The notes under the pieces were generated by a model. The model saw only the letters and a list, made by a program, of their open reading frames with translations. It ran no database searches and was not told the origin of the DNA. Below, piece after piece: positions 1-64,000 of a stretch of DNA of 64,000 nt. Each line of letters opens with the position of its first letter. Position 1 is the stretch's first letter. The stretch comes from Terramyces sp. JEL0728 (lineage: Eukaryota > Chytridiomycota > Chytridiomycetes > Rhizophydiales > Terramycetaceae), in assembly GCA_027603945.1 (NCBI GenBank), contig JADIIU010000022.1, positions 80,376-144,375 on the forward strand, written 5' to 3'. Both the position numbers and the translations under genes were made by a program.

Positions 1-98
1 AGCAGTAAGTTGTTATTGATTTTAGTGACCAATTTCACAAATTCTGAAACCAGCGCATCGAGTATATTGTAACTAACTCAGACATTAAAATTATTGAT

Positions 99-3000
99 AT
101 GGAGCAGAAAAGTGGAATGATATCAGTGTTGGAAGGGCTAAAGAACCTTGTCACAAGAAAGGATCAGGCGGAACTACTTAAGAGGGCAGATGAACGAGCA
201 GCACAGCAACTAGAGAAGAGGACGGTGAATGTTGGAGAAATAGTGCCAAATATAAAGATAGATTCTGTTGACGGCGAATTTGTCGATGTGTGGAAACTCT
301 CTGCGAAAAAATACATAATCCTCTTATTCTTTAGAGGAGCATGGTGCCAATTCTCAATGGTAAATATTATTCATTACAGACGCATTTGAAATCCATACAG
401 AAAGCGCTGGATATCCTTAATGAAGGAGACGTTGAGATCGTCGCAATCTCTGGCGAAACAAAAGAAAAGTTGCAGGCACTGACGATCGAACAAAAACTAA
501 AGTTTAAATTATGTTCCGATGAGGAATATGAAGTAACAAAAATGTTTGGATTAGAGTATTCTTGGAAGCCGGAAGAGATCAAAGCGTTAGAAGAAATCCT
601 TGGTATGAATTGGCAAGACTCGTACGGTGAAAGTTGCTCTTTAGCAGTACCAGCTGCATTCGTGGTGCAAAAGAAAACTTGCAAAATTATTTTTGCAGAT
701 ATTAACCCTGATTATTCCAAGCTAGCAGGGCCGAAAGACATTATTGAGGCTATTTGGAAGTCGAAAAATTCACAGAAAGACGAAAATTTCGCAGGAAGGA
801 TTTCGCCGAGCATTTCTTCACTCAAACGGGATGATAGTTTTTCAAGTTTGCTGAATTTCGATGTTGGTATGGCGGAGTCTAACCTAGATATCCAGATGAT
901 CGAGAGTGATTTTAGACAGAAAGTTGCGAATTTATCCGATCAGTTCAACAAAACGCTGATAAAATATCCAAATTATAACCAAATGATAGGAAATATGAAA
1001 ACTTTTATGAAAAACGCTATGCACAACAATAGAGTGCCAAATCTTGGAGATCAAGCTGCATTTTTCGTGTCTACCACCGTAGACGATGAATTTGTTGATA
1101 TAGAACAGGTACTGCAAAGCAAATATGTTATTCTGATTTTCATCTTTGGTTCATGGGCTCCATTCACACTTTTGCAACTAAAATCGATAAACAAAATGAT
1201 TGAAATATCAGGAAACGATGACATTGAGGTGGTTGTAGTTTGCAACGAGAACCATGCGTCGTTGCAGACAATGGTGGAAGACAATAATTTAACAATCAAA
1301 GTAGTTAGCGACAGTTCAAATCAGATAATCAACCAGTATGGATTAAAATATGAATGGAATAGCTCTGAAATCGAAACCATTAATGAGATTTATAATATTG
1401 ATTGGTACAGATACTATCACAATTCCAATATCACGACAATACCAGCCTTATATGTAATCCAGAAGAAAACCTTCCGAATAGTATTTTGTAGGTTTTTTGA
1501 TCCAGCCAAGATCCCCGGGCCAAAAGAATTGCTAGACGTCGTAAACTCAAAGAAAATATCCGTTACGACTCCTGGCCTGACAAAAAGGAACAGAGGCGCA
1601 TCAAACCTCAGTTTATCGAAACTTGGACTTACTACAAAAGACGCATGTATTTACTTTTTAAAATAGCCATGATTGAAATTGACAGAGATCATAAATATTT
1701 GTTGACTGCAGTGCTGGAAAAATACCGAATACTCATTTCAAACGACAATTCGAAAAAGAAAAGCAACGAAGTTATCGTGAGTGCAAACAAAAGGATCGAA
1801 AAGAATATTGACAGTCACAAGTCGGTATGTGTAGGAGATTTTCTCCCTCCGTTTAGTTTCAACTACAACTCACAAAAGATTAACATTGCATCCTTAAATC
1901 AGAACAAGAATCTGGTTCTCTTATTCTTTCGTGGAACGTTCTGTCAATATTCGATGGTTCAACTAAACTCGTTTCAGAAAGCGCTGAATGTGTTTGACGA
2001 AAGTGATGATATTGAAATAATTGCTCTAACAAGTGAAAAGAAAGAAAAATTCGAAGAGGAGGTAGAAAAACAAAAAATACCATTTAAAGTCGTCCATGAC
2101 TCGGCATTTGAAATATCCAAATTGTTTGGAATATCTCACGATTACACGGACGATGAAAAAAGAGCGCTTGAAGATTTGATTGGGATAAACTGGCAAGACA
2201 GATATGGATCCGCGAAAGCAAACTCTGTAAATGCGTCCTTCATGGTCCAAAAGAAAACCGGAAGAATTCTGTTTGCTCAAATAAATGCTGATTACGGAAA
2301 ACTTCCAGGGCCAAAAGAAATGCTGGATGTGCTGGCTAAATCTAAAGCAAAGGAATCGGCTATCAGCAATTTTATCCCCCTTCGCCAGTCGACCCTTATA
2401 GGAATACCTGCTATAGATAAAAGTAAATACCAATTAATGATAGAACTGCAAGCGATCGAGTCTGATCTAAAACTCGCGTTCAAATCAATTTCGCTAGGGT
2501 TCTCGCATATTGTCATTGGAAGTCCAAGCGATGAAGAAAGTTTAAATACCATTGAACAATCAAAAGCAAAAGCTGCAGCGGCATTGGCAGAAAAAAGGAA
2601 ATACAAAGTGGGAGAAGTTGCTCCTATGTTTAAAGTTGTTACAATCGCAAATGAAAATATTGACCTTGACAAGTTGGTAAAAACGAAAACAATAGTGCTA
2701 GTTTTCTTTAGAGGAACCTGGTGTGCGTATTGCTCGAATTATTTGAAATCGTTGCACAAAGTAGTCGACATATTCACAGACAACGATATCGAAATTATTG
2801 CTGTTTCAAGCGAGTCGTCGCAAAAACTAAAAAATTTCGCTAGTGAATTCAAAATCAATTACATAGTAGCGCATGATATCAATTTTAAAATCGCAAAGCT
2901 TTATGGGCTCGATTTTGAATTCCGAGATTCCGATGTAAAAGCACTGGAAGAACTTGTTGGAATGAATTGGAAACAGGCATACGGGGATTCACTAATCTTG

Positions 3001-3135
3001 AGCACTCCGGCAACATTTGTCATACAGAAAAGCACTGGGATTCTGATATATGCCAGCGAGAGCCCAGATTACACGGTGAGGCCAGGGCCAAGGGAAATAG
3101 TTGAAGCTATCCTAAATTCAAGAAAGCGTAAATAA
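99..3135 (+). CDS. four-domain peroxiredoxin-like (AhpC/TSA) protein
   Basis: Exons 99-359, 380-1646 and 1667-3135 join to 998 codons; both introns are 20 nt. The protein holds four tandem thioredoxin-fold domains of the AhpC/TSA peroxiredoxin-like type, near residues 44-225, 300-480, 560-740 and 820-995. Each ends with a PxxxFVxQKxT strand and a G-P-K/R-E helix. The expected active-site loop F-F-R-G-x-W-C-x-x-C is intact only in domain 4 (Cys862, Cys865). Domains 1 and 3 keep just the first cysteine (Cys83 in WCQFS, Cys602 in FCQYS), and domain 2 has none (Ala347 in WAPF). Family members normally reduce peroxides or act as thiol oxidoreductases. Here one domain looks catalytic and three look decayed or repurposed. 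No signal peptide or membrane segment is visible, so a cytosolic location is likely. Family assignment is firm; substrate and role are unknown. Confidence 0.85.
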
Positions 3136-3372
3136 AAATCATTAATTGAAATTATTATTGTTCAATTAAATGGATCATAGGAGTGGCAACTGTCTGCAAC
3201 AAGCCTCTGATAGTCCATCCATCGTGGAGCAAGTAAACGTGAATCGGCAATTCACTCAAGCTATCAAGTTTGATGAATTTAATAAAGATGATTAATTTGG
3301 ATAATGATTTTTAATATTAAGCGCGCACAGACAGGAATATATATTAAAAAACTACAATTTGATCCGGCTTAC

Positions 3373-4052
3373 ATGGTGACCATTGCACTATTATTTGGCT
3401 TGGCAATCGCTGCTATCAAACGCGCAACTGGGAGCAGCTCAGGTTCTCTCACCCCAACCTGTCAAAGTGCTTTTACGAAATATTCAACAGCATTTGAAAA
3501 ATCCTGTTTCAACAGCCAAACTTCCTCAATTTCGCAACTTTCGACACTATTAAACAACAACAATATCATATGCTCTTCAGCGTGCTCTGCCGCACTTGCG
3601 AATTTCAAGCAGTACGTTATACCAGCCTGCGGAACGCAAATAGTGTATGCACCATCAACGAGCGCACAGGCAGCATACTCATGGTATTGCGTTGCTAATC
3701 TAGGATTGAAATATTTAACTCTGTCGCTTGTGTAAAGGATTCTACTGGAGCTTACTGCCTAAACAATGAAATTTCCATTTTGCAAAAGAACGGGATAAAT
3801 ATTGACGCACCCAATGTCGGCCCTCAAATCATTGCTTTTGCAGAAAAGAATCCGAATTATGTCTGTATTCCCTGTATCGGAATGCAAATTAACGCTCTTG
3901 GAGCTTTGCAAGATCTGGATTCAGGTGTCAGCACCCAGGTCACATCATTTGTAGGCAGCTTGAATAATATCTGTCCTTCTGGATTTAACAAGAGCAGCGC
4001 TCTAACACTTGGCTATATGTTGGGATTGGTTTTACCATTGCTTTTACTTTGA
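3373..4052 (+). CDS. secreted, probably GPI- or tail-anchored cysteine-containing protein
   Basis: Exons 3373-3683 and 3704-4052, joined across a 20-nt intron, give 219 aa. I chose the ATG at 3373 because it is followed at once by a hydrophobic stretch (MVTIALLFGLAIAA) that looks like a signal peptide. An in-frame upstream ATG at 3304 is possible but would bury it. The mature part is Ser/Thr/Asn-rich with about ten cysteines, several in C-x3-C or C-x2-C pairs (SSACSA, CIPC). The C-terminus is a Ser-rich linker followed by a leucine-rich hydrophobic tail ending at the stop, as in GPI-anchored or tail-anchored surface proteins. I recognise no family. Its stop is 14 bp from that of VPS22 on the other strand. 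Role at the cell surface is inferred from the topology alone. Confidence 0.65.
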
Positions 4053-4066
4053 ATATATTTTCTTTA

Positions 4067-4847
4067 TTAGAAATACAGTCCAGATATCCAATAAGAGCGC
4101 GGAGTTGATTGTTCGTCAACCCAGCATATTCCTTCATTTACCAGTGTGTTCAAGTTATTTTCAGCGCGATCTACCGTCCATCGCAATTCATTTACCAGCA
4201 TATCTACATCCGCGTATCCATTATTTTCCGCAATCCCTAGCACCAATATATTATCATTATTGAGTTCTGAATTAATAAGAAATACCATCAGGTACTGATC
4301 TGATCAAAGTCCTGTTGCCCATTTTCATAACAGAGAACCCATCTCCCAATGGTTTTAGGCACTTTAAACTCTGCAGTACATCATCTCTCCTATTAGCAAA
4401 ATGTACTCGCTTATTGTCAGAGAATTCTTTCCCCTCATTTTTTCAACTTGCTTAATAAGCTCTCCAACCTCAATCAATCCTCCATTCTGTTCTCTCGTCA
4501 CAATACACACTTGAGCAATCTGTACAGATAGTTGGTAGTAAAAATCTCCAAACCCGAGCATTTCGGTCCAGAAACTCTTGTTGGATACCAGCGGATCTAC
4601 TCCAACTTGTGCACACATATTTTGAAACTGCGTTCGGAATACTGGATCCTTTTTAATTTCATTTGAATGCTTCTGAGCAAATATTTCCAAATTGTTCTTT
4701 AATGCTTCCAGCGCAATTTTCATCTGTATTACATTCAATTACCTGTTCAAGTTGCTGGACTGCTATTTCTTCTCCTGCCTTCTGAAATTGCTCCCTAGTC
4801 CTACGTTGCTGTTGCAATCCCCGCACACCAGCTTTTCTGTGGGACAT
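4067..4847 (-). CDS. VPS22: ESCRT-II complex subunit VPS22 (SNF8/EAP30)
   Basis: Exons on the minus strand are 4847-4743, 4723-4407, 4386-4286 and 4266-4067 (introns 19, 20 and 19 nt), giving 240 aa. The sequence aligns along its whole length with SNF8/VPS22: the N-terminal basic coiled helix, the core around FRTQFQNMCAQVGVDPL and FWTEMLGFGDFYYQL, the first winged helix around GNRTLIRSVPDEL and the second with AENNGY and YWISGL. VPS22 forms the stalk of the Y-shaped ESCRT-II complex with VPS36 and two VPS25 copies, acting on endosomes in multivesicular-body sorting. The start codon lies 28 bp from the divergent PP6 start, so both promoters must share that gap or overlap the other gene's 5' end. 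Confidence 0.93.
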
Positions 4848-4875
4848 TAAGATTTGAACTTTCTTTTTCAGTGAA

Positions 4876-6100
4876 ATGGCAATTGATGTTGATGAAATTA
4901 TATCTCAATGCTACAATAAGCAACTGATACCTGCACCGGTTATAAAGGAGCTGTGCGAAAAAGTAAAAGAGTTGTTGGTCCAGGAGAGTAATGTTCGCTC
5001 CGTAAAATCACCTTGCACAGTAGTCGGAGACGTACATGGGTAAATATTGCTGATAAAAGACAGTTTTTTGATCTACTGGAAATATTTAGGATCGGCGGAT
5101 ATGCACCAAATACCAATTATGTATTTCTCGGAGATTATGTAGATAGAGGACATCACTCAATTGAAGTTATTACCCTCCTTACTTGCTTGAAGCTTCGATA
5201 TCCGTCAAGAATTACACTAGTTAGAGGAAATCATGAGTCGAGAGCAGTTACAACCACATATGGGTTTTATACTGAATGCATGAGGAAATATGGCGATCCA
5301 CAAGGTAGAACAACTCTAACCAGTGTGGAACTATTTTACAGAATTATTTGATTACCTTGTGCTGGCGGTAGTTATAGACGATACAATAATAGCCATCCAT
5401 GGGGGGCTTAGTCCTTCTATTCACACTGTTGATCAGATAAAAGTTATAGGTACGCTGCACTAACATCAAGATCGGTTTAAAGAAATTCCACATGAAGGAC
5501 CAATGGCAGACTTAGTATGGTCAGATCCGGTGCCAGCCGAATTATTGGAAACAAACGGGCACTTTGCAGTGTCGCCAAGAGGTGCTGGCTACGTTTTTGG
5601 AAAAGAAGTAACTAGAAAGTTCCTTGAAATGAATCAACTTGGACATATTTGTAGGGCACATCAATTATGCATGGAAGGATACCAAGTTGGTTGATTTAAT
5701 CTAGATTTTATTTGATGACATGTTGTCAACTGTTTGGTCAGCACCAAACTATTGTTATCGTGCGGGTAATCTCGCCTCTATTTTGGAAATCAGCCCATCC
5801 CTAGAAAGATATTTCAATGTCTTTGGTCCCTGCCCAGTCCAAGACAGGGAAGCAAACGTACCATTGCAGCATGATCGACTGAAGGATTTGTTTGATACAG
5901 ATGGCTTGATTAAGAAGATGAACCAGATGAAAACAGTCGGGCAGGGGAGTGGACACTCCTTGTTGGGTGAAGAACCTGTAGATTCTAATGCGGTAATAGA
6001 TTCTAACTGTAGACCATTGATCGATATTTTACGTAATAAAGATTCTGCACTGAAAGGAAATTTCTTTGGTAACTTTTTGCCCCTTGCAATCAATTGTTAG
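4876..6100 (+). CDS. PPP6C: PP2A-like phosphatase catalytic subunit, PP6/SIT4 type
   Basis: Exons 4876-5039, 5060-5304, 5324-5449, 5471-5685 and 5705-6100 give 381 aa; introns are 20, 19, 21 and 19 nt. All metal and phosphate motifs of the PPP family are present: GDVHGQ, GDYVDRG, RGNHESR, the histidine in IHGGLSP and the RAHQ histidine. The stretch GYQILFDD then [14 protein letters not shown] is closest to PP6/SIT4 among PP2A, PP4 and PP6. PP6 with SAPS-domain partners works in cell-cycle entry and signalling in the cytoplasm. The C-terminus is odd. The usual short tail ending in YFL, which is carboxymethylated in PP2A-type enzymes, is missing. It is replaced by about 75 residues of unrelated sequence ending LAINC. 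Confidence 0.93.
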
Positions 6101-6682
6101 TTTATGCTTTGCATTCCTCACCTTTGGAAATGCAATCGCTGTACTTGTACGATTTGTCAGTGGTGAGAAACCTTTGCTGAATTATTCGTCCAACTGTTCA
6201 CTTGGTCCAGAACAAAAGAGACAAGCTACTTAAACAAGTGTTAGAATACCGGTTGTGGACCAGTTTTTACTTGATTTTCCTTGCGATCTCAAATCAAAAA
6301 CACGTTGATAACAGCTTCCCTAGTTCCACGCGAAATATAACGTCTTTGATTGCCGTCGTGAATTACTCTCAATACTTTGCAAAGTATTGAGAGCAGATGA
6401 ACTTGGAGTAGCAGAAAATCGCAATGAATTAATGGATACTGTTTTGGCTGATGAGTTTTCCGCAATTTCTTTGTGGTGTGAATGTTTAACATGCTGAGCA
6501 ATATCCTCTCCAATATTAAGAAATTCATATCTCTGCGATATTATCAAGGAAAGATTGATGTTTGTCTCGGTATAGAAACCCCAGCAATGTTGTCTAATAT
6601 ATTAAATCTTAATGGAATTGCAGCATTATATTTCAACTGCGAATCTGTTCAAATTTACGAGAGTGTAAACTTGACTCGCCAA
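6101..6682 (+). other. unresolved coding-like stretch between PP6 and the ARF GEF
   Basis: This 580-bp gap is too long for this genome and keeps an open, helical reading in several pieces. One path runs from about 6211 through a 20-nt intron at 6305-6324, then REL-LSIL and NRNELMDTVL, then a 23-nt intron (6476-6498). It then enters the frame that later codes for the Sec7 protein, passing GIETPAMLSNIL near 6580-6615. That last motif and NRNELM faintly recall the SAPS domain of PP6 regulatory subunits, which would be striking beside the PP6 gene. The similarity is judged by eye over short segments, and the first exon and start are not found. The stretch could be a separate small gene, a 5' extension of the next gene, or a decayed remnant. 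Confidence 0.35.
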
Positions 6683-9208
6683 ATGCAATCTCCAACCAAG
6701 CCATTACGCCCAAATTTCGCAAACGAGGATAATACAAATTATGCATTAACAAGAAGACACACCGATACAGATATACATGATAGCAACTCAGAGAAAAATA
6801 TAATGGATGTGGCAGGAAAGCAGGCAACTCAAGCATCTGGAAACAGTCTTGACTCCCGCTCGAGCGTTCCAGATTTTCAAAAAGATATAAACCGTAAAAG
6901 CGAGCGAGTAGAGAGGATTGCTTCGATTATACGGCAGCATAAAGAAGAGAATACAGATAAGGATACTGGATTAGTATCCATACCCCGCAGAAATACTTCA
7001 ACATTCAAAATCCCACAGTCAAAGGAGAGTGCAAAAGAAACAATATTGGCAATGAAGACGATAGCACTACCCCAAATAAAAAAAGAGAAACCGATTGAAA
7101 CTGGCGCGATTTACTCTGTTCTGGAAGGATTAAAAGTTGAAGATTCTGGAGATATGAATAAACCTCTTCCCGATTTGGTGGATGAAGGATGCAACCCTGC
7201 TGCGATATCTTATGGAGAAAGCTTGTATCACGGTACCGCGGAAAACTTTGAAATGGACAAAGTATCGGGAATAATAGGGAAAGGGTATCTTTTACTGATT
7301 CAAGTGGTGATTATAATAACTCTGTACTTATTGGTTATATGAAATGCTTTGATTTCAATGGGGTTACGATTGACAGCGCTTTTAGGTACAATACTGCTAA
7401 CAAGAAAACTATGTGAACACCTGGATTTGAATGGAGAAACTCAAGCGATAGATAGGATTCTGTACCAAGTGTCAAAACGATACTGGAAATGCAATCCGGA
7501 ATTTCATCAAGTGTACCGCAGTATAGGTAACTAGAGTCTCACAGCAGATATTGTATATGGCACGCTTTTTTCGGCAGTCCTTTTGAATACAGACTTGAAT
7601 ACCGTCAACGTATCCTCCAAAAACCACAAGAAAATGACTTCAAAAACGTTCCTTAAAAACACCTCGGATTTAATACTGGACATGATTGAAAAAGACGAAG
7701 AGATAAAGAGCGAGGTATCTTTCAATCCAGAATCATTCAAAAAATGGAAAAAGGAACTGGAAAATCTGCTTAAAGTATACTATTTTAATCCTAGGATATA
7801 TACAACTCAGTCAAAGAAAATCCAATTGTCAGAAATACTTCAATGCCGCCAATGATTAAAACCAGAATTTCGGAAGATGAGAAAAGCGGTGAAATCGTCC
7901 GTTCCAACTCCTCTTGGAGTGTGTCAACATCACTTTCTTCTGCGCTGGGTAATACACTCGAGAGAAATCAATCAAAGAAAGGAATGGGAAAGTCCCACTC
8001 TAATATCCTGGGAAAAGGGAATACCCAGCAAAAAGTATTGCTGGAAGGCGTGCTGATTCGAAAACATTTGCTAGAGTCGCATTTCGAAAGAGCTAGGAAC
8101 AGAAAGTGGTGTAAATATTGGTGTGTTATTAAATTACATAAAACAGAAGGGGTAGAACTGCATATGTACAGACTAAATCATATGCATACGATAGATAAAG
8201 AGTATTTGGATATGGAACTGAACCCACAGCTCGCGTTTGGAGAAGAATCAGAAGCACCGATTTGTACTCCCAAAGAGTTTATTTTGCCCGAAAGTGCTAG
8301 CAGGCCGGCAGATTCACCGTTGAATATCGGGGAACCGTACAATACATTTGATGAGAGTGTCCCTTCCCCCAACCATCCAATTTTTTCTTCTCACGATGTT
8401 GAATATAAAATCGCAAATGGAGAACCAAATCTACAGTCATTGATACATTCATTCGCTGCAACACATGAATATGGAGCCGCCAGGCCATATTGCTTTTCAG
8501 TTCACTTTGCAGACAACAATGTGTTTCTTTTTGAAGCGCCATCGAAATATTCTTGCGAAGCTTGGATAAATACCATAAATTACTGGGCCGCAAGGAAGAG
8601 TAAAGAGCCATTGGGGGGAGGACTGGGGAATACAGACTATGGCTGGTCGCAATTAGAAGCAGATATTAAAGCAGGACTAATCGTCGTATCTCCACCAGAC
8701 TATATCGAAGAATACAAGCCAATAGAAGAAAAAGGATCGTTTGAGCACGGTAGAAATCTCTCTGCAAACATGACATCGATACTAACAAAACATACCAGCT
8801 CAAGGAGTATGCTTAGCGATGCTGGATCTATTTCGCCAAATAAATCTGGAGCAAAGAAAAAATTTGCGAAATGGACGGAACAGAATATATCAGTGCGGCT
8901 AATCTCTATCAAAGAGCAAGTAATATTTACTAAAGCTAGGCGCAACAGCTGGATAGCATGATTAAACAACTTGATTTGATACGACAGGACATCTATGATC
9001 ATGAAGCACTCCACCAGCCTTTAAAGCAGCTGGTAATTAGCACTAATAGTAGTTTGGTGATAGCCATTCAACGTCTCAATTGGTATTTTCCAACTGGAGC
9101 CGGAAACACCATGCTCTAAAAATCGAACTTCAAAAGTACACTATATATACCAATGCATTACTCTCTCCAGATGTGTTTTTGTCTCCGCTGATGTCGCCAG
9201 GTTTGTAG
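6683..9208 (+). CDS. ARF guanine nucleotide exchange factor with Sec7 and PH domains
   Basis: Exons 6683-7284, 7305-7385, 7405-7526, 7545-7774, 7795-8919, 8940-9032 and 9053-9208 give about 802 aa. The intron at 7527 may end at 7544 (18 nt) or 7547 (21 nt); both keep frame. The first ~170 residues are low-complexity and Ser/Lys-rich. The Sec7 core follows: CFDFNGVTIDSAF, the catalytic-glutamate motif LNGETQAIDRIL with KRYWKCNP, and LLNTDLNTVN. A PH domain follows, starting at VLLEGVLIRK and ending at EAWINTINYWA. After it comes a coiled C-terminus (AQQLDSMIKQL, HHALKIELQKY). The order Sec7 then PH matches the EFA6/PSD and fungal Syt1-type GEFs that load GTP on ARF at membranes. The start is uncertain: the frame stays open upstream to 6482 and may join the preceding stretch. 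Confidence 0.85.
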
Positions 9209-9332
9209 GATCTCCCGGCAAGTAATTTGCTACTATAATATTAATTTATCATTGACCATTATCTTTGAAATTGGAATTAGTGCTGAAATATAGTACAGGA
9301 TTACAATTATATTTATTGTTTCATGCACAGTA

Positions 9333-9627
9333 TTATCCAGGACCGACTCTGGGGATATCATGGTGTTCTGAAAGCGAAGACAAGTACTTGTTGAAATCTG
9401 CTACTCGTTCTTTATGGCTCTTTTCTGCAGCCTTCTCAATCTTGTCTTCTAATCGCATCTTCTTGATCTTTTCATGTTTCAGCTCGGTTGCAGTCTTGTA
9501 AGGCACATACGGTTCACTTTCAATCTGTACCTCTTTTTCTTTCGCTTTGTCCTTCTTTTTCCTACATTAATCTGAATTACTTTTTGACTTTATCTCCCTT
9601 CAACTTTAGCCCACCACCAGTAAACAT
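9333..9627 (-). CDS. FAM32A: FAM32A-like nucleolar/spliceosome-associated protein
   Basis: Two exons, 9627-9581 and 9561-9333, with a 19-nt intron between them, give 91 aa. The N-terminus carries the LKLKGDKVKK lysine motif of the family. The C-terminus matches FAM32A closely: KAAEKSHKERVADFNKYL then LSEHHDIPRVGPG. In other eukaryotes FAM32A binds the catalytic spliceosome during exon ligation. In a genome whose introns are about 20 nt this is a gene of interest. The protein is slightly shorter than the human form (about 112 aa). The start codon sits 35 bp from the divergent mitochondrial uL22 start. Confidence 0.88.
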
Positions 9628-9662
9628 TTGAATAGATTAAAATTTTTTTTCCACAAATCAGA

Positions 9663-10277
9663 ATGTTGTCCAAATATTTCAGAATACCAATAAGGTTCAA
9701 CAGTACAGGTACTTCGTCGTTATTCGACGCAGCAATTAAAGAGGCCAAGCCGCTAAAATCCTCCAAACCGATTCCAATTTTCACAACAGGGAACATGCGC
9801 ACTTCACCACAAAAACTAAATCACTTGGCCCGATTAATCAGAAATATGTCTTTGGAAGAAGCAGAAATACAAATGCGAAATGTTTTGAAAAAGAGGGGTT
9901 TAAATGTCGCACAAATGATCAAGAGGGTAGGACACGTCCTCAACCATAATTATAGCCAAGAGAAAAAAGATTACTATATTAAACAAGCATGGGTCGGCAA
10001 AGGCGCTTATTTGAAGCGTATGAAGATCATGGGAAGAGGTAGACATGGAGTAATGCACCGTCCACACTCTCACTTGAAAATCAAAATCGAAAAAATTCAA
10101 CCAAAGACTGATATTGATGGACTGCTAAAGAGATTCAAGAAGGACTTGTTTGTGCAGGTTAAAGATACAAAGCCGGTTTATCCTATCCATCCAGTTTGGA
10201 GCTCGAAGCCTTGGAAATACATTACCAGCGACAAATGGGTTGACCCAAAAAACGCATTGATCAGAAGACGAGATTAA
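9663..10277 (+). CDS. MRPL22: mitochondrial large-subunit ribosomal protein uL22m
   Basis: An uninterrupted 204-aa reading frame. The N-terminus (MLSKYFRIPIRFNST) is basic and amphipathic, as expected for a mitochondrial presequence. The core is that of the bacterial L22 family: SPQKLNHLARLIRNMSLEEA, the KKRGLNVAQMIKRVG segment and the extended hairpin GAYLKRMKIMGRGRHGVMHRP that lines the exit tunnel. A C-terminal extension of about 60 residues (ending KNALIRRRD) is typical of mitochondrial forms. It is one of the few intronless genes in the window. Confidence 0.9.
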   Translation: MLSKYFRIPIRFNSTGTSSLFDAAIKEAKPLKSSKPIPIFTTGNMRTSPQKLNHLARLIRNMSLEEAEIQMRNVLKKRGLNVAQMIKRVGHVLNHNYSQEKKDYYIKQAWVGKGAYLKRMKIMGRGRHGVMHRPHSHLKIKIEKIQPKTDIDGLLKRFKKDLFVQVKDTKPVYPIHPVWSSKPWKYITSDKWVDPKNALIRRRD

Positions 10278-10393
10278 TAAATATATAAAAATACTTTTTT
10301 TTATTTAAAAAAGAAAATTAGTAGAATTAACGATGATGGGATGTAGCAATGGGACTATACAGTGCAAAAATCTGCGTTAGAGATTAAATACGA

Positions 10394-11892
10394 TTATTGC
10401 GTGTGCTCTACGGCAGCTTCAGGGGATTCATTAATAGGATTATAAGAGGTAAGAGTATTGGGGGAAGTTGTAGGTCTTACACCAAGTGGATTCTTGGAGT
10501 AAGACAGTCTAATTCCTCCTTTTGTAGAATTTGAGAGGTGGTTTCCAGATAGCTGAAATAGCGCTTGCGTAGCGTAGTGGACATTATCAAACTTGGTTAA
10601 AATAGCATTACTTCTACAAAGCACATTGGGCCGTTAACTCTGGATTTGTAACTTAGTCTTTTGTATCCTGCGCAACATTGGAATAGCTGCCGCAATTCTT
10701 CTTCGCAGTTTTCATTTGGCAAGTTCCCAACGTAAAGTGTGTTACATGGCGGGTTCTGATCAGCACCAGGATGCAAAAATGGCGAGTACGAATATGATAC
10801 ACTCTTGCTGAAGGCTTCTGGCGCATGGAAATCGTTTATCCCCATTGAGCTGAGGCTTTTTGACAGTAGCGCATCACTGTTATATAGAACTGAGCTGAAT
10901 CCTCTAGAGCTTTTCGCAGATCCAAACAGAGACATTTTTGGATCTGTTTCTTCTGTTGGTGAAAGACAATTATCTCCATAGTAATCGTTGTTCATTTCCA
11001 TTTCTATAGGGTTTGAAGGGCCAAATGGATCAAAAATGTCAGAATAGTTTGATGCGTTGTCCAGATGAGGATAGGAGGCGTTGTAATAATCGTTTCCAAA
11101 GGACATTGCTGGGTCGTACGAGTGAGAATAGTCTCCAGACATTCCTCTGTAAAAATTGGTTTCTATGTGCATTGTTTCTGGTGCAGATCGTCGACGGATT
11201 CCTTGTCCGTTTATATAAGTTGCTTTCGCAGCGTCTACGTTGTTTGACAGTCCTCTCTTTGTATGCAGGTTCTTTTTTGCCATTTCCGCTTTCAAGACGC
11301 ATCCTTTTTCGGAATCAACCTTACGTCCGCTCAGGATATCTCTTGCTCTAATTGCTTCTTCAATAGATCTGAATTTAGCAAATCCAATCTAGATTAATTA
11401 TAGCTACAATTTGCTTTTTGGCTGGCTGAGTCTCTTCATTCTCTGTTGGGATTTTAAGAGCTGCAGCTTCAAATCCTGGACAGAATGTAAACATATTTTG
11501 GAACTCTCGTTCATTCATGTCATCAGGGAAACCTACAACGAATATCGTTGTGATCTCGTCCTAAGATTAATCCAGATCTAGCGTACCTGGAACGGTAATG
11601 GTGGTGGTACGCCTGGCATCATTTTTTGCAATTGGTTTAATTCTTCCTTGTTCTTGGTTAAGGCTTGTTTTTGTCCAGAAACTAACCGTCCTGTTTGAAA
11701 AAGTTTAAGTTTTAAGGCGAGGCTTTTAGGAGCAAGAGGGGACTCGATGTCACCTGAATATCGCGTGTTCTTTCTGACGGGGGTGAAATCATTTATCTCG
11801 CGACACTTTGAGGTGAAATGATCTGAGCAATCAGCAATTAACTAGCTTAATTAAATTGATCTTGGCGTCATGTTGACAGATCTAGTACCCAT
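10394..11892 (-). CDS. WHI3: Whi3-type RNA-binding protein with two RRM domains
   Basis: Minus-strand exons are 11892-11889 (ATGG), 11822-11587, 11560-11408, 11388-10612 and 10591-10394, giving 455 aa. Introns are 66, 26, 19 and 20 nt. RRM1 starts near residue 84 ([17 protein letters not shown]). RRM2 lies near residues 347-430 with the strongly Whi3-like [19 protein letters not shown] and [15 protein letters not shown]. The region between is long and low-complexity, rich in Ser, Asn and Tyr. In yeasts and filamentous fungi Whi3 binds G1 cyclin mRNAs and assembles into condensates. The 66-nt intron right after the start codon is one of only three long introns here. I chose it because it alone keeps frame into exon 2. 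The start codon is one base from the stop of the upstream minus-strand gene. Confidence 0.82.
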
Positions 11893-11893
11893 C

Positions 11894-12840
11894 TCAAGTA
11901 TACTCATTGATTACTTTTTGACGCCGCCAGCAGTTGCTCAAGTTTAGATCAAGTGTCCAATGATCATCTGAACCTATTGGCATTGTATTCGGACATGGCC
12001 AACTGAAAATTAGAGTTTCTACATTCTGGCTTGGACGCGCACTCGAGTTTCTTCCCGGTTATTCTTTATTGGGATTATCGAATGCGGTTTCTTATTATTC
12101 AGCTGAGAGTACCATAAGAATTTGTCCTTTTGATTTTAGTTCAACCTTGTTTTGGATGTAGCCGCAATGCAATTTGAATTACCTGGTTCCTTATCACGCT
12201 TTGTATTTACGTTCTGCGATCTCTGTGCTGGTGCAATTACCGCGGGTAAAATAAATGTACTTTAGCAACTCCTGGCTTATAGATTATTTAAAGACAAATT
12301 CTTTGCGGTACCACTAGTAAGTATGGGTTTCCAGCCAGCCAAAGCGATGTTGGAATTGGTAGATCATGGAAAGGGTCAAACCACAAGATGCAAAACTGAC
12401 ACGGCCGTAATATCTCTGGAATGGCCAATATTACGTCGGACACTCGCATAGGTAATCAATTATTGTGTAGTTTAAAATACCATACCTTCAATTTGATAAG
12501 CAGGCAAGCCCATGTGGAAACGAATACCTTGGATCTCAACATTATGTGCTTGAGCTATCGCTTCGAATTTTAAGTTGCCAAATCCAAGTATTCAGTCAAA
12601 TTCATTCTGGCGGGTTTCAGTTTTCCATTCGTTTGACCATATTTGATGATGGTATAGAACAATCTTTGAAGCGCATTGACGCTTGTGTTCAATCGCAAGA
12701 AAAGCTAAATTTCCAGAAAGATCTTACTAGCTGGTATTCCGGAAACCAGTGGGCCGAACTCGTCTTGGTTTAGCTGCCTCGCACCGGTTGCTGCTTGGTA
12801 TATGAGATCATATCGTATTGATTGAGCTAAATTTAGCAAT
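11894..12840 (-). CDS. unresolved multi-exon gene, unknown product
   Basis: The last exon (12002-11894) reads through WPCPNTMPIGSDDHWTLDL and ends RQKVINEYT with a stop at 11894-11896. It follows a typical 20-nt intron at 12003-12022. The exon before it carries HSIIPIKNN and ETRVRVQARI. Further upstream the minus strand keeps open segments such as IRFHMGLPAYQIE near 12490-12530 and YDMISYTKQQ near 12800. Candidate introns lie at 12127-12145, 12190-12210 and 12221-12240. I could not join all exons into one consistent frame, so start, length and family are unknown. No family was recognised. Confidence covers the existence of a minus-strand gene, not its exact structure. Confidence 0.4.
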
Positions 12841-13056
12841 CCAAAAAAGGAAACCGAAACTAGATTTTGAAAAAGATACAACTGCCAGATACGCTGAGAA
12901 ACGAGTCTGTCCGCTTGGGGTATTCGAAGCGAAGCTAAATTAATGGTACTTTAATCTGCTTAATTACAAACTCAGATGGAATGTGACATGTCTATTTCAT
13001 CAAAAACAACTTGTGGCTGAAAATTTCAACTTTCAAACAAACAACAGCAAAAACCA

Positions 13057-15405
13057 ATGGCTGATTATTCTAAAGCTCATGGTTTTGCTCCTCCACATCA
13101 ACAACCTCCAGTTGGAATTGACCCACAAAATATTTACCGCCAACCACTCCAACACTACTACCAAGAACCTTATCAAATGGAGCAAATGGAGAAACGCCAA
13201 AATAAGCAACCCCAGCAGCTTGCAAGATCCAAGAGCAGTATCAGCTGCAACAGCGAAGCTCAAGGGACTGTATATGGCGCTGTATATTCTGGCGTACCAG
13301 TATACGAAATGATGTGTAGAGATATAGCTGTTATGCGACGTCAAAAAGATTCTTTCCTCAACGCTACCCAAGTTTTGAAGGTAGCAAACATCGATAAGGG
13401 CAAACGAACCAAGATTTTAGAAAAGGAAATACAAAACGGAGATCATGAAAAAGTTCAAGGTGGATACGGCAAGTATCAAGGCACCTGGTAAGCAGAGGTT
13501 AATTCTAGGATTCCATTCGAAAGAGGTGTCCAACTGGCTGAACACTACAATGTTGATGGCCTTTTAAGCCCGCTTTTAAACTATTCCCCTCCTAATGGAA
13601 GAAGTGATCGCACCCCAACCAAAGAGCAAGTAATGGGCAATCAACGCCTAAATAATGGCTCGAATTATGGTTCAAAAAAAACCTCGCAATATGGTTACAC
13701 AGAGAAACGAGTAAAATTGGATAGACAGCAATCTCCCCAAGAAAACGAAAGGGAGATGCATATGCCTCAATATCACCCTGCTGAAAGCCCTATGTGTGAA
13801 AACTTTTTCGAATTCCAAGATCCAAAGCACCAATACGTAAACCCATATGCCGCCCCTTTCATGTACGATTACATGCACTACCATATGCCGTTGGAGCCTA
13901 TTCAAAACAGCCCTATCGCAGTTGCTGCTAGCGAACCGTCTGCCGAAAGACATAGATCTTCTCTTATGGCATTATTCATCAATGGAGGTGGCGCACAACA
14001 ACATGACATGCTTTTGCCTCATGCAATCCTACCTCCAGATTTCGATCTAGATATTTGCCTGGACGACCAAGGACACTCTGCAATTCATTGGGCAGCTGCT
14101 TTGGCGAATATACCACTATTAACTTTATTGATCCAAAAAGGTGCCCAAGTTGATAAAACTAACTACGCTGGTGAATCTGCCCTTGTGCGTGCTGTAATGG
14201 TGACCCATAATCACGAAAGACAGGTGTTTTTGGAGCTATTGTCCCTTTTGAAAGATAATATTTTCATTGTAGACCATAAAGGAAGAACGATTTTCCACCA
14301 CATCTGTCTTTCTGCTTCAATTAAAGGCAGACCATCGACTTGTATGTACTATATGCAATGCTTGTTGGAGTTCATGGCTAAAATGGCGGGTGAAGAGGCC
14401 ATGTCTAGTGATTTTGTACATTCTGACTCCAGCAATTCCCTGTCTTGTAGAATTTTGACGCTCCTCAACTCTGTTGATATGTGTGGCGATACTGCTATCA
14501 ACACTGCGGCCAGACTTGGATGCGTCCCACTTTATGAACTTTTGTTAGAGGCTGGCGCCGATAAAACAATTGCCAATTACGCCGCTATTCGTCCAGACGA
14601 TTTTTTGTTTGAACTTGGCAAATCACCTAGCATGCCACCTGTAATCGATTCATTAATATTAGGGTTACAATCCCCACAATAGATCTGATACAGAAACAAC
14701 CGTCATTGCTACTAATCCAAAGTTCAACTCGACTAGTACTGTAACTTTCCCAGGAATATTAACTGAAAACGATACTCGTAACCTTATATTAAATTAGCTT
14801 TTATTCCTCCAACCGAAGAGATGTCTGCTGGGCAGCTGCAAAACCAAGTAAATGAGCTTCGAAACCAAGTTTATTTGATGTCCAGAGAATTGGCTCAATC
14901 CAGGGCCGAAATCAAGCCTTTGAAATCTGAAAATTCTGTAATTCCAGATCTTCAAAATCAAATAGCCGGCCTACAAAAAGCTCTTTCAGAAAAGGTTTAT
15001 GTTTCGCAGCAGAATTCGAATGTGGCAACAGTTCCTACTAGTAATGGAAACGAATCGGATGCGTTGCAAGCGGCTCAAGAAGAAATACATAAATTGAAAG
15101 CATTCCAAGAAAATCAAAAAAATGTACAGGCTCAGTTGTGCGAGGAATTGCGAACTTTAAGAAGCGTTGCCGGCCCTCATGAAATATCTTGTAAAAAGAT
15201 TATCGCAGCATGTTGCAATGTTCCATTAGAACATGTCGATGAACTGTTGCAACCCTTGTTAGATGCTGTGGAAGCGGATCAATTCCACTTGGATATGCGC
15301 CTGGTTGTCGGGTTCATGTCGCGAATTCGTCATGACACCGTGGCTGCTGTTCCTCCTTCGGATGTTAATTCAGAGTCTGAAGCTTCAGGAAATTTTTTAA
15401 TGTAA
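13057..15405 (+). CDS. MBF/SBF-type transcription factor (APSES DNA-binding domain plus ankyrin repeats)
   Basis: Exons 13057-13487, 13509-14663, 14683-14777 and 14798-15405 give 762 aa; introns are 21, 19 and 20 nt. A Gln/Pro-rich N-terminus leads to the APSES/KilA-N domain at about residues 80-175 ([46 protein letters not shown]). Ankyrin repeats follow from about residue 325 ([32 protein letters not shown]). The last ~190 residues form a coiled coil and the conserved C-terminal module with [20 protein letters not shown]. This is the layout of Mbp1, Swi4 and Res1/2, which drive G1/S transcription through ACGCGT-type boxes. It is a fungal-specific family and a strong taxonomic marker. Confidence 0.92.
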
Positions 15406-15430
15406 ATAAAAATTAATTGCCTTGGATTTG

Positions 15431-15436
15431 ACGCGT
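15431..15436. promoter_or_regulatory. ACGCGT palindrome just upstream of the RING gene start
   Basis: The six-base palindrome ACGCGT, the core of the MluI cell-cycle box bound by MBF factors, ends three bases before the ATG at 15440. The same word occurs at 16415-16420, four bases before the CCDC39 ATG. A site this close to the start may lie in the transcript rather than the promoter, and chance occurrence is possible. Confidence 0.25.
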
Positions 15437-15439
15437 TGA

Positions 15440-16400
15440 ATGCTGAAGGGGAGTGCGAAATCCAGGAGTATTACTAAGCAGCAAAAAGTAGAATTAAAAA
15501 AGCAACAACAAGTAAAATGGATGGCAGAACTGCGCTCGGAAAAGAATACCCCGACTTTAAACATTTCAGCTCCGCAAACACCGATTGTTGACGAAAGAAA
15601 CCAGACGCCATCTATATTAGCTGATAATTGGTACCAAGTTGCAAGTAATGTTGGAGCTAGACCTGTGACTGGACAAAATTCCAAAGTGCTATGTCGATTG
15701 TGCTTTGGCATTCTGAAAAAACCAATGTTGGCAGTCCCGTGCGGACATAGTTTCTGCGAAACAGTAAAAACTACTAATGTAGTGTCTGAATGCTGAAATT
15801 CAAAGCAAAGGTATGAATTTGCCTTGTGCAGCGTGCAGCCAGCCAATTGTATATCACGTTCACAATTTGGCACTTGAAGAATTGCTAAAGAATGAGGAGC
15901 TGACGACAAATACACGGAAATTAAGTTTGGACGAACCCAAAGGCTTAGCTTTGAACCAGCCCGATTACGATGAAGATCCCACGCAGTTAGCGCATAGGTA
16001 AGGAGCGGTTCATTTAGATATAAACAGCAATTGGATCAACTAAATAATCGAATAACCATACTTGATGATGAGCTACTGATGATCAAAAAGGTTTTTGTTT
16101 CTAACATAGACAAAGAATGCCAAATCTACTGAGCTGCTCGAAAAATCCACAGCTGTGGCAAACTGTACAAAGGAAATGAAGCAGCTGAGTCAGGAATTAG
16201 AAAGAATACAAGGCAGAATAATAGAATTGAATTCAATTGCCGAAGAATCCCAAACATTGATCCCTAGCCTAAAATCAGATGTAGAGGAATTGAGTGATAA
16301 AGAATCTGTCGTAGAAACCACGCTTGAATCTTTGAAAGAGAGAAAAGAGAAGGTTTCCATTATTTGGACTGGCATATCGCAGTCTTTGAACCTGAAATAA
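15440..16400 (+). CDS. RING-finger protein with C-terminal coiled coil
   Basis: Exons 15440-15763, 15783-15997, 16018-16090 and 16110-16400 give 300 aa (introns 19, 20 and 19 nt). The RING finger near residues 83-130 has all eight ligands: LCRLC, CGHSFCETC and PCAAC. This is a C3HC4 pattern expected to bind two zinc ions and an E2 enzyme. The second half, from about residue 180, is an almost unbroken heptad coiled coil. An E3 ubiquitin ligase role is likely from the domain, but no specific family was recognised. The N-terminal ~80 residues are basic and Gln/Lys-rich. The 24-bp gap to the next gene is among the shortest here. Confidence 0.85.
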
Positions 16401-16424
16401 ATTTGTATTTTATAACGCGTCTCA

Positions 16425-19400
16425 ATGCTGTCAGAGCCAATTGGAGGAGAAGACGATAATAACTATATCCATTCACTGCCTGCCTTTGCGAATGAAACCA
16501 ACAAACAGCTGAGCAAGCATGTACGTGAATTTGACTGTAGATAAAAGAATTGGAATTTAACCTGAATGGACTATCAGCGACTGTAGAAGACAATCAAGGC
16601 CGTACAGAAGCGATAATTCAGCATATGAAGAATATACGGTCTGAATCTACACATACTCAAGGGCTGTATGATGCCAAGAACAGGCACATTGAAACCGAAG
16701 AACATTTGAAACAACTAGCAGAAAGAGAAGCAGGCAGAATGAAACTTGACATGAAGAGGATGGGAAATGAAGTTTCAATAATTAGTGACCATGTAGAACA
16801 GCATTAACTTAGCTAAATGTACTGCAGACAAATATCTATCGAGGCAATGAGCGGATTGAAGCTGTCCGGGCAGAATTCAAGCTGGAAACTGAAGAATTGA
16901 ATGAATGGCTGCGCGTCCAGGCAGAAAAGCAGGATGATAACCAGGCACTTTTGAAATACACCAAAGAGGACGAAGCCAAAGCCAAAGAACTTGGATTGGC
17001 AATTGAGAAGCTTATGAGCCAAGTAAATAAGAGAAAGGCCACGCTGGATGCAGAGGTGAGCTAAACTGATTATAGGTGACTGAAACTCAAGTTGCGCAAA
17101 TTGAACTGGAAAATACAACAGAAGAATTCAAACGATTACATCAAGAGAGACAAGAGCTCATTAACCAGTGGGAGATTGCAGTTAGCTCTATGAAGCAGCG
17201 TGATGACGATATCAACAATGCTCAAACCAACTATAGAAACCAAAAGGAGGAAATTCGAAGCATACAAGAAAAAATACGCGAACGGCAAGAGCTATATCAG
17301 CACCAACTGAATCACAATGTAGAAACTGAAAAAACCATTTCCTTGGCAGAGAGAAAGGTTGCGAAATTCAGAGAGGAGGAAACGGAAACCAATGTAAACC
17401 TTCAACAATTCAAAGGTTACAGTGACTAATATTAGACGAAGTAGAAGTCCTCAAGAACACTTTGAATAAATGTAACCACTACTAATCGTAGCCGCAACGG
17501 ATTTGGTGAATCGCAGATCAGAACTGAACAATTTAAAGGCAAACTTGAAAGAAAGACAAGAAAAATTGGATAAAGGGGAAAAGAACTATGCTGATATGCT
17601 TAAAAGAATGGCCAACTTGGATGACGAAACCGTCTCTTTAGGAACACGAGCCGAACAGGTACGAGCTTGCTAATCAAAAGTTACAAGAAATCTTGAACAG
17701 AGAAAAAGCAAAAGATAAAGAACTGGATAAACAAATCAAAGTATTGCGCGAAACCCAGTTCAAACAATCTCAGAATCTGTTCAAACTTCGCCAGGAGGAG
17801 AAAAACTTGCAGGCTGAAATTGTCGGCGGAGAAGCTGCTAGCAGAAATTTAAAGTCAAAAATCCATAAATTGGACCATGATACACTTAAACAGCGCGCAA
17901 TGTTGTATTCTATGGAATTTGGTATCCAACAACTGGAAAGGAAAATTAGAAGGCTGGAAGGAGATAGAACCGATGAAGAAAAGAATGAATTGCTTTCAAA
18001 GATTCAAACCTTAAATAATAAACTGGAAGAAGAGACCAACAAATACAACATGCTCAATGTGCAGTTGAAGAAATCACAAGAAGACTTAAGGCACAGCAGA
18101 AGACAACTGGAAATATTAGAAAAAACAAGAAATGATATTGCAACAAATATTAGAGAACTAAATCTTTATAACGAAAGCGCATCGCATCAACTCGCATCTA
18201 AAGTCAAGGAAAAAGAAAATTTGATGGTCGAGGAAAATATTTTAAGATTGGAACTTCGCCGTCTTAGAAGTTATTTACATGCTAGATCCGATGAAGTCTT
18301 CACTTTGGAGTCGAGACAGGTCCAGCTGCGCTTGGCTTTAGAAGAAAGAGGCAAAGAAATCGACATTCACAAGGATATGGTCAGAGTTCAGCTTAAAAAT
18401 GCGGAAGAAGAAAGACACTCTGCTGCTGCAGAGCTGCGAGACAGAGTTGGAAAAGTTGAAAAATTAAAGAAGCGTTACGAAATACTAATGACACAATTTG
18501 CACCCGAAGAAGGGGAGGAAGAGCACTCTCAAGCATTTTATGTAATAAAGGCAGCACAAAGACGAGAAGAATTGCAAAGAGAAGGTGATGAGCTGGATGC
18601 AAATATTAGAAGAGCCGAGAAAGAAATCAAGGCTCTAGAAAACACACTTAAAATGATGAACAATCGAAATGAAGAGTATCGAAATAAGTAAGGAATGGTT
18701 GACCTAGCCTTTTCAAAGCAGAGCTGGATGGAAAAGATGTGCAACATAAAGAAATGCTTGACGCGGTAACTAACCATTGATTGTAGGAATACAGCCAAGT
18801 CATGGACAGTTTCAAAAAGAAGCGTGCCGAAATCCAGGAATTGCAATTGGCACTGCAGGAGGTAGAACGAAAATACAATATGAATACTCAACAGGAAGCA
18901 AGCAAACTGCAAGAAGTCCAAGTTATGGAAGCAAAATGTGACGCAGTACAAGCAGAAATCGAAGAGCAAGGCAAAAAGAGAAATAGAGCGGTACAGTTTA
19001 TTCGAAAGGCATCAAAATTGCTTCGAAAAGAGCAACAAAGAAGTACAACCTCGCACGAAGAGCAAGATTTTTTGATCAGAGCATTGAAAGATATAGGAAC
19101 CATTGCATTAAATGATCTAAAACGACTCGCTGAAAAGCAACCAGACATTGCTGAAAAATTGCAGAGCTTGATGGCAATTCACAGTCTACAGCCGCCATCT
19201 AGGACTGTTTCTCGTGTCAGTTCAAGAGCATCAAGCGTTGCTGGCGAAACCCCTAATAGCATTTCGAGAGTGAGCTCACGATCAAACTCCAGAAATCAAT
19301 CGGTGGTAAATTCTCGAAGCAATTCAAGAAGCACCTCACGGCAAGAACTTCCTGTAGTATCGAACCAGTAAATTTTATTAATATGTAGAAATACTTGGGA

Positions 19401-19709
19401 ACAACCAGTAATAAGCAACGCGCCGTCCAGGGATGGATCTCAAGCTGATCCTTCAGAAAAACCCCCTCTGATGTCAACAACGAATTTGAATGGTATTGTG
19501 CGATTAACCAAGCCTCTATTGATTTTGCTAATGCAGGGGAGCGAGGCGGCACTTTCTCAAGAACCACTCCAGCTAAAGGTAGCAAACCTGCATCAAAGGA
19601 GAAACAGGAGAGAGGTCCAATCACTGGATCTGGCCGTATTAAGCAAAGCACAAGGCCAAGTTCTGCGGGAAGCAACAGTTCTAAAGGGAGTAGACAGTCT
19701 GCGAAATAA
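16425..19709 (+). CDS. CCDC39: coiled-coil axonemal ruler protein CCDC39 (FAP59)
   Basis: Eleven exons: 16425-16520, 16541-16792, 16813-17055, 17076-17415, 17436-17471, 17492-17658, 17681-18687, 18708-18765, 18787-19367, 19389-19492 and 19513-19709. Introns are 20-22 nt and the product is 1026 aa. It aligns end to end with CCDC39. Landmarks are HLKQLAEREAGRMK, FKRLHQERQELINQWE, LKQRAMLYSMEFGIQQLERK and YEILMTQFAPEEGEEE then YVIKAAQRREELQREGDEL. The tail is Ser/Arg-rich. With CCDC40, CCDC39 forms the 96-nm ruler that places radial spokes and inner dynein arms on axonemal doublets. Its presence implies a motile flagellum. A stop in frame at 19369 falls inside the tenth intron; the true stop is 19707-19709, nine bases from the PTRHD1 stop on the other strand. 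Confidence 0.92.
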
Positions 19710-19718
19710 AATATTCTT

Positions 19719-20094
19719 TTATTTAAATAGACTGCACTTTTTCAATAAAGGTCTGATGTCATCTGGTTCATACGGCTTGGTTACCAGACATGAGAGTGTG
19801 TTCTCTGGCATTTCTACCCATCTTACAAAATCAATCTTGTTTTCCTGCAGCGATGTAGACAGCGTTTCAAGCTGGCTGGCATTTTTCAGCTCCAGCACGA
19901 CTTTGTGCATGTTATCCATGTCTTCCATGTATCTGATCACTGCTTCATCGTTCCTTTTTTCCCAGAGCATCTTTGAAACTCCATGGCATGCTTGTCCGAT
20001 CATACTACCCTGTGACCATCCAGCCATCTGAATAAGTCCGCCTGCTTACCTTCAACAAGTCCTTCCGTAGTATAATGTACACTGTCAGAGCCAT
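19719..20094 (-). CDS. PTRHD1: putative peptidyl-tRNA hydrolase PTRHD1
   Basis: Exon 1 (20094-20050) and exon 2 (20027-19719) flank a 22-nt intron and give 117 aa. The protein matches PTRHD1 over its length: YIILRKDLL, SMIGQACHGVSKML, MHKVVLELKNASQLETLS, ENKIDFVRWVEMPENTLSC and LLKKCSLFK. The fold is that of the Pth2 peptidyl-tRNA hydrolases, which release peptides from tRNA after ribosome drop-off. PTRHD1 itself has unclear activity. The length equals the minimal core, with no membrane anchor or targeting sequence, so it is probably cytosolic. Confidence 0.88.
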
Positions 20095-20162
20095 TCTTAC
20101 TTTTTTTGTTTGTGTTTCAAAAAGGCGCCGATATTTTCTGGGACAATTTCTTTATTTTTTCA

Positions 20163-22402
20163 ATGTCCTCCACAATTCAGACAGTAATATTTCACTCACC
20201 TAGTTGCTGAAACAAAAGAATATCGGGTTTTTTGCTGGAGTATGCTTTTTATTCAATGCCGCTAGCGGACCTGCTGTGTATTTTGCAACTAACATAGACC
20301 ATACACAGCCTCAAATTTCCAATCACCTGGCTGGTTAGTTACCATCATTTCATATGTATTCGGACGACTAATATCAGGTCATATTCACTGTGCTGGCAGC
20401 GTTTTGCAACCTTTTTCTGATAGAATCGATGCAGGCTATACCCGGCAACAAACACTTCCAAGTACAAATTTTTAATGAAGGGAAATGTCGAATTCAGCAC
20501 TCTGGTCAACTTTTACTTTGGTAAGAACTCTCATATGATTGCCCAGCTGATACTCTATGCTGCACTTCAATCAAACGCCATCCAGTGTCTGGTTTTGTGC
20601 TCACAGGTACAAATTCGATAACGCTAGTCCATCGATCAATTTATATTAAACTTATTTGGGAAAACTTGTGGCTCGACGATAGACTTTCAATGGGTATGTG
20701 TGACTTCTCCCAACTACGCTGTGTCTCCATCCCCTTTTGGCGATCTGCTGATGCTGTTTACCCTCGGATTGCTTGCAACTCTACTTTTGTGTATACCACT
20801 AGCATTTGTAGATTTAGACAGCAGCGTTACAGTTACTATTGGGGCAGCAATTTTGACTTTGTTGGTTTTGGCTCAGTGGGTGCAAGCATCGATAGTAAAC
20901 GGCTTGGATGGCAGTAGAATGCCGATATACAATGAGCTGGATATATCATATGGGCAGACAATGGGAACTATCATGATGAATCTGGGCTGCGCGACTGTCA
21001 TTCCTTCGTGGGTCAACATCAAAGCCATGCATGTCAACACCCAGACGGTGATGTGGCTCACAATGTCTATTACAGCTGTGTTTTACGTAGTTATCGGGAT
21101 ATTTTTTGCTCTTGGATTTGATATCAATAGTTCCAACAACTCGTTATCATCGCTACTTAGTACTGGCACTCCAGCGATCCTTTGTAAGTTCAGTGTTGCG
21201 CTATATTCACTGACTATGTTGCTTCCCTCAGTACCGGTGAATTTTATTGTTTCTTACAAAAACTTGGTTCAGAATGCGGTGTGTGGCAGAAAGGTAGCAA
21301 CCTTTCTATCTATTGTTCTCCCGTGTCTGGTTGCTATTCCATTGCAAACTAGGAACTACCTTTTCTTGTTTCTCACATGGACGTCGTTAATCTTTGTTGC
21401 TGCTGCAAACTTTATTCTGCCGTTTTTTATCTATTTGAAATGTGTAAGTTTCAGGGAAGAATTCAATAACAGCAGAGGTAACTATTTCTAATGGCAGTAT
21501 TATCGCTTCGTCAATTGAAACTCCTCAGTATTATTCACGACAATGCTCCAGAAATGAGAAAAGTAATTGAATCCAAAACAGTTGCGTTGCTACAGCCGCC
21601 GGTGCCACCAATGATTGTCCTAACACCACCTATGTCTTCAGATCCGGATAACAATCACGAAATAGATATCATTCCTGACGATTCTGTGCCCCCTGAAATC
21701 CAGCAGTTGCTTGGAGCGCATTCTAGAAAGTTGAAAAGAGGATCGGTTTCCTCACAGGGCGAATTTCAAGCAAGGGATAGTTCCGGGTTCCCCTTTCTGG
21801 ACGAGTATGCAAAGGTTACTCTAATGCGAACAAGTACCGACTACCCCTCCCTCCATCCAAAAATGTTTGTAGACCCAAAGTCAGAAGTGGGGGAGAGCGT
21901 GGCAACGATCAACAATGACCTCCAAATGAAAAGACAGCTTACTCTTCAATCTGTTGAAGATTATTCAAAGGTAACAGTTAGAGCCCGTCGTAAATCTGAT
22001 GATGTCCAATATCCTAAACTTAAGGATGTCCAGTATTTGGATGCAACACAGGATTGGATAAACACCGATTGGTTTCAGGAAGACGTTCCCGACCCGGAAA
22101 CAAAAGATGTTCGCCCTGCTGAAGAAGATCTAGATATACCTCTGGAAGTTGTAAACGTGCAAACAAACGAACTTTCTGTGCCAAGTATTATCAGTTTGCG
22201 GAGAAGTTCATCTGTTAGTGGCAGAAGCAAGCTGTCAGAATGTTCATCTTCTTTGCCAAGAGATCCAAGATTCAAAACACCTCCATTTAGAGCAGTTCCA
22301 CTATGGTCACCCATCCCACCAAAGGTGATCGCATATACCTTATTATCTACTACTGTTGTAATTAGTTTTGCCAACTTAGTTTTCCAAATTGTATTCCTGT
22401 AA
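20163..22402 (+). CDS. vacuolar-type amino acid transporter (AVT/SLC38-like) with long cytosolic insertion
   Basis: Exons 20163-20183, 20204-20277, 20298-20355, 20378-20461, 20481-20606, 20628-21477 and 21498-22402 give 705 aa. Introns are 20, 20, 22, 19, 21 and 20 nt. The start of the membrane part is diagnostic for the AAAP family: GFFAGVCFLFNAASGPAVPY, then SPGWLVTI and ESMQAIPGNKHFQ. About ten hydrophobic segments follow up to residue ~440 (end LPFFIYLKC). A hydrophilic stretch of roughly 230 residues rich in Asp, Ser and Pro comes next, then a last hydrophobic helix (IAYTLLSTTVVISFANLVF) at the C-terminus. The family moves amino acids across vacuole or plasma membranes with protons. Substrate cannot be read from sequence. 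The insertion before the final helix is unusual in length. Confidence 0.82.
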
Positions 22403-22529
22403 AATCAGTACCAAACCACCAATAAATATTTTAAAAGGCACTTTTCTCTTGAATCCAAGTAAGCGACTGCAATTATACTTAAAATTTCAAGTACTAACGC
22501 AGAGATACATACTAACCGAGCCTTATTTA

Positions 22530-23402
22530 TTAGCAAGATTTCAGATGGCCATACAGCTCTTCTCCACTGGAAAACTCCTTACTGCAGCTGATACATGTCC
22601 ATTGACTGTTAATTTGTGCAGAAATGCTGATAGAAGCCAATTTATCATTCAAATGTCTTGGAAGAGAGGGGTATTCGGGTTGAATGGTATCTTCTAACGG
22701 ACGGTCTTCGTGTATTTCTGTATCTGCAGAGTTGAATCTGTTAATCAACGGTTTCTCTACAGCTTCAACGCCGAATCTGTTAATCAACGGTTTCTCTACA
22801 GCTTCAACGCCGAATCTGCCAGAATTAAAATGTCGAAGGCCAGCAGTAGCAATACCTTGAATCTACGAGTTAGCTTAATTTACTCTGTGAGCCAATTCGG
22901 TCCACTTTTCAAATAAATGCCTAGAATTTCTTTCGACACTATCATTCTTTTGAATTTCATACCGGACTGGCAATGTCGTTGAGAGTTCTTTCAGCTCTTG
23001 TTCATTCTTCTTGTATTGCGGATATTTTTCTTGATCCTTTGCAGCTTGGAGTAATTTAAACGTGTTTTCATAGTCTAGAACTACATTTTGTACTTTGGTA
23101 TTTGAATGAATCAGGTTTTCCACTGTAGCAGCACGGTCATGGTAGGTATCGGCCAAGAGCATAAACGAATCTCGTAATTCAGCACTTAATGAGTTAATCC
23201 AAGTTGAATGTTCCTGATTAAGCAAGAAATTACGCTTCCTTTGTTGCAATCGCTATCAACCCAATGAGAATAGCATTTTGCTTCTAATTCAGGACATGTT
23301 CATACCCTCGATGAGTAGATTCCCTGCTTCCTCCAAAGCTTTTGCAACCTGGATTTCTTTCGATTGCAACTCTTGTAATTTAGATTCTGGACGTTTGAAC
23401 AT
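22530..23402 (-). CDS. coiled-coil protein with C-terminal C2H2-like zinc finger, unknown family
   Basis: Exons 23402-23306, 23283-23234, 23213-22884 and 22862-22530 give 269 aa; introns are 22, 20 and 21 nt. Residues 1-170 are long amphipathic helices (KRPESKLQELQSKEIQVAKA, LLADTYHDRAATVENLIHS, KKNEQELKELSTTL) that could form a BAR-like or simple coiled coil. The C-terminus holds one zinc-finger-like unit, WTCISCSKEFSSGEELYGHL then KSC. Between them lies a perfect 39-bp tandem duplication encoding NRFGVEAVEKPLI twice. I recognise no named family. The gene sits head-to-tail behind SEH1, with 46 bp between the SEH1 stop and this start. Confidence 0.7.
22741..22818. repeat. perfect 39-bp tandem duplication inside a coding exon
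   Basis: Two identical 39-bp units, 22741-22779 and 22780-22818, follow each other without a mismatch. Because 39 is a multiple of three, the duplication keeps frame and repeats thirteen residues of the minus-strand protein. Identity at all third codon positions means it is recent, or was created during assembly. Confidence 0.95.
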
Positions 23403-23448
23403 AAACGCGAAAATCAGATATGGTATAATTTTGGGACGAGGTAAATTT

Positions 23449-24565
23449 TTATTTTTCGTTTCCAACAACAGCATGCGATTTCCATTCGTTACCAACAGCT
23501 AGATTTAACTTGGCATATTACCTTTCCACAATCGTAGAGTACCATCGTCGCCTGTTGAAGACAGTATGGTCCCTGTAACGTTCCAATCTACTCTCCAAAC
23601 ATCCGATTGATGGTCATTAAAGTCTCCAACTAGTTCAACATTAAACATATTCTTTTGCTAAATTAATTCGCCCGTACATTCTGCCTTTTGATTGGCGTTA
23701 ATTGGAATATCCTGACATGGCCATCGCTACAAGCGGTTGCAATAAGCTGAAAACTTCTACTTTTAGGACAGGCTACCTCCCCATATGTGGTGCCCAAGCA
23801 ACGTCTCTAATAATTCCGCCATGTCCTGGTAAAGTTTCATATGATTGCCAATGGTTGTTTGCATCAACTCTGAAAACCTTGGCTATATTATCTCTTCCGC
23901 ATCCAATAACCAACATTGCCGGGAGATATTTTGATGGACACCACGCTAAACAGAATTGCTCCTCTCCCTCCTTTGTACTGGAGTTTGTGATTTCAAAATC
24001 GTCCTGCATAAAGAATAATTACTGTTAAAACCCAGTTTTGTACATTCATTGGATCCTGCGCTTCATATATTCTCAATACAGCATCAGCAGAACTTGCAGC
24101 CTGCATTAATTTCAAAATACAATTTTCAAGCCCAAATGGTTTGGTGCAAACTGAACATCCTGGACTGTTCCTTTACTGTGTCCAAGTTTCGCTCTGTCTG
24201 TCCATCGTCTCCCGCTATTTCGCTGTTCTGAATAAAATCAGCAGTACCACTTTCCAGCTCTTCCCAAATCTTTATTGTACGATCAAACGAACAACTGCAA
24301 ATCAATTGGCCATATTCAGGATGTGCCCAATCTAACTTTAGTATTACTGAATCATGCGCTTTCCAGGTATCTATCAACTGCCATTTCCCATCCAGCAAAT
24401 CCCAAACTTTGATTTTTTGATCAGACGAGAGTTAGTGATTTATTACTGAACAAGACTACATTAATATCAACTTACTGCCATTCTGGTTCCGTAAAAATTG
24501 TACGATAAATCATGGATTAAATCTTCATGTCCTGCTTCAAATTCTGACAAAACTTCGAGCACCAT
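23449..24565 (-). CDS. SEH1: nucleoporin SEH1 (WD-repeat protein of the Nup107-160/Nup84 and SEA complexes)
   Basis: Nine exons on the minus strand: 24565-24476, 24455-24447, 24425-24248, 24227-24121, 24100-24023, 24003-23777, 23756-23678, 23657-23522 and 23498-23449, giving 317 aa. The match to SEH1 is full length: GHEDLIHDLSYNFYGTRMA, SSDQKIKVWD, WAHPEYGQLICSCSFDRTIK, QDVQFAPNHLGLKI, AVLRIYEAQDPMN, VAWAPHMGR and SDVWRVDWNVTGTILSSTGD. SEH1 is a seven-bladed propeller that joins the nuclear-pore Y complex and the SEA/GATOR2 complex. Exon 2 is only nine bases (SCS), and the intron after it ends in CG rather than AG. Everything downstream keeps frame only if that 21-nt segment is removed. Confidence 0.92.
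24426..24446 (-). other. 21-nt intron with non-canonical 3' end (GT...CG) in SEH1
   Basis: The segment begins GTAATA and has a CTAAC branch-like motif, as its neighbours do, but its last two bases are CG. Removing it restores the SEH1 family sequence CSSDQKIKVWD; keeping it puts TAA in frame. Sliding the boundaries by one or two bases gives no GT-AG pair. Either an unusual acceptor is used, or one base is wrong in the assembly. Confidence 0.7.
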
Positions 24566-24592
24566 TCAGATTTTGAAAAAAACAATTTTAAT

Positions 24593-25141
24593 TTATTGAT
24601 ATAGATGATCAAACGTTATTCCTCGTTGCTGCCAGAACCCTTTACCATAAGTAACAGTCAATTCCTTGCCCTTGGGGATCTTGGCTATGGACCAAATGCC
24701 CATATTCACTCTTCCCCTTTTATTTTTGTGCAGTTGGAACTTTACGTTTGGCTTGTCGCTTATTCCTCTAAAATCATTCACATACCTTCCTTCGTTGCCT
24801 GCGAATTCTGCGTCGACAGAATAATCTCCATCAAAATGCAATATATAGTCACTGGTTTGCGATGCTTCATCTCCCGCCCTTACCACCCCGATGTAATTCA
24901 ATATAAGAGTTTTGGGAGGGATTGCACTAGTAGAAAACAGTCCAAATGCTGGGTATGCCGGATGAGATTCATCAGCAATTTGTGTTATTTTTACCAATTT
25001 GCATGGGCCAGATATTGTCGAATCATGCAATGTTATATCCTTGTCGGTTACCGAAGGACTGGTATATAATAACGGCGGATTATCCCATTCATTCTCTGTC
25101 AGGTATTTGATATCCGCGGGCCAGCATTTTGGTTTTGACAT
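24593..25141 (-). CDS. SET-domain protein
   Basis: A single exon of 182 codons from the ATG at 25141 (MSKPKCW). An in-frame upstream ATG at 25204 would add 21 basic residues. The SET core is visible: FGLFSTSAIPPKTLILNYIG, the pseudoknot segment GRYVNDFRGI then PNVKF, and the closing IPKGKELTVTYGKGFW. The canonical NH-S-C of histone methyltransferases is replaced by ND-F-R. So activity on histones is not assured, and small SET proteins of this sort often act on non-histone substrates. The stop lies 27 bp from the SEH1 start in the same direction. Confidence 0.82.
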   Translation of the reverse strand: MSKPKCWPADIKYLTENEWDNPPLLYTSPSVTDKDITLHDSTISGPCKLVKITQIADESHPAYPAFGLFSTSAIPPKTLILNYIGVVRAGDEASQTSDYILHFDGDYSVDAEFAGNEGRYVNDFRGISDKPNVKFQLHKNKRGRVNMGIWSIAKIPKGKELTVTYGKGFWQQRGITFDHLYQ

Positions 25142-25491
25142 GCTTTTTTCAAAATAATATTGGACGATAATCTGGATTTCTTTACGTTCTTTATGCCGTC
25201 TCATTGAAATACGCTTTCAGATTTGTCTTTCCAGCGAGCCAACTAATACTCCGCTACTGCTTTGTCTCGTCTCATGTAAGCCTTGTTTCACAACAATATT
25301 GGATGCTAGATTATATCGGGCCAGGGCTAGGAGAATACACATGCGTTGCAAGCAGCTAGTTTGAAAGTATTCTTTCATAGCAAGACCCAAATTCAAAGTG
25401 GGTTGTCAAACATTCCAAACTTGATTGGCTGTGACGCACCTCCCATTCCGCCAGCAATTCCGATAAACTTTCCGCATATTTTTTTTCTACT
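25142..25491. other. intergenic region between divergent SET and ERT1-like genes
   Basis: About 350 bp without a supported gene; the first 63 bp may be coding if the longer SET start is used. I see no tRNA, repeat or clear motif beyond short AT-rich runs before the start at 25492. It probably carries both promoters. It is among the longest gene-free stretches here, which fits a regulated transcription-factor gene. Confidence 0.5.
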
Positions 25492-26641
25492 ATGAGTGGA
25501 CAGTACCAGGATATCCCTTGGATAAACGACTTGGAATCACTCTTGGAGAATTCAGGAATGGAAATAAATTCACCACCCCCAACTAAAGCGAAACGACGAA
25601 AAGTGTCCAGAGCATGTGTTTCCTGTCGTAATGGTCATGTTTCTTGTGATGATACTAGACCTTGCACCCGATGTGTTAATAAAGGAATGGCTGATCAGTG
25701 TCGGGATGAACCAAGGACCAAACCGCCTGATTCTAGGTTAAACAAGAATATGCCAATTGCACCAAAAATGGACAAGGATATGAATTTCTTTGAAATGTTT
25801 TCTCAAATGCAATCGCTCCCGATGGATAGTCCGAGTGATATTTTCAATAGTTTATCGTTAAATCCGGCAAACAGGGACCCGAATGCAGTGGTAGCGATGC
25901 CTAACTGCTTTTCAAATCCAACATCCGCAATATCTTCTCCAATGCTATCAATGCAAGATTTGGAGCATATATTCCCAACTAGTATTTATTGTTAATGTAG
26001 CTGATCACTTATGTTCATCAAAAGGATATGCCGCGTGCGAGGATTGCACTTTTAATGCCACAAATACACTTCCTCAGCCAAAACCAGTACCAAACTTTTC
26101 GCAAAACGCTTTTCAAATAGGATATTCCACTTCGCCAACCGTAAAATCCACCCAGATAACTGCAGTTCCAAATCAGACCGAGCAGCGTGATTATATGAAC
26201 ACCTCACATTTAGAACCGATTTTAAAAACTTTGTCGATTGAAGTTCCAATAATATCTCACATTTCGTTCCTAGTTCAAAAACTGAATAAGCAAGATACCA
26301 AGATTGAAAGCATAGATCACTACTCGCAGTTATTCACAACATCCTTCTTGGCAACCCCATCTTGCATCTTTTCGCCTTCCGGATTGATATTCAATTGCAA
26401 CGAGTCTTTTCTCAAACTAATTCAAAGAGAAAAGCAGGAAATGATTGGTGCCTGTATCTACTCTTACATGGACATGTCGAGCATCCTCTCTATCCTGGAC
26501 ATTTGCACAAAGACTGGCCACTCTGGATTTGGCAAGTGCAACTTTTCGAAAAAGAATGTACACAAGACTTGTACGAGTAGCATCTCCATATTCAAAGATC
26601 GAGATATCGTTTGGGTTCTTTCCCAATTTATACCTATTTAA
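25492..26641 (+). CDS. Zn2Cys6-PAS transcription factor of the ERT1/AcuK/RDS2 type
   Basis: Two exons, 25492-25981 and 26001-26641, with a 19-nt intron between them, give 376 aa. The DNA-binding domain at about residues 38-75 has the six zinc ligands in CVSC, GHVSC, PCTRC and MADQC, preceded by the basic KAKRRKVSRA. This arrangement is that of ERT1/RDS2/AcuK. The C-terminal ~120 residues form a PAS-like domain (FLATPSCIFSPSGLIFNCNE, REKQEMIGACIYSYMDM, SISIFKDRDIVWVLSQFIPI), also as in that family. These factors activate gluconeogenesis genes in fungi. The middle is low-complexity. The assignment to family is strong; target genes are inference. Confidence 0.88.
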
Positions 26642-26744
26642 CTATTGTATAAACAAATTTAATAATTGTACCATACAAATAAAAAGTGGTTCAAAAAGTT
26701 GAAAATTCATAAATATATATGAAATAAAATAACAGAAAAAACTC

Positions 26745-29700
26745 CTACAATTCTCCTTTAAGGATACCGTCAATACAAGAATGAATGTACTCTTTGCGTG
26801 GAGTAACGTCCACGCCAAATAACTGGGAAAGCCGATCGCGTACTGACTTCTTTGTGACTTTCATCAAATCTGTGGTAGACAAGATATGTTTAATTTCCAT
26901 TAGCAGCTCTTCATCGGACGGGAAGTTGGCTATATTAACTGTATCCACTCTGCTTCCGCCATATTGCGATTGGTCCTCAGAGTATACAGATGGCGGACCG
27001 CTAGTTCCGAAACTGTTGGAGTATCCATATCCTGTAGATTCTTTAGATTTTGTACCAGAACTGTGTGATTCTTCAATTTTCTTGGATTCATAATCAGACC
27101 ATTTAACCAACGGAACAGAGTCAGGGTCAAAGTATTCTTCTTCCACGATATGAGCAGCAGCCTTTTCGTCTTCAATGACTTTACGAGTATTACCCCATGA
27201 GAAATCATCAAAGTGCCAGAAAGAATAAAGCGGAATGTAGAACCCAAAGAGAGGAATGCCCAACATATACTACAATTAAACAATAACTTACGAAAATCAT
27301 CCAGCCAATGTGTTGCCACTGCATTTTCAAAATAAAGATAATAATTTGGAAGCCATATACACAACCCAACATGATCAATGAAATCAGTGGAACATTTGTT
27401 AGAGAGTTAGTGGCAACCATGTAGACCAAATACACAATATAAACCAACGACGCAGGCTGAATAAAAGTAGCTAGCAAATCAATGAATACAACAAAACGAA
27501 GCGAGATACAGCAGAATCCACAAAGTTCCCCAAGTCTAAGCAATTCAAACAAGTTGTGAACGGTGGAGTTAATCCATCTACGTCTTTGGGAAAGCAAGAC
27601 ATTCCAAGTATCAGGCGCAACAGTTTTACAGTGAGCATCAGGGCAGAAGGTAGTGCGCATCCCTGGGAAATGCTTCATCATCAGAGTAGTCAAGTAACGA
27701 TCTTCACCCAAATGCAACAAGTTCTTCAAGTGTAGGGTATCTACTTGATTTTCAGAATAATCGGCAACCAATCCAGGGTTAACTAGAACTGGCACGCCTC
27801 TAGGAGTGCGGATACGATACATACAGAAACAACCAGGCAAACAAGTAACAGACCCAAAGATAGATTCGAAAGATTTTGCCAAATGGTGGGAAATGAAATA
27901 TTCGTAAACTTGGATCATGGAAGTGAAAGATTTCTTGTCGTTGGAAATCTCTGTCTCACCACAAGTACCAGCAATTCTACCATCTCTGGTAAAGTGGGAT
28001 ACCAGGTGATTAAGGGAATCTTCTTGTGCCTCAGTATCAGCATCAACCATAAATACGTATTCATAGAAAGAAGGATCTACACCAATGACGTTCTTCATGT
28101 GGTGATACATTTCCAGTTCCAAAGGAGACATGGCTTGGTTGAAGTGGACCCTCATCAAGAATCTCATCAACACAAGTTGAGAATCACGTTTACCTCTAGA
28201 TGTTAGGCTTCGCAATTACCTGTTACCAGGACGGTTTCGTTCAGAAGGCTTACCAACTTTAACAACAACGATATATGGAACTACGTGGCCCTGCAACTCA
28301 TATAAACCAGAGTAGACTTTTGCATAGTTCAGTTGGTTGTTGTTGTCACCGAGCGACTGGAATGCAACAGGTTCTGGGTCAACAGAAGAGTCGACGCCTA
28401 GAATATCCAACACGATACGAGGAGTGGGTCTGTCATTGCCTGAACCAATAATCATACCATCGCAAACAATAAAGAGGAGCTTGTGCTTGTCGTCATATCG
28501 CAAGTTGGCAAGTGAGTCAATTGTACGGTGCAACGAAGCGTCACCCTAGTGGTCAACTAAAACTTACTTCAGTATAACAAGGAACTTGACAGATTACAAA
28601 CTTGTCATGATCTTCTGGTGTTTTCTTTCCAGGGAATTGCAGAGCAGCCAAGAATTTGAAACCAATAACCGATACTAGAATGATGGATGCAGCCAACAAA
28701 ATGTAATTAGGAATAATACAAATCAAATCATTTCGGTGATCTACCCATCCATAAATAAAGAGGTTGTCCATGCAAGTCATAATTTGTTGATACTGGGTTG
28801 GGTTGCTGGCCTTCAAGAGATTAAATTGAGAAGTGGCATCTCCAACAAAGGACTGTTTGACATAGTAGTTTGTCGCATTCGTGAAAAAGTCGCCCAAGAA
28901 ATAGCCTTTGGTTTGAGAAGGGTTTCTGGCCAAATCTGTGAACGCTGAAACATCATATACTTTGTCATTAATAATCATATAGTTATTTTGGGCACCAGAT
29001 GCGATCTGGCTGTTCAAAATTGGAACACTAACGACAACTCTTCCGCCATAATACTTTTTCAATTGAGGGAAAAAGTCTGTTCCAACCTTTTCAGTATTTT
29101 GGCCATGTTGCACCCAGTAGGTCCTTTGCAGATCAGGCTTGATTTTAAAACCAGTTGGAATAGGAATCTGGCAATATGAAGTAGCCCAGTCTTCTTTAGG
29201 AAACATATAGGTAACGTCTTGGCCCAAAATAGATGATTCCCAATACTGAACTGCAGCAACAGCTTGAGGCAAGTAGTTAGTGTCGTGATTAGTAATAATA
29301 CCGTTGATCAAGTAGTAACCTCCAAACAAAAACACAGCAGCACGCTTGTCAGCGTTATTACGGGAGGAAATTTCACCAGGTGACTGATCCTTATTAGGTG
29401 GACAGATAATGTAACCAATACCAATAATGACAAATAACACAAAGGCATTCATAAGAGCAACGATTATGCAAAGTGCAACTTTTTCACGCCATGCGATTTG
29501 ACGTTCCTTTTGTTTAAATCCACAGCAGCTCAGACAGAATGGGAAGCAGCAGAACGTAGTGGACCAAGTGAAGCACAGCCACTTTTTTCTGAGAGAAGTT
29601 GGCTCACGCAAAATAGGTGGTGGGATGATTTTTTTAGGTTTCTCGGCAGCTTCCTTGGATTTAGTCTTGGCCATTTCAATATCGCCGCCTTTCCCAGAGA

Positions 29701-32136
29701 ATTCGAATTCAGAATCAAAGTGACTGGCATTGTCATCGTCAGACATTTCCGTACCATCCATGGATTCGGCATAGCCAGCCTTGCGAGGAGCAAATGCGTC
29801 ATTAATCATATTTTCTGCATCCGCTCTTGCACTTTGGAATGATGATCTAGACTGGGATTCAGCGGATGGTCTTGGTGGATTTTTAGCAGCTTCTTCTGCA
29901 TCTTCCCTTTCTTTTAATTTAAGCTCCAAGTCTTTCCAGTGTCTTTCCGCCAAGAAAATTGCGGTGGTTCCAACAATACAATCGGTTGGCTTCCAGTTCT
30001 TGTATCTGATCATTGCCTCGCAAGCCAATTTAGGATCTCTGTCGTATAACGAAAGAACCGGTTTGTATCGGTTAACAAATGATGCAAACGAATAAGTTGA
30101 GGTGTATAGAGTGGAAGGATTTCCATGAAGAGCTCCTAAATCATAAGCTGTCACTTGTCTCTTGATAGTTTCGGTGTTTACCTTTCCATTCAACCCTTCA
30201 AATGGCTTGATACAGTAAATAAACCAAGGCTGAGAGCCACTTAATGTGTCGAGCAAGCTAGAGTACGCTACACGGAACATGTGTCCAACCGTTGCCGAAG
30301 GATCCAAACCAACTTCTTCATCTCTTGCTTTTGGATTTTTGCGTCTAAGGGACGGAGTTCTGGTCTTTGTAGTAGCGGTGACTACTGTCGAAGAGTTGAC
30401 AGCAGTCCTTGTAGCAATAAGCTGATCAGAGAACAGGTTTCTCAAAAATGGGTTTGAAGTTCCAGGGTTCTCTGGATTGCCTCTTACAAGAGTGACAAAA
30501 TCACTTTGAAGAATGTCGGAATCTAATTGGCCAAATCCGTGGGAATCATAATCGACGATCCCTGCATAATGGTGGATTCCAAAGGAATGTGACATGTTCT
30601 TTGAGCTGGCGGAAATGATTATTCCCGATTCCAAATGTTCTTCGTAAATCTTTGATGTAATATTTAAATCCGACCCAAAGTTTGCTGTTTCAGTGTCAAT
30701 CAACGGCAAAACACCATTTCTAGGTCCGGATAGCACCGCAAGGATTTCGTTATTGGAGCTATAAGTGGAAGATTCTGGGAATGAAATTTCTTGGGCGATG
30801 AAAGCTTCTTTTGGAGATTCAAATAATTCGACCATGGTGTGTTGATACAGTCTTTCGTTTGCATAGTTAACCAACAGTCTGTGGAAATCATTTCCGGACA
30901 CTCCAAGGCCAGCAAAGCCAGGAGTTTCCAAAATCGATACAAAATTAGACCAGTCGGCATCTGGAGCACATAATTTTTGATTAATCTGTTCAACTATCCA
31001 TCCAAAGCATACTGCATAAAGTGAACGTGCAAAGTAATCTCTTTGAGTGGCTGCATCGTTGGCATTCAAGAAAGTTGAAACATTGTCTCTTCCGACAGTC
31101 TTTGTTCTTGAAGTCAAAATGGCGGCTAATGCACTTGGGTGCACTCCCAGCATTTCCGCAACCATTTGCATTTGCGGGTAGTTTCTAATAGAGCAGGCTT
31201 CGTTGCTACTCTTGGCATCTTGGAATTGAATATTACCAAGATGGAGGATAGCGGCTAATAACTGCCAGATTTGGGCTTGTTGACGGTGTCCGATACCCAA
31301 AGATTTTAGGTTTTCTCTTATTGAAGCCATTGCGTTGACTCCTTTCCCTTGAGCAAAACCTGCCATCTTGGAACCATTCAAGAAAGCAAAGTGGGCTGGG
31401 TCAGACAGATGCCATTGCACTCTTTCCTCGTGAGTAGCTCCTTCAAGAAGATAGTAGAAAATGTGAAAGGTCTTTCCTCTATCCAAAGGGCCAGTAACTC
31501 TGGATTTTTCAAGTAAATATTCAATAAGCTTTACTCCAACCATCTTTCCTTTTGAATCGAACTGCATTTCAGTGTATTTTGTATAGCAGGAAGCATCCAG
31601 ATTGTTTGGAGTAGTGGCATTACCAAATGCCGACATTACAGTGTCAATTTTCAACAAATTTGAATGGATTTTAGACTTTTTCTTTGAGGATTTCGACAGA
31701 TCACAGAGATTTCTAGTCAACATTTTGTAAATTTCTGTTTTCCCCGAAGCGGCTTCACCCCTAATGTTAGAAACGGTTACAATAAAATAATACTTTGATC
31801 CATTTTAGCTCTAAGGGCGTGCAAGTACGCAGAGGCGGAGATCTCAAAGGCGTGCGGTGCAAGCTGCTGTGCAAGTTGATTATAACTAGCTGGTTTTGCC
31901 GGAGTCTTGGCGTCTTCGGCATATTCCTTTGAAGTTGCGTCAGAGAAGATTGGGAGGCCTCTTGCCGGACGCACAGCAACTAAACATCTGCTGCCAATTC
32001 TTGTGAACACTTTGTCCTGAGACAATCTGCTTTGTAAAAATGAAGTGATCGTATTAACATCGTTGTCAGGGATTTCTTCCCCTTCAAATTCGCCAGTTGC
32101 TGAGGAATACATATTCTGTCTCCCTGGGCTGGCCAT
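26745..32136 (-). CDS. chitin synthase with N-terminal myosin motor domain (class V/VII type)
   Basis: Exons 32136-31781, 31760-28568, 28545-28220, 28195-27292 and 27269-26745 give 1767 aa; introns are 20, 22, 24 and 22 nt. Order: myosin motor (P-loop GEAASGKTE near residue 120, then ILETPGF), a cytochrome b5-like segment ([16 protein letters not shown]), membrane helices, and the chitin synthase 2 domain with [36 protein letters not shown] and the catalytic QRRRW. More membrane helices and a C-terminal DEK_C domain (ending ILKGEL) complete it. The enzyme makes chitin at the growing cell surface and the motor part tethers it to actin. The switch I region reads [12 protein letters not shown] where motors normally have N-x-N-S-S-R-F, so ATPase activity is doubtful. 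Confidence 0.95.
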
Positions 32137-32379
32137 ATTTTAAGTTGTGAAAAAACAAGTGAATCTCGAACTATAAGAAAAAGCCACACGCCGTTAGGCC
32201 ACATTATTTGAGATTTGTTTTATTTACATTGTATTTGCAGGTCCACATGAATACACCCATTCTAATTTGTTCTTGATCTGTGAATTAAAAAGCCGGTAAC
32301 GGTGTATGTGATCTCTACTGCAGTGTCAGAGACGATCGCTAGATTCGAGGCTGCGTTTTCTTCCTTTTTCATTGCGTGA

Positions 32380-32993
32380 ATGGGAACTCAGATATTTATC
32401 ATCCGCCATGCTGAAAAATTGGAGTGGAAAAATGGACGAGAGCCTGCTGTAGGAGCAAAGGAAGTGTATGTTGATAACCACTTGCTGTCTCCCAAAGGTA
32501 AGATGGCGCCTTTAATATAGGGTACGAACGAGCCCATGCCCTTGCTGGCTATTTTCAAAACAGAGGAGAAATTGTTGAAATATTAAAAAGCAATCCTTTA
32601 TCGCTATTGATTGCCCAAGATGTAGACATTGGGGATGCTGCGTGGGGCAAAAGCGAAAGACCCAGGGAAACGATTTGGCCATTGTTACAATCTGACGCGC
32701 AAAAAGACTACATTCAAACTCCAATGGAATTCATGTTATTTACAAAGAAGCAAGTTTCCAGCGTTGTAGAATTAATTCAGTCTGGAAAATATGACGGGAA
32801 AAGTGTTTTATTATCCTGGAGTCACCAGCAAATACCAGAAATTGTATCGCAATTGGGAGTAGACTGCCATCCTAAAAAGTGGGACAAGAAGCGTTTTGAT
32901 GTTACATGGCTCGTTACTTTGGAAGAAGGACGCGTCCAATTTACACAATTCCCACAGCTGTTATTGTTTGGTGATTTGCCAAAAGTCATTTAA
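32380..32993 (+). CDS. histidine phosphatase-superfamily protein
   Basis: Exons 32380-32497 and 32521-32993, with a 23-nt intron between them, give 196 aa. The N-terminal RHAE (residues 9-12) is the catalytic phosphohistidine motif of the branch that includes small fungal phosphoglycerate-mutase-like proteins. A matching late segment, VLLSWSHQQIPEIV, supplies the second conserved histidine (SH). The C-terminal part (FDVTWLVTLEEGRVQFTQFP) is beta-rich. The substrate is unknown. The stop lies five bases from the stop of the small gene on the opposite strand. Confidence 0.75.
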
Positions 32994-32998
32994 TATAA

Positions 32999-33218
32999 TC
33001 ATTTGCATCTCATTTTGATCAGTTGTGATGGTGCACGAAATTTTGGTTGGGAAGGAAATTCGACGGCAAAATTGGCTGGCTGAAATTGATTAAATGGATT
33101 CTTGGGTGCGTTTAATTTTCCATCCTGCCATTTATCCCATGCTTTTGATGCATCTTTGCTCGCCACTTTTACTTTTCATGGAGGCAAATTCAAAAATAAC
33201 CATAGGATCACAGCCCAT
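32999..33218 (-). CDS. small protein of unknown function (66 aa)
   Basis: Exons 33218-33173 and 33153-32999, with a 19-nt intron between them, give 66 aa. The sequence starts MGCDPMVIFEFASMKN and continues ASKAWDKWQDGKLNAPKNPF. The second half is Pro/Phe/Gln-rich and ends MRCK. Without the intron the N-terminal part is one frame off, so the short intron is the simplest reading. The start resembles small mitochondrial proteins, but I recognise no family. Confidence 0.5.
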
Positions 33219-33420
33219 TTTCCGATCCAGACAGCTATGACCCTTGGAAATCAGTAATATTTCGTTAATAGAGACAAATGAAGACTCGCCCATCAAGTTT
33301 GATATTTCCCTTGACGATGGATGGAAGAAAGCCGACAGTCAAACTGTTACAGAAAAGATTGAGTTGAATACTGATTTTTGGAATAACACTGCCGTTGATA
33401 ATTCGTTCGATACCCAGGAA

Positions 33421-36074
33421 ATGTCAAATATTAAGGATGTGAGTGCGACCAAAGTCCATCGAGCATTGGAAAACGAAGCAGAAACTACAGTTCCCCCAAA
33501 AGAGATTGAATTCAAATTAGAGGAAACTCAAGTGGTAAATGCTGATATGAAGACGCCGACCCAAATTAAACAGAAAACAAAGAGTGTAAAAATTAATGAA
33601 AATATAAACCAGACAGACTCACCACTTGCGGAATCTACTCCTAGGACTGCGACGAGCAGAAAGAAATCCAATACACCTGTAGTTATCTTTAATATCCAGC
33701 AGTCAAAATCTCAATCCCTGAATGAAATTCAACGAGTATTCACCGATTCGCAGAAAATAGCGTACGTTGGGTTATGCTATCTTTCAATTTACAATTACAA
33801 GAGACAGAGATTAGAAGGATTCAAGAAAGCAAAAAGCTCGTATGATAAATGGTCGGAAAAGTTTATGGAAAAGCTTTACATTTACTTGGAGCTGGTGCCT
33901 GAAGGTAGACTGTTGATTAATGCAGAACGATTGATGATTGAAAGTTTGGCGGCTCATGGTTTGCAAGTTGAAGATTTATCAAAAGGATTATTAGACGACA
34001 CAAAGCAAGCTGCAACATTGATGGAGAAACAAGTCGCAGAAAAATCAAGCAAGAAAGAATCTATACCATCAGATATCAGATACACCATTTTAACTCACAT
34101 GTTCTTATTAGCAATTTCTGACGGATTTTACGATTCAAGGACAAGAACTTTACTGCGAGAAGTAGCAAAAGATTTAGAAATACCGTATCAAGACGTAGTA
34201 TTTATTGAACAATACATTGGCGATGAATTGCGGCTGTATGATGAATCGGCACAGGTTAAGCATGACGATTCGGTTGTTGGCGAAAGAAATAAAGTAGAAG
34301 CTCATGGGAGATGGCTATATGCTGGTGTCGCAACAGTCTGCGGCGGGGCAATCGTTGGCCTGACCGCTGGGTTGGCAGCACCTTTTATTGGTGCAGGTAT
34401 TGGCGCTGCATTAACCACCTTTGGGGCAAACGCTGCTATAGGTACTGGTGTTGGAGCCTTCATGGCCAGCACCGGTGGTGTTGCTCTGATTACTTCTGGA
34501 GGTGTTTTAACTGGTGGAGGTAGATTTCCTTTAATTCAGGCATGTCTGGAATCAAAATGATGAAGAGGACAAAGGGGATTGAAGAATTCGAATTCCTAGG
34601 ATTTGGCGATGCGCTTGCTCAAATTGAAGAACATCGAGCAATTCGCGCTGCCGAAAGGCACAAAGCTCAAAAAGTAGATGACCAACAGAAACGGGAGGCG
34701 AGAAAACAATCGCCAAAGAGCAAAAGTCCCCAAACTGAAAAAGATGTGGAAACCCTATGGGAGTTAGACTCTTTGTCTTCAGAGGGAAACAGCCTGGATA
34801 TTCAACGAGGAGAAAATTCTGTGGAAATTGCAACCAAAGAAAACGACAGTCCAGTGTTATCACCAGCGACCACAACTGACGACGAGGTAAATCGGGGAAG
34901 ACAGACCAATGTCCTGATTACTGTTGCAGGGTGGGTTCCATACGACAGAGATGATCATTCAATACCATACTCCACGCTTGTCCCTGGTGAGAATGGGGAT
35001 CAGTATGCTGTGATATGGGAAACCAAGGCTTTACAAGAACTGGGCTCTCTTTTGACTATTCTTATCAGTGAAATTGCTTCATTTATCTTCCAACAGGGAT
35101 TGCAAGCGACAATCTTACCAATCTTGATGTCGGCACTGACCGGTCCGATGTGGTTGATTAAACTTACTTACTTGGTAGACAATCCTTGGGGCAATGCGTT
35201 AACAAAAGCGGAAAAGGCAGGTCGGTTGCTGGCTGACACACTTATTGGGCAAGTGCAGAACAATAGACCAGTTACCTTGGTTGGCTTCTCGCTAGGCGCA
35301 AGATTGATCTACTTTTGCTTGCTGGAACTGGCCAAGAAAGAGGCTTTTGGCATTATTGAAAATGTATATCTATTTGGTACCCCGTGCGTAGCGAATAACA
35401 AGGAATGGCTGCAAATCTCCTCTGTGGTATCTGGGAAAATTGTAAATGGATATACAACCAACGATATGCTTCTTGGTGTGTTATACCGAGCATCCACTGC
35501 TCTTTACAAAGATGTACCTGGCCTTTCAAAGGTACTAAATGTTCCTGGAGTCGAAAATGTGGATTTAACGGAATTGGTTAATGGCCACATGGAATACCGC
35601 TCAAACCTACCAAAGATTCTCAATCACGTCGGCTTCACCATCTCGTCAGAGACATACGTAGATCAAGACAAAGAACTTGCAGATTTCAAGGAGGAGGTAG
35701 AATTGGTAAAGAAACAAAGAATTGAACGCAGAAAGACAGAGTATGAACAAGAGCAAAAAGAAAAGCAAGTACAACAAGAAAAGAAGAAGCAAGAAATACA
35801 AGAGAAAAAGCTATTTAAACCACAGAAAGCTGCTGCTGTCATGACCAAAGACGAATTGGTTGGTGATGAATTGGCCCAAATGAAAGCAGTGGAAACAATG
35901 ATGTCAGAGTATTGGCAGCCAAGGGAAATCACCAGCACTTTACCGCCATTAGTAATTGATTTGAAGCTAAAGAAAAAGCCCACAGCAGAAATTACAGAGG
36001 AAGTTAAAGGTGACGAGGGGCAAAAAATTGACGTAGGGTTTGAGTCAGATATAGCTGAATTATCTGACTTTTAA
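33421..36074 (+). CDS. DUF726/TMCO4-like membrane-associated alpha/beta-hydrolase
   Basis: Exons 33421-34519 and 34540-36074 with a 20-nt intron give 877 aa from the first in-frame ATG. The frame is open further up to 33244, so a short 5' exon may be missing. The first ~230 residues are hydrophilic. A glycine/alanine-rich double hairpin follows (GGAIVGLTAGLAAPFIGAG, then ALTTFGANAAIGTGVGAF) and GMSGIKMMKRTKGIEEFEFL, which is the family signature. The hydrolase part has VTLVGFSLGARLIYFC with the nucleophile serine in G-F-S-L-G, and LFGTPCVAN. The tail is a charged coiled coil. The family includes TMCO4 and yeast Mil1, which associates with the Golgi/adaptor system. The substrate is unknown. 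Confidence 0.88.
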
Positions 36075-36087
36075 TATAATTCATTTA

Positions 36088-37074
36088 TTATTGTCCTGGT
36101 TGCATCGCTGAATCCGACATCAGCTTGTGAATTATGCCGTAGAAGCCTTTAAAATGAGCTATATAGTAATCAACTGCGGGTTTGTTTCCCAGTGGGAACC
36201 TGATTGTGTCTCCATCAATAGCGGTGCCTTCTTGACTCCCCCATCGCAGAACCCCTTCAAACTGGCCACCATCTAATTCATAAACATTCAAAATTGAATA
36301 AATACGGTCTAGATTAGCAAAAAGTACTTTTTTCGGAATGCGATTCAAACCGCAGTGTTCTTACAATCTTTCTATTCAAATTATACTGCAATACTTTTCT
36401 TGCTAAGGTTAAACTAAAGTACTTGATATTCCTTGAACATTGATTTTGATTTTGTTTTTGTCTCCCAGACCAATCAATTGCTCCTCGCAGGCCATTTTCT
36501 GCTTTTGTCTCCAATCTTCAACAAATGCCAATTGTGAAAATCGAGGGTAGAAATCCACGTCTTTAGATTTATCCATTAGCAACATCAATTTTGCGCTCTC
36601 TTTGCGTTTAGTTTCTTCAACTTGTTTGTCATCAAAGTTTGAAATTCGCTTTCGTTTAAGGTTGTATTTTCTTTTGTTGTACTCTTTCTGGGTATTTACG
36701 ACTGATATACTTGGCGATGAATTCAAATTGAGCTGGAATGTATTTACAAGGATTTGCGATTCTATAAAGTTTTTAAAATCAAGCGACCATTCTCCAGTCT
36801 TTAATTGCTCGACATCTGCCAAGACGCTTTCAGAGGTTGGTTTTAAATATAATTTCTCGGTTATTGACGGCTCGTATCTGTAATCTGTGACTTGCACTTT
36901 CAAGCGACCGGTTTCGAAATGATCTCCAAGATATTGTGATAATTCAGGTGGTATTTCTAGGCTATTAATCCCATCAATTAGACATTTCAGAGGACCATGG
37001 TATTGGTGTGTAGTCTCGTTGTCCTGAATGGTAAAATGCGATTTATACAAATTTACTTTGAAAGCTTCCACCAT
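36088..37074 (-). CDS. SPT20: SPT20-like SAGA complex subunit
   Basis: Exons 37074-36423, 36402-36328 and 36308-36088, introns 20 and 19 nt, give 315 aa. The region around LEIPPELSQYLGDHFETGRL then VQVTDYRY matches the core of the Spt20 family, and LADVEQLKTGEWSLDF continues it. The basic KRKYNLKRKRISNFDD segment follows. The last 75 residues (LRFESHS, EGVLRWGSQEGTAIDGDTIR, ending AMQPGQ) are compact and may be the second half of the conserved module. Spt20 holds the SAGA coactivator together. The stop is 13 bp from that of the DUF726 gene. Assignment rests on the core motif and overall layout. Confidence 0.7.
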
Positions 37075-37192
37075 TGAGATTGAATTTTTTGGCGAAAAAA
37101 TGTCAGCCCTGTCAATTCTGGTAAGAGAAATCTACAAAGTAGGGCAGTCGAGAGATTTACATTAAATTGGATTTATTTGTATAATTTACCAC

Positions 37193-37885
37193 TCAGTCAG
37201 TGATAGAGTCATAAGTAGCAAGTAACTCTTGTTCAACTCCCTTAACAAGCTCGATACAAGTAACTAGAGCCATCCCATGAATAGCCGACGTCTCTGGCGT
37301 GTAAGGTACGTTTGGAATGTATTCCCTCCATTCCTTCTTCCAGTTTTCCTCGATTACAAATTCATTATATACAACATTGTTGTATTCATTTCCGTTATTG
37401 ATTAGCTGCCCGACATTCCACGAAGCAACTGGTCCAGGTTCTCGTAATACCATCCAACTCCTATCATATTTAACCCTGTACCACGTCCACTCTCTGTTCC
37501 AGCTACTCTTGTACATATATGCGGATAGCCCGCAATGTTTTCCGTCTATAAACTGTCCATTTTTCCGCCTAATGATATAGCGGTTGTTGATAGATGCGAA
37601 AAAGATTGGGTCCATTTGGTCATAGATTAATCCTGGATATAGCGCAACGACGGTTCCCGAAGGGATATCTTTAACTGGTTTGATGAATAGTCCCAATCCA
37701 GCATTCGGCAAAGTGCTCGGTTTAACAAACAGTTCAAATGGAGGTTGGACTTTAATGTATTGTTCAATCTGCTCGACCACTTGCTCCGGCTTTATTCCTC
37801 TGTAATTTGATTGATTTGATTTTGTTGGAAATAGCGCCATCTGTACCCTTTTCATTGCATAAAATCGATCCCAAAAAGATGCCAT
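37193..37885 (-). CDS. SET-domain protein, SETD9-like
   Basis: An uninterrupted 230-aa frame. The SET domain starts at GLGLFIKPVKDIPSGTVVAL and closes with the conserved asparagine block GPVASWNVGQLINNGNE and then NVVYNEFV. The segment FASINNRYIIRRKNGQFIDG and the tail MALVTCIELVKGVEQELLATY resemble SETD9, a poorly studied branch of small SET proteins. A methyltransferase function is inferred from the fold. It is intronless, unlike most neighbours. Confidence 0.75.
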   Translation of the reverse strand: MASFWDRFYAMKRVQMALFPTKSNQSNYRGIKPEQVVEQIEQYIKVQPPFELFVKPSTLPNAGLGLFIKPVKDIPSGTVVALYPGLIYDQMDPIFFASINNRYIIRRKNGQFIDGKHCGLSAYMYKSSWNREWTWYRVKYDRSWMVLREPGPVASWNVGQLINNGNEYNNVVYNEFVIEENWKKEWREYIPNVPYTPETSAIHGMALVTCIELVKGVEQELLATYDSITD

Positions 37886-37989
37886 TTGGAAAAAAAATTA
37901 AGCTTTCCCAAAGAATAACCTCAGATTATATATTACTCATCCAGGGCAATGAAATACACTAGGAATTGGTAGTGAACATAGCACGGTTA

Positions 37990-38278
37990 CTAAATCTGCT
38001 GCCAACCAAAAATCCTTCTTCCAAGTCTTAATTGACCCTTAAGTGTAAAGAGATAGAAAATTAGGTGTGGAAACCTGTTTCGAATCTTTGGAAGAGTCGG
38101 TTCATTTGGCCACTTGCAAACCAAAGCTTCTTCCTCAGTGGTATTTAAAGAATATCTCAACTCCAATGTGTTTTTCATCCAGCTTTTTTTAGGGGAAAGA
38201 AAATTATTTACGTGGCTCTAGGGTTAGGGCTAATTTTTTTTTCTTCAAGATTTTCAGTGTTGGTTCTTTACCTTTCAT
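37990..38278 (-). CDS. possible small gene, unknown function (63-76 aa)
   Basis: The core exon is 38182-37990, with NTLELRYSLNTTEEEALVCK then WPNEPTLPKIRNRF and LRLGRRIFGWQQI. It is helical and basic, like small mitochondrial assembly factors. It can begin at an ATG at 38178, giving 63 aa. It can instead be joined through two 29-nt introns (38211-38183 and 38271-38243) to an ATG at 38278, giving 76 aa with NPRATWMKNT at the junction. In the second model the start codons of this gene and ribosomal uL29 are seven bases apart. I recognise no family. Confidence 0.4.
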
Positions 38279-38285
38279 CAACCAC

Positions 38286-38743
38286 ATGGTAAATATACAG
38301 CAGAAAGATGAATTCAATTGACAGGATTCATGTTCATAGAGACTAACCACTAGACCCACGTCAAAGCTTTCGAACTCAGAGAAAAGACCAAGGCTGAACT
38401 TACCCAACAATTGGAAGACTTGAAAAAGGAATTAGTATCTCTCAGAGTTAAAAGATCTGTTGGAGGAGCTGCACCAAAGTTTGCAAAAATGTAAATATTC
38501 ATTAATCATAGTGGAATTGTTCGCAAATCCATTGCCCGTGTTTTGACTGTTATGTCCCACAACCAAAGAGAACAATTACGCTTGTTTTATAAGGGTAAAA
38601 AGTATGTTCCACTTGACTTGCGTGTCAAAAAGACCCGTGCTATCCGTCGTCGTTTGACCGCTGATGAAGCTGGAAAGAAGACATTGAAACAAATCAAAAA
38701 GGAAACTCACTTCCCACAACGCAAATACGCTATTAAGGCTTAA
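38286..38743 (+). CDS. RPL35: cytosolic ribosomal protein uL29 (RPL35)
   Basis: Exon 1 is only the start codon (38286-38288). A 65-nt intron follows (38289-38353), then exon 2 (38354-38490), a 21-nt intron and exon 3 (38512-38743), giving 123 aa. That is the usual RPL35 length. Diagnostic segments are [52 protein letters not shown] and [10 protein letters not shown]. The protein sits near the exit tunnel of the 60S subunit. An intron directly after the ATG, longer than the genome's norm, is a layout often seen in fungal ribosomal protein genes. Confidence 0.93.
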
Positions 38744-38836
38744 TTGTTTTTATATAAAAGGTTTGGGATTACAAGTTTTAGACACCAATATTTTGGAGGT
38801 GTGAACAGTCGAGCTGAATTTTTGAGATTTGTGCTT

Positions 38837-38899
38837 GATTCTAGTTACTGAGAGGTTGCCTGCCAGATTCTATTTACTGAGAGGTTGCCTGCCAGATTC
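38837..38899. repeat. 29-bp tandem repeat, about 2.2 copies
   Basis: Units 38837-38865 and 38866-38894 differ at one base (ctagtt versus ctattt), followed by the first bases of a third copy. The repeat lies in the 200-bp gap between uL29 and the acyl-CoA dehydrogenase stop, where nothing else is apparent. Confidence 0.9.
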
Positions 38900-38944
38900 G
38901 CCCAGTAAGATAAAAAAGACACAAAACATTGGAAATGCATATAT

Positions 38945-40286
38945 TCAAAGTTTGGCACGACGTTCATAGTGCGCTCTGAGGCCATTTGCACGTTTCATTT
39001 CACTCCTCGCAATTTGTCTTCGATGAACTTCGTCTGGACCATCAGCGATACGCAAAGTTCTCATCATCCCATACATGTATGCTAGGGGGAAATCTTGGGA
39101 AACTCCAGCGCCTCCGTGAACTTGGATAGCCCTGTCAATTACATTCAAAGTCATTTGTGGGATAATTACTTTGGCCATTGCAATTTCCTTCATTGCTTTC
39201 TTTGGTCCTTCCTTGTCCATTCTTGCTGCAGCAGTAAGGACGAGCAAACGAGCTTATGTTAGGACAATATTACCTTGGTCGATTTCCAATCTAGATTGGC
39301 AAACAGTGTCCATAGCAGTGCCGTGTTCACCTAACAATTTACCAAATGCCCTTTTTTTGGGATCAGTCAGACGAAGAATATGGTATTCCAAAGCACGTTC
39401 GGCCATACCAATCGATCTCATACAGTGATGAATTCTTCCTGGGCCCAATCTTCCTTGCATGATTTCAAAACCGCGTCCTTCACCAAGAACAATATTCCTT
39501 GCTGGTACACGTACGTTGTCAAAATCAATTTCCATATGTCCATGAGGTCTATGTTAGCACAAGATTACGCATCGTCATATCCAAATATCATCATTGGTCT
39601 TACTATTGTTATGCCTTTGGTGTTGGACGGTACGAGGATAATACTTTGTTGCTTGTGTATGAGCTTGTTTTTAGGGTCAGTCTTTCCCATAACTATGTAG
39701 ACAGCACATCTGGGGTCGCCGGCACCACTACATTAGCAAAACTCACCTAATCCACCATTTACGACCGTTCAAAACGTATTCATCGCCATCTCTAACAATA
39801 CTCAATTCGATATTGGTTGCATCTGATGAGGCGACAGCAGGTTCAGTCATTGCAAATGCAGATCGAATCTTTCCTTCCATCAACGGTTTCAACCACTTTT
39901 CCTTTTGTTCTTCGTTCCCATACTTGGCCAACACTTCCATATTACCGGTGTCTATATTAACATTGAGTACCGGGAGCTGCAGTATTTGTAGCTTCAGGAG
40001 CCAAGTGAGATCTTCCAATAATTTCACATAAAACAGCGTATTCAAGGTTGGTAAATCCTGGCCCTTCCTTGTAATACTTTGGAAGGAAGAAATTCCATAA
40101 TCCCAACTTCTTTGCTTTGACTTTGAGCTCTTCAACCACTGGGGGAACGTAATTCCAGCGATCCTTGCCGATTTTGATTTGTGCATGATACGTTTGCTCA
40201 GCAGGGATACATTCAAATTCAACAAAATCAGTCAAGATCTTTTTGATTTCTTGGACTTTAGGACTAAGCTCGAATAACGAATTCAT
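38945..40286 (-). CDS. acyl-CoA dehydrogenase (ACAD10/11-like)
   Basis: Exons 40286-39971, 39951-39747, 39727-39569, 39548-39274 and 39252-38945 give 420 aa; introns are 19, 19, 20 and 21 nt. All ACAD landmarks are present: [17 protein letters not shown] and [14 protein letters not shown] (FAD/substrate site), [33 protein letters not shown], and the C-terminal [16 protein letters not shown] with [10 protein letters not shown]. The catalytic-base position and the [16 protein letters not shown] end fit the ACAD10/11 branch, whose members oxidise branched or 4-hydroxy acyl-CoAs. A 48-residue upstream extension to an ATG at 40430 is open. Part of it (MGNTTRLLTRPHISF, ATG near 40343) looks like a mitochondrial presequence. 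Confidence 0.92.
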
Positions 40287-40513
40287 GTTTGGGAAAGAAA
40301 TATGCGGCCGTGTAAGTAGTCTTGTGGTGTTGCCCATCGCCCGAAAATCGGTTTCAATCAAATACACATCTCGCGCTTTAGAAGATACACCTGCATTGCC
40401 TTCTTTTTCATCAGATATATGTCCCAGCATTAAGCTAGTTGCCACTCGCGACTTGGAATGAGAACACTTGCCTCGCTCCTGTCAAATAAAATCTTTTGAA
40501 ATATTTTTATTCC

Positions 40514-41403
40514 TTAAATCTTATTCAACTTTTCAGCAATTCCTAATTGTATTTTCGTCAATTCTGCCAAGTAAGAAACCATAATCAAATCACCGTTATG
40601 CACATTAAACACTTTTTCAAAGACTTGCGGATCTAATCTTGGTACGAGTGATATAGTGTCCAACAGGTATCTACCAACATTTCCATTAGCTTCAATCCCA
40701 CCTGCCTACGGTTAATTTTACGTACCAAGACTTGAGCAACGTAGCCATCAATTGTGCTCAAAGTGGAGCCAATATCCTTCAATATTATTTCCAGGCGTTC
40801 AATTTGAGTGTGATTAGCACTTTCAGCTGCTGTAATCGACTTTACCAGGTTCACTAAATTAAAAAATCCTTTACATCCTTCAATTTCTTGCTTATTGGCT
40901 TCAGTGAAACATGGGATTTCCAAAAACATTGTTCCTTGGTTGCTTAATCCGATCGGAGAACTAACAAATGCTTTGATTGGGAATTCTAACGAATTTGCCA
41001 ATGAATCAACATCAACGTTCAAGTAAACTGCTTGATTGGATCCTGTTTCATCACTAATATCCCTATGAATATCTTGTGCGCTGTTGATAATTCCACTTCC
41101 GACAGTGTACCATCCAACAATTACTTGCTGTGGGTTGACCTGCAAGTGCAAGAGATATAAACGGGCCAATTCTTCATGATCAATTGGAACAGTCTCAGAG
41201 TATTTTAACGGAAAACTGTTTTCTATTCTAATGTGATGCTGATTGGAGTGTCTGTATCCTAATAGAACACCGATAATTTGTTCTCCTGCTGCTTGTCTGG
41301 TGCAGCTATCGATAATTGAAAGCAATACTACTGGCGAGACATGAACTGCTTGGGTGGTAGTTGTAGACAATTGGTTATGTGGAAATTCCAGGTTCAAAAC
41401 CAT
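40514..41403 (-). CDS. EIF3F: translation initiation factor eIF3 subunit f
   Basis: Exons 41403-40726 and 40705-40514, with a 20-nt intron between them, give 289 aa. The MPN domain spans residues ~20-150 (VSPVVLLSIIDSCTRQAAGE, IGVLLGYRH, VNPQQVIVGWYTVGSGI). Its JAMM metal ligands are not preserved, as usual for eIF3f. The C-terminal helices read NVGRYLLDTISLVPRLDPQV then DLIMVSYLAELTKIQL. The intron has no stop in the upstream frame; reading through it gives a false C-terminus (VRKINRRQVG...). Only removing it restores the family sequence. Confidence 0.93.
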
Positions 41404-41485
41404 TTTTTCTTTTTTTGTAGAAAAAAATGAGTGTAACAACCAAACTAAAAACAGTCGATAAAAGCGAAATAAGACACGAGAGTAT

Positions 41486-42175
41486 TTATTGGCGATACCA
41501 CATGACGGTAGCTCTTTCACGTCTGATTTTCTTTTGTAATTGTAGCACACCGTACAACAATGCTTCTGAATATAAAATCCTATTTACCTGCAGTTGGTGG
41601 GCATCCTGGCACATAGATATCCACTGGAACGATACGATCGCAACCTCTCACAACAGCATAGGAATAATGGTAATAACCACCGCCATTAGCGCACGAACCC
41701 ATAGAAATTACCCACCTTGGATCTGGCATCTGATCGTATCTATTTTTAATAGCCAATTACACTTTTCTTAATGCTGGTGCCATTTTGTTTGTCAAAGTTC
41801 CAGCTACAATCATAACATCAGCCTGACGCGGTGTTGCTCTAAACACAATACCAATTCTGTCCTGGTCATATCTCGCTGCAGCCATGTGCATCATTTCTAC
41901 TGCACAGCAGGCCAACCCAAAGGTTAATGGCCACATTGATGAAGTACGAACATAATTTACTATACTGTCAATAGTTGTCAGAGCAAATTCTGAAATTAGT
42001 TTCGAGTACCTGCTGCATTGTTTATTGGCTTTGGAAGATTGAATGGGTTGACTGGTTGTGGTTTCGCATCTCGGGTGTCAAATGACGAAAGTTCCTTGTC
42101 ATTTTTTATAAGTCTCATCATTGAACGACATTGGTATTGTGGTTTTATCAACTGAAATGGAACTCTTCTAATCAT
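41486..42175 (-). CDS. NDUFS7: NADH:ubiquinone oxidoreductase subunit NDUFS7 (PSST, NuoB-type)
   Basis: Exons 42175-42010, 41989-41761, 41739-41588 and 41565-41486 give 208 aa; introns are 20, 21 and 22 nt. The N-terminus ([12 protein letters not shown]) is a likely mitochondrial presequence. The conserved core contains the four ligands of cluster N2: the tandem cysteines in [13 protein letters not shown] in [11 protein letters not shown] and [11 protein letters not shown]. This subunit passes electrons to ubiquinone, so a true complex I is present. That argues against lineages that have lost complex I, such as Rozella or microsporidia. The stop lies 82 bp from the eIF3f start. Confidence 0.94.
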
Positions 42176-42343
42176 TTTTGATTGCAAAAATTGAAAAATT
42201 TCAATCAGGAAAATTTTGATGTCATTAGGTCCAGCGTTCTAATCTTGAATGAAATATGATTTAAAGTCATCCTCCCGAATAATATCGAATTGCAAAGACT
42301 GCTGAAAATAGCCCAGATAAAGTATTATAGACAATTTCCTTTA

Positions 42344-43822
42344 TTAGAGAGCAAACAGGCAGTCAACGCAGCAGGAGGTACATTCAGGGTCGAACAAGCA
42401 TTGTGGAATTGGGCACTCTCCTTCAGTTGGCGGTTCTTCTGGCTCATCTGGTTGTGGGAGAGGTTCCTTTGGTTCCTTATCTGGGAATCCGCCGCCAAGA
42501 ACGTTATTGTACAAAAAGTTATTTGGAGCACCCTTCAAAGCACCAGAAATCTTGTCTTTTGAAGATACTTGCTTGATATAGTCGTGAACTTCCTTGACAG
42601 TATCAAACTCGCCTTCAGCAAGAGCCAGAGCGACAACTCCAACAACGTGTGGAGTAGCCATGGAAGTACCTGAAATAGTGTTGGTTTTTCCGTTATTCCA
42701 AGTAGAAAGGATATCTACACCAGGAGCAATAATATCTACACATTTCCCTTTTTCAGAAAAAGAGGCAAGTTGATCGTTAATGTCAGAAGCTGCAACAGTG
42801 ATAGCTTCAGGAACCCTAGCAGGAGACAATTTGCAAGCATCTCTTCCAGAGTTACCGGCGGCAACACCAAAGACCAAACCGACATCAGTTGCAGCTTTAA
42901 CAGCGCGATCTAATGCAGCAGAAGCACCGCCGCCGAGCGACATGTTTGCGACAGACTTGCGTTTACCGGTTCCGTCTCTGGAAGATGAGTCTTTTGCGGC
43001 CCAGTCAATACCGGCAATGACGTTGGAAGTAGATCCAGACCCCTGGTTGTCCAACACTTTAACAGCGACAAGTGAAACGTTCTTGGCAACACCATAAGTT
43101 TTTGATCCGATTGTTCCGGCAACGCTAGCATTAAATAGTGATTACTGAGTACCATGTCCATTGCCATCCTTAGTACCGTCGCTAGTGAACGTCTTGCCAA
43201 CTCTAGCACGGCCTTCAAATTCAGGATGACCAACAAATACACCAGTATCAATAATGTATGCGGTTACACCAGCTAAAGTTAAAAACAAAATTACTTCCTG
43301 CAGAGTCAGGATAAGTATAGGCTTTATCGGCTTTGGCAGGGTGATCTCGAACACTGATACGCTACAGATCAGTTAAAACTTACAGTTAACCCCCAGGCAG
43401 GTGACTTGGATTGAGTTTCAGAGATGGTCATGATTTTGTCTTGTTCAATAAAGGCAATATCTTGATGTTTTTGCAAGAGCTTTACAATAAACGAGGGGAT
43501 TCTGATACTGTAGCCTTTAAAATCAGGCAAATGATATTTGTGGATAATTCCAAAAGAGTCCCAGAAACCGTTCATCGACATGTAGCCTTCGGTCCTAGAG
43601 TCTTCTTGGACTGAAAAGAAGCTTGATTTTGGCATAATCGGTTCCATTACGTTTTCAAGCCATTTAAAGTGACTTTTGACTAGGGTAAGAAACAATATTA
43701 CGTGTAGTTGGCTGGATGTCTGGCTTAAATACCACGATATATTGATCAGGGAGCAACTTGCCGGCCAAGTTGTGGAGAGGAGTAGTGAGCGCGGTTCCGA
43801 CCAAGAGTAAATTAACAAGCAT
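42344..43822 (-). CDS. secreted subtilisin-like serine protease (S8, proteinase K-type)
   Basis: Exons 43822-43702, 43679-43384, 43361-43295, 43272-43147 and 43125-42344 give 463 aa; introns are 22, 22, 22 and 21 nt. MLVNLLLVGTALT at the start is a signal peptide. An I9-type propeptide follows (DQYIVVFKPDI to FIEQDKIMTI). The catalytic domain shows Asp in AYIIDTGVFVGHPEF, His in GHGTHVAGTIGSKTYG and Ser in SGTSMATPHVVG, with the oxyanion Asn in VAAGNSG. After the domain comes a Pro/Glu-rich linker and a short cysteine-rich tail (CPIPQCLFDPECTSCCVDC). It is probably an extracellular protease for feeding or host contact; that use is inference. Confidence 0.94.
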
Positions 43823-44095
43823 GGTTGAAAAAAGATAAACTTACCACAATTTATATGAGTCAATGTGTGGCTTGCACATTGATGCTGTTTTAAGCCCCTC
43901 ATACACATGATATAACAGCCCTTTACTGGGCTATAGATTAATATAGGGGGATTCCGGAGTCGGATTGCATTCGGATTGCCTTATATTCCGCAGGTATTTC
44001 CTCTAGCTCCTCGCAAGGGGATTTTAAAAAGTCCATGTTCGCGATTTAGAATGCAAAAACGGCCACAAATGTTATCAGTTGATTTATTAAGCCAG

Positions 44096-44533
44096 TTAGT
44101 TGAAAAATTGGTCGTACTTTGAATTAAATTTTTCCCTGTTGGAATCAAATTCCTCCATTTTTGATCTCAATTTCGCAGAGTGGTCGTGCATTTCCTGTTT
44201 CAAATTGTCAACGCCTTTCTTGTAGTTCTCAAAGACGGTTTGAATTTGCAGTGCTACATCCATAATTTTCTTTAAAGTGTCTGCAGGAGTTGGGAGATCT
44301 TTGAATTCGTCAATGGCGATTTCGTTGTCAAGGGGATCAGTGGGGTCTGTTGGAGGATCATGATTGAATCCAAAGTCGTGATCGCTAGATAATTCGCGGA
44401 TGGGACTTGATTGCTTCTCGTAAGGATGGTAAATGGGAGCATACTCCTCCCCATCTTCAAGGTCATTTGGAATGCTGTTTACAGCCATTTCGTCAGCCGA
44501 GCAGATGGATTCGCACTCCCAGTTTTGAGACAT
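44096..44533 (-). CDS. acidic coiled-coil protein of unknown function (145 aa)
   Basis: A single-exon frame of 145 codons. The first 75 residues are acidic and low-complexity (NDLEDGEEYAPIYHPYEKQ). Residues ~80-145 form one long helix with heptads (ALQIQTVFENYKKGVDNLKQ then LRSKMEEFDSNREKF). Small kinetochore or vesicle-tether subunits look like this, but nothing specific is recognised. The 270 bp between it and the subtilase start show no other gene. Confidence 0.6.
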   Translation of the reverse strand: MSQNWECESICSADEMAVNSIPNDLEDGEEYAPIYHPYEKQSSPIRELSSDHDFGFNHDPPTDPTDPLDNEIAIDEFKDLPTPADTLKKIMDVALQIQTVFENYKKGVDNLKQEMHDHSAKLRSKMEEFDSNREKFNSKYDQFFN

Positions 44534-44622
44534 AAAGAATTTTCATCCATCACATGATTGATAATCTTAACCTTATTTCTATCCTGCATACAACCGTATT
44601 ACACATGACTAAATACCCTTTA

Positions 44623-44817
44623 TTACTGATATATTGACGGTTGAATTCTGCCAGCGAATCCCACTTTACTACCGCTGATTTTCTGAATGGCGTACAGCAT
44701 TTCCACTATCGTAACTCCTACACGCAAAAACATAAACACTTGTAGAACCAGCAATTCAGTGAAACAATCCTCGTCCTCAAAATATTCTTCAAAGTATTTG
44801 TAAATTTTAGTAAACAT
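44623..44817 (-). CDS. small helical protein of unknown function (64 aa)
   Basis: A 64-codon frame beginning MFTKIYKYFEEYFEDEDCF. A hydrophobic stretch follows (ELLVLQVFMFLRVGVTIVEM) that could be a membrane helix or a buried coiled-coil face. It ends RIQPSIYQ, though an 18-nt GT-AG segment just before the stop could extend it by a few residues. Kept because it starts with a good ATG, fits the gene spacing and lacks any overlapping alternative. No family recognised. Confidence 0.45.
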   Translation of the reverse strand: MFTKIYKYFEEYFEDEDCFTELLVLQVFMFLRVGVTIVEMLYAIQKISGSKVGFAGRIQPSIYQ

Positions 44818-45079
44818 TAAAGGCTAATCATTCGATGGGCTTTTATTCTTTTTATTTGTTGTCTTGTAAATATTTGCAAAAGTGACGAATGGCAATCAAC
44901 TAAAGGAGCTTGGCGATTGGCTGCTTCGCGAAATAATTGACAATGATTGGCCACAAAAGTTGTTTACAGTAAATAAGATTTGGTAAATATTTGTGTCTAG
45001 CAATGGAATGAATGATTAAACAATCTTGATAGGGTTTATTTACAAATAATTTCAAGTAGTCTGTTTTACATAAAGAGAA

Positions 45080-48000
45080 TTACTTTTCGTCGTCGTCATC
45101 ATCGCTGGATGCTTCCTTTGGTTCCACTTCCAAGCTCTTATCATACAGCTCATCTTCATTCATTATAGAGTTTTGTTCTTCCCATCCAACCGGGGCTCCT
45201 CTAGTATCTCCCAGCTTCCTCATGAATTCTTGTATCTGAGGAACTTGAGCGAAATTGAATGGCGTCTGTTGGAATTTCTGAATTTCTTTGATCAAGAAAT
45301 ACACCTTTCTCCGTTTATCAAAGTTGATAAAGTGCGAATCAGGCAAGAAATCCGGGTTGCCCAGTTCGCAGAAAGTCAGATCAGTCAAAAAGACTCCCAA
45401 GAATGGAATAGCCGGTGGTACCATTTCTTTCAAGCACTTTCTGTAGTTTGCATATTGATACTTTGGCGACACCACTTCTTGTAGTGCTTTGTATTCTTCG
45501 CTAAGTTTTGGGAATTTATCCTCAAGCGCTCCCCAAGTCTTGTGCAATCTCCCTACTGGTCCCATGGTTAAGCCAGCAACGATTGTTGTGACAGCCGTAA
45601 GGTTTTTCAGCTCAAGGCATTGCTAATTAAAGATCAAGTACTTGGGCAAGGGTTACAAAATATTTCAGACAGTTTAATCTGGCTTTCAAAGTATCGTTGT
45701 TTACTATACACGTTGCGATCCAAAAAGTAAACTAAATCAGCATTGCATTACATCATTCGTGTGTCTAATCATTTTTGAAATGTCGGAATTTGGCGAACCT
45801 GGAATGTGTCTTTTGCATTGAGCCGGCTTGTTTTGCTTATTTAACGCAGCTTCCTTTTTGTAATGGCTTTCCCAAATTTGGTCAAGACATTCATAGGCTT
45901 GAACTTTGCTAAATAATTCAAACTCGACAAGAGTCAATTGTCTTGCCATCTCTAAAGGATCGATTTCCAAGAACGCTCGGGCATCAGTTTGAAGGGCAAC
46001 TAACGGGTCATATCCAAACCGGGCACCTCCAAGGATTGGCTTTGGGAAATTCTTTTCCCTCTCTGGATTGACTGTCACTGGTTGGACAACAGCAGTCGAC
46101 TTTTCCAATTCTTTTTCCAACGTTTCTAATATCTGGACTGCCATATGTTCGAAATCCAAGGCTACCTTTTTGTTTATAAAGTCTCTAAATCTCAAGATCA
46201 GAAATTCGTTATCAACAAAGTCTTCTTCAAAGTGGTTTTGAATCCAGTACAGCAGCACATGACAGACTTTTAGTCTTACTTGAACGACCTTCTTGTCCAG
46301 ATATATTTCAAACATTCGCTGGTTTAAACCATAGGGCGGTGTGATTTCATATCGCTTAAACAAATGATCCAGTATCTCAGCACTCGTCGAGAATGAATGG
46401 TGGGTCATAATGAAAGCTGAGGCAAATTGTTCATCTAAATTAGAAATAGATTACCAGCGGCTGGATTGTGACTGGACAATACTTCGACCAATTTGGCCAA
46501 TCTTCCTCCTTTTACTTTTTTGAACGAGCCAGATTCATCATACACAATTCCGTCAACTGGGTCTTGTAATAGCTCTAGCTCTTCAACATTTAATTGACTG
46601 ATCTGTTTCTTGAAGATTGGTGCAGTTTCGCTTATGACCTGCGATTCCCACATTTGGAACATTTGCTTGACTCGTTCATTTGCCAGACACTCTTTCTTCC
46701 AAGCGTCTCTCTTTCTCCTTTCTTCACTTCCAATGTGTCGTAATCGGACTGTCGATTCCTTGGCAAGCACCACGAGTCTCTTGACAGCAATGACACAAGG
46801 AATAGTGCTTTGCAACATTTCAGTTGCTGCGTTTGGCGGTGGCCAAGGAGCGGATGCAATTTTACCTCTTGCCATAATAACTTTGGCAGAGTTCTTTACA
46901 TCTTCGATTGCTTGCTTGAAAAACGGTTTGATTGGAGCAGGATATTCCGATACGTCTAATTTTACCCCTGAAGATTCCAGTCTTTGCGCATCAGTTTCTT
47001 CAATCATTGCATCGTCTGAAAAGTCTTTTAAAACTTCAAAGTTTAAAATTTCTTCCATAATTGTGTCAGCTTTAGCGTGTACAGTGGAAGTTGCTTTGAT
47101 AAACTCTTCTGTTAAATGCTGATCGTGGGCTTGCTTTAATTCGCTGACAGATCCCGCGAACTGTTTAAGGAGCGTATCGAGAGAAGCAAAGAACTCGGCA
47201 TCTGCATTTTTCTCATCAGAATTCAGTACATCTTGACTTGATTGTCTTGATCCGAGGTCATACTTCTTTGACATTTCTTCAATCAATTTAAGATCGTTTT
47301 GTCGTTTGTATTCGCTATAGCTCAGACCGCCTTTCAAACTGGAATCTTTTTCTTTCTCCACAGGTTCCTCTTCAGTTTTGCTTTCTTCAAATGGGGTAAA
47401 CTAACGTTAATATATGTTTACGTTGACTTCAAACTTTTTATCGGATTTTACAAAATACCCCAAAGTATTTGCAAGCAACACCAGCTCCCTGCAGTGTGTT
47501 GCCAAACTAGCTGCTTCTCGTATCATCTCAGAAACAGCATCTGGTGGCGGCCAAACTCCAATCGCCATTCTAGTCGAGAGCATCAGCTGTTTTGGGAATT
47601 CAGAAGATATAATTCTACTCAGCTCTTTGATTTTTGATTTCACTGCAGTGTCGCAAAAAGTCTCTGGCTTGGTGCCGAAACCAATTGTCTTTTTATCCAT
47701 ATTTTCTATTGCTCGAACTATTTCTGCAGAACAGTGGATAGTTTTTGCTGCAATTGCAATATAATGATGCTTGATATTCTTGTTTGCTGCCATCACCATT
47801 TGCACTATACATTGGAATACTTCTATCCACAATCCGTCCAGCTCTGTGCCATGGTCTGGCATATGCTCAGCTAGAGCCAATACTTCGTCTGCATTATTTC
47901 CCATTATTTTCTGTTGTTAACGTTTATTACTTCTAGATTCATTCCTTGTCGATAGCCAGTGTTTCTTTTTTTATTCATGGAAGACTCCCTCAAGCGAGAC

Positions 48001-49503
48001 GGTGGAGCAGTTTCTTGCGGTGCTGAGGTTAATTTGGATACATCAACCCCTGCCCTAGATGATAGCAGTGAGCTAATTTCATTTACTATATCGCTTTCTT
48101 CAGAGGTAAAGTAGGTCAGTTTGTCCTGTAAACTCTGTCTTCTAAGCTGTGAAGCAGACATGGATGTACTGATTGCCACTGGCAGCTCCTTTTTCTGAGG
48201 TAATACATCGGCACCACTTCCAATCCATGCATTTCGATCTTGCCCAACTCTTTTCAAATATAATATTCCCCGAGTTAGCCAGTAGTCAACATCAGGATCA
48301 ACATAAGCTTTGTTTTGTAATAACAATTGCACTGCTTGTTTTCTGCGTGACCAGGCTGCAACCATTATAGCAGACCTTCCCTTTCCAGGTCCAACCCTTA
48401 AATTGACATCACATTTTTCTTGGATTAAATATTGGATGATAGAATTATACCCAGAATTAACAGCGGCTATTAATGGAGTCATTAGTCCTTTTGGAGGTGC
48501 AAGTTTTTCGTTTTTGAATTTCAGTACAAGGCCGTCAACACTTGCTCCAGCCGCTCTTAGGATTTTAACAACTCTAAATTTTCCTCCTAATGCTGCCCAC
48601 ACTAGGGCCGTATTGCCGCAGTTGTCGTGTGTATCTACATTGCAGCCTCTTTTTAGGATTTCTTCGACAAGAGTCAAGTGTCCTTTGTACGCGGCTTTCA
48701 TCAAAATGGTCACGCCTTCTTCATCCGAGCTTTCAATTGATTCTGGTCGCAAGACAGCGCACAATTGTTGTTCGTATCCCATATAAGCAGCATCTGTCAG
48801 AGCCATAATCTTTAGTTCCAATGACTGCACCAGCATTTCTCTACCAACGACATCTACTGGTTCTGATGCAGCGGTTTTGGAAGTTTTGACAATGAATTGC
48901 CCAGACAAAGCTTGGAAATTTAGCGCGGGATCTTGAGATTTCACTCTCTCTTCCACATTTGCATCATCCTTCTTTTTAACCAGTGATTGTAATTTCTTTC
49001 CATCTTCTTGTATAGCTCCACATTGAATTAAGGTACTGGCAATTGCATTGAACCCCATTAGGTGCGCTATTGATAATGGTGTCACTCCTCCTTTGTTTGC
49101 TATATTGGGATCGGCACCTTTGAGCAGTAAGAGACAAGTCATTGGCTGGGATTACTAAATATTTACGTGGTCATTTTGAGATGCTGTCAAATGCAGCGGG
49201 ACATTGCCGTTCACATCAATAGGACTGTTGACTGAATTAAAAATATTCTGCGATTTCTTCTGACAGTAGCCCCTTACATTATCAATATTTCCTTCCTTTT
49301 TTAATACGAATTTACTTTACATAACTCTATCATCTTCTTGCATCTTTTATCCTCCTCATCAGGCGATTGGGGGTATTTTACCTTGTCCAAATCCAATGCT
49401 ACAGTTGGAGATATATTGGGCTTTGGAGGTCTCTATTAGCTGATTAATACCCTGCGTCTCTCTTTGTCGTTTTTACAAAATTCCACTTTGTCGTTTTGTC
49501 CAT
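45080..49503 (-). CDS. Ras guanine nucleotide exchange factor with N-terminal ankyrin repeats
   Basis: Nine exons: 49503-49451, 49430-49316, 49295-49167, 49145-47931, 47910-47422, 47400-46455, 46434-45752, 45731-45642 and 45622-45080; introns are 19-21 nt. The product is 1420 aa. Ankyrin repeats fill residues ~60-400 (DVNGNVPLHLTASQNDHP, NIANKGGVTPLSIAHLMG, EEGVTILMKAAYKGHLTLVE, NCGNTALVWAALGGKFRVVK). A helical middle contains two related copies of WPPPDAVSEM / WPPPNAATEM. The RasGEF N motif begins near FIMTHHSFSTSAEILDHL. The CDC25 catalytic domain follows (PLEMARQLTLVEFELFSKV, ATCIVNNDTLKARLNCLKYF, LTAVTTIVAGLTMGPVGRL, AIPFLGVFLTDLTF). It should load GTP on a Ras-like GTPase. The tail is acidic (SSDDDDDEK). 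Confidence 0.92.
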
Positions 49504-49555
49504 TTTGAAAGGTGATATCACACTTTTTGCTCGCGATTTAATCTCCCGATTGCAT

Positions 49556-49611
49556 GCAGATGTTGCAGAGGTTGCAGATGTTGCAGAGGTTGCAGAGGTT
49601 GTAGAGGTTGC
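49556..49611. repeat. 9-bp minisatellite (unit gttgcagag/gttgcagat)
   Basis: Six consecutive 9-bp units, with g/t and c/t variation, about 55 bp upstream of the RasGEF start. The alternation of gttgcagat and gttgcagag suggests growth by duplication of an 18-bp pair. Confidence 0.9.
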
Positions 49612-49820
49612 TTAATAAGGCTCAGACAAATAAAAGTAGACTACTCCCAAACTTTATTCGTGAGATTCTAACAATATCAAAATCAAGTTACCATGCTCTG
49701 GTACTATTCCAATTAATACAAATACGGAATCGAGTGCTATATTTGGCAGGTCCCAAAACACCCAATCAAAAGGTCGCGGATGGAACACAAACTTTCCCAG
49801 TTGAGTGTGTTGATTGGTCG

Positions 49821-49842
49821 AGTGTCTGGCAATTCAGACACT
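49821..49842. promoter_or_regulatory. perfect palindrome AGTGTCTG-6-CAGACACT with flanking CCAAT motifs
   Basis: Two 8-bp arms separated by six bases (gcaatt). The motif GATTGG lies just before (49812) and just after (49844) it. It stands about 60 bp upstream of the orphan ATG at 49901 and could be a dimer-binding site. Function is inference. Confidence 0.35.
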
Positions 49843-49900
49843 TGATTGGCGCTCTAGCATTTCTATTCCATAAAACATACGGCGAATCGTTTTCTTTAGT

Positions 49901-50563
49901 ATGGAAAAGCACAAGCTTTGGAGAGAGGAGCAGTTCAAACTCTACACCAGTGAACACTCGCCATTAACCCTACGCAATCAAGTGGATAGATCCCAACTAG
50001 AAAACGGCTGTTATATCTACCCGCTGTTCCATATAATCAAGGGAAAAGAAACCGAAATAGTATTCAAAGTCAAGGTATCATCAGACAGCAAAAGGAGCAT
50101 ATCACGGCACACTGTCAAGAGAAATGAAACATTCTACATGGAACCCCACATTGTAATTAAACTTGATGGACAAATGATAAATGTCTATGACAAATCTCTG
50201 TATCCAACTATACGGCTAGATAAGACCGCATTCGCCTATGAATGGTCACCGCAATACGTAATTAAAGCCAAGCTAAGCGGTGATAAAGTAGCGTGCTATA
50301 TATACAACCAATTCGTGACATTCCAGCTGTCGAACGTGTTGGACGAGCATAGCACCGCCAAACTGCGGTTTTGTGACCGCTTGACAGCTTATCAAACCAC
50401 CATGCAGTACAGACAGATACCAGTAGTCTTTCAACCAGATGGTATTGTTGCCTTGGATTTTAACTTTACTGAACTGAAAAAATGCTTCCAAAAACAAGGT
50501 ACCACTATAAACAAGATAAAACTCCACATCAAAGGAGGGATCGTGCCATACATCTTTGCGTAA
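49901..50563 (+). CDS. orphan protein of unknown function (220 aa), beta-rich
   Basis: An uninterrupted frame of 220 codons starting MEKHKLWREEQFKLY. Predicted strands alternate through the protein (TEIVFKVKVS, FYMEPHIVIKLDGQMINVY, ACYIYNQFVTFQLSN, GIVALDFNFTELKKCF, IKLHIKGGIVPYIF). There is no signal peptide or membrane helix. Base composition is like its neighbours. I recognise no family; a beta-sandwich or jelly-roll fold is a guess. It lies 77 bp before eIF2-gamma on the same strand. Confidence 0.65.
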   Translation: MEKHKLWREEQFKLYTSEHSPLTLRNQVDRSQLENGCYIYPLFHIIKGKETEIVFKVKVSSDSKRSISRHTVKRNETFYMEPHIVIKLDGQMINVYDKSLYPTIRLDKTAFAYEWSPQYVIKAKLSGDKVACYIYNQFVTFQLSNVLDEHSTAKLRFCDRLTAYQTTMQYRQIPVVFQPDGIVALDFNFTELKKCFQKQGTTINKIKLHIKGGIVPYIFA

Positions 50564-50640
50564 ATATAATTATTGCATTTCGACTCATAGGTCACGTGAA
50601 TGAGAATCTTGAAAAAAGAAAAAAGAATTTGTTCCTATTA

Positions 50641-52070
50641 ATGACAGACCTCGATCTTTCGAAATTAACACCGCTCTCGCCAGAAGTGATTTCCAGACAA
50701 GCTACCATCAACATTGGTATACGCAACCTTACGTAGGTACAATTGGACATGTAGCTCACGGGAAATCGACAGTTGTAAAAGCAATTTCAGGAGTACAAAC
50801 AGTCCGTTTCAAAAACGAATTGGAGAGAAATATTACAATCAGATTAGGTTATGCAAATGCTAAAATTTTTAAATGTGATTATGAAGCGTGCCCTAGACCT
50901 GGATGCTATCGGTCATTTAAATCTGACAAGGAAGAAGGATTCCCTTGCGAAAGGGTCGGATGTATGGGAAGAATGAAGCTGGTTCGGTATTCATAGAATT
51001 AACAGCAGCCACGTTTCTTTTGTCGATTGTCCTGGCCACGATATTTTGATGGCAACCATGTTAAACGGGGCAGCTGTGATGGATGCAGCGCTTTTATTGA
51101 TTGCAGGAAATGAGATTTGTCCACAGCCACAAACTTCGGAACATTTGGCAGCTATTGAAATTATGAGATTAAAGCACATCATCATCTTGCAAAACAAAAT
51201 CGATTTGGTCAAGGAGGAAGCAGCTAAAGCTCACCACGAATCGATTTTACAATTCGTACAGGGTACTATTGCCGATCATGCACCAATTATTCCAATATCA
51301 GCCCAACTGAAATACAACATTGATGCAGTCAACGAATATATCGTAAAGAAGATTCCAATTCCAGCCAGAGATTTCACTTCCAAGCCAAGATTGATTGTTA
51401 TTCGTTCATTCGATGTCAACAAGCCTGGTGCAGAAATCCACGAATTGAAAGGAGGTGTAGCCGGCGGTTCTATCTTGTCTGGTGTGTTGAAATTGGGAGA
51501 TGAGATTGAAGTCCGTCCTGGTGTAGTGAGCAAAGACTCTGAAGGAAGAACTATATGCAGAGTCATCTTTTCAAGAGTAGAAACTTTGTATACCGAACAG
51601 AACGATTTGAAATTTGCAGTTCCTGGAGGGCTTATCGGTAATTTTAAATTGATGCCAGGTGTTGGTACCAGAATCGACCCAACTATTTGTAGATCCGATA
51701 GATTGGTTGGCCAAGTGTTGGGTGCAGTTGGAACACTCCCAAAAATTTATACAGAATTGGAAATCAACTATTTCCTTTTACGTCAATTACTAGGTGTAAA
51801 AACAGAAGACAAGAAACAAACCAAAGTTCAAAAATTGGCAAAGAACGAAGTACTCATGGTAAATATTGGTTCTACCACTACCGGCGGCCGTGTATTGTCC
51901 GTGAAAGCAGATTTAGCAAAGATCATTCTTACTTCACCGGCATGTACAGAAGTTGGAGAGCGTATTGCACTTTCTAGACGTATCGACAAGCACTGGAGGT
52001 GATTATTGTTAATTTTAGATTAATCGGCTGGGGTAAAATCAAGAGAGGTGTTTCCATTGATCCCATTTAA
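50641..52070 (+). CDS. EIF2S3: translation initiation factor eIF2 gamma subunit
   Basis: Exons 50641-50716, 50737-50986, 51006-51998 and 52019-52070 give 456 aa; introns are 20, 19 and 20 nt. G-domain motifs are G1 [12 protein letters not shown], the zinc knuckle with cysteines in [11 protein letters not shown] and CERVGC, G3 VDCPGHD, and G4 [10 protein letters not shown]. Domain II and III landmarks include [20 protein letters not shown] and [17 protein letters not shown]. The protein binds GTP and Met-tRNAi in the ternary complex. Its last 17 residues come from the final 52-nt exon; reading through the last intron gives a false stop right after HWR. Confidence 0.95.
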
Positions 52071-52342
52071 ATAAAACCGCAATATATATTCTGTTTGGTG
52101 AATGCGATTTTGATTGATGGCTGAGTTGCCAATTTCCACTCAGGCCGATTGACTCATCATCACGGGGGATTGTTTGGCACGCAAATACCGAAAGGATGTG
52201 CATATCCAGACAGATACTTGGCTGCTCTTAATTTTGAGATGAATGGGTTTCACCCTATCAATGCGGTTGGGTCTCGATCAAAGAAAAAAAATCGTCCTTG
52301 AAAAATTCTCCTGTCGATATTTTACTAAAATTATAACTGCTA

Positions 52343-52870
52343 ATGGGAATTTGGAATGGGATATTTACCTTGGCTATTGCTGCTGCCTGTACCGTAGCTA
52401 CCTCGGCCGTAGTCATATACACTTCACGCTACTTGATAGCAGACCATCACAAAACAGTCTTGCGAAATCAATTCAAGCAACAAGCTAGAAGGATAAAACA
52501 GACCTTGAAGTCTATTGAAGAAGAATACCAAGGTATCACAACGATACTCGATAACGAAAAAATACCAAACACAGTCCCGCCAATGCTTGTTGAATCAGAT
52601 CAAGAATCTGAACACTCTGATGTCACATTGGATGCGAAAAAGTCTTTAGAGATAGAAGAAAATTTGATGCGCATGCTGCTTAGACTCGATGCCCTACATC
52701 CCCGCCAAGTATTAAAAGATGTGTCTACACTCCACTACTATGACGCCTTGGACACTTCTGCCAAAGATTTAATGAAGCAGCAGGTAGACCATCTTCACAA
52801 TCAAAAGAAAGCCTTGATTATGAAGATTCAGAAATCTCAAGCCCGTCTGGACACTCTTTTAATTAGATAA
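52343..52870 (+). CDS. membrane-anchored protein with a BAG-like C-terminal domain
   Basis: An uninterrupted 175-aa frame. Residues 4-30 (WNGIFTLAIAAACTVATSA...) are a strong N-terminal membrane helix. The rest is helical and cytosolic. The C-terminal 75 residues (LMRMLLRLDALHPRQVL, LHNQKKALIMKIQKSQARLD) resemble the BAG domain's second and third helices, where basic residues contact Hsp70. A membrane-anchored BAG protein would correspond to yeast Snl1. The match is by pattern only, so another three-helix protein is possible. Confidence 0.5.
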   Translation: MGIWNGIFTLAIAAACTVATSAVVIYTSRYLIADHHKTVLRNQFKQQARRIKQTLKSIEEEYQGITTILDNEKIPNTVPPMLVESDQESEHSDVTLDAKKSLEIEENLMRMLLRLDALHPRQVLKDVSTLHYYDALDTSAKDLMKQQVDHLHNQKKALIMKIQKSQARLDTLLIR

Positions 52871-52906
52871 TATATATATTTCCATTTTATCCTGTGGGTT
52901 TCCTCA

Positions 52907-53170
52907 TTATCTGTTTCTACAGCTGAATAGTTGGATCAGGCAAGCAGCCGTAAGAGTGCGATTGTACTCTGCACAAATTGTGAATTCACTACGAGAAACA
53001 AACCTCATTCCATGGATAGCGGGTCCTATTTCCACAAAGGATCCATATTTTGAAAGCCATACGCGTGGGTATTCATTTGAAACCCCAGCCGGATCTTGCA
53101 GCAAGACCAAATGCAAAGCAAACCCAGATCGGTAAAACAATTGTATTTTTGAAACAGAAACAATTCTCAC
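52907..53170 (-). CDS. small protein of unknown function (87 aa)
   Basis: A single-exon frame starting MRIVSVSKIQLFYRSGFAL and ending QLFSCRNR. The first 30 residues are basic and hydrophobic, as in many mitochondrial small-subunit ribosomal proteins or assembly factors. The middle, EYPRVWLSKYGSFVEIGPAI, is the most constrained-looking part. No family was recognised. The opposite strand has no competing frame of similar quality. Confidence 0.45.
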   Translation of the reverse strand: MRIVSVSKIQLFYRSGFALHLVLLQDPAGVSNEYPRVWLSKYGSFVEIGPAIHGMRFVSRSEFTICAEYNRTLTAACLIQLFSCRNR

Positions 53171-53258
53171 AGATCACGTGGTTGGGGGGGGGCTCAATCC
53201 ATTAGGGTTGCGCAGCCCTACTGATCTTTTTTTCTACGACTTTCTTTAGCAGCGGAAA

Positions 53259-54376
53259 ATGCCAACAGTCAAGAAGCAATGGGAATTTGGGGACGACGAA
53301 ATGGCAGATACTCCGTCTATTCAACAAGGATTTTGTATGAAAAGGGAAGCAGACCTCAGATTGCGTGCTTGTAGAATAATCGAAAGAGTTGGAAAGAAAC
53401 TGGGGATGTAAAGCTGTTTTAATTCAGGCCGCAAGATCAAATTAATATGGGGAAAATACTGTTACACCGGTTTTATATGCGCTATTCACTACAGCAAGGA
53501 GAGTATCATGAAGTTGCAGCTACAATACTTTTCATCGCCAGCAAGTTGGGTTCTGGCGCCATTTCAATTAAAATCGAAAAAATTATACTATACTGTGCAA
53601 AAGATGCCAAAAAAGATGGGCCTGTGGATATGAATGAAAACAACAAGGTTAGTGAGGGATTTATTTCAGGAATTTCGTTACTGGTGGAATGCAATTTTTG
53701 GATTGGAAGAAATAATACTGCATCGATTATGCTACGATGATACACCTGCACTTCCGCATCCAAAAGCAATATCACTGGTAAAGGATTTCAATGGTAAGAA
53801 CCGACATTTCTTTTAATTTTCAGTGCGGAAATTAAACCTCTTGATAGCATTTATTCTTTAGGCTCTAACCATCTTTTACAAAGTGCCTTTTTGTACTGTA
53901 ATGATGCGTGAGTTTTTTATTAACTTCAGTCTCTGTACCACACTAGCTGTTCGCTATTCACCAGAAATGATTGCAAATGCTGCAATATACGCTGCATGTG
54001 AATCGGCTGGGGAAGTTTTAAAGACTCCCCACGGAACAATATGGTGGCAAGCAAAGAGACTTGATGAAACCATTTTAAAAGGTGCGAAACGGACTAACAA
54101 CAGTTTTGGCAATGGAAATTGCCATGGCTGCTGAAAGTAGATTTACTGTTCTTGTAACAGAAATAATCAGTCAAAAATTGGGTATTAGAAACGCAACTAA
54201 TACTGTAAATATTGTTACTAACCAAGTCTCCACAAGTTCCTGGAACTCCATTTACTTTATCGTCGGTTTTATCTACCTCTCCTGATGCTAGCATTGGCGG
54301 GTACAAGTATAAAGCCGAACAACCAAAAGTAAGACATCATCCTTATCAAAAACCTGTTCATACCCGTAATTTTTAA
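53259..54376 (+). CDS. cyclin of the K/T (transcriptional) type
   Basis: Exons 53259-53407, 53428-53647, 53670-53793, 53862-53907, 53930-54081, 54104-54204 and 54227-54376 give 313 aa. Introns are 20, 22, 68, 22, 22 and 22 nt. Residues ~15-150 form the first cyclin box (READLRLRACRIIERVGKKL, INMGKILLHRFYMRYSL, EVAATILFIASKL, FRYWWNAIFGLEEIILHRLC). The second contains LCTTLAVRYSPEMIANAAIY and TIWWQAKRLDE. This is the layout of cyclin K/T and yeast Bur2/Ctk2, partners of CDK9/CDK12-type kinases that phosphorylate RNA polymerase II. The C-terminal ~50 residues are Pro/Ser-rich. The third intron must be 68 nt; its inner AG at +30 does not keep frame. Confidence 0.88.
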
Positions 54377-54405
54377 AAAACATTTAATAAAATTATAAAT
54401 ATAGC

Positions 54406-55441
54406 CTAATTCGTTGCAAACAGCTTTTTGAATGGTTTGAAGAACAGGTCTACAATAGATTGGAAGAGCGCGTAGAACCTGTACGCTGCCCCATTCTTCT
54501 GAAGCTCCTTGACAGCCGAGTGGTATTTCATCAATGTATTATGCAGGTGCATCCTGGCTCTCTTTTGCTGCACAATTAAATCCTGCAGCTTGCAAAACTC
54601 TTTTTCGTGTTCCAGCAGTCCCTTGCACCTCCTTACCAATTCATCAGCACTAAACTTTAGTGGCGAATGAACCCATCCTATGAAACAAGGGTTCGTCAAG
54701 CATCTGGCTATTGCCTTATTAGAACGTCCGTACCTTGATTTCATTTTGGTTGAAGCAGGGCGATCCAAAAGTCGCAATGTGTAGTACTAGCTCGTACGGC
54801 AGAGGTAAACCTATGCGATGCAAATTTCTACAATACATGATATAGTTTCTTGCATCTGCCATCCTCCGCGTTTTGTTATTTTCGCAGGCAGAGTTCAGCT
54901 TGTTCAGCAAATCTGGATGGATATTATTGTCATTGAGCTGCACAGTAAAGAATTCATGCCTCGTTACCAAGTCACAACACCAAACACAGCCGTCGTTGGT
55001 AATTCTATTACTGGATAAATTCAGTGTTATCAATCTGATGTTTGTGCAGAAAAACTTGCGTAGAACTGCAACAGCAATGTCATTGATGTTATTATGCGAC
55101 AAATCTAGATGAGTCAGGTTTGATATTGATTTTATATTACAGAAAATTTGAACTGCTCCTTGTTCTGTGAGATTGTTGCGCGATAAATCTAAATGAATTA
55201 GATTCTGGAATAACGAATTCGGCATTAGAATGATACTCAAGTCTGACAGCTGATTTGACCATACAAACACGTACTGGATATTCTTATTCAGATTAGCAAA
55301 AATATTTGTAACCCCCAGCTGGTTCTGATACAATATGAGGTGCGAAGTTGATTCCGGAATCTCCTTAAGCATTTCCAACGTGACAGGCTTGTTTGTAATC
55401 TTGTGTATTCCTGTCTGCTGTTGCCCTTTTTCATCGGCCAT
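54406..55441 (-). CDS. leucine-rich repeat protein
   Basis: Exons 55441-54734 and 54714-54406, with a 19-nt intron between them, give 338 aa. Residues ~30-190 contain LRRs of the RNase-inhibitor style (LIHLDLSRNNLTEQGAVQIF, LTHLDLSHNNINDIAVAVL, LITLNLSSNRITNDG). The rest is helical: a conserved-looking NYIMYCRNLHRIGLPLPYEL segment, then a basic coiled-coil (LQDLIVQQKRARMHLHNTL). Two short FFKPFKKLF aromatic-basic blocks close it. A protein-interaction scaffold is likely; partner unknown. Confidence 0.75.
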
Positions 55442-55475
55442 AAATTAAAAAGTCAACAATTTTTATTGAAACCGT

Positions 55476-58163
55476 TTATTCGAAGCTATGAACATTCTTT
55501 CCTGGGAAATGGTCTGAACTAAAGTGCTGAAATTGTGGTCTTTCATCTTCATCAGTTAGCAAGTTACCTTTTGGGCTCCATCGTTGCTGGAAAGGTTGGT
55601 TGCTATAAAAGCCTGGAGGAGCTCTCGGAGAATCCCACTTTGCCTCAGTGTCGCCAATATCTTGCAGGATTTTAGATACCACATTGTTTGAAGCGTTATA
55701 ATCGCTGAATTCATCGTCAAATTCATTCATCAATATCTTGCGGTCTGCTGCATTTGGAGTAAAGGCATTTGTCATGCCAAGGCCACTAAAGGAAGGCGTT
55801 ACAAAAGAGTTCCAGGCCTGTTGTGTATATTGTGGTTCTCTTTGTGCTTCGAATCTCCCAGAATCCCATGCCCTTGGTCCGTTTGGATTCGATGAAATAT
55901 TCAAAGGTGGGGATATGCCGCTTTTCAAATCCATATTCTGAGGTAGCATTGAAGCATTTGTTTGGCTCATTAACTGCACTGGTTGATTAGTAGACCGTGT
56001 GTTTGATACACCCTGCGTATTAGCGTACATATGTGGACGAACATTCGGGTTTATTCCTTGGATATTCATGTGTGCCATCCCATTCATACGATTGTTTGGA
56101 AATTCATTGTTTAACGGCGAATTGTGTCCACTGTTTCCAATTCCTGGCATCCCCAAAGGGTTCCCAAGCATTTTGCTTTGTACAGCCGGAGCATTCGCAC
56201 TCAAAATCTGTTCAGCAGACCCATTGTGCATATTGTGCAGCTTCAAACGACTTTCAGGTTGGCCGTGAACAGAATTTAGTGTATTCATCGGTATAGGATT
56301 GATATACTGCATATTTATAGGTAAAATATTACTTTCTGGTATCAATTCCACACCCAACTTTGAAGTTTTTGGCTGCGATTGGAAGTGCAGCTCAGAATCA
56401 GTTCCTGGATGGTATTTTTGGCTTTCAGGTATTGATGTCTTGGCATTCATAAAAAACTGCTTCACACTTGGTGCAAGTTCATCATCATTTAATCCTGGAG
56501 GACTGGATGTCGATCTTTCCGAATATTTAGGGGAATTTACAGAGTTGACAATTTCTACTGATTTTTGAGTCGTGAGCTGCGTCTTCTTTTGCTTTTTAGA
56601 CTTTTTATCTTTTTTATCTACAAGCTTTTCTTTAGATTGTTTGACTGTTATTTTTGTTTTCAGCTGGGCAGCTTCCTTTGCCGCCTTTTCCTTTTCCCTT
56701 TCCAACCTTTGTTCGTTGGCTCTTTTGACAAATTCGTCCTTTTCCTTTCGAAGCCGCTCTTCCTTTTCTTTACGCAGTCTTTCCTCTTCAGCTTTACGTT
56801 TAGCATCATTGATTGCTTTTTGAACTTTTTGTGCTGCCAAAATCTTTGCTTTTTCTTCAGCTTCCTTTTTGGCTTTTGCAAATTCTTCCATCTTTCTCTT
56901 CTCTTCTTTTTCTTTTTGAAGTTTTTCTTCAGCGAGTTGCTTTTGGCGTTCCTTCTGTAATTCTTTTTCTTTTAAAAGTGCATCTTGGCGGGCTAATTCC
57001 GCAATCCTGGCATCTTCTTGAGCTTTGATTTGTCTTATGCTGAAATCAGCTGTAAATTACCTTTCTTCTCGCAAAAGTCTAGCCTTCTCTTCCGCCTCTT
57101 GTTTCTTTTTCAGCTCAAGAGTTTTCTTTTCTTCCAACTGTTTTTGCTTCAGGTTGCGCTGCCTTTCTCTCTCTTTTTCCAGCTTTTTCTGTTTGGCTTC
57201 TTCCTTTAATCGTTTCTGGCTTTCTTCCTCTTCCAGCTCCTGAACCAATTTTGCCGCACGTTCCATTGCAGCCTAATATTAACCACAGCCAAACCTTTTC
57301 ACGGTATGCAGTAAGAACTCTTTGTTCAAACATTTTCGCTGCAAATATTTGAAACATTCGCCTTCCTTCCTCTATTTTTTGTTGGTCGCTCATATGCTCC
57401 TCACTTTCGTATCCATCCGAGTTTGATCCTTCATATTCTTCCTCATCTTCACTCGGCAAACTTTCTTTATCGTCCATTGGAGGTCTATTTTTCTTTTGGG
57501 CTAGTTGCTCCATAAGATCGAGGAATTTTTGGCCATCATTCTTGAGGAAATCGTCAGCAACAGTCAGTATTCCGCCTTTATAAAACGCAATATACCTTTA
57601 ACTGTTAAACTAGTTCCAAATTCCATTATTCCGGAGTCTTCCGAATCAGATCCCTCCACTTCATCGTAGTCATCACTATGCTCAAGCTCCTCCTCTACTA
57701 GATGTGGAATGTGATTGTGGTGGTGATGTGTGTGATAATCAATTGCATGAGGATGCTGCCTGTATGCATCTGGCGAAGAAATTTGCATATTAGAGAATAT
57801 TTCTAGCTCCTCATAGTAAGTGTTATACAGCAACTCAAGCTGGCTTTCAATGTCGCTCCTGAAGTTAATTGAAATCAACCTCCTTCTTCCGCAAACATTG
57901 CATGAGCAAGTCTGCTTTTGCTGCTCCTTCATTTTCTTTAGAACCGCTTCTTTCTCTAATTTTACAAGCTGTTTCCTTTCCTCCTCACCCAACTGAATCC
58001 AGAAATCCCTAATCCTCTGTCGTTCTGATTCGTCACCGATTTCCCAGATATCATCCTTCTTCTGAGGTTCAAGGTCAGTCTTTTTCTTTTTAGTCTTTTT
58101 GGAAAGACTCTGGTCGGGCTTTATACAACTATTCTAATAATTAAAAGTCCCCCGTACTTTCAT
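55476..58163 (-). CDS. NST1: NST1-like coiled-coil protein
   Basis: Exons 58163-58158 (two codons), 58133-57596, 57575-57295, 57272-57061 and 57039-55476 give 866 aa; introns are 24, 20, 22 and 21 nt. The N-terminal third carries the family core: [59 protein letters not shown], the HHHHNHIP histidine run and [21 protein letters not shown] very long Lys/Glu coiled coil follows (about residues 345-560), then a disordered Asn/Pro/Met-rich tail. NST1 is linked to salt tolerance and processing bodies in yeast. Its length is less than in filamentous fungi because the tail is short. Confidence 0.88.
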
Positions 58164-58289
58164 TTGTCTGGCTTCTGAAGTTAGCATAAAGTTTTTGAAA
58201 TTTGATTTTGAAAAAACCAAGGTTTCAATCGGTGTGGCTTCAGGTTGAAAATTGAAACTTGGTTTATTGAATTATGGAATACAATTAAA

Positions 58290-61200
58290 TTAATGGAAAA
58301 AGTATCGACTATCTCTAACTACACCGACGCTGAGCTCGCCTCGTTTAGGGAGTGGAGGAAGATCAAATGGAATCCAATATTTGACCACTTTGACCTTTCG
58401 TTTTTTAGGATTCAACTGGGCATATTTCTCTTTCTGCTCCTCTGTAAGTGTAATTTTGACTGCAATTCGGTGGGATTTGTACCTTGTAAGTAATTCTTCT
58501 CTTAACCTTTCCATAATATTCTTTGAATGCAAGCGGACAAATGTTTCTCGCAATAAGCTACTCATCGAATCCACATCACACGGGTGCGTCCAATAGGAAT
58601 CATGAACTGCTGCAAATGTAATGTTGCTTTGATTGCAGGCTAGCGAAGTTAGCATCATATGGGATGCATCTAACGAATGTACAAAGTTTGGAGGGAAAGC
58701 CGACGCTTGTTTTGACGGATTAACCGGTGTAGCCCTTGATGAATCGATCAGTTTAAATGTTTGCATGAATGTTTTTACCTGCAATTAGTATGGTATTACC
58801 TCCATTGTATTGAATTTGCGGTACGGCTGCACGATAGGCAGACCCAAAGGAGTGGTCCAAGTCATTGAAGTCATTTTTGCGGGCTCTTTCTTATTTCTCT
58901 TGATAACGCTTAAAATTTCTTTTTCGTCAAGTGGATCTTCATCAAGCAAGTCGAATTCGGTTTGCTCCTTAAAGTCTGTATCTTCCTTTACTGCATCCAA
59001 AATGGATCTAATCTGGGAATTTTCAGCTGAAAGTTCTTTGTCCTTCATTTCTGATTTTGATTGGCCAAGCGAATTCTTTGATTCGATTATTCCGATTCTG
59101 ACAAAGTGGTCGTAAATCTCCAATTGCTCTGCAGGAATCTGATTTTCAGGGATGCTTTTAGTGACAATTTTAGCAGCATCAGTCAGCCAAATTTGAATTT
59201 CCCTAGCCCCTTCAAACATATCTTTCATTGCATCAAATACTTTACCAGTAATGTATCCAGCACAGTTCTTCATTTGCTCGTCTGTCAATGCAGTCGTTGG
59301 ATCTTCGTTTACCCTTGCTTCTTTTAATCTGGAATGAATTTGATCTCTAGCGCCAATTCTGGTCACCCCGTATGTATTTGTCATTACAGTCTGCTTAACC
59401 AGTTTGCGGTTGATTCTATTCTTCATCAGTATAGCTTCCGAGTGATTGTCCAAACAGTCTTGATCAACCTTTTCCTGGACTAACTTGGCCACTCCAGAGT
59501 ACACATCTCCGGGACGATCTGAGGGTACAAGATTGACAGCTTTTGCGCCTGGAACATCTCCGCCAAGCGCTGCATAATGCTGCAATCCGTTACACGAACC
59601 ATCCTGATGTACAGGTAAGCTACATTCATATGTGGTCGGGTCGCTTAAAGCTAGCGCACTTTCTAATTCAAAACACCCAGCCAACAGCTGCCATGGTTTA
59701 TCACCCGTCAACCACCATTTTTTGCCCTAATGTTAAATTTAGTTACATTAATTGGATTGCGAGCAGAGTCTAACACTTTCTCAATATTATCTTCAGTAAA
59801 CTTGCATCTTTCATCCATTGAAGCTCTATTGTTAAGGGTGCAAATACTTGTCAAACCCAAACAAGTTCGATATATGGATCTTTAACCACCGCAGACCAGC
59901 TTCTCCTAAGGGCTTTCTTTCGTAGAACATGAGCAGACCGCGGTTAACATCATTGCCCATATGGTTCAAGTGTGGTGGTAATGGATACGCACGGCCCCTG
60001 AAATCAACGTTATGCGGAAAATAAATCTTTTCTCCAAGAAAAGATTTTGCAATATCCAGTTTGTAGTTGGTATTACACCTTTCTGAAAAGGCGTTCTGAA
60101 TCTTATGCTGCCTCTTCAGCTTTTCTGCTTGATATCGTTTCTTACTCTGCGGATTGGTATCGACATCTTCAGGTATTGGGATTTCCGGTAATTCAACCAG
60201 CAAAGGGATTCCAGGGGCATCTACCCCTTCATTCCAAAACCAAGACGCAACTTTGATGATCTTTTCGTTAACTTTCCACGGTGTAGATCCTAAAACATCC
60301 AGTGAACGCATAACAGACGACAAGTGATCCTTATCTGCTGCAGCTTTAAGATAATCGTTATGCTCTTCATTGTTAACTACACGAACCAGGGGGAATCTAT
60401 GTTGTAAATAGCCTCCAGAATGCAAAGTTATCCAAGGCAGTGGTGCTACCAACATTGGCAAGCTCCAAGGGTAAACTGAGGTAAACGAATTTGCCAAAAG
60501 ATCATGTAAGGCATTGTGAATCTTCAGCATATTGTATGATTTTTCATTTTTCCATTCTGTCACTATTTTTAACGCCAAGATATGATCAGTCCTAAATCCA
60601 GCAGGCGAGTCGGGACATGTAATCTTGATTGGCAGTTTGATTGTGTTTACGGCAATATTCAACAAAAATGAACCCACTTTCACGATATTTCGGTTTCCCC
60701 AATCTGGATTCCAGCCCAGAGTTTTCCCTTCTTCCTCATTAGAAAGTTTTGCTATTGCTTTGCGCAAAGTCATATTGAACAGTTTCCCTGCAGAATGAAT
60801 TTTGTGAATATGTCTTTGCAAATTCAACTAGGGTTAGAAATGTTTACATGACGAAGATTGCTTTTCCTGTTCATTTGCTGCAGATTATATTCTCTGTGAA
60901 TCGAATTGCCAATAGACATTACCATATCAATCGTCTTGATTTGTCCAAATGATCCCTTGTTTTTTGAAGAGCTCGCTCCAGGAAATTTCATCAATTCGGT
61001 GATTGTAATTCTAGCGAGAATATCAGGGGTGAGTAACCGTAAAAAGTTAACGTACTGGCTATCATCCTTTGTTGCATCAAGATCTGTTAATTCACATTCA
61101 ATTCTTTCTTTCAGGTTTTCATGCCATTGTGTAATCAAATCAAGCGGAAGTTGATTCACCGCTTTTTGGCCTTCAGGTATTGTTTTTTGCATTTCTTCAA

Positions 61201-62110
61201 ACTGTTCTTGTGCTGCTTGATATGCCCTTTGTTCTAACCATAACTGCTGACTGTATTTGTCCATATCGGCAATATCCTTTTTTCCGGTTAGAGTTTTTCT
61301 GAGAATTGACACTCCAATAGTATTAGTTGGCTTTAATTCAACAACATCTTTGCTTTGTTCATCCTGATTCGCTTCTGCTGACTCTTGGATTGCAGATAAA
61401 ATCAAAGAATCAACAGAATTTCGTGCACCTACAGATTTCCCCATTTGCCTCAAAACTGCATCCAGAGCCAGGTAATCAGCCTCATCTTCAAACAATACAT
61501 CTTCTGATAGTTGTTTTACACTAAATTTTTCACTTTCCATTTCAATTATCTTTTGCTGAGCTGCTTTCACATTTCCTGATTCTAAAAAGTACGAAATAAA
61601 TAATGCATATGTATGACAGCTGGGGTTTATCAGAAACTCTGTTTGCATCGACTTGAACCATTCCAACGCACGGGTTTCGAATGGTTTTGAGTCTGGATTC
61701 TCCTGGTCTTGTAATTGCAAATCCAACAGACTTTCAATAAACTTTTCCATAACTTTGTGATCCAGATTCTTTTTCATTTCCACCCTGTTTGTTCTCCATA
61801 TTTTGTGAAAGATAAACTCTGCCTGATCAATATCTCCAACGTCCATGGCTGCATTCATTGCAGATATCTTTTCCATTAGTCTAGAGTGATTAAGTGATTT
61901 GTGCATTGATAAAACTTCTATCGGTAACACTGGTTGCTCCAGTTTAACCAAATGGTGGGATTTTGGGAATAATTCTTCAATAAAATTTTTGTCCATTGCT
62001 GATTCCACTTTCTGCAGGGGTAGCGGAGGGTTTACGACTGGTGGATTAGTCACTGGTGTTAACGATGAGTATTTTAGTATAGAAATTGGCCTCCTATTCA
62101 ACCGCAACAT
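58290..62110 (-). CDS. RPO41: mitochondrial DNA-directed RNA polymerase (RPO41/POLRMT, T7-like)
   Basis: Exons 62110-60848, 60827-59848, 59825-59747, 59726-58800 and 58778-58290 give 1245 aa; introns are 20, 22, 20 and 21 nt. The N-terminus is basic (MLRLNRRPISILKYSS), as for mitochondrial import, and is followed by a PPR-containing region. The polymerase domain has motif A HQDGSCNGLQHYAALGGDVP, motif B NRKLVKQTVMTNTYGVT and motif C AVHDSYWTHPCDVD, with both catalytic aspartates. It also has FPHNVDFRGRAYPLPPHLNH and FPPNFVHSLDASHMM. It transcribes the mitochondrial genome, which therefore must exist here. Confidence 0.95.
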
Positions 62111-62160
62111 TTTGAATTTTAAACTTTTTTTTCTGTTAAAAATGAAACTGTAGAATTTCT

Positions 62161-64000
62161 TTATTTCTTGTAATTGAGTCTGAATGAGGGGCCGCCAAGT
62201 TCAACTCTCTTATTCCAAATGACTGTTTGCCAATAAGTATGGTATAGCTTTTCATAGTTCCAATCCATCGATCTGAATTTATGGTATGTTTCTTCCAATA
62301 GCTGCCCGGTTACATGAGTAAAATCATCGACAACCAACACTGGCAAGTCTTTAAAGATTGGATCCAGCTGGGATGATTTCACAATTGGATAAGTGCCAAG
62401 GAATAAAGCTTCGTATGTTCTGTAGCAGTCGATAGCAGCTCCAGGGGGCGAAACTACAAACCTTGCTTTCCTAATAATGTCAAATATATCACGAAAAGTG
62501 AAATCTGTGCTGACTCTCTTGTAGAAACAATATGAACTGCCACCAGATTTAGCGAATTCTTCTCCGCAGAAATAACTCCAGGCTTTTTCTCTTTCTTTAC
62601 TGTTGGTACTATTTCTAAAATTTACTACCACTGAATTTTCGAATGGCTTCCATGGCGATGTCCCACCTTCTATTCTGTTCATGACTGGCCCATAGGTTTG
62701 AGCATATTCGTGGACTCTTTCCCGCGCTTTTATCCATTGATTCACTCCCAAAGGTATGCAAGTGATCCAGTCCCACTCCGCAGCATCTGGCCTACAATGC
62801 TGAGCAAACCAGTGTGCAATCATGGGAGGTCTTTTAGGTTTACCAGGCAATTTTTTCAAAAAAGTTCTAATTCCAAAGTACGGATTGGAACTATCACCAT
62901 CACCGGAAATAACAATTACAGGAACTTTTAGTTTTGGCATGATCTTTTGAGCAAACTCTAAAGTTCTCCAGGAATCTACATAAATCGTTGTGTAAGGATG
63001 CAGACAATCTAGGAAATCCTCCAATGCATTATCGAATTTTTCTGGAACGGGCATATTTCTATAAGTCAATTCACCAAATCGTTTCATTCCAATTTGACTT
63101 ATGCGATCTGTAAAAGCAAGGTCTTTTGGTTTAGGAATGGTGGTTGGGTAGAAGTGTGAGGTTTTCGTAGCACAGGTTCCTTCAATATATGCATTTGGTT
63201 TCTGGACTGGAGTTGCTGGGCTTTCAAGTTTGGAGTGGTACTTGATGTAGTAACCAGGACCGCCTAGTTCAATTCTTTTCTGCCAAATAAGATTTTGCCA
63301 GTAGCTGTGATATAGCTTTTCAAACTTCCATTGCTTTCCTCTGAATTCGTAGTACTTTTCCTCCAGTAATTTTGCAGTAACTTTAGTCAAGTCTTTCACA
63401 ATCAAGACTGGCAAATCTTGAAAGATTGGATCCAACACCGTGGATTGCACAATTGGAAAAGAGCCTAACAGCAATGCTTCATACGTTCTGTAGCAGTCAA
63501 TCGCTTCGCCTGGAGGTGAAACCACCCATCTTGACTTGCGAATAGCGTCAAATACATCAAAGAACGTATAGTCCTTATCTACCGCTTTGAAGAAACAGGA
63601 AGCACTTCCACCAGTATTTTTGAATCCTTCTCCGCAGAAATAGTCCCACACAGGTTTTCTAAATACCTTCTTTTTGGTAATTCCAAAACTAACAAGCACA
63701 GAGTTTTCCTGTGGTTTCCATTCCGGGATTCCACCTTCCATCGGATTCATCAAGTGCCCATAAGTTTGAGCATACGAATGAAGGGTTTCTCTCGTTTGCA
63801 GCCACTGATTGATCCCCAAAGGAATGCAAGTAATCCAGTCGTATTTTGCAGCATCTGGTCGACAATGCTGTGCAAACCAATGTGCTATTATCGGCTTTCT
63901 AACACCAGGCTCTGGCAGATACTTTTTAAATCTTTGAATGTCAATTCCAGGATTTGAAGTATCACCATCGCCTGTAATGAGAATCACCGGGACCGTTAGT
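62161..64000 (-). CDS. tandem exostosin-like glycosyltransferase (5' end outside window)
   Basis: The frame runs from the stop at 62161 to the right edge without interruption, so at least 613 residues are coded here and the start lies outside. Two copies of one ~290-residue domain follow each other at clearly high identity. Paired landmarks are ITGDGDTSNP / ISGDGDSSNP, IAHWFAQHCRPDAA (both), YDWITCIPLGINQW / WDWITCIPLGVNQW, SPPGEAIDCYRTYEALLLG / SPPGAAIDCYRTYEALFLG and DLPVLIVKDLT / DLPVLVVDDFT. The SPPG-x-AIDCYRTYEA block is the nucleotide-sugar side of exostosin (GT47)-like enzymes. Substrate unknown. No signal or membrane anchor is visible in the part present, but the N-terminus is missing. 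Confidence 0.7.
   Translation of the reverse strand, partial: LTVPVILITGDGDTSNPGIDIQRFKKYLPEPGVRKPIIAHWFAQHCRPDAAKYDWITCIPLGINQWLQTRETLHSYAQTYGHLMNPMEGGIPEWKPQENSVLVSFGITKKKVFRKPVWDYFCGEGFKNTGGSASCFFKAVDKDYTFFDVFDAIRKSRWVVSPPGEAIDCYRTYEALLLGSFPIVQSTVLDPIFQDLPVLIVKDLTKVTAKLLEEKYYEFRGKQWKFEKLYHSYWQNLIWQKRIELGGPGYYIKYHSKLESPATPVQKPNAYIEGTCATKTSHFYPTTIPKPKDLAFTDRISQIGMKRFGELTYRNMPVPEKFDNALEDFLDCLHPYTTIYVDSWRTLEFAQKIMPKLKVPVIVISGDGDSSNPYFGIRTFLKKLPGKPKRPPMIAHWFAQHCRPDAAEWDWITCIPLGVNQWIKARERVHEYAQTYGPVMNRIEGGTSPWKPFENSVVVNFRNSTNSKEREKAWSYFCGEEFAKSGGSSYCFYKRVSTDFTFRDIFDIIRKARFVVSPPGAAIDCYRTYEALFLGTYPIVKSSQLDPIFKDLPVLVVDDFTHVTGQLLEETYHKFRSMDWNYEKLYHTYWQTVIWNKRVELGGPSFRLNYKK

Follow-up and report, generated by a model that had tools for sequence, protein, structure and literature searches.

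The most extreme examples of short introns described are those of ciliates, parasites and remnant nuclei, and there an unusual or reduced machinery might account for them. According to the available parts of two publications, introns measure 15-16 nt in Stentor coeruleus (PMC9505925), 16-17 nt in mikrocytids and 18-21 nt in chlorarachniophyte nucleomorphs (PMC10245619). The ciliates Paramecium and Nyctotherus have ultra-short introns only, slightly longer at around 25 bp in the accessible text of PMC5014332.

The DNA analysed here, a 64-kb stretch (the window), belongs to the chytrid Terramyces sp. JEL0728 and encodes the flagellar protein CCDC39 (Pfam), in keeping with the flagellated, fungal-type owner proposed by the initial annotation. 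The genus Terramyces is soil-living and saprotrophic. The same annotation had placed about 105 introns in some 35 genes, all but three of 18-26 nt with a mode at 20, and had claimed their use genome-wide. The gene finder placed 106 in 34 gene models of the window, 104 of them 18-26 nt long (mode 20 nt, n=44), and 280 further ones in 20 samples of 10 kb each, taken from other contigs of the assembly. Over all 386 introns, in 151 models, 376 measure 18-26 nt (mode 20) and 356 measure 19-22 nt; nearly all lie within a few nucleotides of one length below 25 nt, as in a uniform ultra-short class. This narrow class occurs in the window and in 20/20 sampled contigs, at 6-32 introns per 10 kb, genome-wide being understood as the window plus these 20 contigs (264 kb altogether). 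The mean of ~1.5 introns per kb extrapolates to some 22,000 per genome, false calls counted in. As the borders are gene-finder predictions from DNA, the lengths hold for predicted introns; with this reading, the observation of ~20-nt introns is confirmed at the sequence level. The claim that they come close to the shortest class also holds against the published lengths cited above, as given in the available parts of PMC9505925 and PMC10245619.

According to the accessible text of PMC10245619, nucleomorph introns share this narrow range and are likewise many per genome. However, the nucleomorph is a remnant endosymbiont nucleus with a very reduced genome, whereas the Terramyces introns lie in a main genome of 15 Mb with many splicing factors kept. 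Mikrocytids also have introns of narrow, uniform length but, in the same available text, they are parasites whose introns are few (224 in Mikrocytos mackini) and whose spliceosome is strongly reduced, with 17-19 proteins identified (PMC10245619).

The GT(A) start, CTAAC/TTAAT-like branch sequence and AG end described in the initial annotation recur throughout the enlarged set: the donor is GTA in 345/386 introns, and a branch motif is present in 367/386, with strict YTRAY as the best one in 276/386. The exon end before the donor is A-rich (MAG followed by GTA), the intron bases are AT-rich and T-biased, and the 3' end is YAG. Of the 367 motif-bearing introns, 301 have the branch A at base 14 or 15, and 317 have it 5-6 nt from the intron end.

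Several tests address chance. Spans of the form GT[AG]..YTRAY..AG of 19-22 nt were observed 152 times, against ~73 expected from 20 dinucleotide shuffles. A prior-free gene-finder run (GT..AG only, flat length prior 12-120, 264 kb) gave 75 calls, with 36 at 19-21 nt, while the control pairs GA..AG, GT..AC, CT..AC and TG..GA gave 71, 66, 55 and 62 calls without a peak at 19-21 nt. Since the controls reach similar totals without the peak, noise makes up about half of the raw GT..AG calls, and it is the peak, specific to GT..AG among the five dinucleotide pairs, that represents signal. In this prior-free set, YTRAY was found in 33/39 introns of 18-22 nt vs 8/36 of other lengths. Furthermore, splice-site matrices trained on the other 20 contigs and applied to the window with a flat length prior of 14-120 produced 93 calls: 60 at 19-22 nt, 3 at 18, 23 and 26 nt, and 30 spread over 39-120 nt. 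Synonymously redrawn codons yielded 46 calls in 145 transcripts vs the 386 real calls of the 151 models, which means that roughly 1 call in 8 could be false. Stops occur in 70/98 in-frame introns vs an expectation of 61 under permuted phases (P 0.002); this signal is modest, 28/98 being without a stop, and was not relied upon. The long introns (38-120 nt) of the first trained models swallow real exons in Seh1 and chitin synthase, and an upper limit of 40 nt was adopted for this reason. All three length outliers inspected, namely one 32-nt intron of the final set and two 120-nt introns of the first models, are model errors. Local errors of the models also include three zero-length internal exons and some very short ones.

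Predicted junctions were compared by eye with solved proteins in four genes of the window, and 13/15 are clean. The gene model for a PP2A-type phosphatase catalytic subunit (4876..6036, + strand) has introns at 5040-5059 (20 nt), 5305-5323 (19), 5450-5470 (21), 5686-5704 (19) and 5993-6012 (20); against the solved PP2A catalytic subunit (phmmer), the four junctions aligned are gap-free and the fifth lies outside the alignment. That for eIF2 gamma (50641..52070, + strand), with introns at 50717-50736 (20), 50987-51008 (22), 51638-51658 (21) and 51999-52018 (20), is gap-free at 4/4 junctions against solved eIF2 subunit 3 (28zu_E, E 6.4e-234, the query then including the upstream gene w27). For complex I subunit NDUFS7 (41486..42175, - strand; introns 41990-42009 (20), 41740-41760 (21) and 41566-41587 (22)), 2/3 junctions are clean, the third lying beside a gap of one residue in the N-terminal part, which is variable. 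For an ACAD11-like acyl-CoA dehydrogenase (38945..40430, - strand; introns 39952-39970 (19), 39728-39746 (19), 39549-39568 (20) and 39253-39273 (21)), 3/4 are clean and one is 3 residues from a one-residue gap.

Three other genes were compared with chytrid proteins. The model for an ankyrin-RasGEF protein (45080..49503, - strand) contains eight introns: 49431-49450 (20), 49296-49315 (20), 49146-49166 (21), 47911-47930 (20), 47401-47421 (21), 46435-46454 (20), 45732-45751 (20) and 45623-45641 (19). Against Boothiomyces, 7/8 junctions are gap-free and a 7-residue insert stands at the second; the first falls in a region that is variable among other chytrids. Between the last two introns lies a conserved exon of 30 residues that the NCBI Terramyces protein lacks. 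The CCDC39 gene (16425..20031, + strand; Pfam CCDC39 E 3.5e-131 with the query cut to 816 residues) was compared with eleven proteins, one of them the NCBI protein of the strain itself, and has introns at 16521-16540, 16793-16812, 17056-17075, 17416-17435, 17472-17491, 17659-17680, 18688-18707, 18766-18786 and 19368-19388. Within it, two 20-nt introns flank a 36-nt micro-exon of 12 residues (17416..17491, + strand, DEVEVLKNTLNK region), which is kept in Globomyces, Batrachochytrium, Spizellomyces and Kappamyces proteins and which the NCBI proteins of both Terramyces and Boothiomyces lack. The model of this gene is doubtful past about residue 926. The model for a Sec7/PH protein (6482..9208, + strand; introns 7285-7304 (20), 7386-7404 (19), 7527-7547 (21), 7775-7794 (20), 8920-8939 (20) and 9033-9052 (20)) is gap-free at 6/6 junctions against Globomyces pollinis-pini, and neither the Terramyces nor the Kappamyces protein at NCBI has the 27 residues between the first two introns of the model. 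Over the three genes, the NCBI models of the strain agree with 12/23 introns checked; part of the tiny introns is already contained in that annotation. In practical terms, these models lose conserved exons of 30, 12 and 27 residues, one between two tiny introns in each of the three genes checked.

The effect of disallowing long introns can be followed in two genes. The first Seh1 model skipped ~31 residues that an alignment shows to be conserved in solved Seh1. Read by eye, this N-terminal part (24426..24475, - strand) holds a 20-nt intron (24456-24475) and a second, probable one of 21 nt (24426-24446) that would end in CG, not AG. In a chitin synthase with a myosin-like motor (26745..32136, - strand, family recognised by eye), introns lie at 31761-31780 (20), 28546-28567 (22), 28196-28219 (24) and 27270-27291 (22); the third measured 120 nt in the first model.

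Among the factors that the initial annotation had singled out, U2AF65, U2AF35, SF1 and Prp8 (partial) are encoded in the assembly, together with Slu7 and Prp18. The U2AF65, U2AF35 and SF1 genes look complete, and that of U2AF35 is itself interrupted by introns of 18 and 19 nt. The SF1 gene model includes a doubtful 15-nt intron. A U2 snRNA (140 bits) carries the standard GUGUAGUA branch-pairing region. In the assembly, U1 snRNA was not found by Rfam model or pattern, in a search without a responding control, nor U6 snRNA by Rfam model, pattern or BLAST with human U6; the assembly may lack either gene. Two weak U6 matches (L023/L024) were rejected, being near-identical stretches on different contigs without the U6 core. 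Four ATACTTACCTG sites were likewise discarded as U1 5' ends: they have no Rfam U1 match and are unlike U1, and two are coding by eye.

The GT..AG-specific length peak, the fixed spacing of the branch motif from the 3' end in hundreds of predicted introns, and a genome with U2 snRNA and major-class proteins point to the spliceosomal type claimed initially. These segments are very probably ordinary major-class (U2-type) introns shrunk to a near-minimal fixed frame. The introns could instead be of normal length (70-120 nt), the 20-nt gaps being gene-modelling artefacts (intron, short exon and intron merged), as might be thought from the NCBI Terramyces proteins, which skip such a stretch in 3/3 genes checked, and from the 120-nt introns of our own first models in Seh1 and chitin synthase. 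This is very improbable: all three skipped stretches are conserved in other chytrids, which refutes the artefact for those exons, the skipped Seh1 stretch is conserved too, 12/23 of the tiny introns checked are matched by the NCBI models themselves, and the prior-free length distribution has a single peak and no second one. It is scarcely credible that the segments are unspliced (translational bypass sites, frameshifts, pseudogene lesions or assembly errors). Retention would shift the frame for 284/386 introns, as such lesions might, but random errors would not give GT..AG ends, a branch motif and a fixed geometry in hundreds of cases, and the borders match part of the NCBI models and inserts in relatives.

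Minor-class introns also lack a polypyrimidine tract and have a TTAAC-like branch site near the AG, so the TTAAY branch and the short tail, in which a downstream tract does not fit, could recall the U12 type. Its consensus is [AG]TATCC at the donor and CCTTAAC at the branch. Of these signals, [AG]TATCC occurs in 1/386 introns and CCTTAA in 2/386, and the U2 snRNA has its standard pairing region; a U12 identity is extremely unlikely. A further alternative concerns the 3' end, whose recognition could be U2AF-independent, with an SPF45/RBM17-like factor on SF3b155 in place of U2AF65. In the available text of PMC8363638, this replacement is described for short human introns whose polypyrimidine tracts are truncated, and the 5-6-nt tail is too short for a tract here also. 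Moreover, RNP1 of U2AF65 RRM1 reads KEHCHVEF vs KNFAFLEF in solved U2AF65 (6tr0_A). However, U2AF65 retains an ULM-like N-terminal stretch (by eye), RRM2 and the UHM, and U2AF35 is present, so that we hold this route to be rather unlikely.

Under the preferred U2-type reading, each intron would be recognised as a single unit by intron definition, SF1 and U2 taking the branch site and U2AF35 the AG. Since the space between branch and AG is too short for a polypyrimidine tract, U2AF65 would either have to do without such a tract or make use of the T-rich stretch that precedes the branch. Catalysis would then yield a lariat with a loop of ~14 nt and a tail of 5-6 nt. It is plausible that such introns constrain U2AF and branch recognition, as claimed initially. 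In the accessible text of PMC9505925, Stentor likewise has GT..AG, AT-rich introns with a fixed branch A, a 5-nt tail after it, and U2AF1/2 and SF1. In contrast, its loop is 10-11 nt vs mostly 14-15 in Terramyces, its branch region has no strong consensus vs a clear YTRAY, and Slu7 and Prp18, listed there as not found, are both present in Terramyces (PMC9505925). If the U2-type reading is true, a chytrid with U2AF, SF1, Slu7 and Prp18 and ~20-nt introns shows that standard factors need not be lost, and offers a testable minimum for branch-to-acceptor spacing.

Deletion pressure may have shortened introns in this Rhizophydiales clade until tail and loop hit a working minimum. Intron sizes of relatives, read back from protein inserts and not from DNA in the three genes compared (ankyrin-RasGEF, CCDC39 and Sec7/PH), suggest a graded series. 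At Terramyces intron sites, inserts of 7 residues (21 nt) occur in two Boothiomyces species, in one gene each, of 9 residues (27 nt) in a Kappamyces protein and of 10 residues (30 nt) in a Globomyces JEL0801 protein; another of 11 residues (33 nt) in Globomyces JEL0801 lies 15 residues from the nearest Terramyces intron. If these are truly introns, the shrinkage can be followed along the series. We give an even chance to a scenario in which this Rhizophydiales series (~20-21 nt in Terramyces/Boothiomyces, 27 in Kappamyces, 30-33 in Globomyces) led to a 14 + 5 nt frame, with the U2AF/SF1/Slu7/Prp18 spliceosome kept and the pyrimidine-rich stretch placed within the loop, upstream of the branch point. 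The 5-nt tail, which Stentor shares, would then mark a physical lower limit of the spliceosome, with loop lengths still differing (10 vs 14).

This kind of intron is already known, and it is the lineage that has no earlier report among the matches listed: a literature search, with most subscription papers outside its scope and absence thus unproven, gave none for ~20-nt introns in chytrids or Terramyces. JEL0728 is named in no paper of the literature so searched, and such introns go unmentioned in the available parts of PMC9698843, PMC13391722 and PMC9138132. Finally, the FAM32A reported in the initial annotation corresponds to a FAM32A-like gene (9333..9627, - strand) with one 19-nt intron (9562-9580); its product matches PDB chain 6qdv_G (E 2.7e-10), though its match to the Pfam FAM32A model does not reach the cut-off (E 0.074).

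Genes of the window are cut by introns of about 20 nt that begin with GT, end with AG and carry a YTRAY-type branch motif near the 3' end. The gene finder written for this analysis was run at its weakest setting (GT..AG, lengths of 12-120 nt equally costed, no motif) on 264 kb, comprising the window and positions 20001-30000 of contigs 1-20. It called 75 introns, of which 36 measure 19-21 nt while the remaining lengths are spread out; four control dinucleotide pairs gave 55-71 calls each, without the 19-21 nt peak. Furthermore, YTRAY, which the finder did not require, was present in 33 of the 39 calls of 18-22 nt versus 8 of the 36 calls of other lengths. After training on these calls, with a length ceiling of 40 nt, the finder yielded a final set of 386 introns in 151 models (106 introns and 34 models in the window), ranging from 15 to 39 nt. 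The initial annotation had described introns mostly of 18-26 nt with a mode at 20, and this holds, since 376 are of 18-26 nt and 149 of exactly 20. At least one intron occurs in 117 of the 151 models and the density is 1.46 per kb, which extrapolates to about 22,000 introns in the genome (231 contigs, 15,016,339 bases). When matrices were learned without the window and the length prior was flat, 93 introns were called in the window, 60 of them at 19-22 nt, and 60 of the 93 recur among the final 106. However, three results count against this reading: the latter run also yields about 30 calls longer than 38 nt, transcripts with synonymously redrawn codons still give 46 calls in 145 transcripts, and the final models contain three internal exons of zero length.

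Donors are GTA in 345 of the 386 introns, after an A-rich exon end with G at -1 at a frequency of 0.47, and the 3' ends are TAG (233), CAG (100), AAG (46) or GAG (7). Judged by the best YTNAY-like site, 301 of 367 introns have their branch A at base 14 or 15, and in 317 of the 367 it lies 5-6 nt from the intron end; the other 19 introns are motif-less. Among 259 introns that measure 19-22 nt and have a strict YTRAY, the T frequency from 9 to 5 nt before the branch A is 0.39-0.50, hence the pyrimidine-rich stretch sits upstream of the branch. The Seh1 gene probably has a 21-nt intron (window 24426-24446, reverse strand) with CTAAC in its customary position that would end in CG rather than AG, either a genuine variant or a sequencing error.

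Some of these tiny introns are already implicit in NCBI protein models of the strain. In three genes with 23 introns, compared through protein alignments and not DNA borders, the NCBI proteins concur at 12 junctions. Among the 11 discordant introns, six are merged as three pairs, three precede the annotated start, one disappears where the NCBI model joins the gene to its upstream neighbour, and one has another border. Each merged pair costs the NCBI model a conserved exon, which encodes 30 residues of the RasGEF protein, 12 of CCDC39 (absent also from Boothiomyces; present in Globomyces, Batrachochytrium, Spizellomyces and Kappamyces) and 27 of the Sec7 protein (absent also from Kappamyces; present in Globomyces pollinis-pini and Batrachochytrium). 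In the NCBI CCDC39 (1241 aa; window 15440-20031, forward strand), the N-terminus is joined to the product of the RING-type gene upstream, and the Boothiomyces CCDC39 protein has similar additional N-terminal stretches. Moreover, junctions mapped onto phmmer alignments with solved proteins and judged by eye were clean in PP2A catalytic subunit (4/4), eIF2 gamma (4/4), NDUFS7 (2/3) and ACAD11 (3/4), the two unclean ones each lying at most three residues from a one-residue gap. NCBI proteins of related chytrids also contain in-frame inserts resembling retained introns, five in all, from which intron lengths were back-inferred. At places of Terramyces introns, the inserts measure 7 residues (21 nt) in Boothiomyces macroporosus and in Boothiomyces sp. 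JEL0866 (a single gene in each species), 9 (27 nt) in Kappamyces sp. JEL0680 and 10 (30 nt) in Globomyces sp. JEL0801. A second JEL0801 insert, of 11 residues (33 nt), does not coincide with a Terramyces intron, the closest being about 15 residues away; G. pollinis-pini has neither JEL0801 insert.

Most likely, an ordinary major spliceosome would assemble over the entire intron. With a branch-to-AG spacing of 5-6 nt there is no space for a polypyrimidine tract, so U2AF65 would have to bind either upstream or with low affinity, or another factor would take its place. The assembly encodes U2AF65 (locus L025, 422-1822, forward strand), with two RRMs, a UHM and, by eye, a ULM-like stretch (E 9.1e-62 against the solved U2AF65 6tr0_A). 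RRM2 is close and keeps its RNP1, while RNP1 of RRM1 reads KEHCHVEF versus KNFAFLEF in 6tr0_A, a change that, judging from sequence, may bear on weak polypyrimidine binding. U2AF35 (N-terminal part split by 18-nt and 19-nt introns, remainder by two of 19 nt), SF1 (helix-hairpin, KH and zinc knuckles, in a model including one doubtful 15-nt intron), Prp8 (read in part), Slu7 and Prp18 are also encoded, as is FAM32A, which the initial annotation had rightly listed. U2 snRNA was found (140 bits), and its branch-pairing region is the standard GUGUAGUAUCU. U1 and U6 genes were not found in the assembly by Rfam model or pattern, nor U6 by BLAST with human U6, although U2 is present; this may reflect an assembly gap, divergence or a split gene. 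A near-identical stretch on contigs 199 and 111 matched the U6 model weakly and was rejected, the U6 core being missing.

Uniform ultra-short spliceosomal introns are already a known kind. They measure 18-21 nt in nucleomorphs and 16-17 nt in mikrocytids (PMC10245619) and 15-16 nt in Stentor (PMC9505925), and microsporidia, which are fungal relatives, are described as having few and relatively short introns (PMC10245619). No report of the ~20-nt type in chytrids was among the matches listed from open-licence literature, a body outside which most subscription papers fall. According to PMC9505925, the branch A of the 15-nt introns of Stentor is base 10 and the tail measures 5 nt, while Slu7 and Prp18 are listed among the factors not found. 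The tail is thus equal in Terramyces and the loop from donor to branch A is 4-5 nt longer, so of the two the tail seems to be the stricter constraint. In contrast to Stentor, Terramyces has both Slu7 and Prp18 alongside its tiny introns, and therefore loss of both is not required for such introns.

Terramyces belongs to the chytrid family Terramycetaceae (Rhizophydiales). The window spans bases 80376-144375 of contig 22, and its ankyrin-RasGEF protein, once spliced, matches HDV01_003333 of Terramyces sp. JEL0728 (98% identity, 91% query cover), and two further genes also match proteins of this strain. A chytrid owner also fits the presence of the flagellar protein CCDC39 (Pfam E 3.5e-131) and of a Zn2Cys6 factor of fungal type (E 1.6e-5). 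Elsewhere in the window, a 13-residue segment of the w12 protein (22530-23402, reverse strand), RFGVEAVEKPLIN, occurs twice in tandem, in frame and without mismatch, and positions 1-3135 (forward strand) form a single long reading with, by eye, about four tandem peroxiredoxin/thioredoxin-like repeats.
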